The notes beneath the pieces are model-generated. The model saw nothing but the letters and a program-made list of their open reading frames with translations, was not told where the DNA came from and did no database searches. From Candidatus Edwardsiibacteriota bacterium (GTDB lineage: Bacteria > Edwardsbacteria > AC1 > EtOH8), in NCBI GenBank assembly GCA_025453955.1, contig JALOPJ010000003.1, positions 1 through 57,468 on the forward strand: DNA of 57,468 bases. The letters are read 5' to 3'. This document shows positions 1 to 57,468 of this stretch, piece after piece (the stretch's first letter is position 1; each line of letters opens with the position of its first letter). The translations under genes and the position numbers were made by a program.

Positions 1-203
1 GGGCCCTGGATCATGTCGCAGTTGAAGAAGCTGTCGGCGAACACCGCGCAGCCCACCGGGGCGACGCCGACGGTGCGCTCGCGGATGCCCAGCTCGTCCA
101 TGCACTCGGCCACCAGCCGGTGGACGATGCCGTGGCCGCAGCCCGGGCAGTAGCTGAAGTTGATGCCGGTCAGGCTGTCCGGCCGTTTGTTCATCTGCTG
201 CAT
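1..203 (-). CDS. korB: 2-oxoacid:ferredoxin oxidoreductase, beta subunit (5' part only)
   Basis: N-terminal 67 residues of the thiamine-diphosphate-binding subunit of a 2-oxoacid:ferredoxin oxidoreductase, which oxidatively decarboxylates a 2-oxoacid to an acyl-CoA and reduces ferredoxin. The gene runs off the left edge. Visible residues carry the family hallmark YCPGCGHG near residue 19, followed by a helix and the VGCAVF segment that lines the ThDP/Fe-S region in the family. The start ATG shares one base with the korA stop (TGATG), so translation is probably coupled. It is the third gene of a ferredoxin-alpha-beta operon. Substrate choice (2-oxoglutarate, branched 2-oxoacid or pyruvate) cannot be decided from this fragment, so the symbol is provisional. 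Confidence 0.9.
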
Positions 204-1408
204 CAGTTACGCCCTCCCTTCCGGCCGCGTTTCACGGGCCGCGCGGTCTTTTTCGGCTTGGCGTTGCGCTTCGTTTTTCGGACCGTGGCCCTGGCGGGCC
301 TGGCGGTTTTCTTCCGCGGGGGAGCGGCCTTCGCCTTCGCGGGTGCCGCGGTCCCCTTGCACGATTTTTCCACGGCCGCGAACACCTCCTCCCCGGACGG
401 GATGCCGGACGGCCGGGCGTAGAGGTCGACCGGGGCGGCGCCGCACACCGCCAGCCGCACGTCGTCCACCAGCTGGCCCATGCTCATCTCGACCACCAGG
501 AATTTTCCGACCCTCTTCGCCAGCTGCGCCAGCTGTTTCGACGGGAACGGCCAGAGGGTGATCGGCCGGAACAGGCCGACCTTCAGCCCCTTGTCGCGGG
601 CCATCTTCAGGGCGGCGCTGGCGATGCGGGACGAGGTGCCGTAGGCCACGATCACCAGGTCGGCGTCGTCGCACTGGGTCGTCTCGTACAGGACCTCGTT
701 CTCCTGCACCCTGCGGTAGCGCTCGATCCGCTTGAGGTTGATCTTCTCCAGCTCGCCCTCGCGCAGGTCGTACGACTTGACGACGCGCTTGCCCCGGCCG
801 GCGCTGTTGCCCAGCGCCCAGTCCGGGGCCGGCAGCGTGGCGGGGTCGACCGGCCGGAACTTGAATTCCACCGGCTCCATCATCTGGCCCAGGATGCCGT
901 CGGCCAGGACCATGGCCGGCATCCGGTACTTCTCGGCCAGCTCGTAGCATTTCTTGGGGAAGTTGCCCATCTCGTCCACCGAGTTGGGGGCCAGCACGAT
1001 CACCCGGTAGTCGCCGTGGCCGCCGCCCCGCACCGACTGGTGGTAGTCGCCCTGGGCCGCGGCGATGTTGCCCAGGCCCGGGCCGCCCCGCACCACGTTG
1101 GCGTAGAAGAACGGCAGGTCGGCGCCGGCGCAGTAGCTGATGCCCTCCTGCTTGAGGCTGATGCCCGGGCTGGAGGACGAGGTCATCGACCGGATGCCGG
1201 TGGCCGCCGCGCCGTAGATCATGTTGATGGCCGCCACCTCGGACTCGGCCTGGACGAACCTGCCGCCCTCGTCGGGCAGCCGCCACGACATGTACTCCGG
1301 GACCTCGTTCTGCGGCGTGATCGGATAGCCGGCGAAGAAGCGGCAGCCGGCGCGGATCGCGCCCTCGGCCAGCGCCTCGTTCCCCTTCATCAGGATGCGT
1401 TCACCCAT
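203..1408 (-). CDS. korA: 2-oxoacid:ferredoxin oxidoreductase, alpha subunit, with basic C-terminal tail
   Basis: 401-residue alpha subunit carrying the pyrimidine-binding and transketolase C-terminal-like domains of the KorA/VorA type. The N-terminal region has the typical [20 protein letters not shown] stretch followed by [12 protein letters not shown], which contributes to cofactor and substrate binding. AAGG AG-type spacing (AAGGAGAT before ATG) supports the start. The family-like part ends near residue 349 ([11 protein letters not shown]). About 50 further residues are almost all Lys, Arg, Ala, Pro and Thr, like histone H1 or AlgP tails, which is not normal for this enzyme. The gene overlaps korB by one base and follows a 2[4Fe-4S] ferredoxin gene, so all three should form one soluble cytoplasmic complex. 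Confidence 0.93.
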
Positions 1409-1457
1409 GTGTCCTATCTCCTTGCGTTGCGTGTTCGGCGGAAACGCGGCCGGCCGC

Positions 1458-1661
1458 TCACTTGAAGACGGTGATGGCCAGGTCCGGGCAGATCTGGGCG
1501 CACAGGCCGCAGCCGATGCAGCAGTCCTGCTTGGCCAGCATGGCCGGGTAGTAGCCGGTGGTGGAGAATTTCTCCGACATGGCGATGCACTGCTTGGGGC
1601 AGGCGGTGACGCACAGCTCGCACCCCTTGCACCGGGCCTCGTCCACTTTGATCTCGGGCAT
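1458..1661 (-). CDS. korD: 2[4Fe-4S] ferredoxin subunit of the 2-oxoacid oxidoreductase
   Basis: Small 67-residue ferredoxin with two complete cluster motifs, CKGCELCVTACP near residue 11 and CCIGCGLCAQICP near residue 46. The start MPEIKVDEARC is chosen over a longer in-frame option because an AGGAG box lies 7-8 bases upstream. It is the first gene of the operon with korA and korB and most likely is the delta subunit that carries electrons away from the thiamine active site. A predicted promoter and a terminator-like hairpin lie in its leader, which suggests that expression of the operon is decided before this gene. Confidence 0.92.
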   Translation of the reverse strand: MPEIKVDEARCKGCELCVTACPKQCIAMSEKFSTTGYYPAMLAKQDCCIGCGLCAQICPDLAITVFK

Positions 1662-1713
1662 GTCTGGGCTCCTGTTATGTATGAAAACTAGGTATGACGC
1701 CGGCAAAGAAAAA

Positions 1714-1764
1714 CACAGAGGACATATGGATCAGCTGTCGGTGACGACTGATATGTGCTCTGTG
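1714..1764 (-). promoter_or_regulatory. Terminator-like hairpin in the leader of the ferredoxin-korAB operon
   Basis: Inverted repeat: arm CACAGAGGACATAT (1714-1727) pairs with ATATGTGCTCTGTG (1751-1764) with one mismatch, and an inner TCAG/CTGA pair extends it. Read on the minus strand it is followed at once by TTTTTCTTT (1705-1713). It lies about 50 bases upstream of the ferredoxin start and downstream of a good promoter, so it resembles a transcription attenuator. It could also be a back-up terminator for upstream tRNA-Gly. Confidence 0.6.
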
Positions 1765-1784
1765 GTGCGCATGATCGGACATGT

Positions 1785-1813
1785 ATTCTAACAGAAATCA
1801 ACGGCATTTGCAA
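1785..1813 (-). promoter_or_regulatory. Sigma70-type promoter of the ferredoxin-korAB operon
   Basis: On the minus strand TTGCAA (1808-1813) and TAGAAT (1785-1790) are separated by exactly 17 bases. The predicted start near 1778 gives a leader of about 117 bases that contains the hairpin at 1714-1764. Confidence 0.6.
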
Positions 1814-1983
1814 GGGGAAACGGACTGCCGGGATCCAGGACGGCCGTCCATGATGGAAGTAACGCTTGAAGATCAAGCGCATATTTTTTAAAACGAGCGA
1901 ACATCATCGTATTCCAGATGGTTGTGCGCTTGTTATCGTGAAGATTGCCAGCCAATCGCTCAACGGCAATGCCGAGTACGCGT

Positions 1984-2018
1984 AAAAAAACACCCTCCCT
2001 CGGTGCCGAGGGAGGGTG
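1984..2018 (-). terminator. Rho-independent terminator after tRNA-Gly
   Basis: Perfect 13-bp inverted repeat (CACCCTCCCTCGG at 1991-2003, partner at 2006-2018) with a two-base gap, followed on the minus strand by seven T (1984-1990). It sits 15 bases after the tRNA 3' end. Confidence 0.9.
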
Positions 2019-2032
2019 ACGCCGATTGTCGA

Positions 2033-2107
2033 TGGAGCGGGTGATGGGAATCGGACCCACAATATTCAGCTTGGGAAGCTGACGTTCTACCACTGAACTA
2101 CACCCGC
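2033..2107 (-). tRNA. tRNA-Gly (anticodon CCC)
   Basis: Full cloverleaf on the minus strand: 7-bp acceptor stem GCGGGTG/CACCCGC, D arm GTTC..GAAC, anticodon stem TCAGC/GCTGA with loop TTCCCAA (anticodon CCC), T arm with GGTCCGATTCC, and CCA encoded at 2033-2035. A strong terminator follows. Confidence 0.95.
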
Positions 2108-2253
2108 ATGTTCCTATTGTACCTCATTTTGATCCCGATGTCAAGCACATCGTCGCGCAACAGTACCGGCATCGCCCGGGGCGTCACCCGATCCGTCGCT
2201 GGTCCGATCTCGTCTCTGCACGTCAGGGAACCAACCACCAGCCGAGATCGCTC

Positions 2254-4266
2254 TCAGGATACCATAATCCGGAAATTGGGGAAATGCGTGGCATTGTACT
2301 CGTTGTTCCCTGCCGGATTCTGGGCGAACCCCGCGGTCCCGGTCAGCGCCATGCAGCAGTACACCACATATTCCCCGGCGTCGCCCGGCGCCTTGATGTC
2401 GTCGCGGAGCGACACCGATTCGTTCGGGTGCACCGGCCCGGGGAGAGGAATGTTCGAATACGCGACATATCTGGTGAGGTCCTCGGCCCGGGACCAGATG
2501 CACTGGAAAATGTACTGGCCGCGTCTCTCCGCGCGTGTCTTGCTGACGCTCAGCCACGGGTTCCGTCCGGTATTCGTGACCCGGACGCTGATCCTGACGG
2601 TCCCCCGAGCCGGCACCGCGGTCGGTGATACCTCCAGGACCTCGATGGCGGCCCGGTTGCCGCGACCCATCCGCTTGGGGAAGCGCTTGATTCCGTGGCC
2701 GGGGAGCTTGATGCCAAGGGTGGCGACCTTCTTGGTCAGGCCCATCCGGGTCAGGCCCAGCCGGGCGGCGGTGGCGGTGACGTTGAAGGCGTTGGCCTGC
2801 AGCGCCGCGGCCACCAGGGCCCGCTCGTGCAGCCGCACCATCTCCTTGAGCTTGCCCTCCCGCAGCGCCAGCGTGCCGTGGATGATGTCGCCCGGCAGCA
2901 GCTCCGGCCCGATCTCCCCGGCGGGGTCCTGGGCCAGCGCGTACTGCACCGCCTTCTCCAGCTCCCGCACGTTCCCCGGCCAGCGGAAATTGTGCAGCAC
3001 CGCCAGCGCCTGCGGCGCGAACCGGTGGTCCTTGCCATGGCCGTATTTCTTGAGGAACAGCTCCAGCAGCCCGTCGAAGTGCTTCATCCGCTCCCGCAGG
3101 GGCGGCAGGTTGAGCGTCGCCCCCTTCAGCCGGTAGAACAGGTCCTCCCGGAACTGGCCCTTCTCCACCATCGCCCGCAGGTCCCGGTTGGTGCAGGCGA
3201 TCACCCGCACGTTCACCGGCTTGGGCTTGCGGGCCCCGATCCGCATCACCATCTGGTCGTTCAGGATCCGCAGCAGCTTGGGCTGCATCGCCAGCGGCAG
3301 CTCCGAGATCTCGTCCAGCATGATCGTCCCGCCGTCCGCCAGCTCGAACTTGCCCGCCCGGCCCTCGCTCTTGGCCCCGGTGAACGACCCCGGCTCGTAG
3401 CCGAACAGCTCGCTCTCCACCAGGTGCTCCGGCAGCGCCGTGCAGTCGATCACCACGAACGGCCCCTTGGCCCGCACCGACGAGTAGTGCACCGCCCGCG
3501 CCATCACCTCCTTGCCCGTCCCGCTCTCCCCGGTCACCAGGAACGACAGGTCCGAGTTGGCCAGCACCATCGCCTGCCGCCGCAGTTCCGGCCCCACCCC
3601 CGCCAGCGCGTCCAGGTCGGTCGCCGACAGCGACTCCTGCCGGATGAACCGCAGCGTCTCCCGCTTCTCCTCCTCCAGCACCACGATCACCTTGTCGCTC
3701 TGGTGGTAGGCGCTGGCCAGCAGGTGCAGCTCGTCGTCGCCGGTGCGGAACAGCACCTCCTTCTTGTACGCCGGGTAGCGCCAGAAGTCCGCCGGCGCGA
3801 ACTCCCCCAGGTTCCCCACCGTCCAGTACCGGGCCTGCCCCGCGTGCAGCCCCACCCGCAGCATCACCTTGGCCGCGCTGTTGAGGTACAGCACCGCGCC
3901 GTTGGCGTCCAGCAGCACCACCCCCTCGCTCATGTTGTCCATGATGAAGAACCGGAACTCGTCCTCCACCTGCACCCGCTCCCAGTCCAGCACCAGCACG
4001 ATCCCCTCCGCCGCGTGGTGGGTCGTGGCCAGGCACTGCAGCTCCACCCCGTTGCGCCGTACCATCACGTCCGTCTTCGACAGCGTTTCCCGCCAGAATT
4101 TCACGGGGTACAGCTCGGCCAGCTCGTCCAGCGGCTTGCCGACGTCCCCGTCCGCCAGGTCCAGGTGCTGCCGCGCCGCCGGATTGGCGTACTTGATCAC
4201 GCCGCCCTTCTCCAACAGCACAATACCCTTCGCCAATGCGTCCAGAATGATCTTGCAGTCCTGCAT
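2254..4266 (-). CDS. Sigma54-dependent enhancer-binding protein with two PAS domains and a C-terminal Ig-like domain
   Basis: 670-residue transcription activator that would hydrolyse ATP to open sigma54-RNA polymerase complexes. Order: PAS-like sensor (about 1-100), second PAS (105-200), AAA+ domain (225-465) with Walker A GESGTGKE (247-254), sigma54-contacting loop GSFTGA (a GAFTGA variant, 293-298), Walker B GGTIMLDEI and WPGNVRELE, then a Fis-type helix-turn-helix (475-520). Instead of ending there it continues for about 130 residues (540-670) with a predicted beta-sandwich: VTNTGRNPW, a Pro-Gly segment, then APGDAGEYVVYC, reminiscent of NBR1-type or CARDB Ig-like domains. The signal sensed is unknown. 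Its upstream region holds a -24/-12 promoter and palindromes, suggesting autoactivation. The left neighbour is tRNA-Gly and the right neighbour the cyclase. Confidence 0.9.
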   Translation of the reverse strand: MQDCKIILDALAKGIVLLEKGGVIKYANPAARQHLDLADGDVGKPLDELAELYPVKFWRETLSKTDVMVRRNGVELQCLATTHHAAEGIVLVLDWERVQVEDEFRFFIMDNMSEGVVLLDANGAVLYLNSAAKVMLRVGLHAGQARYWTVGNLGEFAPADFWRYPAYKKEVLFRTGDDELHLLASAYHQSDKVIVVLEEEKRETLRFIRQESLSATDLDALAGVGPELRRQAMVLANSDLSFLVTGESGTGKEVMARAVHYSSVRAKGPFVVIDCTALPEHLVESELFGYEPGSFTGAKSEGRAGKFELADGGTIMLDEISELPLAMQPKLLRILNDQMVMRIGARKPKPVNVRVIACTNRDLRAMVEKGQFREDLFYRLKGATLNLPPLRERMKHFDGLLELFLKKYGHGKDHRFAPQALAVLHNFRWPGNVRELEKAVQYALAQDPAGEIGPELLPGDIIHGTLALREGKLKEMVRLHERALVAAALQANAFNVTATAARLGLTRMGLTKKVATLGIKLPGHGIKRFPKRMGRGNRAAIEVLEVSPTAVPARGTVRISVRVTNTGRNPWLSVSKTRAERRGQYIFQCIWSRAEDLTRYVAYSNIPLPGPVHPNESVSLRDDIKAPGDAGEYVVYCCMALTGTAGFAQNPAGNNEYNATHFPNFRIMVS

Positions 4267-4318
4267 GGTATACTTGCCTGCTTAAAATGGATTCCGTGAA
4301 TGATATGCAACTAATATT

Positions 4319-4334
4319 AGCAATAATAATGCCA
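4319..4334 (-). promoter_or_regulatory. Sigma54 (-24/-12) promoter of the enhancer-binding protein gene
   Basis: Minus-strand TGGCA (4330-4334) and TTGCT (4319-4323) place the invariant GG and GC exactly 12 bases apart, as in TGGCAC-N5-TTGCA. Transcription would start near 4308, about 42 bases before the ATG at 4266. The downstream product is itself a sigma54 activator. Confidence 0.7.
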
Positions 4335-4414
4335 AGATGATACTTTTGTTTATCGACATGTAATACATTATATATCAATCGAATAGGTTGGTAATCGCCG
4401 TCTATAAGCAACAT

Positions 4415-4471
4415 TTGTTAACAATGATAATTATAAAAAATTGTAACAATCCAATTGTGTTAACTTAACAA
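4415..4471. promoter_or_regulatory. Candidate upstream activator sites
   Basis: Palindrome TTGTTAACAA (4415-4424), the related TTGTAACAA (4441-4449) and an imperfect dyad TTGTGTTAACTTAACAA (4455-4471). They lie about 105-165 bases upstream of the predicted sigma54 start, the usual distance for enhancer-binding sites. Binding is inferred from position only. Confidence 0.4.
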
Positions 4472-4585
4472 ACGTATTTTCAATATCTTATGCATTATGA
4501 CAAAAGATAACATTAGTATACTTAAGTAATGCAATTCAGTGACATGTGCTGTCATATATATTATATTCTGCAATGTGTACAGTAA

Positions 4586-4613
4586 AAAGCGGCATGCTTG
4601 CGCATGCCGCTTT
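4586..4613 (-). terminator. Terminator of the cyclase gene
   Basis: Perfect 12-bp arms AAAGCGGCATGC / GCATGCCGCTTT with loop TTGC, ending on the minus strand in a short T run. It begins 15 bases after the cyclase stop codon. Confidence 0.85.
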
Positions 4614-4627
4614 AGGCAACCGTGTAA

Positions 4628-7534
4628 TTATTTCTTCTCAGCCTGGGCTTGTTTCTCCTTCTCGGCCTTCTCCGCCTCCTCGGCCTCCTTGATCTGCCGC
4701 TCCAGCTCGGGCAGGATGCCGGCCTCGACCATCTTGTCGAACACCTCCAGCGCCCGGTCGTAGTGGGCCAGCGCCTCCTGGTTGGCGTAGGCCTTCTTGG
4801 CCTTGTCGCCGGCCTCGACCGAGTAGTAGAACGCCGGCACCCAGTTCTGGGCGTAGTAGTAGTGGTGGGCCAGGATGCCCAGCACGTCGTCGATGGCCTT
4901 CTCGTTGGTCTGCTCCAGGTGGTCGCCGATGCTGTTGTGCAGCTCGCGGCGGCGGGAGAAGGCCAGGCTCTCGTAGGCCACCTCCTGGGTCATGATGTGC
5001 TTGAAGATGTACTGCTGGGGCTGCTCGGACAGGATCAGGTCGAACCGGTTGAGCTCCTTGAGGTGGTCGGACAGCACCGTGCGCTTGGAGTAGATGGCCT
5101 CCAGCACGCCGTAGCCGAAGTGCCGGCCGATCACCGACGCCACCTGCAGCACGTCCTTGGTCTCGGGCGCCAGGTGGTCGATGCGGCTCATGATCACGCC
5201 CTGCACCGTGTCCGGGATGTGGACGTTCCTGACCTCCTGCACCGCCACCTGCCACTTGCCGTCCTTCTCCACCACCACCTTCTGCTCGATCAGCGACTTG
5301 ATCACCTCCTCGACGAAGAACGGGTTGCCCTGCGATTTCTTGAGGATCAGCTCCTCCAGCTCCTTGGGCATGCCCTCGATCGCCAGCAGGGTCCGCACCA
5401 GCTCGATGCTCTCCTCGGGCGACAGCTCCTTGAGCTGGATGTCGCTGAAGTACTCCTTGGTCTGGAACTCGTGCTTGGCGTCCAGCGGCCGGTAGAGCAG
5501 CGCCAGCAGGATGGCCTTGTCCCCGATGTTGCGGGCCACGTAGTTGAGCAGCGCCAGCGAGGCGTTGTCGGCCCAGTGCAGGTCCTCGATCACCAGCAGC
5601 AGCGGCTCCTGGGTGGCGCCCCAGGCCAGGATGTCCAGCACCAGGTCGAACAGGCGCTGCTGCCGCAGCTTGGGGTCGAGCGACTTGGTGAGGCCGGTCT
5701 CGGGGATCCAGACCCCGACCAGCTCGCCCACGATCGGCGCCCAGTCCTTGAGGGCCGGGTCGATCACCCCCAGCATCTTCTCGATCTTGGCCGCCTTCTC
5801 CTCCATGGTCGCCAGCTTCTTGGTGCCGAGGTAGCCCTCGAACAGGTCGGCCCACGGCAGGTAGGAGATGGCCGTGCCGTAGGACTGGCAGTTGCCGCCG
5901 AACATGCTGTAGCCGTGCTCCAGCCACAGCTGGGCCAGCTCCCGGCCCAGCCGCGACTTGCCGATGCCGGGCTCGCCCACCACCGCCACCACCTGGCCCT
6001 TGCCGGCGATCACCTTGTCGATCGACTGGGTCAGCACCTGCTTCTCCTGCCGGCGGCCGACCATCGACTTCGACTCCGACACCCACCGCCCGAAGATGCT
6101 GTCGGCCGCGGCCGCCTTCCGCACCACCTGGTAGATGGCCACCGGCAGCGATTTGCCCTTGAACTCGCGCTCGCCCAGGGCCGCCACCTCGAACTTGCCG
6201 GCCGTCTTGCGGTTGACCGCCGCCGTCACCAGCAGCTGCTCCTCGCCGGACTGCGACATCAGCCGGGCGGCCAGGTTGACCTCGTCGCCCATCACGGTGA
6301 ACTCGCGGCGCCGGGCCGAGCCGATGGTCCCGGCGAAGACGTAGCCGCTGTTGATGCCGAAGCGGTGCTTGACGCCGCCGAACTTGAACTCCTCGTGCCC
6401 CAGCATCTCCAGGGCGCACAGCACCGCCCGCTCGTCGTTGTTCTCGTAGGTGATGGGCGCGCCGAACAGGATCAGCGCCCGCTGCCCGGTGGCCGAGAAG
6501 TCGATCTTGTTGATGGTGCCGCCGTACTTCTCCACCGCGTCCTGCAGCACCGCGAAGTAGTTCTGGATCTTGGAGACGGCCTGGGGGTCGCCGTCGAAGT
6601 CCAGCCCCCACAGGTTGAGGAACAGCGCCGTCACCCGGCGGTGCTCGCCGAAGGTGCCCATCCCCTTGGGGTCGGCCACGATCTTCTGCATCACCCAGGG
6701 CGACAGGTAGGGCCGCATCAGCTCCATCTCGGTCACCAGGGCCTCCAGGTCCCGCGGCGCCGCGATGTCGCCGGCCGCCGCCGCCGCCACCTCCGCCGTG
6801 ATGCCGCTGAACCGGAAGGCGCCCTCGCCCTTGGGCTCGGCGGCGATGGCGGGGCCGGCCGCGGCGCGCAGCTCGGCGCTGATCAGGATCTCGCCGATCT
6901 CGGCGGTGTCCTCGATCGCGGAGACCCGGTTGGTGACGGAGCCGGCGACCATGTAGTACGACCCCTTGGCGGAGCCGCCCAGGCGCGAGGCCAGCGCCGC
7001 GCCGCAGTGCAGCGCCAGGTGCAGGTTGAGGTTGAACACGCCGGCCGAGGTCTTGACCTCGGTGAAGTTCTTGACGAAGTCCCGGATCTCCTGCGCCGCC
7101 TTCAGCGCCCGCAGCTGGTGGGACGACCGCTCGCCCGGCAGCGGCGAGAAGCTGATCGACAGCGCGTCGCCGATGAAGCAGATCACGTCGCCGCCGTAGT
7201 TCCCGACGATCTTGATGATCGGCGAGAAGTAGCTGTTGATGATGCCGGTGACCTCCTCGGCGCCCTCCTTGCCGATGCGCGACAGCCGCTCCGACAGGGT
7301 GGTGAACCCGGTGACGTCGGCCAGCATCAGCGTCTGGTCGGACCGGACGCCCCGCTCCAGCTGGGACTGGCCGGTCCTGACGCCGCGCGGCATGTAGGCG
7401 GCCATCGAGGTGTAGATGTCCGTCAGGTGCGGCAGGACCTGCTCCGTGGCGGCGGGGTCGAGCGCGCCGGACGCCGCCTTGGCCGCCGTCTCCGACGGCA
7501 GGTATATCCGCAGGATTTCCTGGCTGTGCTTCAT
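4628..7534 (-). CDS. Class III nucleotide cyclase fused to a large AAA/NACHT-like ATPase (soluble adenylyl cyclase-like)
   Basis: 968-residue cytoplasmic protein. Cyclase domain 1 (about 65-225) has the metal-binding pattern LADVTGF (D73) and GGDVICF (D116) but lacks the Asn-x3-Arg transition-state motif. Cyclase domain 2 (about 297-470) has lost the first Asp (LFLNLWGLDF) but keeps MGDEVNLAARLM. Together they could form one active and one degenerate site, as in mammalian soluble adenylyl cyclase. An ATPase domain follows with Walker A GEPGIGKSRL (about 520) and Walker B LLLVIEDLHWAD, then a helical TPR-like region and a Lys/Glu/Ala-rich tail. Product probably cAMP, by family. It has its own 17-bp-spaced promoter and a strong terminator, so it is monocistronic. 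Signal and effector are not visible. Confidence 0.9.
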   Translation of the reverse strand: MKHSQEILRIYLPSETAAKAASGALDPAATEQVLPHLTDIYTSMAAYMPRGVRTGQSQLERGVRSDQTLMLADVTGFTTLSERLSRIGKEGAEEVTGIINSYFSPIIKIVGNYGGDVICFIGDALSISFSPLPGERSSHQLRALKAAQEIRDFVKNFTEVKTSAGVFNLNLHLALHCGAALASRLGGSAKGSYYMVAGSVTNRVSAIEDTAEIGEILISAELRAAAGPAIAAEPKGEGAFRFSGITAEVAAAAAGDIAAPRDLEALVTEMELMRPYLSPWVMQKIVADPKGMGTFGEHRRVTALFLNLWGLDFDGDPQAVSKIQNYFAVLQDAVEKYGGTINKIDFSATGQRALILFGAPITYENNDERAVLCALEMLGHEEFKFGGVKHRFGINSGYVFAGTIGSARRREFTVMGDEVNLAARLMSQSGEEQLLVTAAVNRKTAGKFEVAALGEREFKGKSLPVAIYQVVRKAAAADSIFGRWVSESKSMVGRRQEKQVLTQSIDKVIAGKGQVVAVVGEPGIGKSRLGRELAQLWLEHGYSMFGGNCQSYGTAISYLPWADLFEGYLGTKKLATMEEKAAKIEKMLGVIDPALKDWAPIVGELVGVWIPETGLTKSLDPKLRQQRLFDLVLDILAWGATQEPLLLVIEDLHWADNASLALLNYVARNIGDKAILLALLYRPLDAKHEFQTKEYFSDIQLKELSPEESIELVRTLLAIEGMPKELEELILKKSQGNPFFVEEVIKSLIEQKVVVEKDGKWQVAVQEVRNVHIPDTVQGVIMSRIDHLAPETKDVLQVASVIGRHFGYGVLEAIYSKRTVLSDHLKELNRFDLILSEQPQQYIFKHIMTQEVAYESLAFSRRRELHNSIGDHLEQTNEKAIDDVLGILAHHYYYAQNWVPAFYYSVEAGDKAKKAYANQEALAHYDRALEVFDKMVEAGILPELERQIKEAEEAEKAEKEKQAQAEKK

Positions 7535-7561
7535 CGTCCCCTCGTTGGTGGTGTTGACCGA

Positions 7562-7590
7562 ATTGTAGTACGAAACCGGGGAAATTGCAA
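7562..7590 (-). promoter_or_regulatory. Promoter of the cyclase gene
   Basis: TTGCAA (7585-7590), 17-base spacer, TACAAT (7562-7567) on the minus strand. The predicted start near 7555 leaves about 20 bases before the ATG at 7534, which has a GAGGGG box. Confidence 0.6.
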
Positions 7591-7613
7591 GGGGGAATCG
7601 TCCCCGCGGCGGC

Positions 7614-9446
<1,833 letters not shown>

Positions 9447-9450
9447 GGCG

Positions 9451-10794
9451 CTAGCGCAGCCCCTTCACTGCGTTGACGAGCTTCCGCGCACCGGCCGCGG
9501 TCGCGGCCTCGGCGATCACCCGCACGATCGGCTCGGTGCCCGAGGCGCGCACGTGGACCCAGCCGCCGGGCAGCTCGGCCTTGACGCCGTCGCGCCGGTC
9601 GATGACGGCGCCGGGGAACGCCCGCCGCACCGCGGCCAGCAGCCGGGCCGGACGCTCGACCGCGATCGTTTCCTTGATCATCTGATAGACGGGCAGGTCC
9701 GCGGCGATGGCCGAGATGGTCCGGCCATCGACCGCCAGCGACTGCAGGATCAGGGCGATCCCGGCCGTGGCGTCGCGGGCGTGGTTCAGCGCGGGGATGA
9801 TGATGCCCCCGTTGCCCTCGCCGCCGATCACCGCGCGGTGCTCCTTCATCCCGGCCACCACGTTGGCCTCGCCCACCGGCGTGCGCACCACCGTGCCGCC
9901 GCGGCGGGCCGCCACCTCGTCGATCATCCGGCTGGTGGAGAGGTTGGTGACCGCGCTGCCGCGCCGGCGCGACAGCATGAAGTCCGCCGCCAGCGCCAGC
10001 GAGTACTCCTCGCCCAGCGCCCGGCCCCGCTCCGATACGATCGACAGCCGGTCGACGTCGGCGTCGGTGGCGAAGCCGACGTCGGCATGGTGACGGATGA
10101 CGGCGCGCTGGAGTTCGGCGAGGTTCCTGGCCAGGGGCTCGATCGGCCGCGAGAAGGCCCCGGTGGGCTCGGGATGGAGCTGGACGACGCGGCAGCCCAG
10201 CGCGCGCAGCAGCATGCCGAAGATCGGCCCGCCGGCGCCGTGGCAGGTGTCGGTCACCACGGTGAACCGGCGGCGGCGGATGGCGGCGAGGTCTAGGAAG
10301 GGCAGCCGCAGGATGGCGTCGACGTGGGCCGCGACGGCGCCGGGCAGGTCGACGACCGGCCCCAGGTGGGCGAAGTCGGCGTAGCTGATGGCCCCGCGGC
10401 CGTAGCGGTCGATCACCGCTCGCCCCTCGCGCCGGGTGAGGAACAGGCCGCGCGCCGAGACGAACTTCAGCGCGTTCCACTGCGGCGGGTTGTGGCTGGC
10501 CGTGATGGCGATGCCGCCGCGGGCCCGCAGCATCCTGGTCATCAGCTGGACCGTGGGCGTGGGCACGACGCCGATCCGCACCACGCCGCAGCCGACCGAC
10601 CGCAGCCCGGCCTCCACCGCCTGCTCGATCACCGGGCCGGAGAGGCGCGAGTCGCGGCCCACCACCACCCGCCCCCGGCCGGCGCAGGAACCGAAGGCGG
10701 CCGCGAACCGCAACGCAATGGCCGGAGTGAGGCTCGTTCCGACCACGCCCCTCACTCCGGCCACGCTGATCATCAGCTTGTCATGCGACGCCAA
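9451..10794 (-). CDS. glmM: Phosphoglucosamine mutase / phosphomannomutase family
   Basis: 447 residues of the alpha-D-phosphohexomutase superfamily, expected to convert glucosamine-6-phosphate to glucosamine-1-phosphate. The four signature loops are present: active-site serine TASHNPPQWN (about residue 100), Mg-binding FATDADVDR (about 235), sugar-recognition GEGNGG (about 320) and phosphate-binding RASGTEP (about 415). The coupling to glmS favours glmM over a phosphomannomutase role. A TTG start is chosen because AAGGA stands about 7 bases upstream; the next ATG (at 10773) lacks such a box. It begins 54 bases after tRNA-Thr with no terminator between, so it is probably on the tRNA transcript. 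Confidence 0.93.
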   Translation of the reverse strand: MASHDKLMISVAGVRGVVGTSLTPAIALRFAAAFGSCAGRGRVVVGRDSRLSGPVIEQAVEAGLRSVGCGVVRIGVVPTPTVQLMTRMLRARGGIAITASHNPPQWNALKFVSARGLFLTRREGRAVIDRYGRGAISYADFAHLGPVVDLPGAVAAHVDAILRLPFLDLAAIRRRRFTVVTDTCHGAGGPIFGMLLRALGCRVVQLHPEPTGAFSRPIEPLARNLAELQRAVIRHHADVGFATDADVDRLSIVSERGRALGEEYSLALAADFMLSRRRGSAVTNLSTSRMIDEVAARRGGTVVRTPVGEANVVAGMKEHRAVIGGEGNGGIIIPALNHARDATAGIALILQSLAVDGRTISAIAADLPVYQMIKETIAVERPARLLAAVRRAFPGAVIDRRDGVKAELPGGWVHVRASGTEPIVRVIAEAATAAGARKLVNAVKGLR

Positions 10795-10848
10795 GGTGTT
10801 TCCTTCAGTGGTTCCCTGCGATGATATCCGTCCAGAAGCGGTTGGTCG

Positions 10849-10924
10849 TGGAGCCGACGAAGGGATTTGAACCCCCGACCTGAGCTTTACGAAAGCCCTG
10901 CTCTACCAGCTGAGCTACGTCGGC
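10849..10924 (-). tRNA. tRNA-Thr (anticodon CGT)
   Basis: Intact cloverleaf on the minus strand: acceptor GCCGACG/CGTCGGC, D arm with AGCTGGTAGA, anticodon stem GGGCT/AGCTC with loop TTCGTAA (anticodon CGT), T arm GGGGGTTCAAATCCC and encoded CCA (10849-10851). Its 5' 41 bases are repeated exactly at 24507-24547, marking it as the insertion target of an island. Confidence 0.95.
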
Positions 10925-10928
10925 TTGA
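10884..10928. repeat. Left 45-bp direct repeat (putative att site)
   Basis: Identical to 24507-24551. It spans the tRNA-Thr 5' end to the first bases of the 3' anticodon-stem strand, plus four bases upstream of the gene. Homology stops abruptly inside the anticodon arm, as expected for site-specific crossover there. Confidence 0.75.
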
Positions 10929-11014
10929 TGATAGAATCCAAAGGGTTAGATCCAGGACGCCCGTTTGATAGGTCTCAATGAGTGTCCAGAATGTGGCCAT
11001 CGTACGAACACAGC

Positions 11015-11043
11015 ATTTTACCATTTTTACACGCGATTGTCAA
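11015..11043 (-). promoter_or_regulatory. Promoter of tRNA-Thr (and probably glmM-glmS)
   Basis: TTGACA (11038-11043), 17-base spacer, TAAAAT (11015-11020) on the minus strand, giving a start about 82 bases before the tRNA. The same elements with the same spacing recur at 24638-24666. If the island boundary is right, this promoter came in with the island. Confidence 0.75.
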
Positions 11044-11100
11044 ACCCGTTTCAAGTATATTATCCACTGCAACAACGTGCCCGCGGCACCAACGACAATA

Positions 11101-11130
11101 AAGCCCGCGAGCGGTAAAGCTCGGGGGCTT
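11101..11130 (-). terminator. Terminator at the left end of the island
   Basis: Arms AAGCCCGCGAGC / GCTCGGGGGCTT with one mismatch and a 6-base loop, followed by TTTATTG on the minus strand. A related hairpin stands at 24723-24752. It would end the island transcript after the ZIP gene. Confidence 0.65.
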
Positions 11131-11296
11131 GTGAGGACCGGGTGGTGTGTTGATGGGGGTTCTAGTAATGGGCGGGGCTCGATATCCTTCACCCCCTCCC
11201 GATAGCGGCAATGATGGCCTTGAGTAAAATCCTGGTTTCCTGAGTAATGGTAATAGTGTTTTCTGCCCGCCGATAGGCGATCGGTTACAAAAACAA

Positions 11297-12040
11297 CTAT
11301 ATACCGAAAATCCCCATTAGAAAAAGCATGCTGACAACGCCGGCGATGATACCCAATGGAGTGAAGTGCTCATGGCCATGTTTATGGGCGAATGGCACCA
11401 ACTCGTCAAGCGTGATGAAGATCATCACTCCTCCGGCAAATGACAACGCGGTCGGCACGATCCCCTGGAACGGCCGCAGCAACAGAACGGCCAGGGTCGC
11501 GCCCACCGGCTCGGCCAAGCCAGATAGAAACGCCAATGCAACCGCCTTCCTCTTGGAAGCTCCTCCCATGAACACCGGAACTGCCACCGCTATCCCCTCG
11601 GGGAAATTATGGGCGGCCACCGCCAATGCCACGAACACGCCGAGCGCCGGCGTGTGCAGATAACCAGCGCCGACGGCGATCCCCTCCGGGATGTTGTGCA
11701 GGGTGATGCCGGCCGCGATCAGGAGTCCCGTATTCACCATGCTGGAGCGTTTGCGGCCATTTTCCCTGACCGCGAAGCGGATGTGGGGTATCAGAATGTC
11801 CAACGCGAACATCAACAGGGCCCCGGCCGTAAACCCGATTGTGGCGACCATGAACCCCGAATGCTCCTGGGATTCGAATACCAGCCCGAACGCGAGGGCG
11901 ATCATGACCCCCGCGGTGAATCCCATCAGGAAACCGAACAGGTGTTCCCCCGGTTTGCGGATGATGGCTATCAGGCCGCCCAGGCCGGTCGCCAAGCCTG
12001 CGAGCAAACTGATGAAGATGATGTTAAGGAAGTCGGGCAT
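11297..12040 (-). CDS. ZIP-family divalent metal transporter
   Basis: 247-residue inner-membrane protein with about eight hydrophobic segments. The two metal-binding helices carry HNIPEGIAVG and HNFPEGIAVAVP, the ZIP (ZupT-like) signatures, and a His-rich loop HKHGHEHF lies before the last helix. The family imports Zn, Fe or related divalent ions into the cytoplasm; the exact metal is unknown. I prefer the ATG at 12040; a GTG two codons upstream is possible and neither has a clear ribosome site. It is the last gene of the island, separated from the peroxiredoxin gene by a terminator, so it may have its own promoter. It fits an island centred on metal cofactors. Confidence 0.9.
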   Translation of the reverse strand: MPDFLNIIFISLLAGLATGLGGLIAIIRKPGEHLFGFLMGFTAGVMIALAFGLVFESQEHSGFMVATIGFTAGALLMFALDILIPHIRFAVRENGRKRSSMVNTGLLIAAGITLHNIPEGIAVGAGYLHTPALGVFVALAVAAHNFPEGIAVAVPVFMGGASKRKAVALAFLSGLAEPVGATLAVLLLRPFQGIVPTALSFAGGVMIFITLDELVPFAHKHGHEHFTPLGIIAGVVSMLFLMGIFGI

Positions 12041-12142
12041 TATCACGCTGTCGTTCGTTCATACGTAGATTACACTGAATCGGAAAGGAATGCAAGCGAT
12101 TTCCGATCCGCACGATGGTGTTCATGGTTCGGCGATGAGAAA

Positions 12143-12163
12143 ACGGGCCGTTCATCGGCCCGT
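12143..12163 (-). terminator. Terminator after the peroxiredoxin gene
   Basis: Perfect arms ACGGGCCG / CGGCCCGT with a 5-base loop, then TTTTC on the minus strand. Lies 42 bases past the peroxiredoxin stop. Confidence 0.8.
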
Positions 12164-12204
12164 CAGTTTCGTCCTCAGGGTGAACACCCTCATGATCAGG
12201 CGGC

Positions 12205-12930
12205 TTACTTCTTCCCACCCTTCCTGACCGCTTCCGTCACTTTCTCCAGCGGCAGCTTCTTGGTGCAGAAGAACCAGTCGTAGCACTTCATGTCCTCCTT
12301 GCCCTCCATCCGCTGCTTGGCGACGCCGCAGGAACCGGCCGTCGGCACGATGACATCATCCCCCGGCTGCCAGTCGGCGGGCATGGCCACCGAATAAGCA
12401 TCGGCGGTCTGCAATGCCACAACCACCCGGTACAGTTCCGCGAAGTTCCGCCCCAGGCTCAGGGGATAATAGACGATGGCGCGGATGATCCCCTTGGGGT
12501 CGATGAAGAACACCGCCCGCACCGCCTTGGTGCTGCTCTCGCCGGGCTGGATCATCCCGTACTTCCTGGCGACCTCCATGGTGATGTCCTCGATCAGGGG
12601 GAAGGTGACCTCGACGTTCTTCATCCCCTTGTACTCGATCTTCTCCTTGATGGTCCGCAGCCAGGCGATGTGGCTGTACAGACCGTCGATCGACAGACCG
12701 ACGACCTTGCAGTTGATCTCGGCGAACTTCGGCTCCATGGTGGCGAAGGTCATGAACTCCGAGGTGCAGACCGGGGTGAAGTCGGCCGGGTGCGAGAACA
12801 GGATCACCCAGCTGCCGGCGTACTGGTCCGGGAAGCTGATCTCGCCCTGGGTGGTCACCGCCTTGAACGACGGGGCCTTGTCGCCGATGCGGGGCATGGG
12901 GATGGCCTGGTTCTGGGTCGCCTGTTCCAT
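12205..12930 (-). CDS. Peroxiredoxin (Prx6 / archaeal 2-Cys type)
   Basis: 241-residue thiol peroxidase that reduces hydrogen peroxide and organic or peroxynitrite peroxides. The peroxidatic Cys55 is in PADFTPVCTSE. Three further Cys (201 in GSCGVAK, 216 and 222 in CYDWFFC) match the extended C-terminal arm of archaeal-type enzymes, where one acts as resolving Cys. The start MEQATQ is selected because AAGGAGG lies 7 bases upstream, although an upstream in-frame ATG exists. It sits near the end of the island operon behind the pyruvoyl decarboxylase and would protect oxygen-labile clusters. The electron donor is not encoded nearby. Confidence 0.93.
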   Translation of the reverse strand: MEQATQNQAIPMPRIGDKAPSFKAVTTQGEISFPDQYAGSWVILFSHPADFTPVCTSEFMTFATMEPKFAEINCKVVGLSIDGLYSHIAWLRTIKEKIEYKGMKNVEVTFPLIEDITMEVARKYGMIQPGESSTKAVRAVFFIDPKGIIRAIVYYPLSLGRNFAELYRVVVALQTADAYSVAMPADWQPGDDVIVPTAGSCGVAKQRMEGKEDMKCYDWFFCTKKLPLEKVTEAVRKGGKK

Positions 12931-12992
12931 GGTCGGTCCTCCTTGTTGAATATTAAGCTCGATTGTCATGGGGGATGCGATCTACCATCGTT

Positions 12993-13538
12993 TCATATAA
13001 GCATCATGGCCGCAGCGATCACCGTGGTCCACAGGCCGTTCTTGTTGCCCTCGGCCGACTGGACGCAGTTGGTGGTGCGGAAGATGTGGCCGGACGCCTT
13101 GTACACCTGCTTGCGCTCGTCCCAGGCCAAGCTGGGGTCCAGCGGGATGCCCAGGGTCGTCGCCAGCATCGTCGCCGCCAGGTCCTCGGCGTACTCGCCG
13201 GACATCTCCCCCTTCTCGCCGAACGCATGGTGCTCGGAGAGGTAGCCGTAGTGATGCTTGTCCACCGGGATGGCCAGGCCGATGGCCGAGGAAATCAGCC
13301 GATTGGGTTCGTTCGTCGCATTGGTGGCCATCACGCAGTAGACGATCTGCCCCGGCTTGATCTGCTTGAGGCCGTCGCCGCGGGGGATGATCCGGCAGTT
13401 GGGCGGAAAGATGCTGGAAACGTACACCAGGTTGCACATCTGGATGCCGGCGTTGCGCAGCGCCGCCTCGAAGCTGGACAGCTTCTCCCGGTGGACGCCC
13501 ACGCCCTTGACGAAGAAGATCTTCTGCGGGACCATCAT
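12993..13538 (-). CDS. Pyruvoyl-dependent arginine decarboxylase
   Basis: 181-residue proenzyme of the PvlArgDC family, which cleaves itself between two serines to make a pyruvoyl cofactor and decarboxylates arginine to agmatine. The cleavage site appears as YVSSIFPPN (Ser41-Ser42), with the conserved GQIVYCVMA and [10 protein letters not shown] segments after it. Length is normal. The start MMVPQKIF has AAGGA about 7 bases upstream; the open frame continues further upstream but without family similarity. The family is common in archaea and patchy in bacteria. Agmatine could feed polyamine synthesis or acid resistance. Why it sits in a metal-cofactor island is not evident. Confidence 0.9.
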
Positions 13539-13549
13539 CGTGCTTCCTT

Positions 13550-14374
13550 CTATGAAAAGTGGAACGAATCTCCCGACGTGCCGGGACGGACCCGGTCCCC
13601 GAACGCGCTGGTCAACGCATCGATCGCGTCCGTACCGGAGCAGTGGCACGGGACCACCATCGAGGGCCGGAACGCCTGCAGCGCCTCCACCGTCATCCTC
13701 AGCCGCCTATGATCCGCATTGCCGAGGTGAAACCCACCGATGACGGCATGCAGCTTCTCTGCGTGGGCTTCCCGTAGTGCGTTCTCGATTGTATTGATCA
13801 ATCCGGCATGGCTGCAGCCGGTAAGGACGACCAACCCATGACCGGTCTCCAGCCACATGGCCATGTCGTCCTCGATTGGGTCCGGAACCGTGCCCTCGGG
13901 ATCGAGGAAGAACGGGCCGCCCGTATCCTCGTAAGCGGTCCCCCTGGGTATGGGACCCGTCAAGCCGACGCCTGAGCAGACCGTTATCGCTTTCACCACC
14001 CACCGTTTTCGCTCAACCGGCAAGGCATCCAGAGTGTCGCGACATGGGCCCGGCATGCCGACCACCGTGCCCCCCCTGCTGCCGATACTGTACCGCTTCC
14101 GCGTCACTGCTGGATGGCAGTAGACGACGGACCCGGGGGCCAGCGACAGGGTACTATCCAGTCCGCCGGTATGATCGTAGTGCCCATGGCTGAGCACGAT
14201 GGCATCGGCTGTCGCCAGGTCAACGCCAGTTATCCGCGCGTTCTTTTCCACGACGCCGCCCTGGCCGGTGTCGAACAGAACATGGCGTTCCCCGGCATCG
14301 ACCCATAGGGAAAAACCGTGCTCCGCGGAAAGGCCAGGCCCTGGGCGGTCATCGACCAGAACGGTCATCCGCAT
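13550..14374 (-). CDS. MBL-fold metallohydrolase (RFAP-synthase-like subfamily)
   Basis: 274-residue metallo-beta-lactamase-fold protein. Metal ligands are seen in [11 protein letters not shown] (63-70), [11 protein letters not shown] (about 195) and GGFHLG (about 225), with a PCHCSG segment near 247. This arrangement matches the subfamily annotated as 7,8-dihydropterin-6-methyl-4-(beta-D-ribofuranosyl)aminobenzene-5'-phosphate synthase, whose true activity in bacteria is usually unknown. Members often sit beside NifX-like and MinD-like genes, as here, where NifX and Mrp genes are immediately upstream. Cytoplasmic. A role in cofactor or sulfur chemistry is inference. Confidence 0.82.
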
Positions 14375-14412
14375 GGTGCCATGTATCCTTGGCGATCAGC
14401 GGGCCCTGCTGC

Positions 14413-14751
14413 TTAGTGGTCGCAGGCGTTGCCGCCGGTCTGCAATGAACCGGCCAGGTAGTCTGTCACCAGCCGCTCCGGCGTCTCCGGTGGCGCGCCG
14501 ACTATCACCGTGATACCCTGCTCGGCGAACAACCCCTGGGCGCGGTGCCCCATGCCGCCGGCGATGATCATGGTCGCGCCCTTCCCCGCCAGCCAGCGCG
14601 GCAGCAGGCCCGGCTCATGCGGCGGTGCCTCGATGTCCTCCCGTTTGAGTATCGTCTTGTCTGCCGGGCTGGCATCGATCAGGGCAAAGCTCGCACAGTG
14701 CCCGAAATGCTGGGACAGTTTCCCGTCCGCCAGGGGGATCGCGATCTTCAT
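14413..14751 (-). CDS. NifX/NifB-C-terminal-like (dinitrogenase iron-molybdenum cofactor family) protein, copy A
   Basis: 112 residues with the RNase-H-like fold of FeMo-co-binding proteins: MKIAIPLADG, then LSQHFGHCASFALID with a His-Cys pair, IIAGGMGHRA and a Cys/His-containing tail. The family binds or carries Fe-S/Mo-type clusters; no nitrogenase genes are present here. The start is fixed by AGGAG 9 bases upstream; a longer in-frame extension lacks similarity. It lies directly after the Mrp carrier and NifU-like scaffold genes. A second family member is encoded at 22111-22473 in the same island, so each may serve one of the two MinD ATPases. Confidence 0.9.
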   Translation of the reverse strand: MKIAIPLADGKLSQHFGHCASFALIDASPADKTILKREDIEAPPHEPGLLPRWLAGKGATMIIAGGMGHRAQGLFAEQGITVIVGAPPETPERLVTDYLAGSLQTGGNACDH

Positions 14752-14767
14752 GCCGGTATGCTCCTTT

Positions 14768-15682
14768 TCATTTGATTGTTCCGCTTGCGACGGGCGCTTG
14801 CCGTTCGCAGGTGGCGATGAGCGGGTCAATGATGCCCCGCATGATCACGGCGGTCGCCGTGGACTGATGGTGCCGCATGAACGCGCGGCCGGCATCGCCG
14901 GTCTCGGCCACTGCCGGGTCGATGGGGATCGATCCGAGGAACGGTATCCCCATGTCGCGGGCGATCGCTTGCCCGCCGCCGGAACCGAGGATCGGTGTGA
15001 CCTCCCCGCATTTCGGGCAGGCGAACCCGCCCATGTTTTCCACGATGCCCAGCACCGGGACCCCGATCAGCCGACAGAAGGTGATGGATTTCCGGACATC
15101 CACCGTGGCCACCTTCTGGGGTGTGGTGACGATCACCGCGCCGTCCGGCTGCGCCAGCTGGCAGACCGAGAGCGGTTCGTCCCCGGTGCCAGGCGGAGAA
15201 TCGATGATCAGGTAATCCAGCTCACCCCAGGCGACATCCTGCAGGAATTGCTTGATCACCGTGGTCTTCATCGGGCCCCGCCAGATCACGGCGTTGTCCT
15301 GGTTCTCCAGGAAGAAGCCGATCGACACGACCTTGATCCCGTCAATCTCGACCGGTCTCATCTCCCCGTCGGGGCCGGCAACCATCCGCCCCTCCAGTCC
15401 CAGCATGGTGGGGATGCTCGGGCCGTGGATGTCGATGTCCAGCAATCCCACGCGTTTCCCCGCCGCCGCCAGCGCCGCGGCCAGGTTGACGGCCACGGTG
15501 CTCTTGCCCACCCCTCCCTTGCCCGACAGCACGACCACCGTGTGCTGGATGCAGCACAGCCGGGCCTGCAGTTTCTGACGGTCCTTGAAATCCTCGTCGC
15601 TCTCACCCTGCTTGCGACGGGCAGCAGCGCAGGTGCCGTTCCCGCAGGTGCCACAGGTTTTTGGCGCATCACTGGAGCTCAT
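14768..15682 (-). CDS. mrp: Mrp/NBP35-family Fe-S carrier ATPase
   Basis: 304-residue P-loop ATPase that transfers [4Fe-4S] clusters to apoproteins. Deviant Walker A SGKGGVGKST (53-62), switch regions DIDIHGPSIP and DSPPGTGDE, and a CPKCG pair in the C-terminal third that bridges a cluster in the dimer. The N-terminus adds a CGTCGNGTC patch, as in NBP35-type proteins, giving a second possible cluster site. The start overlaps the end of the NifU-like gene by 4 bases, with AGAGG upstream. Together with that scaffold it forms a build-and-deliver pair. Confidence 0.95.
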   Translation of the reverse strand: MSSSDAPKTCGTCGNGTCAAARRKQGESDEDFKDRQKLQARLCCIQHTVVVLSGKGGVGKSTVAVNLAAALAAAGKRVGLLDIDIHGPSIPTMLGLEGRMVAGPDGEMRPVEIDGIKVVSIGFFLENQDNAVIWRGPMKTTVIKQFLQDVAWGELDYLIIDSPPGTGDEPLSVCQLAQPDGAVIVTTPQKVATVDVRKSITFCRLIGVPVLGIVENMGGFACPKCGEVTPILGSGGGQAIARDMGIPFLGSIPIDPAVAETGDAGRAFMRHHQSTATAVIMRGIIDPLIATCERQAPVASGTIK

Positions 15683-16074
15683 GAATGGCCTCTCTTCCGC
15701 TGCGAATGGGACCGGCATGCCGCCTTGAGGGTATTGGATGCCAACAGCGCGCAATGCTCGAGTTCCGGGGGCAACCCGCCGAGCGCCTGCAGGATGTCCT
15801 GTTGTCCCACGACCGCGGCATCTGCGAGCGGCTTGTCCTCTGCCAGCGTCGTCGCCATGCTGCCGCAGGCCAGGGAAGAACCGCAGCCGTCGGTGATGAA
15901 CGATATTCTCTGGATCCGCCCGTCCTTGACCGTCAGCCAGAATTCCATGGTGTCCCCGCACGGGCCGGTGATGCAGGCATGCCCGTCGCTGCCGCCATTG
16001 GGGCCATAATTGCGCGGAAACATCGCATGGTCCTTGGCCACGTCCGAAAAGACCTTGAAATCACCGCTGGTCAT
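15679..16074 (-). CDS. NifU/IscU-like iron-sulfur scaffold protein
   Basis: 131 residues resembling the NifU N-terminal/IscU domain on which Fe-S clusters are assembled. Candidate ligands are Cys39 in GPCGDTMEF, Cys64 in DGCGSSLACGS and Cys108 in EHCALLA, which align with the three conserved IscU cysteines; extra Cys34, Cys70 and Cys120 are present. The start overlaps the stop of the MinD-ferredoxin gene (ATGA) and the stop overlaps the Mrp start, so the three are translationally coupled. No IscS/SufS cysteine desulfurase is encoded in the window; the nearby PLP C-S lyase could supply sulfur, which is inference. Confidence 0.9.
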   Translation of the reverse strand: MTSGDFKVFSDVAKDHAMFPRNYGPNGGSDGHACITGPCGDTMEFWLTVKDGRIQRISFITDGCGSSLACGSMATTLAEDKPLADAAVVGQQDILQALGGLPPELEHCALLASNTLKAACRSHSQRKRGHS

Positions 16075-16982
16075 CGAGCCCTCTCCTCTCTGATCCCGAT
16101 GGCAGCCCATACGTTCCGGATGTCCTCTGCGCTGGGCGCGGCGGTCTCGATCACTGCCCGTCCTTCGATCTGCGCGGCGGTCACCGCGTGGTCGTACCGT
16201 ATCCGACCCGCGACCGTGGCCCCGGCTTGCCGCGCCCTGCCCTCGATGCGTTCCGACATGCCGGGATTCAGGTCCCACTTGTTGACGCAAACCGCGGTTG
16301 GGATGCAGAAATGCCTCGTCAAAGCCAGCACCCGGTCCAGGTCGTGCTCGCCCGAGACGGTGGGTTCGGTCACCACCAGGGCCTGGGTTGCTCCGGTCAG
16401 CGAGGCGATCACCGGGCAGCCGATGCCCGGCGGGCCATCCGTAATGATGACGGTTTTCCCGGCCTCCTGGGCCAGTATCCGGGCACGGCCCCGGACCAGC
16501 GACACCAGTTTCCCGGAGTTCTCGGCGGCCACGCCCAGCCGGGCATGCACCATCGGCCCGCAGCGGGTGTCCGACACGTACCATTCCCCATTGACCGTGG
16601 GGGCGAAGTCGATGGCCTGCTCGGCACAAAATCGCACACAAACACCACAGCCCTCGCAGGCGATGGGATCGATGCGGAAGGTTTTCGCCACCCGGCCGTT
16701 GCCGCAGCCGTCGAAGGAGATGGCATCGTAGCGGCACAGCTCTTCGCATTTGCCGCAGGCGATGCAGTGTCCGGCCCGGATGCGCGCCTTGCCGCCGCCG
16801 ATGAACTGGTGTTTCTCGACGATGCCGGGTTGCAGCACCAAATGCAGGTCCGCGGCGTCGACATCGCAATCCGCGATGACCACGCTGCCCGCCAGCACCG
16901 CGAATGAGGCTGCCAGGCTGGTCTTCCCGGTCCCGCCCTTTCCGCTGATGATGACAAGTTCCGCTGTCCGCCCGTCGTTCAC
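16071..16982 (-). CDS. MinD-superfamily ATPase with inserted 2[4Fe-4S] ferredoxin domain, copy A
   Basis: 303 residues. Walker A IISGKGGTGKTS near residue 13, then an inserted ferredoxin region (73-119) with CIACGKCEELC and CEGCGVCVRFC, then the P-loop ATPase core resumes with TDGPPGIGCP. This composite family occurs widely in anaerobes and is thought to couple ATP turnover to Fe-S or metallocofactor insertion; the reaction is not established. It is coupled by ATGA overlaps to the methyltransferase gene upstream and the NifU-like gene downstream. A paralogue is encoded at 20784-21617. Confidence 0.92.
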   Translation of the reverse strand: MNDGRTAELVIISGKGGTGKTSLAASFAVLAGSVVIADCDVDAADLHLVLQPGIVEKHQFIGGGKARIRAGHCIACGKCEELCRYDAISFDGCGNGRVAKTFRIDPIACEGCGVCVRFCAEQAIDFAPTVNGEWYVSDTRCGPMVHARLGVAAENSGKLVSLVRGRARILAQEAGKTVIITDGPPGIGCPVIASLTGATQALVVTEPTVSGEHDLDRVLALTRHFCIPTAVCVNKWDLNPGMSERIEGRARQAGATVAGRIRYDHAVTAAQIEGRAVIETAAPSAEDIRNVWAAIGIREERAR

Positions 16983-17650
16983 CGCGTTCCTCCCTGCTTC
17001 ATCAGCACCATCACATCGTGCATGTGCCCGCAGTTTCTGATTCCGGCACCAACACCCATGTCCCGCAGCATCGCCGCCGCCTGTTCGATGGTGACGCCAC
17101 TAACCGGATGTTGTCCACCACCGGCCCGGTGGACCGACTCGACCAGCTTGAACCCTTCGGCCGAGAATTCCGCCAGGATGTATACGCCTGACGGTTTCAG
17201 CACCCGGACGGCCTCCGACAGCACCGGGCGCGGATCCGGCAGGTGATGCAGCACGTCCATCATCGCCACGCATCCGAACATCCCGTCTGAAAACGGCAGG
17301 GACGCCGCGGTGCCATGGATGAACCTGATCGACCGCGACATGCCGGCCTCTGCTGCCAGCATCTCGGCCAGCTCGCGTTCCAGAAGATCGATGTCGACGG
17401 AAATCACTTCCACCCTACGTCTGGCGAGTGCGATGGCGGTCAGGCCGCGTCCGGTGCCGATATCCAAGACCGGGCCGGTCAGCGGACCAGCGGCTGCGGC
17501 GACGAAATCCGAGGCGGCGAACCGGTCGTGCCCGGCGCGGAGGTACTGTTCGGTCCGGGCGTCGAACGCTGCCCGGCGCTCCCTCAGACCGGACGATCCC
17601 GTGAGCGGAATAGTCCCTGTCAACGGAACCGGTGTTCGATCAACGAGCAT
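16979..17650 (-). CDS. Class I SAM-dependent methyltransferase
   Basis: 223-residue Rossmann methyltransferase. Motif I VLDIGTGRGLTAIAL (about 70), acidic loop SVDIDL (about 93) and the motif IV-like MMDVLHHLPDP (about 140) are clear, as in the UbiE/MenG-like Methyltransf_11 group. The C-terminal part contains HRAGGGQHP and an NCGHMHDV patch of His and Cys that could bind metal. The start ATG lies 11 bases inside the end of the C-S lyase gene and the stop overlaps the MinD gene, so it is embedded in the operon. The substrate is unknown; a small thiol or metalloid is possible but unsupported by direct evidence. Confidence 0.85.
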   Translation of the reverse strand: MLVDRTPVPLTGTIPLTGSSGLRERRAAFDARTEQYLRAGHDRFAASDFVAAAAGPLTGPVLDIGTGRGLTAIALARRRVEVISVDIDLLERELAEMLAAEAGMSRSIRFIHGTAASLPFSDGMFGCVAMMDVLHHLPDPRPVLSEAVRVLKPSGVYILAEFSAEGFKLVESVHRAGGGQHPVSGVTIEQAAAMLRDMGVGAGIRNCGHMHDVMVLMKQGGTR

Positions 17651-18821
17651 CGAACGCCTGCTGCAGGTCGGCGATCTGGTCCGCGACATCCTCGATCCCA
17701 ACCGAGAGACGGACCAGCCCGTCGCTGATTCCGATGGCCTCGCGTTCGGCCCGCGGAATCCCGGCATGGGTCATCGACGCCGGGTGCTCGATCAACGTCT
17801 CCACGCCGCCCAGCGAGACCGCCAGCGCGGCGAGATGCACCCGGTCCATCAACTTCCGGCCGGCATCCAGGCCCCCGCGCATCTCGAAACTGATCATCGA
17901 TCCGGGACCGCGCATCTGGCGTTTGGCCAATTCATACTGCGGATGGGACGGCAGGCCGATGTACCGGACCCAGGCGATCTCCGGCCGCTTCGTCAACCAG
18001 TCGGCGACTTCCTGTGCGTTCTGTTGGGCCTGCTCCACCCGCAGCGACAGGGTCTTGATGCCGCGGTGTACCAGGAATGCCTGGTGGGGGTCCATGTTGC
18101 AGCCCGTGGTCACCATGGCGTCCCGCAACCGGGCATACGTCTCCTTGCCCCCGGCGACCAGGATGCCGCCCACCAGATCGGCATGGCCGTTGACATACTT
18201 GGTGACGGAGTGCAGCACCACGTCCGCCCCGAGCAGCAACGGGTTCTGCAGGCAGGGGGACGCGAACGTGCTGTCCACCACCAGCACCGCGCCGTGCGAG
18301 TGGGCGATCTCGGCGGCAGCCTGGATGTCGGTGAGTTGCATCATGGGATTGGACGGGGTCTCGATGTAGACCATCTTGGTTTCCGGCCGCAGCGCCTTGA
18401 TGACGTTGGCGGTGTCCGAGGTGTCCACGTAGGTCGAGGCGACCCCGAAACGGGAGAAGTGCCGCTCCATCAGCAGCCGGGACGGCCCGTAGACCGAGGC
18501 GGTGCTGACCACATGGTCCCCCTGGCTCAGCAGGGCGAAATACGCCGTCATCACCGCGGCCATGCCGGAACTGGTCGCGACGCCGCCGACGCCGTGCTCG
18601 AGTTCGGCCACGCATTTTTCCAGCGCGTCGACGGTGGGGTTCCCGATCCTGGTGTAGATGTACCCCTCGGCCTTCTTGGCGAACCGGTCAGCGCCATTCT
18701 GCGCGTTCTCGAACGCGAACGTCGACGTCTGGTAGATCGGCGTCACGACGCTGCCGTAGGCGTCAGCCGCCATGCCGGCGTGCACCAGTTTCGTGTTCGT
18801 CCCCTTGTCGGCGGTATGCAT
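17640..18821 (-). CDS. PLP-dependent trans-sulfuration enzyme (cystathionine gamma-synthase / methionine gamma-lyase family)
   Basis: 393-residue fold-type I PLP enzyme. The lysine that binds PLP is in HSVTKYVNGHAD (about residue 200), with SSGMAAV and YIETPSNPMMQ upstream and RLSVGIED near the C-terminus. The cysteine typical of true methionine gamma-lyase is not seen in the YGPSR region, so the reaction (cystathionine synthase, cystathionine lyase or other C-S lyase) is open. It sits between FmdB-like and methyltransferase genes in an operon full of Fe-S proteins that lacks a canonical desulfurase, which makes a sulfur-donor role attractive. The ATG at 18821 has AAGGA further upstream than ideal; a GTG one codon earlier is possible. 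Confidence 0.92.
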   Translation of the reverse strand: MHTADKGTNTKLVHAGMAADAYGSVVTPIYQTSTFAFENAQNGADRFAKKAEGYIYTRIGNPTVDALEKCVAELEHGVGGVATSSGMAAVMTAYFALLSQGDHVVSTASVYGPSRLLMERHFSRFGVASTYVDTSDTANVIKALRPETKMVYIETPSNPMMQLTDIQAAAEIAHSHGAVLVVDSTFASPCLQNPLLLGADVVLHSVTKYVNGHADLVGGILVAGGKETYARLRDAMVTTGCNMDPHQAFLVHRGIKTLSLRVEQAQQNAQEVADWLTKRPEIAWVRYIGLPSHPQYELAKRQMRGPGSMISFEMRGGLDAGRKLMDRVHLAALAVSLGGVETLIEHPASMTHAGIPRAEREAIGISDGLVRLSVGIEDVADQIADLQQAFDAR

Positions 18822-18886
18822 CACGTTCCCATCCTTCCTATGATTATTTGACTGTTTCGTTTGCGATAGATTCATGGACACATCGT

Positions 18887-19147
18887 TCATTCGTCACATG
18901 ACGGCTTGCCGCACCGCTGGTCCCTGCCGCAGCAGGTCCTGCCGGTCGTTTCCAGCGAGCAGCCGCCGGTTTTACGCCGTGAGGTGTCACCCCCGCCGCC
19001 CTTGAGGATAAAACCGACGCCCCCGCTGATGAGCCGGGTAACCTGACCACCGCACTCCGGGCATTGGGTCAACGCTTTCTCCGATATGGCCTGTTGCCGG
19101 GCGATTCTTTTACCGCATGAGGAGCATTCGTATTCGTATGTGGGCAT
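18887..19147 (-). CDS. FmdB-family zinc-ribbon protein
   Basis: 86 residues. N-terminal zinc ribbon of the FmdB type: MPTYEYECSSCGK followed by CPECGG, then a Gly-rich linker and a Cys-rich tail (GGCSLETTGRTCC, CGKPSC). The family is annotated as putative regulatory protein, from linkage to formamidase genes, without a proven mechanism. The start MPTYEYE matches the family N-terminus; a GTG two codons upstream also exists. Within the island it precedes the C-S lyase gene. The tail cysteines could bind a metal or cluster. Confidence 0.85.
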   Translation of the reverse strand: MPTYEYECSSCGKRIARQQAISEKALTQCPECGGQVTRLISGGVGFILKGGGGDTSRRKTGGCSLETTGRTCCGRDQRCGKPSCDE

Positions 19148-19230
19148 TTTCACGTCTTTCTGTCGCTGATGGAATTGTCCGGTTGGACACTCGGCAAAGA
19201 TCTACTACCACACCTCGCTGTGGCCGTCCC

Positions 19231-19986
19231 TTACTGGTCGCGAAAGCACCACCGCTCGCGTCCCATCAGTCCGCAAAATCCGGCGGCGGTGATTCCGTAG
19301 AGCACGAGCCTCTTCCCTGCACTGCTCGTCAAGTGCATAATTTCATCGTACGTTCCGTTTACTAGCGTCGTGCCGGTGGCGATGATCAAATCCGAAGATC
19401 GGATCAATTCAGCGGTCTTGGCCCTTCCGTCCCAAATCCGGACCCCGGACCGTTGCCTGCCGATGCTGTTTGGATTAAGGTCGGTCATCAATACATTGAT
19501 CGTCCCGAATTCTTGGATCAACGCGTCGGCGATTGCGGGATTCAACCCGATCAGGCCGATTGTTCGTATCCCAAGACGTCGGGCCGAGGCGGCGATCTCT
19601 GTTGCGCAGAGCTCGGGGGATTCATCCTTACAGTGGGTGGTCCCTTCGACGATGCCCAGCCGCTCCAATACTGCGTTGGACACCGCCAGGAAGATCGCCC
19701 GATCACTGGCGGCCGTAAGCGCCATGGACATTACCTCATCCAGCCTACCCATGTAGTTGACTGGCGAATCGGTAAACGCCTGCCCTCTGGACCCGGAAAC
19801 CTCCGCCTCGATGACGCGCTCCTTCCCCTCGATAATCGGATAATCCCTGCGCAAGGGGTCACCGATGGCCTCCTGGGGCGTCAGCGGCTTGACCGTGACC
19901 AGCACTTCGGCATCGTTCAGCGCGTGGCTGTCGACCACCGCCCGGAGTTTCTCTCGGAACAACTCGATGGCGGCCGGTCCGTTCAC
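19231..19986 (-). CDS. DUF364-like Rossmann-fold protein (putative heavy-metal chelatase)
   Basis: 251 residues. Contains MGRLDEVMSMAL, then GTTHCKDESPELCA, a Rossmann-like IGLIGLNPAIADAL, DLNPNSIG and a closing GITAAGFCGLMG segment, which together resemble DUF364. The family is described as a possible metal chelatase or metal-binding regulator; no reaction is proven. The GTG start overlaps the stop of the TauE-like gene (GTGA), the best evidence for this start, because the frame stays open further upstream. Cys in THCKDESPELC could be ligands. Confidence 0.75.
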   Translation of the reverse strand: MNGPAAIELFREKLRAVVDSHALNDAEVLVTVKPLTPQEAIGDPLRRDYPIIEGKERVIEAEVSGSRGQAFTDSPVNYMGRLDEVMSMALTAASDRAIFLAVSNAVLERLGIVEGTTHCKDESPELCATEIAASARRLGIRTIGLIGLNPAIADALIQEFGTINVLMTDLNPNSIGRQRSGVRIWDGRAKTAELIRSSDLIIATGTTLVNGTYDEIMHLTSSAGKRLVLYGITAAGFCGLMGRERWCFRDQ

Positions 19987-20774
19987 GGCATGCCCTTCAA
20001 CCCGGTGATGATGAACTGGGCAGACACCCACAGGAACACCAGGCCGAAGAGCAGCATCAACATTCGCGACGGTGCCCGGTGGTTGATGACGGCCCCCAGT
20101 TGCGATCCGGCCAGGCATCCCAGGCAGATCGGCACGGCCGGGCCCGGATCGACGTAGCCTTGGGCGTATTTGATCCCTGCGCTGATGAAGGCATTGGCGC
20201 AGAAACAGACGAGCGCGGAGCCGATCGCAACCTTGACGGGATTCCCGAAGAAATACCGGAAGGCGGGCACCAGAACCGCACCGGTGCCGATCCCAAACAG
20301 GCCGGGCAGAATGCCGGCGATCCCGCCCAAGACAACCTTGCCGGCCGCCGTGCCGTGGATCGTCCCCGTCGACAGCATATCATCGGGAACATCGTTCTTT
20401 TTCGACACAATATCCCAGATTATGCGCAAAGACAGTATTGAAAAAACACAACCGATGCCGAGGTCAAGCCAATGCCCACGCCTAGCTAATTGGAGAAAAA
20501 GAATCGAAAAGAAAAGGGTCGATACGGCTCCGCTGATGATCACCGGCAATAAACCTCGAAGGGGCACGTGCCCCAGGCGATAATGCTTGATTCCGCCGCC
20601 CAAAGTCGTGAAGAACACCGCAGCGACCGTGGTCCCGGCCGCGGCAGCGGGCGAAAGACCGATAAAAAATCGCAGGACCGGCATCAGGATGATGCCGCCG
20701 CCGATGCCCAGCAATCCCCCCAGCAGGCCGGCGGAGAACCCGATGATCAATAGAACAAGCCAGGTATCAGCCAT
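19983..20774 (-). CDS. TauE/SafE-family membrane transporter
   Basis: 263-residue polytopic inner-membrane protein with about eight hydrophobic helices in two similar halves, each starting with a Gly-rich motif (GLLGIGGGIILMP and GLFGIGTGAVLVP). The family exports sulfite, sulfonates or other small sulfur-containing anions. AGGTCAGGAT stands before the ATG. It is placed between a MinD-ferredoxin gene and the DUF364 gene and could remove sulfite or another sulfur by-product of the C-S lyase or cluster assembly; substrate not determined. Confidence 0.88.
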   Translation of the reverse strand: MADTWLVLLIIGFSAGLLGGLLGIGGGIILMPVLRFFIGLSPAAAAGTTVAAVFFTTLGGGIKHYRLGHVPLRGLLPVIISGAVSTLFFSILFLQLARRGHWLDLGIGCVFSILSLRIIWDIVSKKNDVPDDMLSTGTIHGTAAGKVVLGGIAGILPGLFGIGTGAVLVPAFRYFFGNPVKVAIGSALVCFCANAFISAGIKYAQGYVDPGPAVPICLGCLAGSQLGAVINHRAPSRMLMLLFGLVFLWVSAQFIITGLKGMP

Positions 20775-20783
20775 ATCCTGACC

Positions 20784-21617
20784 TCAGATCCCTGTTCGTA
20801 TCGACTGCCACAACCGGGTGAATACGGTCCGGTAGTCGGGCAGCGCGTCGACCATCAGCTCGCCACGGGAGTAGGCCTCGGCGATCCGCCGGTCGTCGGG
20901 GATCTCGGCCAGGATGGGGATACCCTGCTCCCGGCAGTACGCCTGCCCCCGGTCGTCTCCGGAACCCGCCCGGTTGACGACCACTCCGAACGGCAGTTTT
21001 AATTCCCGGACCAGATCCACGGCCAACGTCAGGTCATGCAGGCCGAAAGGAGTCGGCTCGGTGACCAGCAGCACGTACTGAGCGCCCCGGAGTGTGGCGA
21101 CTACCGAACAGGACGTTCCCGGCGGCGCGTCCAGTATCGCCGGTCGGTCAGCCGCCAGACGGGACTTGACCGCGCGGATCAGCGGCGGCACCAGGGATAC
21201 GCCGACGTCCAGCCGCCCCTGCACCAGCGTGATGTCGCCGGCATCCACGGTCTCGACGACCCCGATCCGGCGCTCGGCCTCGCTGACCGCCTGCTTCGGG
21301 CAGACCAGAACGCACCCGCCGCAGCCATGGCACAGCTCCGCAAAGACCATGGGCACCGGCTTGACCGCGGCGATGGCATGGTACTGGCAGAAACGGCCGC
21401 ACTCGCCGCAGCAATCGCATTTCGCCGCGTCGATCTCCGGGACCATGGTGGAAATGATATGCTGCTCCCGCAGCGTACCGGGCAGGAACAAGTGGGCGTT
21501 CGGTTCCTCGACGTCGCAGTCGGCCACCTGAACCGGTGATCCCAGCGTGCGGGCCAGATTCACGGCAATAGTGGTCTTGCCGGTGCCCCCCTTGCCCGAA
21601 GCTACCGCGAGAATCAT
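20784..21617 (-). CDS. MinD-superfamily ATPase with inserted ferredoxin domain, copy B
   Basis: 277 residues with the same plan as copy A: Walker A ASGKGGTGKTT (about 6-16), a ferredoxin insertion (67-107) with CDCCGECGRFC and CHGCGGCVLVC, then DAPPGTSCSV and the rest of the ATPase core. In copy B the first cluster motif begins CDCC, so one extra Cys is available. The start ATG overlaps the TGA of the TrmO-like gene. Two such ATPases with two NifX-like partners suggest a paired or sequential cofactor-handling machine; known cases often encode the two ATPases side by side, whereas here six genes separate them. Confidence 0.92.
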   Translation of the reverse strand: MILAVASGKGGTGKTTIAVNLARTLGSPVQVADCDVEEPNAHLFLPGTLREQHIISTMVPEIDAAKCDCCGECGRFCQYHAIAAVKPVPMVFAELCHGCGGCVLVCPKQAVSEAERRIGVVETVDAGDITLVQGRLDVGVSLVPPLIRAVKSRLAADRPAILDAPPGTSCSVVATLRGAQYVLLVTEPTPFGLHDLTLAVDLVRELKLPFGVVVNRAGSGDDRGQAYCREQGIPILAEIPDDRRIAEAYSRGELMVDALPDYRTVFTRLWQSIRTGI

Positions 21618-22114
21618 GGCGTGCCACCGCCGCGATAACCCCGCTGCCCCCGTTTCAGCGCAGTCTCTTCGTCCACCTCGTCCTGCCAACCGTTGCGGGT
21701 CGTATGGATGTGGTCGAACTTTTCGGAATAGGGTTTGATGTCCAGCAGCGGCGTGCCGTCCAGGATGTCTGCTCCATCGAACTGCAGGTTGTTGCCATCG
21801 ACCTTGACCAGTTCCACCACGCTCAGACCGATGGGATTAGGCCGCCAGGGTGACCGAGTGGAGAAAATGCCGTGTTCGACATCCTGCAGGAACGGTCTCG
21901 CGATCAGCTTGCCGGGGCCGGCCTGGTGCAGATGGTAGATCAGATAGATATGAGAGTAGCCGTCGAGATCCTTAAGCCCCTGGGCGAACTCAGGGAAAAT
22001 CTCGGCGCGGCCCAGGCACCCCTTGGCATAGGCTGGCTGGATCGGTGTTTCTTCGGCTTTTACGTGGCAGCTGCGGATGATGCCGATCGGACGAAAGCAG
22101 ATCGAATCGCTCAA
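21614..22114 (-). CDS. TrmO/TsaA-like SAM-binding protein
   Basis: 166 residues of the TsaA/YaeB (TrmO) family. Seen: FRPIGIIRS at the start, HLHQAG, the strongly conserved FSTRSPWRPNPIGLSVVEL and GTPLLDIKPY. E. coli TrmO methylates N6-threonylcarbamoyladenosine in tRNA-Thr. The start is probably TTG, overlapping the stop of the NifX-like gene (TTGA); no ATG lies in the conserved region. The C-terminal domain of E. coli TrmO is missing, so this is the short type often found beside NifX genes, whose substrate may differ. The link to tRNA-Thr in an island inserted in tRNA-Thr is curious but may be chance. Confidence 0.85.
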   Translation of the reverse strand: MSDSICFRPIGIIRSCHVKAEETPIQPAYAKGCLGRAEIFPEFAQGLKDLDGYSHIYLIYHLHQAGPGKLIARPFLQDVEHGIFSTRSPWRPNPIGLSVVELVKVDGNNLQFDGADILDGTPLLDIKPYSEKFDHIHTTRNGWQDEVDEETALKRGQRGYRGGGTP

Positions 22115-22473
22115 ACCCAGTGCCCCTCGACGTTGGATGATTCCGCCTCTGGCAGCTTGCCGGACAAATAGCGCTGGAGCGCCTCGGTCACCGTCGGCGC
22201 ATCGCAGTTGTACACTTTCACCCCGGCCGATCGCAGCACTTGGAACGCCTTCGGTCCGCAGTGGCCGGTGACCAGGGCCTGGGCCCCGGACTGCGCCACC
22301 GTGGTCGCCGACTGGATGCCGGCACCCTGGGCGGCATTCAGGTTCTGCTGGTTGTCGATCACCGAGAATGTCTCGGCTTCCAGGTCATACACCAGGAACT
22401 TGGGCGCGCGGCCGAACCGGCTGTCCAGCGGTGAGCTGAGCTGGTCACCCGATGTCGTGAATGCAATCTTCAT
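22111..22473 (-). CDS. NifX/NifB-C-terminal-like protein, copy B
   Basis: 120 residues of the dinitrogenase iron-molybdenum cofactor family: MKIAFTTSGDQLSSPLDSRF, GRAPKFLVYD, ALVTGHCGPKAF and a short acidic tail ending VEGHWV. Compared with copy A it has the GHCGP cluster-binding loop and a longer C-terminus. The TrmO-like gene starts inside its stop codon. It probably binds or delivers a cluster to MinD copy B two genes downstream. No nif structural genes are nearby, so the cofactor is not necessarily nitrogenase-related. Confidence 0.9.
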   Translation of the reverse strand: MKIAFTTSGDQLSSPLDSRFGRAPKFLVYDLEAETFSVIDNQQNLNAAQGAGIQSATTVAQSGAQALVTGHCGPKAFQVLRSAGVKVYNCDAPTVTEALQRYLSGKLPEAESSNVEGHWV

Positions 22474-22506
22474 GTGCCTCCATCCTCAATATGAGATGAT
22501 CGTTGT

Positions 22507-22947
22507 TCAGTTGTAGTCCTTCTGGATGTCATCGGCCTCGTTCATCAGCGGTCCAGCTAATTCCTTCATCGCAGCGTCATTCCAAAACGGCAGTCGGCGG
22601 TGTACGTCCATGTATTTCTGCGGGATAGGATGGGTGCCGATGACGACGGGCAGGCCGTACCGCTCCTCGATGAAGGCCTTGAACGGGCGGATATTGGGAC
22701 AGGGCGGATACCCGACCACCATCCCGGTCGCCAGATGGATGGCCTGGGCTCCGTTTTTCATCATCTCCTCGGGCACGTACTCGACATTGCCGCCGGGACA
22801 GCCGCCGCAACTCGAATACCCCACGACCTCGACCGGCTCGCCGGCAGGATACCTCGCAAACCCGCCCTTCCGCTCGCGGATCGAGCGAAAACATTTGCCG
22901 CCGCCGCAGCCCTGGTAGCGATGACAGGTAATGATGCCGATCTTCAT
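22507..22947 (-). CDS. CGGC-domain protein
   Basis: 146 residues with many Cys: CHRYQGCGGGKC near the start, then YSSCGGCPGG, which is the motif that names the family, and a later YPPCPNI. The family is a putative metal-binding domain of unknown function, common in anaerobes and often next to NifX-like genes. A hairpin pair (22978-23048) separates it from the DUF5320 gene upstream, which may change its expression relative to fur. No catalytic motif is recognised. Confidence 0.85.
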   Translation of the reverse strand: MKIGIITCHRYQGCGGGKCFRSIRERKGGFARYPAGEPVEVVGYSSCGGCPGGNVEYVPEEMMKNGAQAIHLATGMVVGYPPCPNIRPFKAFIEERYGLPVVIGTHPIPQKYMDVHRRLPFWNDAAMKELAGPLMNEADDIQKDYN

Positions 22948-22977
22948 ATCCCCTCCGTCTCAGCGTATTAGGGAACA

Positions 22978-23048
22978 ATCTGCCACGGGTGCATGCATCG
23001 CAGGCACCCGTGGCAGATCGTGCTTTCAATGACCGCGCGATGCGGTCA
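22978..23048 (-). promoter_or_regulatory. Tandem intercistronic hairpins inside the island operon
   Basis: First: perfect 15-bp arms ATCTGCCACGGGTGC (22978-22992) and its complement (23004-23018) with an 11-base loop. Second: TGACCGC / GCGGTCA (23030-23036, 23042-23048) with a 5-base loop. No strong T run follows, so they look more like mRNA-processing or partial-termination signals than a full terminator. They lie between DUF5320 and CGGC genes. Confidence 0.65.
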
Positions 23049-23067
23049 CCACAGTCTGGTCTGGAGC

Positions 23068-23430
23068 TTACTTGCCCTTGGTTTCCTCTCCGGTGCCAAG
23101 CTCCGTCAACCGCGTCTTGATGGAATCCAACGCGGATTGCATGGCATCAGCCTGAGCCCTCAGCGCCCGGCGTTCCTGTTCGGGCGTGATGGCCGGGGCA
23201 GCGGGCGCATTGCCACCGAAGCGCATCCAGCCGGGCAGGCCGGTGGCAAAGAACTGGTGCCGCCATCCACGGCCACCGCCGCCGAAGCCTCGCCCATAAC
23301 CTCCCCGGCCCATGCCCCTTCCCGATCCGTTGTTCGCGAATCCCGCCATCTTGTTCCCTGCGCAGAAACCTGCTCCACGCCCCGTCATCGGTCCCATCCC
23401 CATGGGTCCGGTTCCATCACCTCTCGGCAT
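23068..23430 (-). CDS. DUF5320-family small protein, copy A
   Basis: 120 residues. The N-terminal half is Gly/Met/Arg-rich with MPRGDGTGPMGMGPMTGRGA and a single Cys in FCAGN, the usual DUF5320 opening. The C-terminal third (EQERRALRAQADAMQSALDS onward) is predicted coiled coil. Function unknown; the family is repeatedly linked with NifX-like and MinD-like genes. It follows the zinc-ribbon gene and precedes two hairpins. A relative lies outside the island at 25297-25506. Confidence 0.85.
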   Translation of the reverse strand: MPRGDGTGPMGMGPMTGRGAGFCAGNKMAGFANNGSGRGMGRGGYGRGFGGGGRGWRHQFFATGLPGWMRFGGNAPAAPAITPEQERRALRAQADAMQSALDSIKTRLTELGTGEETKGK

Positions 23431-23460
23431 AGCAGTACTCCTTTATCTGGTTGATTGTTT

Positions 23461-23649
23461 TTACTCCTGCCTTCTGAGAGAGATCCCGCACTTCGGGCAC
23501 TGCCGGTGGTTGCAGGGTACTCCCCGCTGATGAGGTTCGCGGTAGCCACAAACCGGACAGACGCAGAATCCTCCCGGCCCATGCTTCTTGGGATCTTCGC
23601 TTCCCGCGGCGTGGAGTCTATCGTCATGTTCGCCGAGACGGTCTTTCAT
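23461..23649 (-). CDS. Small zinc-ribbon protein
   Basis: 62 residues with CVCPVCGY and CPKCG pairs and the intervening PHQRGVPC, so a small zinc or iron ribbon with up to six Cys. Such proteins recur beside DUF5320 and NifX-like genes; no function is known. It begins 10 bases after the fur stop and belongs to the fur transcript. The ribosome site is weak, so the exact start is uncertain. Confidence 0.72.
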   Translation of the reverse strand: MKDRLGEHDDRLHAAGSEDPKKHGPGGFCVCPVCGYREPHQRGVPCNHRQCPKCGISLRRQE

Positions 23650-23659
23650 CGCCGCGAGT

Positions 23660-24154
23660 TCACTTCGTATCGGTTCGCGAATCGTCCGGAGTGCGTTTCT
23701 GGCATCCCGGGCAAGTGCCGTAGAACGACATGTCGTGATCGGTGACCTGGTATTTGTACTTCATCGCCAGATGCTGCTCCAGTTTATGCACCAGCGTCAG
23801 TTCGTCATCCTCGAAGTCCATGTAGTTGATCACCTGGCCACACTGACGGCAGATAAGGTGATGATGGTGATCCGGCCCCCCGGCCTTATGATTCAATTCG
23901 TAGCGGGATTTGCCATCGCCGACGTCGATCGATTTGATATGTCCCCCGGACCGCAGCAATTCCAAGTTCCGGTACACCGTGGCCAACCCGATCCCGGGCA
24001 TATTATCGCGGACGTGGAGGAATATTTCGTCAGCGCTGAGGTGGCCTGGTTTGCTGGCCAATGTCTTATAAATGGCTTCCCGGGGTGCCGTCATCCTGAA
24101 TCCGCAGCCAAGCCCCCGCCAGCCATGATTGCCATGTCTACAAGGTCGGGGCAT
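23660..24154 (-). CDS. fur: Fur-family metal-responsive repressor
   Basis: 164 residues. Winged-helix DNA-binding part (about 20-90) with MTAPREAIYKTL, LSADEIF and ATVYRNLELL; then the metal-binding part with the HHHHLICRQCG stretch and a second CPGC pair, giving the structural Zn(Cys)4-type site. Start ATG at 24154 has AGAGG close upstream. The promoter in front is a perfect sigma70 consensus overlapped by Fur-box hexamers, so the protein most likely represses itself and the 18 genes behind it. Whether it senses iron, zinc, manganese or peroxide (PerR) cannot be read with certainty; the box sequence favours iron. Confidence 0.93.
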   Translation of the reverse strand: MPRPCRHGNHGWRGLGCGFRMTAPREAIYKTLASKPGHLSADEIFLHVRDNMPGIGLATVYRNLELLRSGGHIKSIDVGDGKSRYELNHKAGGPDHHHHLICRQCGQVINYMDFEDDELTLVHKLEQHLAMKYKYQVTDHDMSFYGTCPGCQKRTPDDSRTDTK

Positions 24155-24163
24155 ATAACCTCT

Positions 24164-24190
24164 TAATGATTATAATTATCATTATCATTA
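24164..24190 (-). promoter_or_regulatory. Fur-box array
   Basis: On the minus strand the region reads as successive GATAAT-like hexamers (TAATGATAATGATAAT then TATAATCATTA), close to the classic 19-bp GATAATGATAATCATTATC box. It starts in the -10 hexamer and continues past the transcription start of fur, an ideal repressor position. Confidence 0.8.
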
Positions 24191-24215
24191 TACACAAGCG
24201 AATAGCATTTGTCAA
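24187..24215 (-). promoter_or_regulatory. Consensus sigma70 promoter of the fur-led island operon
   Basis: TTGACA (24210-24215), 17 bases, TATAAT (24187-24192) on the minus strand: an exact consensus match. Start near 24180, 26 bases before the fur ATG. Confidence 0.9.
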
Positions 24216-24275
24216 GGGGATAATGAGTGTTTTTTAATGATGCTTTCGGAAAGCCCGCCAAGGACAAAATGGCGT

Positions 24276-24310
24276 AAAAATACCCCTCAGCGAGCAAGCT
24301 GCGGGGGTAT
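24276..24310 (-). terminator. Terminator between the truncated tRNA copy and the fur promoter
   Basis: Nested arms ATACCCC/GGGGTAT and CAGC/GCTG with loop GAGCAA, followed on the minus strand by TTTTTA. It would stop a transcript coming from the promoter at 24638-24666 before it reaches fur. Confidence 0.8.
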
Positions 24311-24370
24311 GAACCATCTTGGGAGGATATCGATGGCTTCTAAACCATGAATAATTGATCAGCCATGTTT

Positions 24371-24389
24371 GGTGTCCAAAAAGTGTCCA
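24371..24389. repeat. GGTGTCC direct repeat, copy 1
   Basis: GGTGTCCAAAAAGTGTCCA; differs in one base of 19 from 24604-24622, and a more diverged copy is at 10981-10999. Each copy holds two GTGTCC half-sites 10-11 bases apart. Might be an integrase or excisionase arm site; inferred from location only. Confidence 0.5.
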
Positions 24390-24506
24390 CTTGTAGGCCA
24401 AAATAGGTTTAAATCTACTTAAAGTATATGTTCAATAACAAAGCGTATCTTATGACATGCAGTTGTAATGCTGATTATTGCAAATACCTGTATTTTCGAT
24501 GGTTTT

Positions 24507-24547
24507 GCTTTACGAAAGCCCTGCTCTACCAGCTGAGCTACGTCGGC
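24507..24547 (-). pseudogene. Truncated tRNA-Thr copy (5' half only)
   Basis: Identical to the first 41 bases of the intact tRNA-Thr at 10849-10924 (acceptor 5' strand, D arm, anticodon stem 5' strand and loop with CGT), then unrelated DNA. It still has an intact promoter upstream, so a half-tRNA transcript is possible. Cannot fold to a tRNA. Confidence 0.85.
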
Positions 24548-24551
24548 TTGA
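24507..24551. repeat. Right 45-bp direct repeat (putative att site)
   Basis: Exact copy of 10884-10928; marks the right boundary of the island. Similarity continues rightward at a lower level through the promoter and terminator. Confidence 0.75.
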
Positions 24552-24603
24552 GTTTGGATCCGAATGGTTTACACACCGGACACTGCATTCCGTAGATCTC
24601 CAT

Positions 24604-24622
24604 GGTGTCCAAAATGTGTCCA
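24604..24622. repeat. GGTGTCC direct repeat, copy 2
   Basis: GGTGTCCAAAATGTGTCCA, 18 of 19 bases as in 24371-24389. The two copies flank the truncated tRNA. Confidence 0.5.
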
Positions 24623-24637
24623 TCCACCTAACACATT

Positions 24638-24666
24638 ATTTTACCATTTTTTAGTGCGCTTGTCAA
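24638..24666 (-). promoter_or_regulatory. Second tRNA-Thr-type promoter
   Basis: TTGACA (24661-24666), 17 bases, TAAAAT (24638-24643) on the minus strand; same elements and distance to the tRNA start as at 11015-11043. Probably the original chromosomal promoter, now reading into the half tRNA. Confidence 0.75.
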
Positions 24667-24722
24667 ACATGTTTCAGCTGCTCCCGAGTACCGATCATCT
24701 GCCCCTGCGCGCACGAATGAAA

Positions 24723-24752
24723 AAGCCCCCGAGCGGCGAGGCTCAAGGGCTT
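24723..24752 (-). terminator. Terminator of the PadR efflux operon
   Basis: AAGCCCCCGAGC / GCTCAAGGGCTT arms with two mismatches, TTTTT after it on the minus strand and TTTTTT on the plus strand. Related to the hairpin at 11101-11130. Confidence 0.75.
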
Positions 24753-24772
24753 GTGCGTTTTTTGACGGATTA

Positions 24773-25225
24773 CTACCGGTGGCAATCATGCCCGGAATGG
24801 CAGCCACCCATCATCCCGTGTCCGTACATCGGGCCGCACACGGTTTTCATCTTCTTCTGCTGCTCGGCGGTCAGTATCTTCCGGCAATCCAGCATGTGGC
24901 TCAGCCGGGCGTCCTCGATCTTCTGCCGCAGTACGCTGATGGCCTTCGCCTTGCCCTTGATCCCGGAATCCCCCGCGTTCGAGTCCATCAGATCCTGCAT
25001 CTCCATACATGCGATCTTGAGATCGGCTTCCATCTTGATCATCGCAGTTCGGTGCTTGCTGGCCAGGTCATCGATATTCTTGACCTGGTCCTCGCTCAAG
25101 CCAAGCTTCTTGGCCATTTCGGGGGATGTGCAGCAATTGGCCCGGCTGCGCCCCATCATCCCACGCCCCACTCCCGAGTGGTGCTGCCCGCCCATGCCCG
25201 GCATGTCATAATTCTGGGCATTCAT
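24773..25225 (-). CDS. CpxP/Spy/ZraP-like metal-binding protein, signal peptide apparently lost
   Basis: 150 residues from MNAQNYDMPG. Met/His-rich N-terminus (HHSGVGRGMMG), long helical middle (LSEDQVKNIDDLASKH, ARLSHMLDC) with a TAEQQKKMK ending and a His/Cys-rich tail (GHGMMGGCHSGHDCHR), like LTXXQ-motif periplasmic metal sensors and chaperones. The chosen ATG has no good ribosome site. A strong one (AAGGAGA) lies before an ATG at about 25264 that reads MQKIFTIL, a typical signal-peptide start, then stops; the hydrophobic continuation is in another frame. So the export signal seems broken by indels, or the sequence contains errors. Last gene of the PadR operon. Confidence 0.65.
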   Translation of the reverse strand: MNAQNYDMPGMGGQHHSGVGRGMMGRSRANCCTSPEMAKKLGLSEDQVKNIDDLASKHRTAMIKMEADLKIACMEMQDLMDSNAGDSGIKGKAKAISVLRQKIEDARLSHMLDCRKILTAEQQKKMKTVCGPMYGHGMMGGCHSGHDCHR

Positions 25226-25296
25226 CCCGCCCGGATGGCAATCACAGGATCGTGAATATTTTCTGCATGGTCTTCTCCTTCCGTTGGTTATTTCTG

Positions 25297-25506
25297 TTAC
25301 TTGCCCAGGTGCGCGATCTTCTCCTTGACCGCCGTCAATTCCGCTTCCAGGTTGGCCTGATAGCCCTTCAGCATCTCGAGCTTCTCGGCCTTGGTCTTGA
25401 ACCGGCGCTGGAAACCCTGGCCCTGACCGCAACAGCCTGAGTCACCGTGCCCGCCGCAGCCGCAATCATTCCCGGAATCATGATGGTTACCGCATCCGCA
25501 ATCCAT
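25297..25506 (-). CDS. DUF5320-like Cys/His-rich small protein, copy B
   Basis: 69 residues: MDCGCGNHHDSGNDCGCGG, then CCGQGQGFQRRF and a short coiled coil (AEKLEMLKGYQANLEAELTA). The Cys- and His-rich head suggests metal binding; the FQRRF-coiled-coil tail is like DUF5320 proteins. The start with GGGGGTG upstream is preferred to a longer option six codons before. It stands between the exporter permease and the CpxP-like gene in the PadR operon. Function unknown. Confidence 0.75.
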   Translation of the reverse strand: MDCGCGNHHDSGNDCGCGGHGDSGCCGQGQGFQRRFKTKAEKLEMLKGYQANLEAELTAVKEKIAHLGK

Positions 25507-25542
25507 GTGAACACCCCCTTTCATTCTATCTGTAGTTTGTCG

Positions 25543-26805
25543 TTATTGGCTCCGCAATGCCTCTATCGGGTCCAGTTTCGATGCCTGCCGGGCAGGATAC
25601 ACCCCGCCCACAAAACCAACCGCCATCGAGAACGCCAGCGTGATCAGCACCGACGGCACCGAGATGCTCGTCTGCCATGCGGTCACCGCGCCCAGGAACG
25701 CCGATCCCAGCATGCCGAACACCACACCGGCCAGTCCGCCGACCGCGCTTAAGACGACGGCCTCAGAAACGAACTGTGTCAGAATGTCCCGGCGTCCGGC
25801 CCCGACCGCCATCCGCAACCCGATCTCCCTGACCCGCTCCCGCACCGACATTAGCATGATGGCCAGGATGCCGATGCCGCCGATCGCCATGGATATTGCG
25901 GCGATGCCCGCGATCAGCAGCGTGAAGGTCTCCCCGGTCTCCTTCTGGGTCGCCATCACGTCGGCCTGGCTCTGGACCAGAAAATCGTCATCCTTGCCCC
26001 GGTCATCTAGACGGTGCCGTTCCCGCAGCAGAGCCCGCACCTGTTCCTCAGCCTGGGTCATCGCCGTTGCGTCCGCCGCTTGCAGGTATACCGTGCTGAG
26101 ATACGGGACGTTGAACACCCGGCGCAGTCCGGTCAGGATGGGAATCAGTATCAGGTCGTCCTGGTCCATGCCGCCGACATCTACCCCCTTGGGTTCCAGC
26201 AGCCCGATGACCACGAACGGCACCTTGCCGATCAGGATCGTCTGGTCCATCGGGTCGACATCGCCGAACAGATATTTCCTGACGGTCTGCCCGATCACCG
26301 CCGTCCGCCGCAAACCCGTGTTATCCTCGTCGCTGAAGAACGATCCGGCCGCCAATCGGTAGTTCCTGACTTGCTGGTATGCGGCAGAAGTGCCGATAAC
26401 GGTTGTGCTGTACCCGACAGTGGAAAACTTCACTTGGAGCTTCTTCGACTGGGCCGGGGCGGCGGCGATCACGGCCGGGCACTCTTCGGCGATGGCGCGG
26501 GCATCTCCGATGGTTAGGGTGGTCACGGTGCCGCGTACCTGCGACCGCCCCGACATCTTCCGGACCTGCCCGGCCGAAACGGTCAGGAGATTCTTCCCCA
26601 TGGAATCGATCTTCGCCATTACCTCCTGCTCAGCGCCCCTGCCAACTGCCACCATGACGATGACCGTTGTTACGCCGATGGCGATGCCCAGTAGCGCCAG
26701 ACCGGTCCGCAACCGGTGCAACAATAACTGGCGGCGTGTAAGCGCGATGCTGCGGGTCAGTTTCACGGCGCGTGGCGGTACAAATTCACCCGCGTAAGGC
26801 CTCAA
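25543..26805 (-). CDS. MacB/FtsX-family ABC transporter permease B
   Basis: 420 residues. N-terminal membrane helix (RTGLALLGIAIGVTTVIVMV), large periplasmic MacB-core domain (about 55-280), then three C-terminal helices with the family motif VRERVREIGLRMAVGAGRRD and ending PARQASKLDPIEALRSQ. It works with the adjacent ATPase and membrane-fusion protein in a tripartite exporter or lipoprotein-type system. Its frame overlaps the end of permease A by 20 bases with a TTG start; a GTG at 26766 is another candidate, so the start is uncertain. Two different permeases probably form a heterodimer. Substrate unknown. Confidence 0.88.
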   Translation of the reverse strand: MRPYAGEFVPPRAVKLTRSIALTRRQLLLHRLRTGLALLGIAIGVTTVIVMVAVGRGAEQEVMAKIDSMGKNLLTVSAGQVRKMSGRSQVRGTVTTLTIGDARAIAEECPAVIAAAPAQSKKLQVKFSTVGYSTTVIGTSAAYQQVRNYRLAAGSFFSDEDNTGLRRTAVIGQTVRKYLFGDVDPMDQTILIGKVPFVVIGLLEPKGVDVGGMDQDDLILIPILTGLRRVFNVPYLSTVYLQAADATAMTQAEEQVRALLRERHRLDDRGKDDDFLVQSQADVMATQKETGETFTLLIAGIAAISMAIGGIGILAIMLMSVRERVREIGLRMAVGAGRRDILTQFVSEAVVLSAVGGLAGVVFGMLGSAFLGAVTAWQTSISVPSVLITLAFSMAVGFVGGVYPARQASKLDPIEALRSQ

Positions 26806-28003
26806 CTGGTTGGACCCGGGCCGCGCGTTTGGCTGGCTGGTAACCCGCCACGATGCCCACCGCCCCGGAGAACACCAGGCCCATCAAGACGCTGGCCCAG
26901 GAGATCACCAGCGGCATCTTGCTGAGTTGCCGCATCAGGCCGATGCCCAGCGCTCCCAGCAGCAGCCCGAACACGCCGCCGATCAGAGTGATGACAACCG
27001 CTTCGGCCAGGAACTGTTGGCGAATGTCGCTGCTGCTGGCACCGACCGCCATCCGCAAGCCAATCTCCCGCCGCCGCTCGTTCACGGACAGCAGCATCAG
27101 GTTGGCGATGACGACACCCCCGGCAATCAGCGAGATGGCGGAAACGATGATCAAAAGCACATTGAAGGTACCGGCCACCTTTTTCGCCACCTTGACGATC
27201 TCGGTCGGCGTGATCAGGGAAAAGTCATCCGGCTGGCCGGTCGCGAGCTGATGGCGGCTGCGCAACACCGTCCTGACTTCCTCCGCTTTTTGCTCGATGG
27301 AACCCGACCCGCCGAACCGCACCCGTACCCCCGAGATATAGTCGACATTGTCGACCCGCTTCATGAAGGTGCTCAGCGGCACGAAAATCCGGTTGTCCAT
27401 GTCGCCGCCGCGCGGGCTGGTGCCCTTGGATTTCATCAGGCCCTTGACCTCGAAGGCCACGCTGCCGATCATGATCCGCTCGCCCACCGGGTCGGCCGTG
27501 GAATCGAACAGGGCCTTGTACACCGTGGTGCCCAGGACGCAGACCCGGTTGAGACCTTCCATGTCTTCGTCGGTGATGAAATCGCCTTCAGTCACGTCCC
27601 AGTCCCAGACTGGCACCCACGACGGCGTCACACCGAAGATGTTCGTGGTTGCCGTCCTGTCCAGATACTTGATCTCGACCCTGCCTTTTTGGCCCATCGG
27701 GGCCACGCCCACCACATCGGGTACCTCGTGCGCAATGGCATCGACATCATCGACGGTCAGGGTGTTTGTCGGTGTGCCGCCGCTGGGTTGTGTGACCTCG
27801 CCGCCGCCGGCATGGATCATGATCGCCGACACGCCGAAGACCTTGACCCGGTCCATCACCCGCTTCTGCGAACCCAAGCCGGCCGATACCACCATGGTCA
27901 ATGCGGCAATGCCGACGACGATGCCGATCATCATCAGGAACGAACGGAGGCGGTAACGCCGCAGGCATTTCAGGGCGGTGCTGATCGTCCTATTTGTTCT
28001 CAT
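26786..28003 (-). CDS. MacB/FtsX-family ABC transporter permease A
   Basis: 405 residues with the same plan as permease B: helix 1 (LRSFLMMIGIVVGIAALTMV), MacB-core periplasmic domain, then helices bearing VNERRREIGLRMAVGASSSD and the end PAKRAARVQPVEALRG. Start MRTNRT with AGGAGGTG upstream; this lies inside the 3' end of the ATPase gene, so they are coupled. Partner of permease B, ATPase and fusion protein. Likely a metal-stress or envelope-stress exporter given the CpxP-like and DUF5320 genes that follow. Confidence 0.9.
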   Translation of the reverse strand: MRTNRTISTALKCLRRYRLRSFLMMIGIVVGIAALTMVVSAGLGSQKRVMDRVKVFGVSAIMIHAGGGEVTQPSGGTPTNTLTVDDVDAIAHEVPDVVGVAPMGQKGRVEIKYLDRTATTNIFGVTPSWVPVWDWDVTEGDFITDEDMEGLNRVCVLGTTVYKALFDSTADPVGERIMIGSVAFEVKGLMKSKGTSPRGGDMDNRIFVPLSTFMKRVDNVDYISGVRVRFGGSGSIEQKAEEVRTVLRSRHQLATGQPDDFSLITPTEIVKVAKKVAGTFNVLLIIVSAISLIAGGVVIANLMLLSVNERRREIGLRMAVGASSSDIRQQFLAEAVVITLIGGVFGLLLGALGIGLMRQLSKMPLVISWASVLMGLVFSGAVGIVAGYQPAKRAARVQPVEALRG

Positions 28004-28730
28004 TGCGCACCTCCTGCTTGGGGATCTGGTCCAGGGCCAGCGCGGCATCCTTGGGGCTGGCATTGGCCTGGTCGCTGACGATGCTGCCATCGGTGATCTT
28101 GATGATCCGCTTGGCGTACTCGGCGATATCCGGCTCATGGGTCACCAGCACCACGGTCTTGCCCTGCTGGTTCAGCTGTTGGAACAGGGCGATGATCTCG
28201 TAGCTGGAACGGGTGTCCAGGTTGCCGGTCGGCTCGTCGGCAAAAATGATCTCCGGCTGGTTGACGATGGCACGGGCGATGGCCACCCGCTGCTGCTGGC
28301 CACCCGACAGTTCGCCGGGGTTGTGATGGATCCGGTCCTTGAGCCCGACCGATTCCAGCGCCTCGCGGGACAGCCGGGTGATGTCCGCCTTGTCGGAATA
28401 GATCAGCGGCAGCTCCACGTTCTCCAGGGCATTGGCCCGTGGCATCAGATTGAATGACTGGAACACGAACCCGATCTTCTGATTCCGGACCTTCGCCAGG
28501 GCCTGGTCGTCCATCTGGCTGACCTCCTGGCCGTCGAGCAGCAGCTGCCCGCCGCTGGGCTTGTCGAGGCAGCCCAGGATGTTCATCAAGGTACTCTTCC
28601 CGGAGCCGGACGCGCCCATGATGGCCACGAACTCGCCCTGCTGGATCTCCAGGTTGACCTCCCGCAGTGCCTGGACTGAAGCCCCGCTGCCCTTGTTGTA
28701 GGTCTTGGTAATCCCTTTGGCCTGAACCAT
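27990..28730 (-). CDS. MacB/LolD-type ABC transporter ATPase
   Basis: 246 residues. Walker [10 protein letters not shown] (about 40), Q loop [21 protein letters not shown], signature [14 protein letters not shown], Walker [13 protein letters not shown] and H loop VTHEP. A short Lys/Asp-rich extension ends the protein. Powers the two FtsX-type permeases encoded just downstream. The GC and codon use are lower than in the rod-shape genes, consistent with acquired DNA. Confidence 0.95.
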
Positions 28731-28757
28731 GCTGTGCTCCTGTATATTTGGTAGTTG

Positions 28758-29021
28758 TTATCCGTTTTTCTGCGGAATGCCAATTTCCTTCTTCATCTGC
28801 TCGTATACCTCTTTGTCGATCTCCCCCGCACAGTACCGCTTATTGAGTATCTCCAGCGGGCTGGCCTGGGTGCCATCCGTGTTGTAGAAAAGGTCAGACG
28901 GCTGCTTGGGGCTTTTCCTGAAGATCAAGGCACAGACGAGAGCAATAACGATGATGCTGCCGGTGATCGCGAACACCCACCACAGACCAGCCCCGCCTGC
29001 TGCAAAGTGCATGTGTCCCAT
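28758..29021 (-). CDS. SHOCT-domain small membrane protein
   Basis: 87 residues: one transmembrane helix (WWVFAITGSIIVIALVCALI) followed by a C-terminal SHOCT motif (SPLEILNKRYCAGEIDKEVY). SHOCT domains are short oligomerisation segments of unknown role. The start MGHMHF is chosen because GGAGGG precedes it; a longer start four codons upstream has no ribosome site. It lies between the fusion protein and ATPase genes and may be an exporter accessory subunit. Confidence 0.78.
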   Translation of the reverse strand: MGHMHFAAGGAGLWWVFAITGSIIVIALVCALIFRKSPKQPSDLFYNTDGTQASPLEILNKRYCAGEIDKEVYEQMKKEIGIPQKNG

Positions 29022-29048
29022 CGTTCCCTCCATCAGTTGTTGTTGCGG

Positions 29049-30116
29049 TCAGATATCCTTGCCATTGGACCCGGACACGATGATAGTGTCCCCTTCCTTA
29101 AGGCCGCTCAGAATCTCGGTGTACGTAGCATCCTTCCATCCCGTTTTGACGGGTTTCGCCGTGCCAGTCCTGCCGTCCGGGACCAGCACGTACTTGCCGC
29201 CCTTGCCCCGCTTGATCGCCGTCGTCGGGACCGCCAAGACGTTCTTGTGCATGCCGAGCGACAGAGAGACGTTGGCCGTCATTTCCGGGCGCAAGGTCTT
29301 CCCTTGGAAATCCTCGATCCGGATGGTCACGATATAGTTGACCACGTTGTCCTGGATCACGGCGGCCGGGTAGATGGCGGTCACCGTGCCCTTGAAGTCG
29401 TTCTCCATGTAGGTGTCCACCGTGAACGACGCCGACTGCCCGACATTGATTTTCCCGATATCGGTCTCGTCGACGTAGGCGCGGACCTCGAGCTTTTTCA
29501 GGTTGATGATGGTGACGAACGTTGGGGCCGAGAAGCTGGCCGACACCACCTCGCCTTCCTGCGTCGACACCGACGCCACTACGCCGGATATGGGCGCGGT
29601 GATGCGGGCATAATCGAGCTGTATCCTCGATGATTCCAGGTTGGCCTGCGCTAGCTTCAGCTGGGCCTCGGCAGCCTTGATGTTCTTCTGGGAAAGGTCG
29701 TATTCCTGGCGGGATATCAGCGTCTGCTCGAACAGCGCCTTCTGCCGGGCGCTTTCCGACAGGGCGTACTCCTGCGCGGCCTGGGCGGTGATCAGCGCGG
29801 CCTCGCTCTGCAGCAGCTTGGCCTTCAGGTCCAGGGTGTCCAGCTGGGCGATCTGCTGACCGGCCTTCACGTAATCGCCGATGTTGGCGTACAGCTTAGT
29901 GACGATGCCGGATATCCGGGAACCGACCTTAACCTCGGCCCCGACCATCGGCTTGATGATACCGGTGGCCGTCACCGATGAGTTGATGTCCCGGCGCGCC
30001 ACGCTGACGGTCTGCAGGGCTGCGGATTCCTTCTTCCCACACCCAGCAAGCCCCGTGATGACCAACCCCGACATTAGAGACGTGAGGATAACCGTTCGGT
30101 AAAACTTGCCCCGCAT
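29049..30116 (-). CDS. HlyD/RND-type periplasmic adaptor lipoprotein (MacA-like)
   Basis: 355 residues. Signal with lipobox ITGLAGC, so anchored to the outer face of the inner membrane. Then a biotinyl-lipoyl-like half (VGSRISGIVTKLYANIGDYV), a coiled-coil hairpin (about 90-170), the second lipoyl half (ARITAPISGVVASVSTQEGE), a beta-barrel and a membrane-proximal domain ending with LKEGDTIIVSG. It bridges the ABC permeases to an outer-membrane channel not encoded in this operon. The start MRGKFYRTV follows a moderate ribosome site. Confidence 0.92.
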   Translation of the reverse strand: MRGKFYRTVILTSLMSGLVITGLAGCGKKESAALQTVSVARRDINSSVTATGIIKPMVGAEVKVGSRISGIVTKLYANIGDYVKAGQQIAQLDTLDLKAKLLQSEAALITAQAAQEYALSESARQKALFEQTLISRQEYDLSQKNIKAAEAQLKLAQANLESSRIQLDYARITAPISGVVASVSTQEGEVVSASFSAPTFVTIINLKKLEVRAYVDETDIGKINVGQSASFTVDTYMENDFKGTVTAIYPAAVIQDNVVNYIVTIRIEDFQGKTLRPEMTANVSLSLGMHKNVLAVPTTAIKRGKGGKYVLVPDGRTGTAKPVKTGWKDATYTEILSGLKEGDTIIVSGSNGKDI

Positions 30117-30185
30117 ATCAAAGTCCCATCGAAATGTGTGAACAGCTAACATGATGAACGAAAGAAACGTTGAATCGAATGCAAC

Positions 30186-30734
30186 TTATCCCTTTTCCTT
30201 CTGGGGCGCACTGATGACGAACTGCTTGTCGCGCAGATACCATTCCATGATGAAACCGATGGCGATGAACACCGGCAGAGTGAACAGCGTCCGCAGCAAG
30301 GAGAACTTGAGACCCAGGAAACCGATCTCGAACGTCAGCATCGGGATCTTCATGGTGGAGAACGCGCCCAGATAGATGAAAATATTCCTGACGCCACAGC
30401 CTTTCTTCCAAAGCAGGTAGGCCACGGGGAAAGCCCCGTACAACGGCCCCGCCTGCAGCATAGCGAGCAGGATCACCCAGAACGTCCCGGTGAAACCCGA
30501 TCCGGGGCCGATATGCCGCTCGACCTTCTCCTTGGGCAGCCAGACGTCGATCAGCCCGATCAGGATGAACATCAGCGGCAGGAACGCGATCATTTCCGAG
30601 AAGAAGGCCCAGAAGTTCCTGCCCGCGCCCAAGCCGAAATCCCATGCGGCCAGGCGCGAGACCAACAGCAACGACCCGAACGCCAGGGCCAGTAAATACT
30701 CGCCCACTCCCAGCTTTTCGATGATCTTCCTCAC
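30186..30734 (-). CDS. Permease, C-terminal half of a split DUF318/ArsP-like transporter
   Basis: 182 residues, hydrophobic, about five membrane helices (LLALAFGSLLLVSRLAAW, MIAFLPLMFILIGLIDVWL, FWVILLAMLQAGPLYGAFPV and more). Resembles one half of predicted permeases of the DUF318/YraQ-ArsP group that export metalloid or metal compounds. The GTG start overlaps the stop of the first half (GTGA), so both are co-translated. A fused single-chain form is usual; the split is notable but known in some anaerobes. Confidence 0.75.
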   Translation of the reverse strand: MRKIIEKLGVGEYLLALAFGSLLLVSRLAAWDFGLGAGRNFWAFFSEMIAFLPLMFILIGLIDVWLPKEKVERHIGPGSGFTGTFWVILLAMLQAGPLYGAFPVAYLLWKKGCGVRNIFIYLGAFSTMKIPMLTFEIGFLGLKFSLLRTLFTLPVFIAIGFIMEWYLRDKQFVISAPQKEKG

Positions 30735-31201
30735 ATGAACACCCGTATCAGCAGGCCGACGATCAGCGCGCCGATGAAGCTCAGCCCGTTGCGCAGCAGG
30801 GCAACCGGCCTGCCGAAAAACCGGCTCTCCAGCGGCAGAGTAACAATACCGACCATCATCAGGGTCGTGATGAAGACCGCCACCACGGCATACCCCGCGC
30901 CGGTCTTGAGTATCAACGCGCCCAGCGGGAAGGCGACGAACCCCGGGATCATCGCGATGGATCCGATCACGGCCGCCACCGCATATCCGGCCACCCCGGA
31001 ATTTGCCCCCAGCCAACGGACGATGGTCTGCTGCGGCACGAGGGTCAGAGCGAGACTGACCAAGATCAACATATTCAGCAACGCCGGCAAGATGCCGACG
31101 AACATCTTGAGGCCGCGACGTAAGCCTGCCGTCGTCTTGCGGCGGTCAGCAACGAACGAAACGACCACCACTACAGCAGTGATACAGATCAGTATCAGCA
31201 T
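30731..31201 (-). CDS. Permease, N-terminal half of a split DUF318/ArsP-like transporter
   Basis: 156 residues with about five hydrophobic helices, including MLILICITAVVVVVSFVADR, LPALLNMLILVSLALTLV and GSIAMIPGFVAFPLGALIL. The charged RRKTTAGLRRGL loop separates helices 1 and 2. The start has no clear ribosome site and the frame is open upstream, so the N-terminus is uncertain. It directly follows the padR gene and pairs with the second half encoded at 30186-30734. Confidence 0.72.
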   Translation of the reverse strand: MLILICITAVVVVVSFVADRRKTTAGLRRGLKMFVGILPALLNMLILVSLALTLVPQQTIVRWLGANSGVAGYAVAAVIGSIAMIPGFVAFPLGALILKTGAGYAVVAVFITTLMMVGIVTLPLESRFFGRPVALLRNGLSFIGALIVGLLIRVFM

Positions 31202-31253
31202 CGGTAGGTGCGCATGCGCTGACAGTCGGGACAGCCAGTTCTGATAATGCCTG

Positions 31254-31682
31254 TCACTTTTCCCTGACCGCAGCCTTGCGCGAGGGTGAACTGGTCACCT
31301 CCCGGTAGGCCGCCAGCAACCGCCCTAGCCTCTCCCGGCGCTCCTCGATGCTCTGGGCCCAGGCCGACAAGAGCTTCCGGCCCTTCGGGGTGATCTGGTA
31401 GGAGCGGCGGGCCGGGCCGGAGGATTTGGTGGCCCATTGCGATTTGACCGTGCCGTTGAGCTCCATTTGCCGCAGCAGCCGGTAGATGGCGGCTTGGTCC
31501 GGGACGCCATCCTGTAGCTCTTGTTTCTTCATGTCGTCCCGCAGGTGGTAGCCGTACGACTGGCCCTTCGCCAGCAGGATCAATATGGCAGGCATCAGGA
31601 ACTTGGAGGTGCGCTGGGTATGGCAGCCGCACTCCTTTAACATATCCTGTCCACAGGAACACGCCTTCTTCCCATCGCACAT
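31254..31682 (-). CDS. PadR-family transcriptional repressor with Cys-rich N-terminus
   Basis: 142 residues. Winged helix of the PadR type: FLMPAILILLAKGQSYGYHL, DQAAIYRLLRQMELNG, SYQITPKGRKLL, followed by a short dimerisation helix. Before it stands a Cys-rich extension, MCDGKKACSCGQDM and CGCHTQ, which could bind a metal or respond to thiol oxidation and would make this a metal-sensing variant. The start MCDGKK has GAGAGG 6 bases upstream. It is the first gene of a ten-gene efflux operon and has an ATGT-N7-ACAT dyad at its promoter, so autorepression with induction by a metal is likely (inference). Confidence 0.88.
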   Translation of the reverse strand: MCDGKKACSCGQDMLKECGCHTQRTSKFLMPAILILLAKGQSYGYHLRDDMKKQELQDGVPDQAAIYRLLRQMELNGTVKSQWATKSSGPARRSYQITPKGRKLLSAWAQSIEERRERLGRLLAAYREVTSSPSRKAAVREK

Positions 31683-31695
31683 GATAAACCTCTCT

Positions 31696-31710
31696 ATGTT
31701 CATTAGACAT
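31696..31710. promoter_or_regulatory. Candidate PadR operator
   Basis: ATGT-TCATTAG-ACAT dyad, close to the ATGT-N8-ACAT sites of PadR proteins but one base shorter. It overlaps the predicted transcription start of padR (about 31708). Confidence 0.55.
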
Positions 31711-31714
31711 ATAG

Positions 31715-31743
31715 ATGATACAGGAGGTTTAACCGAAAGTCAA
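31715..31743 (-). promoter_or_regulatory. Promoter of the PadR efflux operon
   Basis: TTGACT (31738-31743), 17 bases, TATCAT (31715-31720) on the minus strand, immediately upstream of the PadR dyad. Confidence 0.7.
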
Positions 31744-31788
31744 GAGTGTTTCATAATTTCTTGCCGGGGCCGGGGCGAGAACAAAGAA

Positions 31789-31824
31789 AAGGCCGCTGCA
31801 TCATCCAATAGATGCAACGGCCTT
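31789..31824 (-). terminator. Terminator of the mre-rod-lgt operon
   Basis: 14-bp arms AAGGCCGCTGCATC / GATGCAACGGCCTT (one wobble) with an 8-base loop, followed by TTTTCTTTG on the minus strand. Confidence 0.8.
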
Positions 31825-32082
31825 CAATGCCCGGACCACGGCTGCGATCTCCCTTTACACCCCACCGCGAAAGATGTAAAAAAGACCACTTAGTGGACGA
31901 AAAAGGCGTGAGCGTGCTTAAACAATAACATCAACAACGAACCGTAACTTGCACATTGGATAGCTAATGGAATATTGCGCAGTAGGCTTCGAATCAATGG
32001 TTTCTTCTTACGAGAACTTCGCGCTGACCGTTGCGCTACGCTGGCTTTATGCAATACTGTACAGGAAAAAACCGGATGCAAG

Positions 32083-32856
32083 TCATTCAGCGGCCCGCCG
32101 GGCCTTGCTTCCCAGGACGATTGCCGTGACTAGGGCCGCGGCCAGCAGGGCGACGCTCACCCACTGGTTGTTGGTCAGGCCCAGCGCGGCGACCTGCGAC
32201 CGCTCGTAATGCCGCAGGAAGTCCAGGAAGAAGCGCCACACCGAATACAGCGCGACGAACCCGCAGATCAGCAGTCCCGGGACGGTCCTGCGCCGCGCCA
32301 GGTGCAGGAACAGGGCGAATGCCGCGAACCCGAACGCCGCCTCGTACAGCTGGGTGGGCTGCAGCGCGCAGCCCATCGACCCCGCTGCGCTGCCGGCCGG
32401 GAAGGTCACCGCCCAGGGCAGCTGCGACGGCTTGCCGTAGCAGCAGCCGTTGAGGAAACAGCCCAGCCGTCCCAGGCCGATGCCCAGCGCGAACGCGGGG
32501 GCGATCAGGTCGGACATCGTCCAGATCGGCAGCTGGCGCCGGGCCATGCAGGCGAATCCCGCCGGCACCGCCAGCAGCACGCCGCCGTAGAAGGTCAACC
32601 CGCCCTCCCACACCGCCAGCACCGACCACCAGCAGCCGCGGTAGTCGTCGAGGTGCGACAGCACGTAGAAGGCGCGCGACCCGACCACCGCCGCGGCCAT
32701 GATCACCAGGGCGCAGTCCAGCACGGCGTCGCGGTCGAGGCCGCGGGCCGCGGCCAGGCGCTCGATCAGCAGCGTGCCGGCCAGGAAGGACAGCGCCAGC
32801 GCCAGGCCGTAGCTGTGGAGGGTCAGCGGACCGATGGAGACGATGTCGGGCAGCAT
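32083..32856 (-). CDS. lgt: Prolipoprotein diacylglyceryl transferase
   Basis: 257-residue inner-membrane enzyme that attaches diacylglycerol from phosphatidylglycerol to the lipobox Cys of prolipoproteins. The family signature GIGLGRLGCFLNGCCYG is near residue 125, followed by LQPTQLYEA and RFFLDFLR. About seven hydrophobic helices. It is the last gene of the mreBCD-mrdA-rodA operon, 29 bases after rodA. Several lipoprotein substrates are encoded in the window. Confidence 0.95.
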   Translation of the reverse strand: MLPDIVSIGPLTLHSYGLALALSFLAGTLLIERLAAARGLDRDAVLDCALVIMAAAVVGSRAFYVLSHLDDYRGCWWSVLAVWEGGLTFYGGVLLAVPAGFACMARRQLPIWTMSDLIAPAFALGIGLGRLGCFLNGCCYGKPSQLPWAVTFPAGSAAGSMGCALQPTQLYEAAFGFAAFALFLHLARRRTVPGLLICGFVALYSVWRFFLDFLRHYERSQVAALGLTNNQWVSVALLAAALVTAIVLGSKARRAAE

Positions 32857-32885
32857 GGTGCGGTGCGGTCGATTCTAGAGAATGG

Positions 32886-34115
32886 TCAGTATTCGTAGCG
32901 GCGCAGGCCGATGCCCAGCACGATCCCGGCCATGGCCAGCATGGTGATCACCGCCGAGCCGCCGTAGCTGACGAACGGCAGCGGGATGCCGGTGACCGGC
33001 ATCACGCCCAGGGTCATGCCGATGTTCAGCACCACGTTGAAGCCGATCACCGTGACGATGCCGGTCGCCGCCAGCGAGGCGAACCGGTTGCGGGTCTGGC
33101 GGGCGATCTGGATGCCGCGGTACAGCAGCCAGCCGTACAGCAGCAGCAGCAGCAGCACGCCCCACAGGCCCAGCTCCTCGCCGATGGTCGAAAAGATGAA
33201 ATCGGTATGCTGGGCGGGCAGGAACGAGAGCTTCTTCTGGGTGCCCTGCAGGAACCCCTTGCCGGCGAGGCCGCCCGAGCCGATGGCGATCTTCGACTGC
33301 AGCACGTGCCATCCCGACCCGCGGGGGTCGATGCCGGGATTGAGGAAGATCAGGATCCGTTTCTGCTGGTACTCCTTGAGGCCGTGCCACAGCCAGGGCG
33401 ACAGCGACCCGATGGCGATGTTCAGCAGGAACAGCGGCAGGGCGGCGGCGAACCGCACGCGGAACAGCAGGAACGCGCCGAACAGCACGGCGACGAACAC
33501 CAGGAAGCTGGGCATCGAGAACACCGCGACCATCGAGAGCAGCGGCGACAGCAGGAAGAAGATGTCGCGCAGCGGCGTTCCCCGCCAGAACAGCACGGCC
33601 AGCAGGATCACCGGGAAGGACAGCGACGTGCCGAGGTCGGGCTCGATCAGCACCAGGGCCATCGGCGCCGCGGTCAGGACGATCGGCAGCCCGTAGCGCA
33701 GGACGAAGCTCCGGGCCTTGCGCCACTTGTCGGAGACGGACGCCAGCAGGAAGATGGTCGCCAGCTTGGCCAGCTCCGACGGCTGGGCCTGGAAGAATCC
33801 CAGGTCGATCCAGCGGTGGGTCCGCTGGTGCGCCGGCAGGAACAGCACCAGCACCAACAGGCCGAGCGCCGCCAGGTACAGCGGCCAGGCGAACGCCTCC
33901 CAGTACCGGAACGGCAGCGCCGCGCCGAGGGCCATGGCCAGGAGGCCCAGGGCGACCCACAACAATTGGCGCTGCCACAGCCCGGCCAGCGCTGGCTGGT
34001 CGACCTGGGTGGCGCTGTAGACGGAGAGCACGCCGGCCGCGGACAGCAGCACCACGGCCGCCAGCAGGCCGCCGTCGAGGTCGCGGCTGAAGCCGAGGGA
34101 GCGTCCGCCGGTCAT
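32886..34115 (-). CDS. rodA: RodA, SEDS-family peptidoglycan glycosyltransferase
   Basis: 409 residues, about ten membrane helices. Conserved SEDS parts are visible: THRWIDLGFFQAQPSELAKL, LIEPDLGTSLSF, GSGGLAGKGFLQGTQ, LPAQHTDFIFSTIGEE and the closing PLPFVSYGGSAVI. It polymerises lipid II glycan strands in the elongation complex with the class B PBP encoded just upstream. The ATG overlaps the mrdA stop (ATGA), so the pair is co-translated. Normal length for the family. Confidence 0.96.
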   Translation of the reverse strand: MTGGRSLGFSRDLDGGLLAAVVLLSAAGVLSVYSATQVDQPALAGLWQRQLLWVALGLLAMALGAALPFRYWEAFAWPLYLAALGLLVLVLFLPAHQRTHRWIDLGFFQAQPSELAKLATIFLLASVSDKWRKARSFVLRYGLPIVLTAAPMALVLIEPDLGTSLSFPVILLAVLFWRGTPLRDIFFLLSPLLSMVAVFSMPSFLVFVAVLFGAFLLFRVRFAAALPLFLLNIAIGSLSPWLWHGLKEYQQKRILIFLNPGIDPRGSGWHVLQSKIAIGSGGLAGKGFLQGTQKKLSFLPAQHTDFIFSTIGEELGLWGVLLLLLLYGWLLYRGIQIARQTRNRFASLAATGIVTVIGFNVVLNIGMTLGVMPVTGIPLPFVSYGGSAVITMLAMAGIVLGIGLRRYEY

Positions 34116-35920
34116 TCGGCGGCCAGCGTCGCCTGTCCCGGCGACCGGGGCTGGCGGCGTCCCAGGTAGGTACGGACGATGCTGCCGGCGATGGGCGCCG
34201 CCACCGCCGAGCCGTGGCCGGCGTTCTCGACCAGCACGGCGACCGCGATCGACGGGCGATCGGCCGGAGCGAAGCAGGCGAACCAGGAATGGTCCTCGCC
34301 GTGGGGATTCTGGGCGGTGCCGGTCTTTCCCGCCACCGCCACCCCGGCCACCCGCGCCGCGCCCCCGGTGCCGCCCGGTTGGTTGACCACGTCGGCCAGC
34401 GCCCGCTTCAGCGCCGCGATGGTCGCCGGCGAGAGGGGCAGCCGGTCGTAGATCTTGAGCTCCTTGCGGAACACCGCCCCCTCGGCGGTCTCGGCGGAGA
34501 CCAGCAGATGCGGTTTCCAGCGCTGGCCGTCGTTGCCGATGGCGCCGTAGAGCGACGCCAGCTGCAGCGGCGTCACCATCAGCTCGCCCTGCCCGATGGC
34601 CATGTTGGCGGCGACGCCCCCCCGCCAGCTGCCCGGACCGGTGCGACGCCGGTACCAGGAACTGTCCGGCACCAGCCCCGGGCTCTCGATCGGCAGGTCG
34701 ACCCGGGTGCGGTCGCCCAGCCCCATCCGGCGCGACCACCGGGCCATCCGCTCGACGGTCAGCGCCAGCCCCAGCTGGTAGAAATAGACGTCGCAGGAAT
34801 GGACCATCGCCCCGTGCAGGTCCAGCGACCCGTGCCCCCCCTTGTCCCAGCACTTGAACACCCGGTTGCCGATCCGCAGCGAACCGCCGCAGGCCCGCGG
34901 CATCCGGCCGTCCGCCGTGATCAGCGACTCCTCGAGCGCCGCCGCCGCGGTGACCACCTTGAAGGTCGATCCCGGCGGGTAGGCGCTGCGGACGGCGCGG
35001 TCCCACATCGGGAAATCCGGATCGTTGGCCAGCCGGTTCCAGTCGGCGGCGCGGATGCCGGTGGCGAACTGGTTGGGATCGAAGTTGGGACGGCTGACCA
35101 GGGCCAGGATCCTGCCGGTGGACGGCTCGATGGCGACGGCGGCCCCCTTCTGGCCGACGGCGAACAGGCTTTCGGCCGCCAGCTGCAGGCCCCAGTCGAT
35201 CGAGAGGCGCAGCGTGGATCCCGGCACCGGCTCCACCGGCTCCAGCGCCTGCGGCGCTCCCCGTTCCCGTCCCCGGGCATCGACCTCGTACAGCTCGTAC
35301 CCGTCGCTGCCCCGCAGGATGTTCTCGTACTGCTGCTCCAGGCTGCCCTTCCCCAGGAAATCGTCGAGGCCGTACCCGTAGTCCCGCAGCGAATCGTACT
35401 GGTTGACCGCGATCCTGCCGGTGAACCCCAGCAGATGGCTGCCGACCGGGCCGAAACATGCCCGCCGCAGCGACGCGGTCTCGATCCGCAGCCCCGGCAG
35501 GTCATCGAGGTGCTCCTCGATCCGGGCCAGCAGCGGCGGCGGCAGGTCGCGAACCAGCACCACCGGATCGCGCGGGAATTGCCGGCGCTGACCGGTGACG
35601 GCGGCGAACATGGCGGCGCTGTCCAGCGCCAGCAGCGACGCCGCGCGGGACACCGGCGCGGCCCAGTCCGCGGTCGCGAACAGCACCAGATTGAACCCCG
35701 GGCGGCTTTCGGCGATGATGACGCTGTCGGCCGTGAGCACCAGGCCGCGCGGGGCGGCCAGGTCGATCCGCCGCAGGCGGTTCTGCCGGGACAGCATCCC
35801 GTACTTCGAGGAATCGAACACCTGCAGCTGGGCGCTGCGCACCAGCAGCAGGGACAACGCCGCGCCGCAGATGGCCATCAGCGCCAGCGTCCGCTCCCGG
35901 GATCCGATCTCCTGGGCCAT
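34112..35920 (-). CDS. mrdA: Penicillin-binding protein 2 (elongasome transpeptidase)
   Basis: 602 residues. Short cytoplasmic tail, single membrane helix (about 12-30), PBP dimerisation domain (50-230) and transpeptidase domain (about 255-585). Active-site motifs: SxxK in YPPGSTFKVV, the SxN position read as HSCDVYF (Cys-Asp instead of the Asn form, as in other PBP2 proteins) and KTG in AGKTGTAQNP. Cross-links peptidoglycan with RodA. It lies 3 bases after mreD. Confidence 0.96.
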   Translation of the reverse strand: MAQEIGSRERTLALMAICGAALSLLLVRSAQLQVFDSSKYGMLSRQNRLRRIDLAAPRGLVLTADSVIIAESRPGFNLVLFATADWAAPVSRAASLLALDSAAMFAAVTGQRRQFPRDPVVLVRDLPPPLLARIEEHLDDLPGLRIETASLRRACFGPVGSHLLGFTGRIAVNQYDSLRDYGYGLDDFLGKGSLEQQYENILRGSDGYELYEVDARGRERGAPQALEPVEPVPGSTLRLSIDWGLQLAAESLFAVGQKGAAVAIEPSTGRILALVSRPNFDPNQFATGIRAADWNRLANDPDFPMWDRAVRSAYPPGSTFKVVTAAAALEESLITADGRMPRACGGSLRIGNRVFKCWDKGGHGSLDLHGAMVHSCDVYFYQLGLALTVERMARWSRRMGLGDRTRVDLPIESPGLVPDSSWYRRRTGPGSWRGGVAANMAIGQGELMVTPLQLASLYGAIGNDGQRWKPHLLVSAETAEGAVFRKELKIYDRLPLSPATIAALKRALADVVNQPGGTGGAARVAGVAVAGKTGTAQNPHGEDHSWFACFAPADRPSIAVAVLVENAGHGSAVAAPIAGSIVRTYLGRRQPRSPGQATLAAE

Positions 35921-35923
35921 CGG

Positions 35924-36412
35924 CTAGCGCTCCCTGCCGGACGGTCGCGGGAACAGCAGGCGGTTGTACAGCGGCAGCAGCAGCACCGCCGCCGCCGCGG
36001 TATAGACAGCCGAGCCGATGCCGTGGCGCAGCAGGATCGACAGGTAGCCGCCGCCCGACCGCAGCGAGGCGATCACCGGCACCACCGCCAATGCCAGGGC
36101 CGCCGCGGCCGCCACCTGCCCCGCCAGCTTCTCCGGATACAGCCGGTCGCGCACGGCGCCGCCGGCGAAACCGGCCACCGTGTAGCAGGCGGCGCACAAT
36201 CCCATCGTCGCGGGGTGGTAGCAGTCGGCCAGAAATCCTCCCAGGAACCCGATCCGCATCGCCGCCAGCGGGCCGATCCGCAACGCGGCCAGCATCACCA
36301 GGATGCACAGCAGGTCGGGGGCCATCCCGGCGACGGTGATGGCGCCCCCCAGCGCCGACTGCAGGAAGACGCTGAGCCAGGCCGCGAAGATTGCCAGGAT
36401 GCCCCGCCTCAT
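35924..36412 (-). CDS. mreD: Rod-shape determining protein MreD
   Basis: 162 residues, small polytopic membrane protein with about five hydrophobic helices (LAIFAAWLSVFLQSAL, MRIGFLGGFLADCYHP and others). The GFLADC segment is the usual conserved MreD stretch. It connects MreC with the RodA-PBP2 pair. The ATG overlaps the mreC stop (ATGA). Confidence 0.9.
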   Translation of the reverse strand: MRRGILAIFAAWLSVFLQSALGGAITVAGMAPDLLCILVMLAALRIGPLAAMRIGFLGGFLADCYHPATMGLCAACYTVAGFAGGAVRDRLYPEKLAGQVAAAAALALAVVPVIASLRSGGGYLSILLRHGIGSAVYTAAAAVLLLPLYNRLLFPRPSGRER

Positions 36413-37362
36413 TCGCCCCGCTCCGGGAGCATTTGCAGCGTCTCCGGCAGCTCCACCCTGGTCGCGGGGACGCTGATCCGCAGCGCGGCGGGCGGTTCGG
36501 CCCGCCGCCGTCGCGGCGGGACCGGCGGTACGCCCGGGACGGCCGCCGGTTCCAGCGAGGCCGGCCGGCCGTGGTCCCCGCCGGTGATCACGAACAGGTG
36601 GGTCAGGCGGTTGATGTCGAGCGCCGGGCTGACGTCGATCAGGCAGGTCAGGCTGCTCTTGCGGGTGGTGACGCCGGAGACGGTCCCCAGCGGCAGCCCG
36701 AACGGGAACAGCTGGCCGTAGCCGGAACTGACGATGGTGTCCCCCACGCGGACATCGCTGCGCAGCGGCACCCGGTCCAGGATGCAGTGCGTCCCTCCCG
36801 CCGTGCGGAACACGCCCAGCACCCTGCTGCGCAGGTCGATGGCGCTGACCCGCGACTGGGGGTCGAAGACGGTGCGGACGGTGGCCGATCCGCCCTGCAC
36901 CGCCGTCACCGCTCCCACCACGCCGTCGGGCGCGAAAACGATCATGCCCGGCCGCAGGCCGTCATCCGAACCGCGGTCGATCCGCAGGTCCGGCGTCAGC
37001 AGGGCCGGTTCGCGCCCCGACACCTGTGCCGTCACCACGGTCCAGGCGCCGCGCTCCCGCAGCGACAGCAGCGACCGCAGGCGGTCGTTCTCGAGGCGGG
37101 CCTCGGTCAGCCTGATGGCGGTCAGCCGGGCCGCGGCCAGCTGGTCGCGGAGCGATTCGTTCTCGCGCCACGACGACCGCAACGACCGCAGCTGGAACGC
37201 CGGCAGCTCCAGCGGGGCGAAGCAGATCCGCACCACGCCGTCCCCCAGGCCCTGCCGCCATTCGGACGGGAAGGCCGAGAGCACGAGGCTGGCCAGCAGC
37301 AACGCCGCCAGCAGGGCGACATCGTGCCGGCGCAGCAATTTGACGGAGCCGAGGCGGATCAC
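36409..37362 (-). CDS. mreC: Rod-shape determining protein MreC
   Basis: 317 residues. One N-terminal membrane helix (about 14-32), a coiled coil (55-105, LRDQLAAARLTAIRLTEARL), then the two beta domains with VDRG-type IDRGSDDGLRPGMIVF and SGYGQLFPFGLPLG. The C-terminus has a Pro/Arg-rich tail (PGVPPVPPRRRRAEPP) beyond the usual end. The start codon is GTG with a poor ribosome site. Periplasmic scaffold that activates PBP2. Confidence 0.93.
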   Translation of the reverse strand: MIRLGSVKLLRRHDVALLAALLLASLVLSAFPSEWRQGLGDGVVRICFAPLELPAFQLRSLRSSWRENESLRDQLAAARLTAIRLTEARLENDRLRSLLSLRERGAWTVVTAQVSGREPALLTPDLRIDRGSDDGLRPGMIVFAPDGVVGAVTAVQGGSATVRTVFDPQSRVSAIDLRSRVLGVFRTAGGTHCILDRVPLRSDVRVGDTIVSSGYGQLFPFGLPLGTVSGVTTRKSSLTCLIDVSPALDINRLTHLFVITGGDHGRPASLEPAAVPGVPPVPPRRRRAEPPAALRISVPATRVELPETLQMLPERGE

Positions 37363-37387
37363 GGCGTCACCGGGCGTTCCTGCCGCG

Positions 37388-38440
37388 TCATTCCTTGCGG
37401 CTCTGCATCAGCACCTTGTGGTGCCGCTCCGGGTTCTCCAGCACCTTGCCGGCGCCCAGCACGATGCACTCGCGGGTCTGCTCGGCCACCCGGATCGACA
37501 GGTTGGTCTCCTCCCGCAGCAGGGCGTCCAGGCCCTTGAGCAGCGACCCGCCGCCGGTCATCACGATGCCGGTGTCGACGATGTCGGCCGCCAGCTCGGG
37601 CGGCGTCTGCTCCAGCGCCCGCTTCACCGCCACCACGATGGCGTTGACCGGCTCGCGCAGGGCCTCGCGGATCTCCTCGCTGCGGATCTTGATGGCCCGG
37701 GGGATGCCGCTCACCAGGTCGCGGCCCTTGACCTCCATCTCCCGGCTCTCCTCCACCGGGAAGGCCGAGCCGATCTTGATCTTGATGTCCTCGGCGGTCT
37801 GCTCGCCGATCAGCACGCTGTAGTTCTTGCGCAGGTACTCGACGATGGCGTCGTCCATCTCGTCGCCGGCGATGCGGATCGACGTGTTGGAGACGATCCC
37901 GGACAGGGCGATCACGGCGATCTCGGTGGTGCCGCCGCCGATGTCGATCACCATGCTGCCGACGGCCGAGTCCACCGGCAGGCCGACGCCGATGGCGGCC
38001 GAGATCGGCTCGGCGATCAGGAAGACCTCGCGGGCCCCGGCGTGCTCGGCCGAGTCGCGCACGGCGCGCTTCTCCACCTCGGTGATGCCCGACGGCACGC
38101 AGATGATCACCCGCGGCCGCACGATGGTGCGCCGTTTCTGGGCCATCTTGATGAAGGCCCGCAGCATCTCCTCGCAGATCTCGAAGTCGGCGATCACGCC
38201 GTCCTTCATCGGCCGGATGGCCTTGATCTCGTCGGGCGTGCGGCCCAGCATCCGCTTGGCCTCGTCGCCCACGGCGATGGCCACCCCGGTCTTCTTCTCG
38301 ATGGCCACCACCGACGGCTGGTGCAGCACGATGCCCTTGCCCTCGACGTAGACCAGCGTGCTGGCCGTGCCCAGGTCGACGGCCATGTCGTGCGAGATGA
38401 CTCCCGAGAAGAAATCCTTCAGGTCGGCAAGTGTGAACAT
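37388..38440 (-). CDS. mreB: Rod-shape determining actin homologue MreB
   Basis: 350 residues of the actin fold. Phosphate-1 loop VDLGTASTLVYV, connecting VPSGITEVEKRAV, phosphate-2 IDIGGGTTEIAVI and adenosine loop MTGGGSLLKGLD. The start MFTLADLKDF is preferred because GAGGAAGC lies upstream; an in-frame ATG seven codons earlier lacks this. First gene of the shape operon, so the organism is probably rod-shaped. It ends with a slightly extended HHKVLMQSRKE. Confidence 0.96.
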   Translation of the reverse strand: MFTLADLKDFFSGVISHDMAVDLGTASTLVYVEGKGIVLHQPSVVAIEKKTGVAIAVGDEAKRMLGRTPDEIKAIRPMKDGVIADFEICEEMLRAFIKMAQKRRTIVRPRVIICVPSGITEVEKRAVRDSAEHAGAREVFLIAEPISAAIGVGLPVDSAVGSMVIDIGGGTTEIAVIALSGIVSNTSIRIAGDEMDDAIVEYLRKNYSVLIGEQTAEDIKIKIGSAFPVEESREMEVKGRDLVSGIPRAIKIRSEEIREALREPVNAIVVAVKRALEQTPPELAADIVDTGIVMTGGGSLLKGLDALLREETNLSIRVAEQTRECIVLGAGKVLENPERHHKVLMQSRKE

Positions 38441-38493
38441 GCTTCCTCTATCCTGCTTCATTTAATTGTGCGTGAACGCTCCGGGGACCGGGG

Positions 38494-39294
38494 TCAGCTG
38501 CCGGCGCTTTCGTAGCGCCGGACGCCGCGGCGCCACACCGCGGCGGCGACCAAGGCCGCGGCCAGGGCCGCCAGCGGGGCCAGGACGACCATCGTCCCCG
38601 AGCCCGGCTTGCGCAGCAGCCAGGCCGACGGGTAGAACGCGGCGAAGGCGAACGGCACCACCCAGGTCAGCACCGACTGCAGCCATTTTCCGAAGATCGT
38701 CGCCGGGTAGCGGGCGAACCCCTCCAGCATCAGCACCACCGAGGCGATGCTGCCGCGGTCCCTGAACCAGAACGTCAGGCCGGCCAGGGCCGTGAACACG
38801 GCGGCGTAGATGGCGCAGCCGTTGGCCAGCGCCAGCGCCACCAGGGCCACCCGGCCGGGCGTCGGGTCCAGGTGCAGCTTTCCGGCGGCGTAGCCCGCCA
38901 TCAGCAGCCCCAGCAGCACGCCCGGCAGGTCCTCCAGGTCGATGCGCTCGGTCACCACCTGGAAGTAGCTGCCCAGCGGCCGCAGCAGCACCCGGTCGAA
39001 CCCGCCCTCCAGGATGTAGCGGCCGGACAGCTCGAACAGGTTGGTGAACAGCACGTTGAACAACCCGAACACGGCCTGGGCGATGCCGAAGATGAACAGG
39101 ATCTCGTGGCGGCCCCAGCCGCGGATCTGCGGGATCCGCGCCGTGAGCGACGTGATGAACAGCACGCCGATCAGCTGGATCATCAGGTTGGCGGTGAAGC
39201 CCACCCAGAAGTCGGCCCGGTAGGCCATCCGCGACTTGACCGTGTTGGCCAGGTAGGCCCCGTACAGCTGGCTGTAGAAGAAAAAACGTTTCAT
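38494..39294 (-). CDS. ABC-2 family permease (DUF990-like), subunit 2
   Basis: 266 residues, about six membrane helices, with the ABC-2 family 6 pattern: MAYRADFWVGFTANLMIQL, GIAQAVFGLFNVLFTNLFEL and the GGFDRVLLRPLGSYFQ loop. These exporters work as an ATPase plus two different permeases, exactly the three genes here (38494-41126). The start follows the partner permease by 22 bases. Substrate unknown; it precedes mreB by about 50 bases and could share its transcript. Confidence 0.88.
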   Translation of the reverse strand: MKRFFFYSQLYGAYLANTVKSRMAYRADFWVGFTANLMIQLIGVLFITSLTARIPQIRGWGRHEILFIFGIAQAVFGLFNVLFTNLFELSGRYILEGGFDRVLLRPLGSYFQVVTERIDLEDLPGVLLGLLMAGYAAGKLHLDPTPGRVALVALALANGCAIYAAVFTALAGLTFWFRDRGSIASVVLMLEGFARYPATIFGKWLQSVLTWVVPFAFAAFYPSAWLLRKPGSGTMVVLAPLAALAAALVAAAVWRRGVRRYESAGS

Positions 39295-39315
39295 CGCGTC
39301 ATGCCGGCATACCGC

Positions 39316-40116
39316 TCATCCCCCCTGGATCTCCAGCCGCTTGATGGCGAAGTGCCACAGCAGCTGCCCGGCGGCGTAGATGATGATGATCCACATCACC
39401 TGCAGCAGCACGCCCTGGTGCACCCGCGACAGCGGCTCCATCCCCAGGTAGATCCGCAGCGGCACGTAGGCGATGTACTTGAACGGCAGCCAGAACAGCG
39501 CGCCCTGCACCCAGGCCGGGAAGAACGAGATCGGGATCATCACGCCGGAGAACACCTCCACCAGCATCTGCTTGAAGCGGAACACCCCCTCGTTGTTGCG
39601 GGTGAAGAACGCCATCAGGCCGGTCAGGTAGCTGATGCCGGCGTGCAGGAAGAAGCTCAGCACCACCGACAGCGGGAACAGGTACGGGCCCAGCCGGCCG
39701 CTGGGCGGCTTGATCGGGAACAGCAGCGAGGCCACCACGATGATCGGGAGCGTCATGAAGACGAACATGAACACCGCCCGGCCGAACGACCGGAAATAGT
39801 GGTAGAGCTGGAAGTTGGTCGGCTTGAGCAGGTCCATCACGATCGAGCCGTCGCGCACCGCGTCGCCGATCATCCGGTCGATGCGGTTGGCGAAGAAGGT
39901 CCGGGCCGACCAGCCGATCACCACGTAGGTCATCATCTGGCTCATGGTGAACCCGGCGATCACCGGGCGGCTGGCGAACACCGCCCGCCACAGGAAGTAG
40001 TTGAGCGCGATCACCAGCAGGTAGGACAGCACGTTCATCAGCACCTGGAAGCGGTGGGCCAGGTAGGCGATGAACCCGATCCGCATGAACTGCCAGTATT
40101 TCGCGACCTTCTTCAC
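39316..40116 (-). CDS. ABC-2 family permease, subunit 1
   Basis: 266 residues, about six membrane helices: FQVLMNVLSYLLVIALNYFL, FTMSQMMTYVVIGWSARTFF and the DGSIVMDLLKPTNFQLY loop analogous to subunit 2. The GTG start overlaps the ATPase stop (GTGA); an ATG ten codons in is an alternative. Forms a heterodimeric channel with subunit 2. Confidence 0.87.
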   Translation of the reverse strand: MKKVAKYWQFMRIGFIAYLAHRFQVLMNVLSYLLVIALNYFLWRAVFASRPVIAGFTMSQMMTYVVIGWSARTFFANRIDRMIGDAVRDGSIVMDLLKPTNFQLYHYFRSFGRAVFMFVFMTLPIIVVASLLFPIKPPSGRLGPYLFPLSVVLSFFLHAGISYLTGLMAFFTRNNEGVFRFKQMLVEVFSGVMIPISFFPAWVQGALFWLPFKYIAYVPLRIYLGMEPLSRVHQGVLLQVMWIIIIYAAGQLLWHFAIKRLEIQGG

Positions 40117-41126
40117 CGCGCGTCGCCCGGCGCCCCGCGGTCGTAGATCTGCCGGACGATCTCCTCGATGGCCGGCTCCTCCAGCTCCAGGTCGCGCACC
40201 TCCAGGGTGTCCAGCAGCAGCTGCATCAGCTGGGGCAGGTTGACCCGGCCCTTGCTGAACGACAGCTCCCAGCGGTAGGGGTCGAGCGCGGTGATGCCCA
40301 GCCGGTAGTCCTTGAGCAGCAGCATCATCTTGCTGGCGTTGATCGGGAAGATGGTCTCGACCAGCAGCCGCCGCGGGATGTCGACGCGCTCCTTCAGCTC
40401 GCGCAGGCCGCCGTCGTAGATCAGCTTCCCGGCGTCGATCATGATCACCCGGCTGCAGAGCTCCTCGATGTCGGACAGGTCGTGGGTGGTCAGGATCACC
40501 GTGGTGCCCTGCTGGCGGTTGGTCTCGCGGATGAAGTCGCGGATCGACGCCTTCACCGCCACGTCCAGGCCGATGGTGGGCTCGTCCAGGAACAGGATCG
40601 CCGGATTGTGCAGCAGCGACGCGGCCAGGTCGCAGCGCATCCGCTGGCCCAGCGACAGCTTGCGCACCGGGATGTTGAGCAGGTCCTCCAGGCCCAGCAC
40701 CTGGTTGAACTTCTTCAGCCGCTGCCGGTACTCGTCCCTGGGTATCTCGTAGATCTTCTGCAGCAGGTTGAAGGCCTCGATCACCGCGATGTCCCACCAC
40801 AGCTGGGTGCGCTGGCCGAACACCACGCCGATGGTGCGGACGTGGCGGTAGCGGTCCTTGTGCGGCACCAGCCCCTGCACCGCCAGCGAGCCCGCGGTCG
40901 GCACCAGGATGCCGGTCAGCATCTTGATGGTGGTCGACTTGCCGGCGCCGTTGGGCCCGATGTAGCCGATGATCTCGCCGCGCTCCACCGAGAGGTCGAT
41001 GCCGTCCACGGCGCGCACCACCTCGTACGTGCGGTGCCACAGGTCCTTGACCGCGCCGACCAGGCCCGGCCGCCGCCGGAACCGCTTGAAGTGCTTGCTG
41101 AGGCTGTGGGCTTCGATGATGGGCAT
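40113..41126 (-). CDS. ABC-2 exporter ATPase
   Basis: 337 residues. Walker A GYIGPNGAGKSTTIKML (about 54), family-typical VVFGQRTQLWWDI Q-loop, signature LSLGQRMRCDLAASLL, Walker B AILFLDEPTIGLD and H-loop TTHDLSD, then a regulatory extension of about 90 residues. The GQRTQLWWD stretch is characteristic of DUF990-linked ATPases. Heads the three-gene exporter operon. It follows the endonuclease-like gene by 67 bases. Confidence 0.95.
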   Translation of the reverse strand: MPIIEAHSLSKHFKRFRRRPGLVGAVKDLWHRTYEVVRAVDGIDLSVERGEIIGYIGPNGAGKSTTIKMLTGILVPTAGSLAVQGLVPHKDRYRHVRTIGVVFGQRTQLWWDIAVIEAFNLLQKIYEIPRDEYRQRLKKFNQVLGLEDLLNIPVRKLSLGQRMRCDLAASLLHNPAILFLDEPTIGLDVAVKASIRDFIRETNRQQGTTVILTTHDLSDIEELCSRVIMIDAGKLIYDGGLRELKERVDIPRRLLVETIFPINASKMMLLLKDYRLGITALDPYRWELSFSKGRVNLPQLMQLLLDTLEVRDLELEEPAIEEIVRQIYDRGAPGDAR

Positions 41127-41193
41127 CTTGCTGACAACGGAATAAATGCCGAAAAGGATGTAAATGCGACAAAGGTTGCTCGAATCTAGCCGA

Positions 41194-41871
41194 TCAGAGA
41201 ACCTTTACTCCCTTTCGCACGTTTACAACTTTTAGATCTTTGAGTGGACAGCCAGAACAGTCAGGTTTCGAGCGGCAGTGGTCCTTGGCCAGCCGGACGA
41301 TCAGCGCGTGGTATTCGTTGTACAACCGGGCGTGCTTCGGCAACCGCTCCGTGAAGAAGCGCTGCCAGTATTCGTATGCGTCATACTCGCCCAGGACGCC
41401 GTGCCGGGAGAAGACGCGCCTGGTGTAGGCGTCGATCACGAAGACCGGCCTCCCCAGGGCGTACAACAGGATCGAGTCAGCTGTCTCCGGGCCGATCCCC
41501 TTCAAGCCCAGCAACTCTTCACGCAGTCTTCTGACCGGGGCCGACCGCATCCGATCGACGTCGGCACCATGCCTCGAAACGTAGTAACGGCAGTACGACT
41601 TGAGATACTCGGCTTTCTGGTTGAAAAAGCCAGACGGTCTGACCAGTTTCGATAAACGCGACGTCGTTGCTACGTGAATGCGGTGAGGTTCGAATAGACC
41701 GGCGTCCTTGAGGTTCCGGATCGCCAGCTCGACGTTCTTCCAGTTGGTGTTCTGGGTCAGGATCGCGCCGGCCATCACCTCGAACGGCGTGTCCCCGGGC
41801 CACCAATGCTGCGGGCCGAACCGCTCGAGCAAGATGCGGTAAATTCCGGTCAAATCAGTAGTTGCCCGCAT
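41194..41871 (-). CDS. Endonuclease III-like HhH-GPD base-excision protein
   Basis: 225 residues. Helix-hairpin-helix and catalytic Asp in LLGLKGIGPETADSILLYAL followed by VIDAYTRRV, the usual Gly/Pro-rich loop and Asp of DNA glycosylases. A C-terminal Cys set HCRSKPDCSGCPL suggests the [4Fe-4S] cluster, though only three of the four usual Cys are obvious in this piece. This subfamily acts on damaged bases; specificity unknown. It has its own good promoter (41881-41909). Codon use is less biased than in the ABC genes on both sides, so it may be a later arrival. Confidence 0.88.
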   Translation of the reverse strand: MRATTDLTGIYRILLERFGPQHWWPGDTPFEVMAGAILTQNTNWKNVELAIRNLKDAGLFEPHRIHVATTSRLSKLVRPSGFFNQKAEYLKSYCRYYVSRHGADVDRMRSAPVRRLREELLGLKGIGPETADSILLYALGRPVFVIDAYTRRVFSRHGVLGEYDAYEYWQRFFTERLPKHARLYNEYHALIVRLAKDHCRSKPDCSGCPLKDLKVVNVRKGVKVL

Positions 41872-41880
41872 GGAATTGCG

Positions 41881-41909
41881 ATTTTAACACAGATACCTAT
41901 GGTAGTCAA
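41881..41909 (-). promoter_or_regulatory. Promoter of the endonuclease III-like gene
   Basis: TTGACT (41904-41909), 17 bases, TAAAAT (41881-41886) on the minus strand, only 10 bases before the ATG, giving a nearly leaderless transcript. Confidence 0.65.
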
Positions 41910-41943
41910 CGCTATAATGGCCGATTTTCGAGAAAACAGCAAA

Positions 41944-41969
41944 AAAACGAAAAACCCGCGATTGCGGGT
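41944..41969 (-). terminator. Terminator of the YbhGFSR-like operon
   Basis: ACCCGC / GCGGGT arms with loop GATT, followed by TTTTCGTTTTTTT on the minus strand. Lies past the last permease gene and the first intergenic repeat. Confidence 0.7.
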
Positions 41970-41983
41970 CCCCGAAGGTTCTC

Positions 41984-42107
41984 GTCATCCTGAGATCGCC
42001 CGGGTCCGGACAGGACGAAGGATCGCTCCGTTGCCTGGCTGATCAAAGGACGGCGAATACGGGATCATCACTCATTCAGCAAGGCATGAGGGCATGCTCG
42101 GGATGAC
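41984..42107. repeat. Dispersed inverted-terminal repeat, copy 1
   Basis: Begins GTCATCCTGAG and ends CTCGGGATGAC. Ends are inverted to each other; the interior is imperfectly shared with the copies at 46139, 51318 and 53958. Confidence 0.65.
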
Positions 42108-42126
42108 CATGCGCCCGATCATGTGG

Positions 42127-43251
42127 CTATTCCAGCTTCCGGCGGAACCGCAGCACGCTCAGCGTCAGCACGGCCGAGCCGAAGGCGAACAGCGCCAGGG
42201 CCTGCGGCCACAGCTCGGAAATCCCCACCCCCTTCAGGAACAGCCCGCGGATGATCACGAAGTAATAGCGCAGCGGCAGCACGTAGGTGGCCCACTGGAT
42301 CACCCGCGGCATGTTCTCGATCGGGAACACGAACCCGGTGAGGATGATCATCGGCATCATCACGAAGAAGATGGCCGTCATCATCGCCTGCTGCTGGTTG
42401 CGCGACACCGTGGAGATCAGCAGGCCCAGCCCCAGGGTGTTGAGGATGAACAGCAGCGACAGCCCGTAGAGCAGCGCCAGGCTGCCGGCCAGCGGCACCC
42501 GGAACCACAGGGTGGCCACCGCCACCACCAGCGTGATGTCCACCAGGCCGATCGCGGCGAACGGCGCCAGCTTGCCGACGATCAGCTGCCAGGGCCTGAT
42601 CGGCGTCACCAGCAGCTGGTCCATGGTGCCGGACTCGCGCTCCCGCACCACGCCCAGCGAGGTCAGCATCATGGTCATCACCATCAGCAGCATCCCCAGC
42701 ACGCCCGGCACCATGAAGTTCCTGCTCTTGAGCGAGGGGTTGTACCAGACGCGGGGCCGGGAGTCGATCCGCACCAGTAGTCCGGCCGGCCGGCCGGCCA
42801 GGACCCGCTGCTGACGCCGCATCAGCTCGCGGTTGACAATCTGGGTGGCGTAGGCCAGCCCGATGCCGGCCGAGTTGGCGTCGGCGCCGTCGGCGATCAC
42901 CTGCACCCGCGGCGGCCGGCCGGCCGCCAGGCCGGCGGCGAAGCCGCGCGGGATGACGATGCCGATGGCCGCAGTGCCGTTGTCGATCAGCGGGCCGATG
43001 GCCTCGGCCGACGCCGCCCGGCCGGCGTCGGCGAAGTAGCCGGCGTGGAAGAACGAGCCGGCGAACTCCCGGCTCTCCCGGGTGCGGTCCTGGTCGCAGA
43101 CCACGGTGGGGATGGTGCGGACGTCCAGCGAGGCGGCGTAGGCCAGGATCAGCAGCTGCAGCACCGGCGCGATGAACGACAGCGCCAGCATCTTGCGGTC
43201 GCGCCGGAACTGGATGAACTCTTTCTGGATGATGAACAGGACGGTGCGCAT
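42127..43251 (-). CDS. ABC-2 type permease, YbhR-like
   Basis: 374 residues: N-terminal helix, a large periplasmic domain, then five C-terminal helices. The domain before the helices holds RPRVWYNPSLKSRNFMVPG, and the cytoplasmic loop VRERESGTMDQLLVTPIRPW is the ABC-2 signature. Together with the permease at 44041-45180 and two ATPases it corresponds to E. coli YbhFSR. Last gene of its operon; a terminator follows at 41944-41969. Exports hydrophobic compounds in known relatives. Confidence 0.92.
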   Translation of the reverse strand: MRTVLFIIQKEFIQFRRDRKMLALSFIAPVLQLLILAYAASLDVRTIPTVVCDQDRTRESREFAGSFFHAGYFADAGRAASAEAIGPLIDNGTAAIGIVIPRGFAAGLAAGRPPRVQVIADGADANSAGIGLAYATQIVNRELMRRQQRVLAGRPAGLLVRIDSRPRVWYNPSLKSRNFMVPGVLGMLLMVMTMMLTSLGVVRERESGTMDQLLVTPIRPWQLIVGKLAPFAAIGLVDITLVVAVATLWFRVPLAGSLALLYGLSLLFILNTLGLGLLISTVSRNQQQAMMTAIFFVMMPMIILTGFVFPIENMPRVIQWATYVLPLRYYFVIIRGLFLKGVGISELWPQALALFAFGSAVLTLSVLRFRRKLE

Positions 43252-43265
43252 GACTCAATTTCAAT

Positions 43266-43355
43266 CAGGAAGCCATGAATGCATGAAAAAAGATGTCCAA
43301 GGTGGCAGCTAAGAATCCAGATATCTCGTGTCTATTCGATGTTCATGGTTTCCTG
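43266..43355. repeat. Inverted repeat beside the inserted methyltransferase gene
   Basis: CAGGAAGCCATGAA (43266-43279) and TTCATGGTTTCCTG (43342-43355) pair with one mismatch across 62 bases. It occupies the 132-base gap between the methyltransferase and permease genes. May form a hairpin or be a small mobile relic. Confidence 0.4.
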
Positions 43356-43383
43356 GCTTCATTATGGAAAGATCGTAACATCT

Positions 43384-44028
43384 TCATACTGATCCTGACC
43401 TCCGTCGACAGGCCAGTACCCAGGACAAGGTCGACAAACGTTCATACTCGATGGCATACCCCAGCCGTTCAAGCAGCGGGACATCATGAGAAAGGTCCAG
43501 GAATGACTCCTCGTTGAGCTCCTCGATCATGTCCTTGCGTCCCTCCGACTCGAACGTGCCCACTAGGTCTTCCCGCTGTTTTTCATCCTGGAACATGAAA
43601 TCACCGATCACGATCCGTCCTCCGGGACGCAGCACCCGGTCCATTTCCCGGTACGATCGCTCCTTTTCTTCCGGGCCGAGATGATGGAATGCGAAGCTGG
43701 AGACGACCCGGTCGAACGAGGCTTCCCGGAACGGTATTGCCTGGAAGCATCCGTACGAAAGCCGCAGCTGCAGGCCCTTGGACCTCGTCTTCTTCATCAT
43801 GCTGCCGGAGATATCGATGCCGTAATACGCGACGTCCACCTTGACCCGCTCAGGCAACAGGCCGGTCCCGACGCCGATGTCGAGCACCGACTGGCCCGGC
43901 GCGAGTTCGGCGCAGCCAATGACGCGGTCGAGGACCCCGAAGTAGTTTTCCCTGATATAGTCGCCCAGATGCCGCGCCACCCGCTCGTCGTAGTGCTCGG
44001 CCTGCGCGTCGTGACAACCGTGTCTCAT
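43384..44028 (-). CDS. Class I SAM-dependent methyltransferase placed inside the ABC operon
   Basis: 214 residues. SAM-binding VLDIGVGTGLLPERV (about 48), acidic end YGIDIS, and post-motif FAFHHLGPEEKERSY with VLRPGGRIVIGDF, a UbiE-like pattern. It lies between the two permease genes of the exporter, 12 bases after one stop and 132 before the next start, with lower GC than both. Either it modifies the exported compound or it is a chance insertion. An inverted repeat stands next to it. Substrate unknown. Confidence 0.85.
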   Translation of the reverse strand: MRHGCHDAQAEHYDERVARHLGDYIRENYFGVLDRVIGCAELAPGQSVLDIGVGTGLLPERVKVDVAYYGIDISGSMMKKTRSKGLQLRLSYGCFQAIPFREASFDRVVSSFAFHHLGPEEKERSYREMDRVLRPGGRIVIGDFMFQDEKQREDLVGTFESEGRKDMIEELNEESFLDLSHDVPLLERLGYAIEYERLSTLSWVLACRRRSGSV

Positions 44029-44040
44029 CCGGTCGCCCGC

Positions 44041-45180
44041 CTAGAGTTTCTTCATCCTGATCCGCACCGCCGCGGCGCCCAGCATCGCGGCCGCGAAGGC
44101 GCACAGCGCCAGCACCTGCGGCCAGAAGGCCTCCAGCCCCGCCCCCTTCAGGATGATGGCCCGGATGCAGACCAGGTAGTAGCGGCCCGGCACCAGGTAG
44201 GTGATCAGCTGCACCGGCAGCGGCATGTTGCGGATCGGGAAGACGAACCCCGACAGGATGTACGACGGCAGCATGGTGGCGATCACCGCGATCATGAAGG
44301 CCACCTGCTGGGTGTCGGCCAGGGTCGAGATCATGATGCCCATCCCCAGCGCGGCCAGGATGAACACCAGCGTCACGCCGTACAGCAGCAGCAGGCTGCC
44401 GGCCACCCGCACCTCGAACAGCCAGGCGCCCAGCAGCAGGATCATGGTGGTCGACAGCAGGGCGATCAGCACGTAGGGCGCGGTCTTGCCGACCACCAGC
44501 TCCAGCGGCGTCACCGGCGACACCGCCAGCTGCTCCATGGTGCCGCGCTCCTTCTCGCGCACGATCGACAGCGTGGTGGAGATCACCGCCACCACCATCA
44601 GGATGAAGCCGATCAGGCCCGGGATCAGGAACCTGGCGCTCTTGAGCTCGGGGTTGAACCAGACCCGCGGCCGGTAGTCCAGCGGCAGCGTGACGCGGGA
44701 GCCGCCGCGGCGCATGATCCGCTCGGCGGTCAGCCGCAGCGAGTACTGCTGCATCATGGCCTCCAGCGAGCCCAGCACCGAGGTGGCGGCGTTGGAGTTG
44801 GCGCCGTCGACGATGAACTGCACCGACGGCGACCGGCCCGCCGCCAGGCCGGCGCCGAAGCCCGGCGGGATCACCACCGCCAGCCGGGCCCGCTCGGTGC
44901 CCAGCAGCCGGTCGATCTCGCGCTGGTCGCGCAGCCAGTAGCGCAGGTCGAAGAACTCGGTGCGGCCGAACTGCTGCCACAGCTCGCGGCTGGCCGGCGT
45001 GCGGTCCAGGTCCAGCACGGCCACCGGCGTGTGCTTGACGTCGAAGTTCAGCGCGTAGCCGAACATCATCAGCATGAACACCGGCACGAACAGCAGGATG
45101 CCCATGGTGCGCGGGTCCCGCCGGATCTGGCGGAACTCCTTGCGGATGATCGGGACGATGTGTCCGGGCTCGTGCCGCAT
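44041..45180 (-). CDS. ABC-2 type permease, YbhS-like
   Basis: 379 residues with the same plan as the YbhR-like protein: helix 1 (GILLFVPVFMLMMFGYAL), periplasmic domain containing FIVDGANSNAA, RPRVWFNPELKSARFLIPG, and the loop VREKERGTMEQLAVSPVTPL, then five helices. Partner of the permease at 42127-43251. Starts 14 bases after ATPase 2. Confidence 0.92.
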   Translation of the reverse strand: MRHEPGHIVPIIRKEFRQIRRDPRTMGILLFVPVFMLMMFGYALNFDVKHTPVAVLDLDRTPASRELWQQFGRTEFFDLRYWLRDQREIDRLLGTERARLAVVIPPGFGAGLAAGRSPSVQFIVDGANSNAATSVLGSLEAMMQQYSLRLTAERIMRRGGSRVTLPLDYRPRVWFNPELKSARFLIPGLIGFILMVVAVISTTLSIVREKERGTMEQLAVSPVTPLELVVGKTAPYVLIALLSTTMILLLGAWLFEVRVAGSLLLLYGVTLVFILAALGMGIMISTLADTQQVAFMIAVIATMLPSYILSGFVFPIRNMPLPVQLITYLVPGRYYLVCIRAIILKGAGLEAFWPQVLALCAFAAAMLGAAAVRIRMKKL

Positions 45181-45194
45181 TGTCCGCTCGCGAG

Positions 45195-46130
45195 CTATGT
45201 TTGCTGCTCGATCACCTGGATGAACACGTCCTCCAGGGTCGGGGTCACCCGGCCGATGCGGGCGGCGGGGATGCCGCGCTCCGCCAGCGTCCGCCGCACC
45301 AGCCGCTCCCCCTCCACCGCGTCGTCCACGCTGACGTGGAGGCTGGTGCCGAAGATCGACGTCTCCTTCGCCCAGTCCTGGCCCTGGATGGCGTCCAGCG
45401 CGGCGATGGCGTCGGGGCTCTCGACCTCCAGGATCGGGTTCCTGATGTGCTCGGCCTTGAGGCTGCCCGGGCTGCCGCCGGCCACGATCCTGCCGGCGTG
45501 CATCAGCATGATGGTGTGGCAGTACTCGGCCTCGTCCAGGTAGTGGGTGGTGACGAACACCGTGGTGCCGCCGGCCGACAGGTCGCCGATCAGGTCCCAG
45601 AACCTGCGGCGCGACACCGGGTCCACCCCGCCGGTGGGCTCGTCCAGGAACACGATGCCCGGCCGGTGCAGCACGGCGCAGCCCAGCGCCAGCCGCTGCC
45701 GCATGCCTCCCGCCAGCTCGCGGGCCAGCGACCGCTCGCGGCCCTGCAGGCCGGCCATGGCGACGGCCCACTCGCGGCGCTCGCGCAGCACGCTGTCGGA
45801 CAGGCCGTAGACCCCGCCGAAGAAGGTCAGGTTCTCGGCCACCGACAGGTCCTCGTACAGCGAGAACCGCTGCGACATGTAGCCGATGGCGCGTTTCACC
45901 CTGTCGGATTCGCGGTTGATGTCGTGCCCGCCCACCGTGGCCGTGCCCGAGGTCGACTGCAGCAAGCCGCACAGCATCTTGATGGTGGTGGTCTTGCCGG
46001 CGCCGTTGGCGCCCAGGAACCCGAAGATCTCGCCGGCCCGGACGCTGAACGAAACGTCGTCCACCGCGGTGAAGCCGCCGAAGCGCTTGGCCAGGTTGTG
46101 AACCTGGATGGAATGCTCGCTTAGCTTCAT
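45195..46130 (-). CDS. ABC exporter ATPase 2 (YbhF C-terminal-half-like)
   Basis: 311 residues. Walker A GFLGANGAGKTTTIKML (about 37), QRFSLYEDL Q loop, signature LAGGMRQRLALG, Walker B GIVFLDEPTGGVDP and H loop TTHYLDEAE. The C-terminal 80 residues form the usual regulatory domain ending TPTLEDVFIQVIEQQT. In E. coli the two halves are fused in YbhF; here they are separate genes with tolC between them. Between it and tolC lies one of the dispersed repeats. Confidence 0.95.
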   Translation of the reverse strand: MKLSEHSIQVHNLAKRFGGFTAVDDVSFSVRAGEIFGFLGANGAGKTTTIKMLCGLLQSTSGTATVGGHDINRESDRVKRAIGYMSQRFSLYEDLSVAENLTFFGGVYGLSDSVLRERREWAVAMAGLQGRERSLARELAGGMRQRLALGCAVLHRPGIVFLDEPTGGVDPVSRRRFWDLIGDLSAGGTTVFVTTHYLDEAEYCHTIMLMHAGRIVAGGSPGSLKAEHIRNPILEVESPDAIAALDAIQGQDWAKETSIFGTSLHVSVDDAVEGERLVRRTLAERGIPAARIGRVTPTLEDVFIQVIEQQT

Positions 46131-46138
46131 GCAGTCCC

Positions 46139-46248
46139 GTCACCCTGAGATAGCATCGTGCCTGGTGGATTGAAGGGTGATCGTTGGCCGATCGGCGATG
46201 TTGCGTTCATCCCTCATCCGGCAAGGCGTGGTGCGATCTCGGGATGAC
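46139..46248. repeat. Dispersed inverted-terminal repeat, copy 2
   Basis: Begins GTCACCCTGAG and ends CTCGGGATGAC. It fills the whole gap between ATPase 2 and the TolC-like gene, interrupting the operon. Confidence 0.65.
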
Positions 46249-46258
46249 ATCTGTGCGT

Positions 46259-47584
46259 TCACTCCCCCACCGCCTTGGCCAGCCGCGCTGCGGCGATCTG
46301 GCGCTCCACCAGCGCCCGGGTGTGGTTGAGCCGGGCCTGCAGCAGCAGGTTTTCCGCGTCCAGCAGGTCGCTGTTGGTGGCCAGGCCGTTCCTGAACCGC
46401 TGGTCGCTGGTGCGGAAGTTCTCCCGCGCCTGGTCCACGCCGTCGGCCGTGACCGCGATCTTCTCGCGGCATTTTCCCAGGTCCAGCCAGGCGACCCGGA
46501 CCTCGGCCATCACCCCGTCGCGGGCCTGGGCCAGCGCGTCCTCGGCCTGCGCCAACTGGGCCCTGGCCTGCCGCACCTGGTGCCGGGTGGCGCCCCAGTT
46601 CCAGACGTCAAGCGACAGCGCCACGCCAACGTCCCAGGTGCCGTCGAACCGGTCCCGGGCCGGGAAGATCCGCTGGTTGGGCCGGGCGTAGGCGTAGTTG
46701 GCGGTGCCGAACACCTGCGGGTACCAGCCGGCCCGGGCCATGCCGACCGTGGCGCCTCCGGCCGCCACCCGGTCCTGCAGCGCCCGCAGCTCGGGCCGCG
46801 AGGCGGTGGCCCGCTCCAGCAGCGGGCCGAGCTCCGGGTCCCCGGCCTGGCTGGTGTCCGGTTCCGATGCCAGCGCCACCGATGCGTCCAGCGGCCTGCC
46901 GCAGATGTTGTTGAGGCCGATCTCCGCCACCCGGGCGGCGTTGGCCGCGTCGATCCGCAACAGCCGGGCAATGGAAAGCTGCAGCCGCACTTTGAGCCGT
47001 TCGTTGTCGGTGGCCATGCCCTGCGCCACCAGGTTGTCCATGTCGCGGAGGTGAGACTCCACCTGCCGCACGTTGTCCCCGACCACGCGCTCGACCTGGC
47101 GGGCCTGGTACAGCGACCAGTACGCGGTGCGTACGGCCAGCGCCAGCTCGCCTTGCTCGGCCAGCAGTTCCTGCCGCGCGGCGGCGGCTCCGGACCGCCG
47201 TGCCGCATGCTGCGAGGTCAGGCGGTTGCCCAGGAACAGCGGCTGCTGCAGCGTCAGCTTCGACTGGTAGCTGTTGAGCACGGCCTCGGACAGGGTCATC
47301 GACAGCGGCCGCTGGTACGACGGGATGGTAATGCTGAAGTCCGGCACATTGGACAACCGGGAATAGCCGGCCGTCGCTTTGAGTGTCGGCAGCAGGGCCG
47401 AGAACGACTCATCCTGTCTGGCCTCGGCCTGAGCGACCCGCATCTGGGCTGAGTGCAGTTTCCTGTTGTTCTGCAGCCCCAGCCGTACGAAGTCATCGAC
47501 CGATAGCGGATCGACCGGTTGTAATTGAGCAACAGCAGCATTGCCAATGCCCAACAACGCAATTAGTACGATGCTCTTATGCAT
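46259..47584 (-). CDS. TolC-family outer-membrane efflux protein
   Basis: 441 residues. Signal peptide cut after AAVA, then the repeated TolC architecture: NNRKLHSAQMRVAQAEARQD at the start and the second half near 240-440 with long coiled-coil helices (ARAQLAQAEDALAQARDGVM) and GLATNSDLLDAENLLLQARL. Forms the outer-membrane and periplasmic tunnel for the exporter. Its location between the two ATPase genes supports a dedicated rather than shared channel. Confidence 0.94.
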   Translation of the reverse strand: MHKSIVLIALLGIGNAAVAQLQPVDPLSVDDFVRLGLQNNRKLHSAQMRVAQAEARQDESFSALLPTLKATAGYSRLSNVPDFSITIPSYQRPLSMTLSEAVLNSYQSKLTLQQPLFLGNRLTSQHAARRSGAAAARQELLAEQGELALAVRTAYWSLYQARQVERVVGDNVRQVESHLRDMDNLVAQGMATDNERLKVRLQLSIARLLRIDAANAARVAEIGLNNICGRPLDASVALASEPDTSQAGDPELGPLLERATASRPELRALQDRVAAGGATVGMARAGWYPQVFGTANYAYARPNQRIFPARDRFDGTWDVGVALSLDVWNWGATRHQVRQARAQLAQAEDALAQARDGVMAEVRVAWLDLGKCREKIAVTADGVDQARENFRTSDQRFRNGLATNSDLLDAENLLLQARLNHTRALVERQIAAARLAKAVGE

Positions 47585-47597
47585 ATAACACCCGAAT

Positions 47598-48539
47598 TTA
47601 AAGCGTCACTTGATCGCCCTGTTTTCTTTGCTCCATCAGGCTGATGAACACGTTTTCCAGCGAGGGCGAGATCTCCCGCCAGATCTCGCAGGCTACGCCA
47701 CGGCCCTCGATCGTTTTCCGGACCTTGGGCCAGTCGCGCGGAGCATCGTCCACGATGATGTTGAGCCGGTCGCCGAAGGTCTGCACCTCCCTGATCAGCG
47801 GATCGGCGGCAAGTTCCCGGGCGGCCACCCGGGCGTCGGCGCAGACCAGCTCGATCACGCCTCCCCGCATCCGTGACTTGATTGCGGCGGGCGCGTCGCA
47901 GGCCAGCAGCCGGCCCTTGTCCATCAAGCCGACCACCGAGCAGCGCTCGGCCTCGTCCATGTACGGGGTGGTCAGCACGATGGTCAGGCCGGTGCGCAGC
48001 AGGCCGGACAGGATCCGCCAGAAGTCGCGCCGCGACACCGGGTCGACGCCGGTGGTGGGCTCGTCCAGGAACACGATGCGCGGCGTGTGGACCAGGGTGC
48101 AGGCCAGCGCCAGCTTCTGCTTCATGCCGCCGGAGAGCCGGTCGGCCAGCCGACTGCGGAAGGCGGCCAGACGCGTGAACGCCAGCAGCTCCTCGCGCCG
48201 CTTCCGGCAGTCCCGCACGCCGTGGATCTCGGCGAAGAACTCGATGTTCTCGTCGACCGTCAGGTCGCTGTACAGCGAGAACTTCTGCGACAGGTAACCC
48301 ACCAGCGGCTTGATGCGCGGCATTCCGGTCGCGATGTCCTGGCCGCAGACGCGCGCGGAACCGCCGTCCGGCGCCAGGATGCCGCACAGCGTGCGGATCA
48401 GGGTGGTCTTGCCGGCCCCGTCCGGCCCCACCAGCGCCAGCATCCGGCCGGCCGGCAGCGACAGCGACAGCCCGTCGACCGCGGCCAGGCCGCCGTAGCG
48501 CTTGGTGAGGTTCTCGATCTCGAGGATCGCGTCCGGCAT
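47598..48539 (-). CDS. ABC exporter ATPase 1 (YbhF N-terminal-half-like)
   Basis: 313 residues. Walker A ALVGPDGAGKTTLIRTL (about 35), QKFSLYSDL Q loop, signature LSGGMKQKLALA, Walker B RIVFLDEPTTGVDP and an altered H loop TTPYMDEAE in which the usual His is Pro. The missing H-loop His implies a weak or degenerate nucleotide site paired with ATPase 2, which keeps its His. Follows the fusion-protein gene by 19 bases. Confidence 0.94.
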   Translation of the reverse strand: MPDAILEIENLTKRYGGLAAVDGLSLSLPAGRMLALVGPDGAGKTTLIRTLCGILAPDGGSARVCGQDIATGMPRIKPLVGYLSQKFSLYSDLTVDENIEFFAEIHGVRDCRKRREELLAFTRLAAFRSRLADRLSGGMKQKLALACTLVHTPRIVFLDEPTTGVDPVSRRDFWRILSGLLRTGLTIVLTTPYMDEAERCSVVGLMDKGRLLACDAPAAIKSRMRGGVIELVCADARVAARELAADPLIREVQTFGDRLNIIVDDAPRDWPKVRKTIEGRGVACEIWREISPSLENVFISLMEQRKQGDQVTL

Positions 48540-48558
48540 GGCCCTGCGTCCGGAGGCG

Positions 48559-49362
48559 CTACGGCCGGATCACGGCGTCGGCCGGCAGGCCGGGCTTGAG
48601 CTCCCGGCCCGGGTTGTCGATGGCGATCTTGATCCCGAACACCTGCTTCACCCGGTCCTCGCGGGTCTGGACGTTCTTGGGCGTGAACTCGGCCTGGGGC
48701 GAGATCCGGACCACCGACCCGCTGAAGGCCCGGTCGGGAAAGGCGTCGACGCTGACCGCGGCCTGCTGGCCCAGCCTGACCCGGGCCAGCTCCAGCGCGG
48801 TGACGTAGATCACCAGCTCCACCCGGTCCAGCCGGGTGACCGTGGCCAGCGTGGCGCCGGGTCCCACGGTCTCGCCGGGCTCGAAGGCGCGGGTGGTGAC
48901 GGTGCCGGCGGCGGGCGAGGCCACGCGGCAGTCGGCGATCTGCTTGCGCACCAGGTCGGCCGCGGCCCGGGCCTGGTCGCAGCGGGCCTGGGACGCCCGC
49001 AGCCGGGCCAGGGCGTCGTCGCGCTGCTTGGCGGTGGCGCTGCCCGAGGCGAACAGCGTCTCTGACCGGCGGCTGTCGGCGCGGTCGTTGTCCAGCTGGG
49101 CCCGCGCCAGATCCACGCCGGCATCGGCCTGCCGCAGCTGCAGGTCCAGCGTGGCGTGGTCGATCTCGGCCAGCGGGTCGCCGGCGCGGACCTCGCTGCC
49201 CTCGTCCACCGCGTAGCGCAGGATCTGGCCGCCGGTCCTGGCCGCCACGTCGACCGAGACCGCCTCGATGGTGCCCGAGGCCCGGATCGCGCCGTTGTCG
49301 CGGCCGCCGCAGGAGGCCAGGGCCAGTCCCAGCAGCGCGATGATGGGTGCATGCCTACGCAT
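48559..49362 (-). CDS. Periplasmic adaptor lipoprotein (HlyD/YbhG-like)
   Basis: 267 residues. Lipobox GLALASC near residue 18, then lipoyl half (DVAARTGGQILRYAVDEGSEV), coiled-coil hairpin (about 80-145), second lipoyl half (VASPAAGTVTTRAFEPGETV) and a beta barrel. Short for the family, as in YbhG. The start overlaps tetR by 8 bases with AAGGAG upstream. Connects the ABC permeases to the TolC-like channel. Confidence 0.93.
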   Translation of the reverse strand: MRRHAPIIALLGLALASCGGRDNGAIRASGTIEAVSVDVAARTGGQILRYAVDEGSEVRAGDPLAEIDHATLDLQLRQADAGVDLARAQLDNDRADSRRSETLFASGSATAKQRDDALARLRASQARCDQARAAADLVRKQIADCRVASPAAGTVTTRAFEPGETVGPGATLATVTRLDRVELVIYVTALELARVRLGQQAAVSVDAFPDRAFSGSVVRISPQAEFTPKNVQTREDRVKQVFGIKIAIDNPGRELKPGLPADAVIRP

Positions 49363-50002
49363 GATCGAACTCCTTTCGCAGCTTCGTCAGTTTGCGGAAA
49401 TGGACGATCTTGGCCCGCTCGGTGAGGATGCCGACGAACATGGTCTTGCCCACGGCCTGGAACAGCCGGGAGGGCGTGGCGTGCGGCAGCGTCGCCAGCA
49501 CCCGGGGGTTGACCACGCCCTGGATGGTGGCGGCGTAGATCACGGTCAACAGCTCGGGATCGACGTCGCCGCGGATGGCGCCTGCGGCCTGTCCCCGGCG
49601 CACCAGCCGGCCGAAATTGGCCATCACCTTGCGGTGGCGGAACCGCTCCACCTCCCGCCACAGCTCGGGCGCGTGCTTCCGCAGGTCGTCGGCGAACTGC
49701 GAGCCGATCCGGGCGACGCGCGCGCTCATCAGCCGCATCAGCCCGATCAGCTGGTCGATGAAGTCGCGGCGATCGTCCCCCACGATGGCCTCGACCTCGG
49801 CCGCCACGTCGTTGATCATGCCCCGCACCACCGCCTGCAGCAGCCGGTCCTTGCCGGCGAAGTGCTGGTAGAGGGTCTTCTTGCTGATGCCCAGCTCGGC
49901 GGCGATCTCGTCGACGGTGACCTTGGCGAAGCCGCGGCTGAAGAAGATGCCGCCGGCCACCTCGATGATGCGCTGGCGGACCTGGGATCGTGCGGTGTCC
50001 AT
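49355..50002 (-). CDS. TetR/AcrR-family repressor (CecR-like)
   Basis: 215 residues. N-terminal helix-turn-helix VTVDEIAAELGISKKTLYQH (about 28-47) in a TetR domain, then a ligand-binding helical domain. E. coli places the related CecR beside ybhGFSR, and the same order is found here. A GAAACT-N14-AGTTTC dyad in its promoter is the likely operator, so it should control itself and the exporter genes behind it. The ribosome site before the ATG is weak. Confidence 0.93.
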   Translation of the reverse strand: MDTARSQVRQRIIEVAGGIFFSRGFAKVTVDEIAAELGISKKTLYQHFAGKDRLLQAVVRGMINDVAAEVEAIVGDDRRDFIDQLIGLMRLMSARVARIGSQFADDLRKHAPELWREVERFRHRKVMANFGRLVRRGQAAGAIRGDVDPELLTVIYAATIQGVVNPRVLATLPHATPSRLFQAVGKTMFVGILTERAKIVHFRKLTKLRKEFDHA

Positions 50003-50011
50003 GGTACGTTA

Positions 50012-50037
50012 GAAACTGTTTTCGTTTTATTAGTTTC
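50012..50037. promoter_or_regulatory. Candidate TetR operator
   Basis: Dyad GAAACT (50012-50017) / AGTTTC (50032-50037), covering the predicted transcription start near 50034. Confidence 0.5.
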
Positions 50038-50040
50038 CGA

Positions 50041-50069
50041 AATATACCACGGAGGCGTCCGGTTGTCAA
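50041..50069 (-). promoter_or_regulatory. Promoter of the tetR-exporter operon
   Basis: TTGACA (50064-50069), 17 bases, TATATT (50041-50046) on the minus strand, next to the dyad. Confidence 0.75.
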
Positions 50070-50083
50070 GGGCAAAACGCAAC

Positions 50084-50104
50084 AAAAAAACCGCCCTGCG
50101 GCGG
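50084..50104 (-). terminator. Terminator of the HemK-like methyltransferase gene
   Basis: CCGCC / GGCGG arms with loop CTGC, followed by seven T on the minus strand (50084-50090). Confidence 0.8.
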
Positions 50105-50121
50105 CCGTGAGGCTGGATCGC

Positions 50122-51309
50122 TTATCCGGCGAGATCGACGATCCTGCGCTCCCACCCCGGCTGATAGAGTTCGTCGCTCACCAGGGCGGATCCGTTCCCG
50201 CCCCGGCGGGCGGCCAGCACCGCGAAGGCCACCGTGCCGATGCCGCCGCGCTCCAGGCCGTCGCGGTACATCCGGTAGGTGCGGCGGTACGTCTCGAGGT
50301 CGCGCGGGCCGGACTTGCGCAGGGCCTCGTTCAGCGCGTACTCATCGGCGCTCCAGTGCTCGGCGTGCCGGACGACCAGCGTCCGGTACTCTCCCGCCGG
50401 GAACTGCCGAGCCACCCAGTCCTGGATGTCCCGGTCGTCCCGGTATCCCAGGTGCAGCGAGCAGAGCAACAGGCCGCCGTCGGCCAGCCGCGGCAGGGCG
50501 CCGGCGATGGCCGGCTCCACCACCTCGCGGCCGGCCGTACCCCCCTCCCGGTTCCAGGCCCGCACCAGCCCCGGCGCCGATGGCGGATTGGCCAGGATCA
50601 GGTCGTGATGTTCCTGCCCGAGTCCGGCGTAGAGGTCGCCCTGCCGGAACTCCGCGTTCGCCGCGCCGTTGAGCCGGGCGTTGAACCGGGCGACGTTCAC
50701 CGCCCGGGGGTTGATGTCCGTCCCCGTGATCCGGCCGGCCCGGCCCGCCAGCAGCAGCGACAGCGCCCCCGAGCCGCAGCAGGGTTCCAGCACGCTGCGC
50801 CATCCCCGGCGGGGCAGGGCCCGGGCCATGATCCTGGTGGTGCGGTCCAGCCGCCACACCGCGTTCTCGGAGGACAGACCTTCGGCGGTGAATCCCGGGT
50901 CCGCGTTCATGAACAGCTTGTCGCTGACGACCTGAAGGTGCTGGAACGGGACGACGGACAGCAAGGCGTGGAACATCCCCTCCTGCTCGACCGCCAGGCC
51001 GGCCCGCAGCATGAAATCGACGCTGCGGTCTGCCAGCGCCGCGCACAGGGGCTGGGAACGGACCGGCAGGCCCAGCAGCAACAGCTTCACCGCTACGGCG
51101 CGGGGGCGAGATGACGACTCCAGCCGGTCCAGCAGGACCGGCAGCAGGCGGTAGTCGAGCGGGTACAGCGCCTCGACCGACGGCACGCCCAGCTCGGCGG
51201 CGGCCTCCGCCGGCGCGTAGCCGATGCCGGCCAACTCCTCGCGGAAGGCCGCGAAGTCGGCATCCCCTGCCCAGTCCCACTGCAGGGGGTTCTCGAGACT
51301 ATTGCCCAT
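50122..51309 (-). CDS. Methyltransferase with HemK/MTS-type catalytic domain
   Basis: 395 residues. An N-terminal helical part (1-150) of unknown fold is followed by a class I methyltransferase domain: LEPCCGSGALSLLLAG (motif I), GTDINPRAVNVARFN and the NPPS motif (ILANPPSAPGL), a variant of the NPPY of N5-Gln or N6-adenine methyltransferases. The C-terminal 80 residues have no clear match. The substrate might be a protein glutamine, an RNA base or a small molecule. Single gene, between cysS and the tetR operon. Confidence 0.85.
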   Translation of the reverse strand: MGNSLENPLQWDWAGDADFAAFREELAGIGYAPAEAAAELGVPSVEALYPLDYRLLPVLLDRLESSSRPRAVAVKLLLLGLPVRSQPLCAALADRSVDFMLRAGLAVEQEGMFHALLSVVPFQHLQVVSDKLFMNADPGFTAEGLSSENAVWRLDRTTRIMARALPRRGWRSVLEPCCGSGALSLLLAGRAGRITGTDINPRAVNVARFNARLNGAANAEFRQGDLYAGLGQEHHDLILANPPSAPGLVRAWNREGGTAGREVVEPAIAGALPRLADGGLLLCSLHLGYRDDRDIQDWVARQFPAGEYRTLVVRHAEHWSADEYALNEALRKSGPRDLETYRRTYRMYRDGLERGGIGTVAFAVLAARRGGNGSALVSDELYQPGWERRIVDLAG

Positions 51310-51317
51310 TGCGCCTC

Positions 51318-51433
51318 GTCATTCCCGCATTCGTCATCTTGAGCGGCGCGCCCCGCCGTGCCCGCGGAAGATCGTCGCTCGTTCCTCGGATAGATTCTTC
51401 GCAGGTCAGGCACGGGGACTGCCTCAGAATGAC
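51318..51433. repeat. Dispersed inverted-terminal repeat, copy 3
   Basis: Contains GTCATCTTGAG at 51333 and ends CTCAGAATGAC (51423-51433); a GTCATTCCCGC start lies 15 bases earlier, so two repeat types may be nested. Confidence 0.55.
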
Positions 51434-51485
51434 GGCGGCAGAAAATGGCGCGAGGCGCCAACTGATGCTGAGGCCTCGCCGGCCG

Positions 51486-52898
51486 TTATTCCCCGAACTT
51501 CTTCCGCCGGACCGTCTGGCCCCGCGGCGTGTCCTCCACCACGAACCCCTGCGCGGCGATCTCGTCGCGCAGCCGGTCGGACTCGGTCCACTGCTTGGCG
51601 GCGCGGGCCTGCTTGCGCTGTTCCAGCAAGGCGGCGATGGCCGGCGGCACCTCGTCGCCCGACGGCAGGTCGAGCAGCTTCAGCCCCAGCACCGTGTCGA
51701 ACTCACGCACCAGGGCCAGCCTGGTGACCGCGGACGTCCCGTTGTCCTTCAGCAGGTCCCACAGCACGGCCAGCGCCTGCGGCATGTTGAGGTCGTCGTT
51801 GACCGAGTCCAGGAACTTCGACCGCCCCGCCGCCGCGGCCGGCCCGTCCGGCTCCCCCCCGCCGCCGGCGGCCAGCACCAGGCGGCCGACCTCGGCCCGC
51901 AGGTTCTCCAGCGCCCTCTGCGCCGCGGTCAGCGATTCCCAGGAGAACCTGAGCTGGGTGCGGTAGTGGCCGCCCAGGCAGAAGTAGCGGTAGGCCAGCG
52001 GGTCGTAGCCCTTGTCGGCCAGCAGCCGCAGCCGCAGGAACTCGCCCGAGCTCTTGGCCATCTTCTCCTCGCCCAGCTGCAGGAAGAAGCCGTGCAGCCA
52101 GTAATTGGCGAGCCTGGTGCCGTAGGCGGCCTCGGTCTGGGCGATCTCGTTGGTGTGGTGGACGGCGATGTGGTCCTCGCCGCCGCAGTGGATGTCGAAC
52201 AGGGTGCCCAGGTACTTGGCGGACATCGCCGAGCACTCGATGTGCCAGCCCGGGAACCCCTTGCCCCACGGGCTGTCCCACTCCATCTGGCGCTGGCTGC
52301 CTTGTGGCGAGAACTTCCACAGCGCGAAGTCGGTGGCGGAGCGCTTCTCCCCCATCTCCACGCGCGAGCCGGCCTGGATGCCCTCGATGTTGGCCAGCCC
52401 GGCCAGCGCGCCGTAGCCCGGCAGCTTCTTCGTGTCGAAATAGATGCCGTCGGACGTGCGGTAGGTGTAGCCGTTCTGCTCGATCAGCCGGATGGTCTCG
52501 ACCTGTTCCCTGATGTGCTCGGTGGCCTTGCACCAGACGGCGGGCTCCAGGATGTTGAGCGACCCCAGGTCGTCCCGGAAGGCCGCGGTGTACTCGGCCG
52601 CGATCTGCCAGGCGGTCTTGCCGGTGCGGCGCGCGCCCTTCTCCATCTTGTCCTCGCCGGAGTCGGCGTCGGACTCCAGGTGGCCGACGTCGGTGATGTT
52701 CATCACGTGCCGGACCGCGATGCCGTTGTACTCCAGCACCCGCCGCAGCGCGTCCTCGAAGACGTAGGTGCGCAGGTTGCCGATGTGGGCGTAGTCGTAG
52801 ACGGTCGGTCCGCAGGTGTACAGCCCGGCGTGGCCGGGCCGGATCGGCCTGAAGACCTCCTTGGTCCGGGTCAGGGTGTTGTAGAGCTTGATGTCCAT
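51486..52898 (-). CDS. cysS: Cysteinyl-tRNA synthetase
   Basis: 470-residue class I synthetase that charges tRNA-Cys. Zinc ligand and KLYNT-type opening with [14 protein letters not shown] (HIGH-type motif), [27 protein letters not shown] with zinc ligands, and the KMSKS-type loop [15 protein letters not shown]-type helical domain after residue 350 carries an unusual Gly/Ala-rich insertion ([13 protein letters not shown]). The start is fixed by GGAGGT before ATG. Strong own promoter at 52920-52949. Confidence 0.97.
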
Positions 52899-52919
52899 GG
52901 GACCTCCTTCGTACTGCCA

Positions 52920-52949
52920 ATTATATTGTTTACCGCGATATTTTGTCAA
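52920..52949 (-). promoter_or_regulatory. Promoter of cysS
   Basis: TTGACA (52944-52949), 18 bases, TATAAT (52920-52925): consensus hexamers 20 bases before the ATG. Confidence 0.85.
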
Positions 52950-52980
52950 TGGAATAGTACATCACCGCGGGCCGGGCCAG

Positions 52981-53093
52981 GTCATTGGCCATACCTGCGA
53001 AAGCAGGGATCCATCCCCTCCCTCATATCACTCCGGCATTTTCCCTGGATCCCAGCCGGAGTTTATCCCATCGAAGGATGGGGCCGGGATGAC
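52981..53093. repeat. Intergenic repeat, GTCATT type (copy 4)
   Basis: Starts GTCATTGGCCATACC and ends CCGGGATGAC; inside, CCTGCGAAAGCAGG forms a small hairpin and GGATCCA pairs with TGGATCC. The outer ends resemble the other copies but the interior is another sequence type. Confidence 0.5.
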
Positions 53094-53177
53094 CGCACGA
53101 CGAAAATGACATCGGACAAGTATCAACGGAACGCGGTGTCCATAGGTTCGCCCGGTCCGATTTTAACCCGATTTTGG

Positions 53178-53206
53178 TTGACAAGGGCTGCTAAATGTGA
53201 TAACGT
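53178..53206 (+). promoter_or_regulatory. Plus-strand promoter for the small membrane protein / SPFH genes
   Basis: TTGACA (53178-53183), 17 bases, TAACGT (53201-53206). The -10 element is weak but the spacing is right. Confidence 0.45.
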
Positions 53207-53233
53207 TTTCAGATGTTTTCTTGATGCTGGAAC

Positions 53234-53401
53234 ATGAGAATTGAGGACTTGTTGCCGGGCCGGCTGCGTGTCCTGCTCTTTTGCCTGATGGTCGTGGCCG
53301 CCGGTATCTATCTCATCAGATCGCACATCGTTGTGCCGGGAATCATCACGATCGCGTGCGCGGTCGCATTCATCGTCATCACGACCAAGCTGGACAGTTA
53401 G
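53234..53401 (+). CDS. Small two-helix membrane protein (55 residues)
   Basis: A 55-residue reading frame starting MRIEDLLPGRLRVLLFCL and ending ITTKLDS. Two hydrophobic segments (about 13-27 and 34-51) separated by RSHIVVPG indicate a hairpin in the inner membrane. A plausible promoter lies just upstream and the next gene starts 31 bases after the stop. The ribosome site (CTGGAAC) is weak, so confidence is moderate. No family recognised. Confidence 0.5.
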   Translation: MRIEDLLPGRLRVLLFCLMVVAAGIYLIRSHIVVPGIITIACAVAFIVITTKLDS

Positions 53402-53432
53402 AATCAAACCAATCGATACGGAGTGTACGACC

Positions 53433-53945
53433 ATGCCGGACATCAGCGACAAGCTCAGGTCCTTCCTGGAAAAGATGATGCGGGTGATCCCGGGGTACGG
53501 CGGATACGCCGAGCGCGAGGCCCGGCGCAACTCCGACAAGGTGCTGCGGGTGTTCCTGGCCGGGATGCTGCAACAGGCCAAGACGACGTTCGACGCCTTC
53601 ATCGCCGAGCTGACCACTCGGCCGGGCGGGCTGGACTTCATGACGCAGGCCGGCTCGGTCGCCAAGTCGCTGGAAAAGGCGGTCGACCGCCTCAAGTTCG
53701 CGGACTACGGCTACACCGGGTTCTTCGACGCCGAGCGGGTGCAGCAGCCGCAGCTGGACGCGCTCTACCAGTTCGACCGCGACCTGGCCGGCGGCATCAC
53801 CGACCTCAAGTTGAAGATCGAGAAGCTGTCCGCCGACAGCCCCGGCACGGTGGGCGACCAGCTGAAGGAGCTGCAGGCCGACCTGCGCCGCCTCGACGTC
53901 AAGATCGACGGGCGGCACGACGTCATCAACAGCAAGGCGGTGTGA
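53433..53945 (+). CDS. Unknown helical protein upstream of the SPFH gene
   Basis: 170 residues, no known domain. Starts MPDISDKLRSFLEKMMRVIP with a short amphipathic stretch (GYGGYAERE), then long helices, including AGMLQQAKTTFDAFIAEL and LKLKIEKLSADSPGTVGDQL, which suggest a coiled coil in the C-terminal half. No signal peptide or membrane helix. GGAG stands 8 bases before the ATG. Same strand as, and 184 bases ahead of, the SPFH gene, with one dispersed repeat in the gap. A membrane-stress or scaffold role would be a guess. Confidence 0.75.
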   Translation: MPDISDKLRSFLEKMMRVIPGYGGYAEREARRNSDKVLRVFLAGMLQQAKTTFDAFIAELTTRPGGLDFMTQAGSVAKSLEKAVDRLKFADYGYTGFFDAERVQQPQLDALYQFDRDLAGGITDLKLKIEKLSADSPGTVGDQLKELQADLRRLDVKIDGRHDVINSKAV

Positions 53946-53957
53946 CCTGCCCCTGCC

Positions 53958-54071
53958 GTCACCCTGAGACGACCCCCCGCCCCGCGGGTCGACGGGTGAC
54001 ATCCTTCCCTCGATTCGTCGGGCACGGAGCGATCCTTTGACTTGTCAGGCACGGGGTGATCTCAGGATGAC
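53958..54071. repeat. Dispersed inverted-terminal repeat, copy 5
   Basis: GTCACCCTGAG at the left end and CTCAGGATGAC at the right end, the clearest inverted pair of the set, in the gap before the SPFH gene. Confidence 0.65.
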
Positions 54072-54129
54072 ATGACGCGGGACGACCTGATCCACTCGCC
54101 GAACAGCAAGAGCCAATAAGGAGTTTGCC

Positions 54130-55152
54130 ATGGCCACATTCATGGAAGTGATCGAGTTCCTCGACAACAGCGGCCTGCAGATGGTGCACCGCGTGCCCGA
54201 GGACGGCTCGGGCGAGGCCAAGATCGGCTCGCAGGTGGTGGTGCGCGAGAGCCAGCAGGCCGTGTTCTTCCGCGACGGCAAGGCGCTGGACGTGTTCGGC
54301 GCCGGCCGCCACACGCTGACCACCATGAACCTGCCGCTGCTGGCCGAGCTGGTCGGCAAGGCCTTCGACGGCAAGAGCCCGTTCCGGGTCGAGGTCTGCT
54401 TCGTCTCCACCAAGGTCTTCACCGACCTGAAGTGGGGGACGCCGGAGCCCATCCCCTTCCGCGACGCCGAGCTCCAGATGATCCGGCTGCGCTCGCACGG
54501 CATCTACTCCACGCGCATCACCGACCCCCGGCTGTTCGTCAACAAGATGGTGGGCACCCAGGGCTTCTACACCACCGAGCAGGTCGACAACTTCCTCAAG
54601 AGCATCATCTCCTCGCGGCTGGCCGACTACCTGGGCGAGAACTACAAGTCGATCTTCGACGTGGCCAGCCACTACGACGAGCTGGCCGCGGGGCTGAAGG
54701 CGCGCCTGCAGGAGGACTTCTCCAAGTACGGCCTGGAGACGGTCGACATCTACATCAACGCCATCACCCCGCCGCCCGAGGTCACCGCGCGGATGGACGA
54801 GCGGGCCGGCATGGCGGCGATCGGCGACATGAACCAGTACCTGAAGTTCAAGGCGGCCAACGCCATGGGCGACGCCGCCAAGCAGGAGGGCGGCGCCGCC
54901 GGCACCGGCGTGGGCATGGGCGCCGGCCTGGGCATGGGGATGATGATGCCCGGCATGCTGTCGCAGGCCATGGCCGCCGGCCCGATGCTGGCCTGCCCCA
55001 AGTGCGGGACCCAGAACCAGCAGACGGCCAGGTTCTGCTCCAACTGCGGCGGGCCGGTCGGCGCCGTCGCGGCGACGTCGCCCTGCCCCACGTGCGGCAA
55101 GCCGGTGCCGGCGGGCAGCAAGTTCTGCAACGACTGCGGGGCGAAGATCTAA
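54130..55152 (+). CDS. SPFH-domain protein with C-terminal double zinc ribbons (virion-core-protein-like)
   Basis: 340 residues. Stomatin-like SPFH domain (about 10-230: QVVVRESQQAVFFRDGKALD, ITDPRLFVNKMVG, DIYINAITPPPEV), then a Gly/Met-rich linker (GVGMGAGLGMGMMMPGM) and two zinc-ribbon pairs: CPKCGTQ/CSNCG and CPTCGK/CNDCG. This is the bacterial group annotated as virion core protein after poxvirus-named homologues, often linked with membrane stress. AAGGAG lies before the ATG. There is no transmembrane helix, so it probably associates peripherally with the membrane. Confidence 0.9.
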   Translation: MATFMEVIEFLDNSGLQMVHRVPEDGSGEAKIGSQVVVRESQQAVFFRDGKALDVFGAGRHTLTTMNLPLLAELVGKAFDGKSPFRVEVCFVSTKVFTDLKWGTPEPIPFRDAELQMIRLRSHGIYSTRITDPRLFVNKMVGTQGFYTTEQVDNFLKSIISSRLADYLGENYKSIFDVASHYDELAAGLKARLQEDFSKYGLETVDIYINAITPPPEVTARMDERAGMAAIGDMNQYLKFKAANAMGDAAKQEGGAAGTGVGMGAGLGMGMMMPGMLSQAMAAGPMLACPKCGTQNQQTARFCSNCGGPVGAVAATSPCPTCGKPVPAGSKFCNDCGAKI

Positions 55153-55162
55153 AAAACACCCG

Positions 55163-55681
55163 ATGGCCATGACACAAGTGTCCAGCCATACAGGTTCAAG
55201 ATTTGGACTGCTGGCCCTGACCGCCGCCACGGTCCTGGCGGCATCCTGCCAGCGCCAGAGGAGCACCATGCGACCGGACCAACAGACCGAGCGCGCCGCC
55301 GTCGAGGCGGCCATCCGCGCCACCATCGGCTGGGCCAAGGACAAGGACTTCAAGCTGCTGTTCTCCACCATCGCCAACGACGGGGACTACCTGGAGGTCC
55401 AGCCCGGCAAGACCGTGACCCGCGGCTTCGAGCAGTTCCGCCAGTGCGAGACGTTCTTCGGCAGCCCGGATTTCAAGGCGGTGCGCTACGAGATCCGCGA
55501 CCTCACCATCACCTTCTCCCGCTGCGGCGACGTCGCCTGGTTCTACTGTGTGCTGGACGACATCAACGAGTGGAAAGGGAAACCGGCCAACTGGGAGAAC
55601 ACCCGCTGGACCGGCGTGCTGGAGAAGCGCGATGGCAGATGGGTGATGGCGCAGATGCACTTCTCGTTCGCCCAGGAATAA
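55163..55681 (+). CDS. SnoaL/NTF2-like lipoprotein
   Basis: 172 residues from the first ATG. Lipobox VLAASC near residue 29, then an NTF2-like cone fold: AAIRATIGWAKDKDFKLLF, a central EIRDLTITFSRCGDVAWFYC and the typical ending EKRDGRWVMAQMHFSF. The family includes ketosteroid-isomerase-like enzymes and small ligand binders; no catalytic residue can be assigned. A strong ribosome site (GAGGAG) before an inner ATG at 55268 would give a cytoplasmic 137-residue form. The lipoprotein reading is preferred because the signal is well formed. Confidence 0.8.
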   Translation: MAMTQVSSHTGSRFGLLALTAATVLAASCQRQRSTMRPDQQTERAAVEAAIRATIGWAKDKDFKLLFSTIANDGDYLEVQPGKTVTRGFEQFRQCETFFGSPDFKAVRYEIRDLTITFSRCGDVAWFYCVLDDINEWKGKPANWENTRWTGVLEKRDGRWVMAQMHFSFAQE

Positions 55682-55932
55682 TCACGGGCGTTCTTTCTGC
55701 CCGATCAGAAAGAACCAAAGAATCGCCGGGGCCGCAGGGCTCGGCATGATCACGACGACATTCGGGGAATGATGGCAATGTTCATCGTCCACCCCTCGCA
55801 ACAACCGGACTCCGCTGACGCTCTCGTCCTCATCGTAAAACGCTCTGCGCCCCCGGACCCCTCACCTGACGTCCTGCGGATTGACGCAGTCCATCAGGTC
55901 CGATCGGGAAATGCTCGAGGTGGGATTACCAG

Positions 55933-56334
55933 ATGGGAATGAAGGAACCTTCCGAGAAGGACTTCCTGGCCCTGACCGGCAAGCGCGCCGCGCTGTGGAC
56001 GGAGTTGCGGACCTGGCTGTCCGGGCACTATCCCCATTCGCCCGAACTGTCCGTCGGGAAGAAGGCGCACGACTGGACCATCCGCTACCGCAGGTCCGGC
56101 AGGACGCTGGTGACGCTGATGCCGGAGCCCGGCGGCTTCTGCGTGCTGGTGGTGCTGGGCAAGGACGAAGTCGTTGCGGCGAAGCGTCTCGAGTTGAACG
56201 CCGGCATCCGCGGCGCGCTCGACACCGCCAAGCAGTTCCACGACGGCCGCTGGCTGTGGATCCGGCCGAGGACCATGGGCGACCTGGATTCGATCAGGCG
56301 GCTGCTGGCGGTGAAGCGTCCCCCGTCGCCGTGA
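55933..56334 (+). CDS. DUF3788-family protein, copy A
   Basis: 133 residues. Pattern of DUF3788: WTELRTWLSGHYPHSPEL, KKAHDWTIRYRRSGRTLVTL and the ending DGRWLWIRPRTMGDLDSI. Function unknown; a small single-domain cytoplasmic protein. The frame begins with MGMKEPS; a second Met two codons on is possible. Followed by a second, more divergent member 111 bases downstream. Confidence 0.75.
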   Translation: MGMKEPSEKDFLALTGKRAALWTELRTWLSGHYPHSPELSVGKKAHDWTIRYRRSGRTLVTLMPEPGGFCVLVVLGKDEVVAAKRLELNAGIRGALDTAKQFHDGRWLWIRPRTMGDLDSIRRLLAVKRPPSP

Positions 56335-56445
56335 TGGAACCCTGACAAGCGCGGCCCTGTCTCCTGCCGCATCGAACCCCCGCAATCCCGCGTCGCCAGA
56401 TGCGATCGACCGGAGCGCGGGACGCCGGCCACGAGAAGGAAATGA

Positions 56446-56856
56446 ATGAACCCACGCCCATTCTTGAAACCCAAGGTCCAGCCGGACGACAAGGCCCTGC
56501 GCGCCGCGCTGGGCAAGGCGTTCGCGTTCCATGCCAAGATCCTCAGGATGACGCGCGCCTTCCCCCGCCAGTGGGCGTTCTCCAAGAGCAGCGGCTGGAT
56601 GCTGAAGGTCCATGACGGGAAGAAGGCGCTGCTGTACCTGATCCCGCTGGCGGGCGGGCTGCGCGTCAGCCTGACGATGCGCGAGGACGAGCGGGCGCGG
56701 CTGATCGACGACGTGGAATTGACCGGCATGCGCCAGCGGATCTGGACGGCCCGCAGATTCACCGAGGGCTTCGCCCTGGTGTTCGAGATGCGCGGCGAGG
56801 CCGAGTTCAAGCCCTTCGCCGCCTTCCTGGCCAAGCTGATCGCCATGCGGGAATGA
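56446..56856 (+). CDS. DUF3788-family protein, copy B
   Basis: 136 residues, similar plan to copy A: FHAKILRMTRAFPRQWAFSK, SGWMLKVHDGKKALLYLIPL, ending GFALVFEMRGEAEFK. Divergent from copy A, so an old duplication. The stop overlaps the start of the zinc-ribbon gene by 4 bases (ATGA), so these two are coupled. Function unknown. Confidence 0.72.
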   Translation: MNPRPFLKPKVQPDDKALRAALGKAFAFHAKILRMTRAFPRQWAFSKSSGWMLKVHDGKKALLYLIPLAGGLRVSLTMREDERARLIDDVELTGMRQRIWTARRFTEGFALVFEMRGEAEFKPFAAFLAKLIAMRE

Positions 56857-57236
56857 CGCGGGCCGTGGAATCGACCATCCATTTCCTCTGCCCCGGCTGC
56901 GGCGCGACCGCGCTGGTGCGCGAGACGCCCGGCTCGTACGGGTGCGCGGCCTGCGGGCTCGATTACGTGGCGCTGGCGCGGGACAAGGAGCGGTTCGACG
57001 CGGCGCTGGTCGCGAACATGCGGACCGGCCTGGACGGCGTGCTGATGGCGCTGGCCCTGCACCAGCTCGCCGGCGGCCTCCCTCCCGCCCAGTCGGCGGA
57101 GCACGTCAGGGCGCTGGCGGAACGCAGCGGCATCGATATCCCCGAGTACCAGCGGCCCACGAACATCTTCCAGACGGTCCTGTGCCTGCTGGTCCCGTCG
57201 CTGGGAATCAAGAAGCGAACTTCGCGCCGATCATGA
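56853..57236 (+). CDS. Zinc-ribbon protein of unknown function
   Basis: 127 residues. An N-terminal zinc ribbon (FLCPGCGATALV ... GCAACGLDYVAL) is followed by a helical part and a hydrophobic QTVLCLLVPSLGIKK near the end. The end is basic (KKRTSRRS). It overlaps both neighbours by four bases, so it is part of a compact plus-strand operon with DUF3788 copy B and the following lipoprotein gene. No known function. Confidence 0.7.
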   Translation: MTRAVESTIHFLCPGCGATALVRETPGSYGCAACGLDYVALARDKERFDAALVANMRTGLDGVLMALALHQLAGGLPPAQSAEHVRALAERSGIDIPEYQRPTNIFQTVLCLLVPSLGIKKRTSRRS

Positions 57237-57468
57237 ACAAGACCATACCATTGATCCTGTCCGCGGTGATGTTCCTCACGTCCTCGACCTGCGACAAACG
57301 GAACCGACCGACGACCATGAGCGATCCCCGCGTCGACATCAAGCTGAACACCGATCAGGCCGCGGCGGTGCTGGCCATCCTGGACGACGCCTCGTCCGGC
57401 CAGGCCCCCGACTCCGCCATGTGGGGCAGGCTCTTTTCCTGCGAGCCCTATGTCCGCCTGAAACAGCG
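57233..57468 (+). CDS. Lipoprotein (DUF5700-like putative peptidase), cut by the window edge
   Basis: First 78 residues of a gene that continues beyond the window. Signal with lipobox LTSSTC near residue 20, then an acidic start. The segment QAAAVLAILDDASSG followed by WGRLFSCEPYVRLK resembles the N-terminal part of DUF5700, a putative zinc-dependent peptidase family, but the catalytic part is outside the window. The ATG overlaps the zinc-ribbon stop. Confidence 0.55.
   Translation, partial: MNKTIPLILSAVMFLTSSTCDKRNRPTTMSDPRVDIKLNTDQAAAVLAILDDASSGQAPDSAMWGRLFSCEPYVRLKQ

Follow-up and report, generated by a model that had tools for sequence, protein, structure and literature searches.

A tRNA-Thr island with a predicted Fur-repressed ORP-type operon in a Candidatus Edwardsiibacteriota bacterium

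The window analysed here, a 57,468-nucleotide stretch of contig JALOPJ010000003.1 (assembly GCA_025453955.1), contains a run of metal- and cofactor-related genes beside a tRNA gene. Do these genes form one iron-responsive unit that moves as a block, and is that unit, as an earlier note on this DNA had proposed, a candidate new system? We found that a tRNA gene harbours a 13.6-kb insertion, whose cargo is an Fe-S cluster-handling operon together with its own Fur-family repressor. The best explanation, which we regard as probable, is an island with a self-contained, Fur-repressed ORP-type operon, in which low Fe(II) would release Fur and permit ATP-driven Fe-S assembly and transfer. All parts of the island and its borders described below lie on the reverse strand of the window.

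The fur gene, the 18 co-oriented genes that follow it and a ZIP gene are enclosed by an intact tRNA-Thr(CGT) gene (10849-10924; identified by ARAGORN, repeat analysis and the empty site) and a copy of its 5' half (24507-24547; 41/41 identical). The repeat is exact for 41 bp, and about 250-300 bp of diverged homology lies upstream of both copies. In a genome of the same genus (G001, which has a 2-N gap inside the tRNA) the site is present and the island is absent, and the native region upstream of its tRNA resembles the distal copy; the proximal promoter and 5' half therefore came with the island. Thus the intact gene combines an island-derived 5' half (10884-10924) with a native 3' half and is preceded by an island-borne copy of the tRNA upstream region (10925-11260), which has a terminator and a TTGACA-17-TAAAAT promoter, while the distal island end is the displaced native 5' half, next to the native tRNA promoter region (24548-24758; 82-85% identity to the G001 native site). 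The repeat with its upstream homology, the empty site and a patchy distribution, with 4 of 10 family genomes positive, are the grounds for concluding that the block was inserted. The same tRNA-Thr bears signs of an earlier insertion, so that inserts are stacked at one tRNA, and it is an insertion hot spot. These findings support the portability that had been claimed. Its supposed tRNA boundaries need rewording: both ends are tRNA, but the second is a fragment of the first and not another tRNA (the tRNA-Gly at 2033 is uninvolved), and such boundaries do not recur at other loci with these genes. As in Islander-type tRNA islands, the ends are marked by a regenerated tRNA and a displaced fragment, and the repeat stops in the anticodon stem. 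It departs from typical members of that class in that the displaced fragment is the 5' part of the tRNA (as in 159 of the 3919 islands listed in Islander; PMC4383910), homology extends upstream of it, and family profile searches found no integrase gene among the 20 island genes; this last observation counts against our preferred explanation.

Within the island the main operon (12205-24154) has a coding density of 95%, and its layout bears out the description of fur followed by 18 co-oriented, often overlapping genes: neighbouring genes share exactly 4 bp at six junctions and 11 bp at a seventh. The predicted Fur-box promoter is likewise there (24162-24215). Its TTGACA-17-TATAAT elements (24215-24187) match the consensus at 12/12 positions, and a Fur-box-like sequence overlaps the -10; its best 19-mer (24168-24186) scores 17/19, whereas the highest score among 300 dinucleotide shuffles is 14. 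A hairpin terminator (24262-24312) separates this promoter from the tRNA fragment. At the other end a strong intrinsic terminator (12140-12190; a fold of -22.8 kcal/mol, then a T run) follows the peroxiredoxin gene, so the ZIP metal transporter gene (11297-12046; PF02535), described earlier as the terminal gene, is present but forms a separate transcription unit.

Gene families were called from Pfam matches above the curated cut-offs, and NCBIfam models were also searched. In order of transcription, the Fur-family repressor, of the module-linked type discussed below (23660-24154; PF01475, 110 bits), is followed by a small zinc-ribbon protein (23461-23649) that recurs beside MinD1 at 30 of 95 module loci, a DUF5320 protein (23068-23430; PF17253), a CGGC-domain protein (22507-22947; PF08821), the orange-protein-like, Orp8-like NifX1 (22111-22473; PF02579), a TrmO N-domain protein (21614-22114; PF01980, TIGR00104) and MinD1, an Orp3/Orp4-like ferredoxin-MinD ATPase with an invariant P loop and eight Cys (20784-21617). 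Next come a TauE/SafE permease (19983-20774; PF01925), a DUF364 protein (19231-19986; PF04016), an FmdB-type zinc ribbon (18887-19147; PF09723, TIGR02605), a methionine gamma-lyase-like PLP C-S lyase (mgl, 17640-18821; PF01053, with 472 bits to TIGR01328, below its cut-off), a class I SAM methyltransferase (mt, 16979-17650; PF08241) and MinD2, a second Orp3/Orp4-like ferredoxin-MinD ATPase, with two CxxCxxCxxxC motifs (16071-16982). The operon then encodes a divergent, second type of NifU/IscU-like scaffold (15679-16074; PF01592), Mrp (14768-15682; PF10609), NifX2 (14413-14751), a metallo-beta-lactamase-fold hydrolase (mbl, 13550-14374; PF00753), a protein of the pyruvoyl-dependent arginine decarboxylase family (argDC, 12993-13538; PF01862, TIGR00286) and a peroxiredoxin (prx, 12205-12930; PF00578, and NF009668 over its cut-off). 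The families listed in the earlier note were all recovered in this way, except that the 62-residue zinc-ribbon protein has no Pfam or NCBIfam match. Genes for nitrogenase FeMo-co assembly (nifHDK, nifEN and nifB) are lacking among the island genes. We rejected the island as the cell's only source of Fe-S scaffold, as nine of nine relatives have a housekeeping NifU/IscU; the island NifU scores 79 bits to PF01592, against about 170 for the family's housekeeping copies. The window's own assembly contains neither another NifU nor SufBD, probably because the bin is incomplete (88% complete).

The core of this gene set corresponds in sequence to the known ORP/MrpORP system, so that the idea of a new system is not supported in the form proposed. 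MinD1 and MinD2 each have two 4Fe-4S motifs, as two MinD-type ATPases of an ORP complex would by family and motif, and the best PDB match of the Orp8-like NifX1 is the D. gigas ORP, 2WFB (7.7e-23). Mrp and NifX2 appear to be the N-terminal (P-loop NTPase) and C-terminal (Di-Nase) halves of a split MrpORP (Orp9): they match positions 4-256 (4.8e-112) and 265-365 (5e-37) of the MrpORP model NF041136 and jointly cover it, with scores of 375 and 128 bits, neither of which alone reaches the 450-bit cut-off. Both domains are thus present, encoded by two adjacent genes instead of one. The D. vulgaris orp operons (DVU2103-DVU2109) share with the island two ferredoxin-MinD ATPases, an orange-protein-like NifX and Mrp plus Di-Nase domains, but are divergent and sigma54-controlled, with a fused MrpORP and the [2Fe-2S] protein Orp5 (PMC6345978, PMC3897727), whereas the island has a single Fur-headed operon with a sigma70-type promoter, in which MrpORP is split and a NifU and about ten accessory genes are added. 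Its regulator, its greater number of genes and its location on an island set it apart from the known ORP system.

What might the core do? D. vulgaris MrpORP donates Fe-S clusters to aconitase and to the apo form of Orp3-Orp4-Orp8, and an S2MoS2CuS2MoS2 cluster has been reported on Orp8-type proteins (PMC6345978). That cluster, the match of NifX1 to the D. gigas protein and the Pfam label of DUF364 (putative heavy-metal chelation) would suit a module that builds or sequesters a Mo-Cu thiometallate, as on D. gigas ORP, for storage or detoxification and not for Fe-S supply; we think this distinctly improbable, since the island genes include no Mo or Cu transporter or sensor, the regulator and box are of the iron type, and NifU and Mrp are Fe-S carriers. 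A putative role in cell division has also been ascribed to the ORP complex, and in D. vulgaris MrpORP has a polar location (PMC6345978), so the MinD-type ATPases could act in division or positioning. This is extremely unlikely here, given the ferredoxin inserts in both MinD proteins, the Fe-S carrier neighbours, the iron-type regulator and the lack of any divisome gene within the island.

MinD1-MinD2-NifX clusters are spread across Bacteria and Archaea. At 95 MinD1-anchored loci we found MinD2 at 93, NifX1 at 81, NifX2 at 60, Mrp at 44 and DUF5320 at 40, while the same families occur in 0-1 of 20 control regions. In other genomes, too, the core recurs with several of the accessories, the kind of co-occurrence that the earlier note proposed to search for; the tRNA boundaries do not recur, and at 85 of the 95 loci no linked Fur was seen in the DNA examined. 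TauE, DUF364, the C-S lyase, ArgDC and ZIP are rare (0-2/95) at module loci outside the family, so we rejected the view that a conserved module takes in all the listed genes, and only these five can be said to occur independently in relatives. Their rarity counts against our preferred explanation. Could the island, then, be loose metal and stress cargo, brought together by chance and not one functional unit? In favour of this, inserts are stacked at the tRNA, a hot spot for insertion, and several of the accessory genes do not keep these neighbours in other genomes. Nevertheless, the overlapping genes behind one strong promoter, the nearly identical gene order at a different genomic site in genome G007 and the recurrent co-clustering relative to control regions make chance assembly very unlikely.

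The preferred explanation of a Fur-repressed ORP-type operon also requires that its regulator respond to iron. Fur boxes are found at eight linked fur genes from several phyla, and at 21 of 24 further linked-type Furs; among 386 genomes, 21 of these 24 precede NifX, MinD or Mrp genes, compared with 1 of 16 ordinary Furs. In addition, the module of G007 is followed by feoB, and at another locus (L102) feoA-feoB lie ahead of fur. The boxes, the position of linked Furs ahead of module genes and the adjoining feo genes argue for iron control, and the conserved boxes and dedicated Fur type support the earlier proposal that the operon is Fur-controlled. Iron control is not general to the module, because 85 of the 95 loci show no linked Fur within the locus DNA examined.

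Judged by sequence, the module-linked Fur is a distinct and apparently autoregulated type, a term by which we do not claim one clade. Like Fur/PerR regulators it has the Fur fold with two CxxC zinc motifs (four Cys in 32/32 linked Furs), a Fur-type box and, at the position of PerR Asp85, the Glu of Fur (32/32). Unlike ordinary Fur, it has a Cys/Trp/His-rich N-terminal extension in most cases, linkage to ORP-type modules and a different residue at the position of B. subtilis PerR Asp104 (Glu in Fur), which is held to decide peroxide access (PMC4866751). Here the 32 linked Furs have Asp (26), Asn (5, including the window Fur) or Glu (1), against Glu in 14 and Asp in 2 ordinary Furs; the PerR-type Asp at the metal site of most linked Furs counts against our preferred explanation. 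Asp or Asn in 31 of 32, together with the peroxiredoxin genes that close the operon in the window and in genome G004, would fit a PerR-like regulator, whose Fe(II) form is oxidised by peroxide or oxygen, so that an operon for Fe-S repair, complete with a peroxiredoxin, is induced and low iron plays a secondary part. We consider this unlikely. No linked Fur has the PerR pair of Asp residues, as Glu occupies the Asp85 position in all, and the window Fur has Asn, not Asp, at the other. The boxes at linked fur genes have TGA...TCA ends, which mark the Fur type of box. Finally, feo genes adjoin two linked modules, and a peroxiredoxin gene lies near only 4 of the 95 module loci.

For the preferred reading, a Fur-repressed ORP-type operon, the insertion, the gene families, the promoter with its box and the gene linkage can be read from the sequence, and we infer Fur binding, induction, cluster chemistry and targets as follows. 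The island lies in tRNA-Thr, and the promoter and 5' half that it brought rebuild the gene. Fe(II)-loaded Fur would occupy the box that overlaps the fur -10 element and silence the operon, and a drop in free Fe(II), or oxidation of the Fur metal site, would allow it to be read. NifU and Mrp may then build and carry Fe-S clusters, and Mrp with NifX2 may load a MinD1-MinD2-NifX1 complex, whose ferredoxin-ATPases would draw on ATP and electrons for the maturation, storage or repair of Fe-S or mixed-metal centres; sulfur and metal might be supplied by the C-S lyase, the TauE permease and the ZIP protein. More tentatively, and with somewhat less confidence than doubt, we suggest that across many bacterial lineages ORP-type modules have their cognate repressor in a dedicated Fur type with this hybrid Fur/PerR metal site. 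The system would be transferable, would have entered here through tRNA-Thr and would respond to a fall in iron, or to oxidation of the iron site, by switching on the salvage or allocation of Fe-S clusters.

A dedicated repressor beside an ORP-type module in many distant bacteria appears to be undescribed. Our literature searches found no Fur-ORP link, and a 2004 reconstruction of the delta-proteobacterial Fur regulon lists feoAB and others, with "NifX" and "MinD" absent from its text. The ORP system is known but poorly understood, its proteins in anaerobes having been tied to Fe-S transfer, a Mo-Cu cluster and cell division. A Fur that is linked to the module and has a box at its own promoter would offer a direct, testable signal for when ORP proteins are needed. 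The island also brings to light a Fur type whose metal site has an unusual residue, and a whole metallocluster operon that arrives in a tRNA gene as a self-regulated unit.

The fur gene of the window (23660-24154, minus strand) is followed by 18 co-oriented genes, the last of which encodes a peroxiredoxin (12205-12930, minus strand), and within this run genes overlap by 4 bp at six junctions and by 11 bp at one; family assignments of the island genes were checked against Pfam and NCBIfam. The fur promoter is the top sigma70-type match of the region (12/12). Hairpin terminators lie directly after the peroxiredoxin gene and in the stretch from the tRNA fragment to the fur promoter; flanked in this way, the unit has the appearance of a single operon that is insulated from the tRNA promoter upstream and would be read as one long transcript. 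The co-oriented, overlapping genes described in the earlier note are present, but the ZIP gene that it placed last (11297-12046) is separate, beyond the terminator.

Conservation of the module was measured at 95 loci anchored on MinD1, whose own count thus carries no evidence. MinD2 was found at 93/95, NifX1 at 81/95, NifX2 at 60/95 and Mrp at 44/95, with the accessories DUF5320 (40/95), a small zinc-ribbon protein (30/95) and NifU (29/95) and the rarer neighbours MBL (19/95), FmdB (13/95) and Fur (10/95), all lower bounds since some contigs are short. When 20 control regions were searched identically, the count for every module family was 0 or 1, so the expected co-occurrence holds for the core and several accessories. 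The nearest match of NifX1 is the D. gigas orange protein (ORP) 2WFB, Mrp and NifX2 cover opposite ends of the MrpORP model, and MinD1 and MinD2 each carry two 4Fe-4S motifs. MrpORP of the D. vulgaris ORP complex serves as a donor of Fe-S clusters, with aconitase and apo Orp3-Orp4-Orp8 as recipients (PMC6345978). In these components that complex, which further includes Orp5, has the same composition as the module core, and by this comparison the module is built like an ORP module and is predicted to work like one. The D. vulgaris system has sigma54 control and a fused MrpORP, whereas the window module differs in both, and so lacks two descriptive features of strict ORP membership. Since the core is already known, "candidate new system" was too strong a name; neither the linked Fur type nor the self-regulated island form turned up in the open-access literature searched, a weak sign of novelty given its limited coverage. 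Clusters of the ORP type in several phyla (L081, L086, L089, L114, L139) also contain a short TrmO-domain protein like that of the window (21614-22114), a hint that it may do something other than methylate tRNA.

The island was said to be tRNA-bounded, and it does end at tRNA-Thr, although its distal end is a fragment (24507-24547) sharing 41 identical bases with the intact gene (10849-10924) and not a second intact tRNA. The two copies remain similar, though diverged, for about 250 bp further upstream, a stretch that includes a terminator and a promoter. Such repeats are a tRNA-island signature, with the 5' orientation less common (PMC4383910), and the insert bears it in that orientation. In G001, the single further genome of the genus available for comparison, the right flank (window 24.76-37.7 kb), tRNA and PMM gene are contiguous without the island, with the caveat of a 2-N scaffold gap in the tRNA exactly at the insertion spot; no close MinD1 copy was found throughout this 94%-complete genome. 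Sequence upstream of the native G001 tRNA matches the distal copy at 82-85% identity and the proximal copy at about 72%, so the distal half-tRNA is the native one, and the island brought the promoter and 5' half found at the proximal end. A TGGACAC...TTGGACACC motif upstream of the distal copy (24611-24622) is repeated within the island's distal end (24378-24389), and a degenerate version occurs upstream of the proximal copy (10988); these are possibly recombinase arm sites.

In three relatives (G003, G005, G009) a tRNA-Thr is flanked by the PMM gene on one side and by DNA that matches the lgt region (window 32.3 kb) on the other, and between these the window's genus has an extra 7.5 kb (24552-32048), encoding an LTXXQ protein, a MacAB-like exporter, an ArsP-like permease and PadR. 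G001 carries a second tRNA 5' fragment immediately after lgt (L069:5663-5701, 35/39 bases), where the window has a decayed tRNA-like remnant (31995-32048, 25/39 bases). Together with the extra DNA, these suggest that at least two insertions are stacked at one tRNA-Thr, an apparent insertion hot spot, with the 7.5-kb segment seemingly the older; the genes examined in each insertion included no integrase. In G003 (L074) and G005 (L073) the intact tRNA-Thr is preceded, at a distance of about 75 bp, by apparent decayed tRNA 5' ends (GCCGCTGTAGCT...), possibly further insertion scars. G006 has a duplicate of the initial 46 bp of its PMM gene (L070:6404-6449) about 2 kb ahead of the complete gene (8515 onward), and no tRNA-Thr was found at that locus.

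Four of the ten family genomes have the module (that of the window, G007, G004 and G002), and the others lack it. G007 has nearly the same gene order at a different site, with feoB adjoining; its module Fur (L049:11307-11783) is the sole Fur-family gene found there, and none was found in its genus-mates G003 and G005. The G002 module is spread over contig pieces. In the compact form of G004 (L051:13565-14879) nifU has an in-frame TGA and mrp is split over two frames, through decay or assembly error. In the MinD1 tree the family falls within a supported group that also contains Propionivibrio, Smithella, an acidobacterial bin and Raymondbacteria, a placement that fits, and does not prove, inter-phylum transfer. 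Since a housekeeping NifU was found in 9/9 relatives, the island NifU is most simply taken as a divergent second copy. SufB/SufD was detected in none of the ten family genomes, and the search gave matches in 14/14 control genomes.

A Fur box (14-18/19; shuffles maximally 14-15) lies near the promoter of eight module-linked fur genes from the window's family, WOR-3, Clostridia, Omnitrophota and one further lineage; shuffles match the score of one, L135 (14/19), in 1%. The box is absent from two loci where fur is internal to the cluster (L054, L086). A profile of the eight linked Furs, which took in neither downstream genes nor boxes, was searched in 386 genomes and revealed a high-scoring Fur class separate from ordinary Fur. 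NifX, MinD or Mrp genes lie downstream of 21/24 further linked-type Furs against 1/16 ordinary ones (Fisher p 3e-7), by a strict count; the remaining three have DUF5320 or zinc-ribbon/MBL matches only, and one of them is at a contig end. The p values are optimistic, since some of the 24 are closely related to profile members (for example L232 and L102) and to each other. A box of at least 14 accompanies 21/24 of the further linked-type Furs and 5/16 ordinary Furs. One metal-site position is occupied by Asp (26), Asn (5) or Glu (1) in linked Furs and by Glu (14) or Asp (2) in ordinary ones; its Bacillus equivalents are Asp104 of PerR and a Glu of Fur, and the residue here is considered to determine peroxide access (PMC4866751).

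We favour a reading in terms of iron, with Fur binding, induction, cluster chemistry and targets all predicted from sequence; feo genes that adjoin two Fur-linked modules support it. Low iron would derepress the module operon, whose products would carry out ATP-driven assembly, storage and transfer of Fe-S clusters, and the Asp/Asn metal site of the linked Fur may add an oxidative input.
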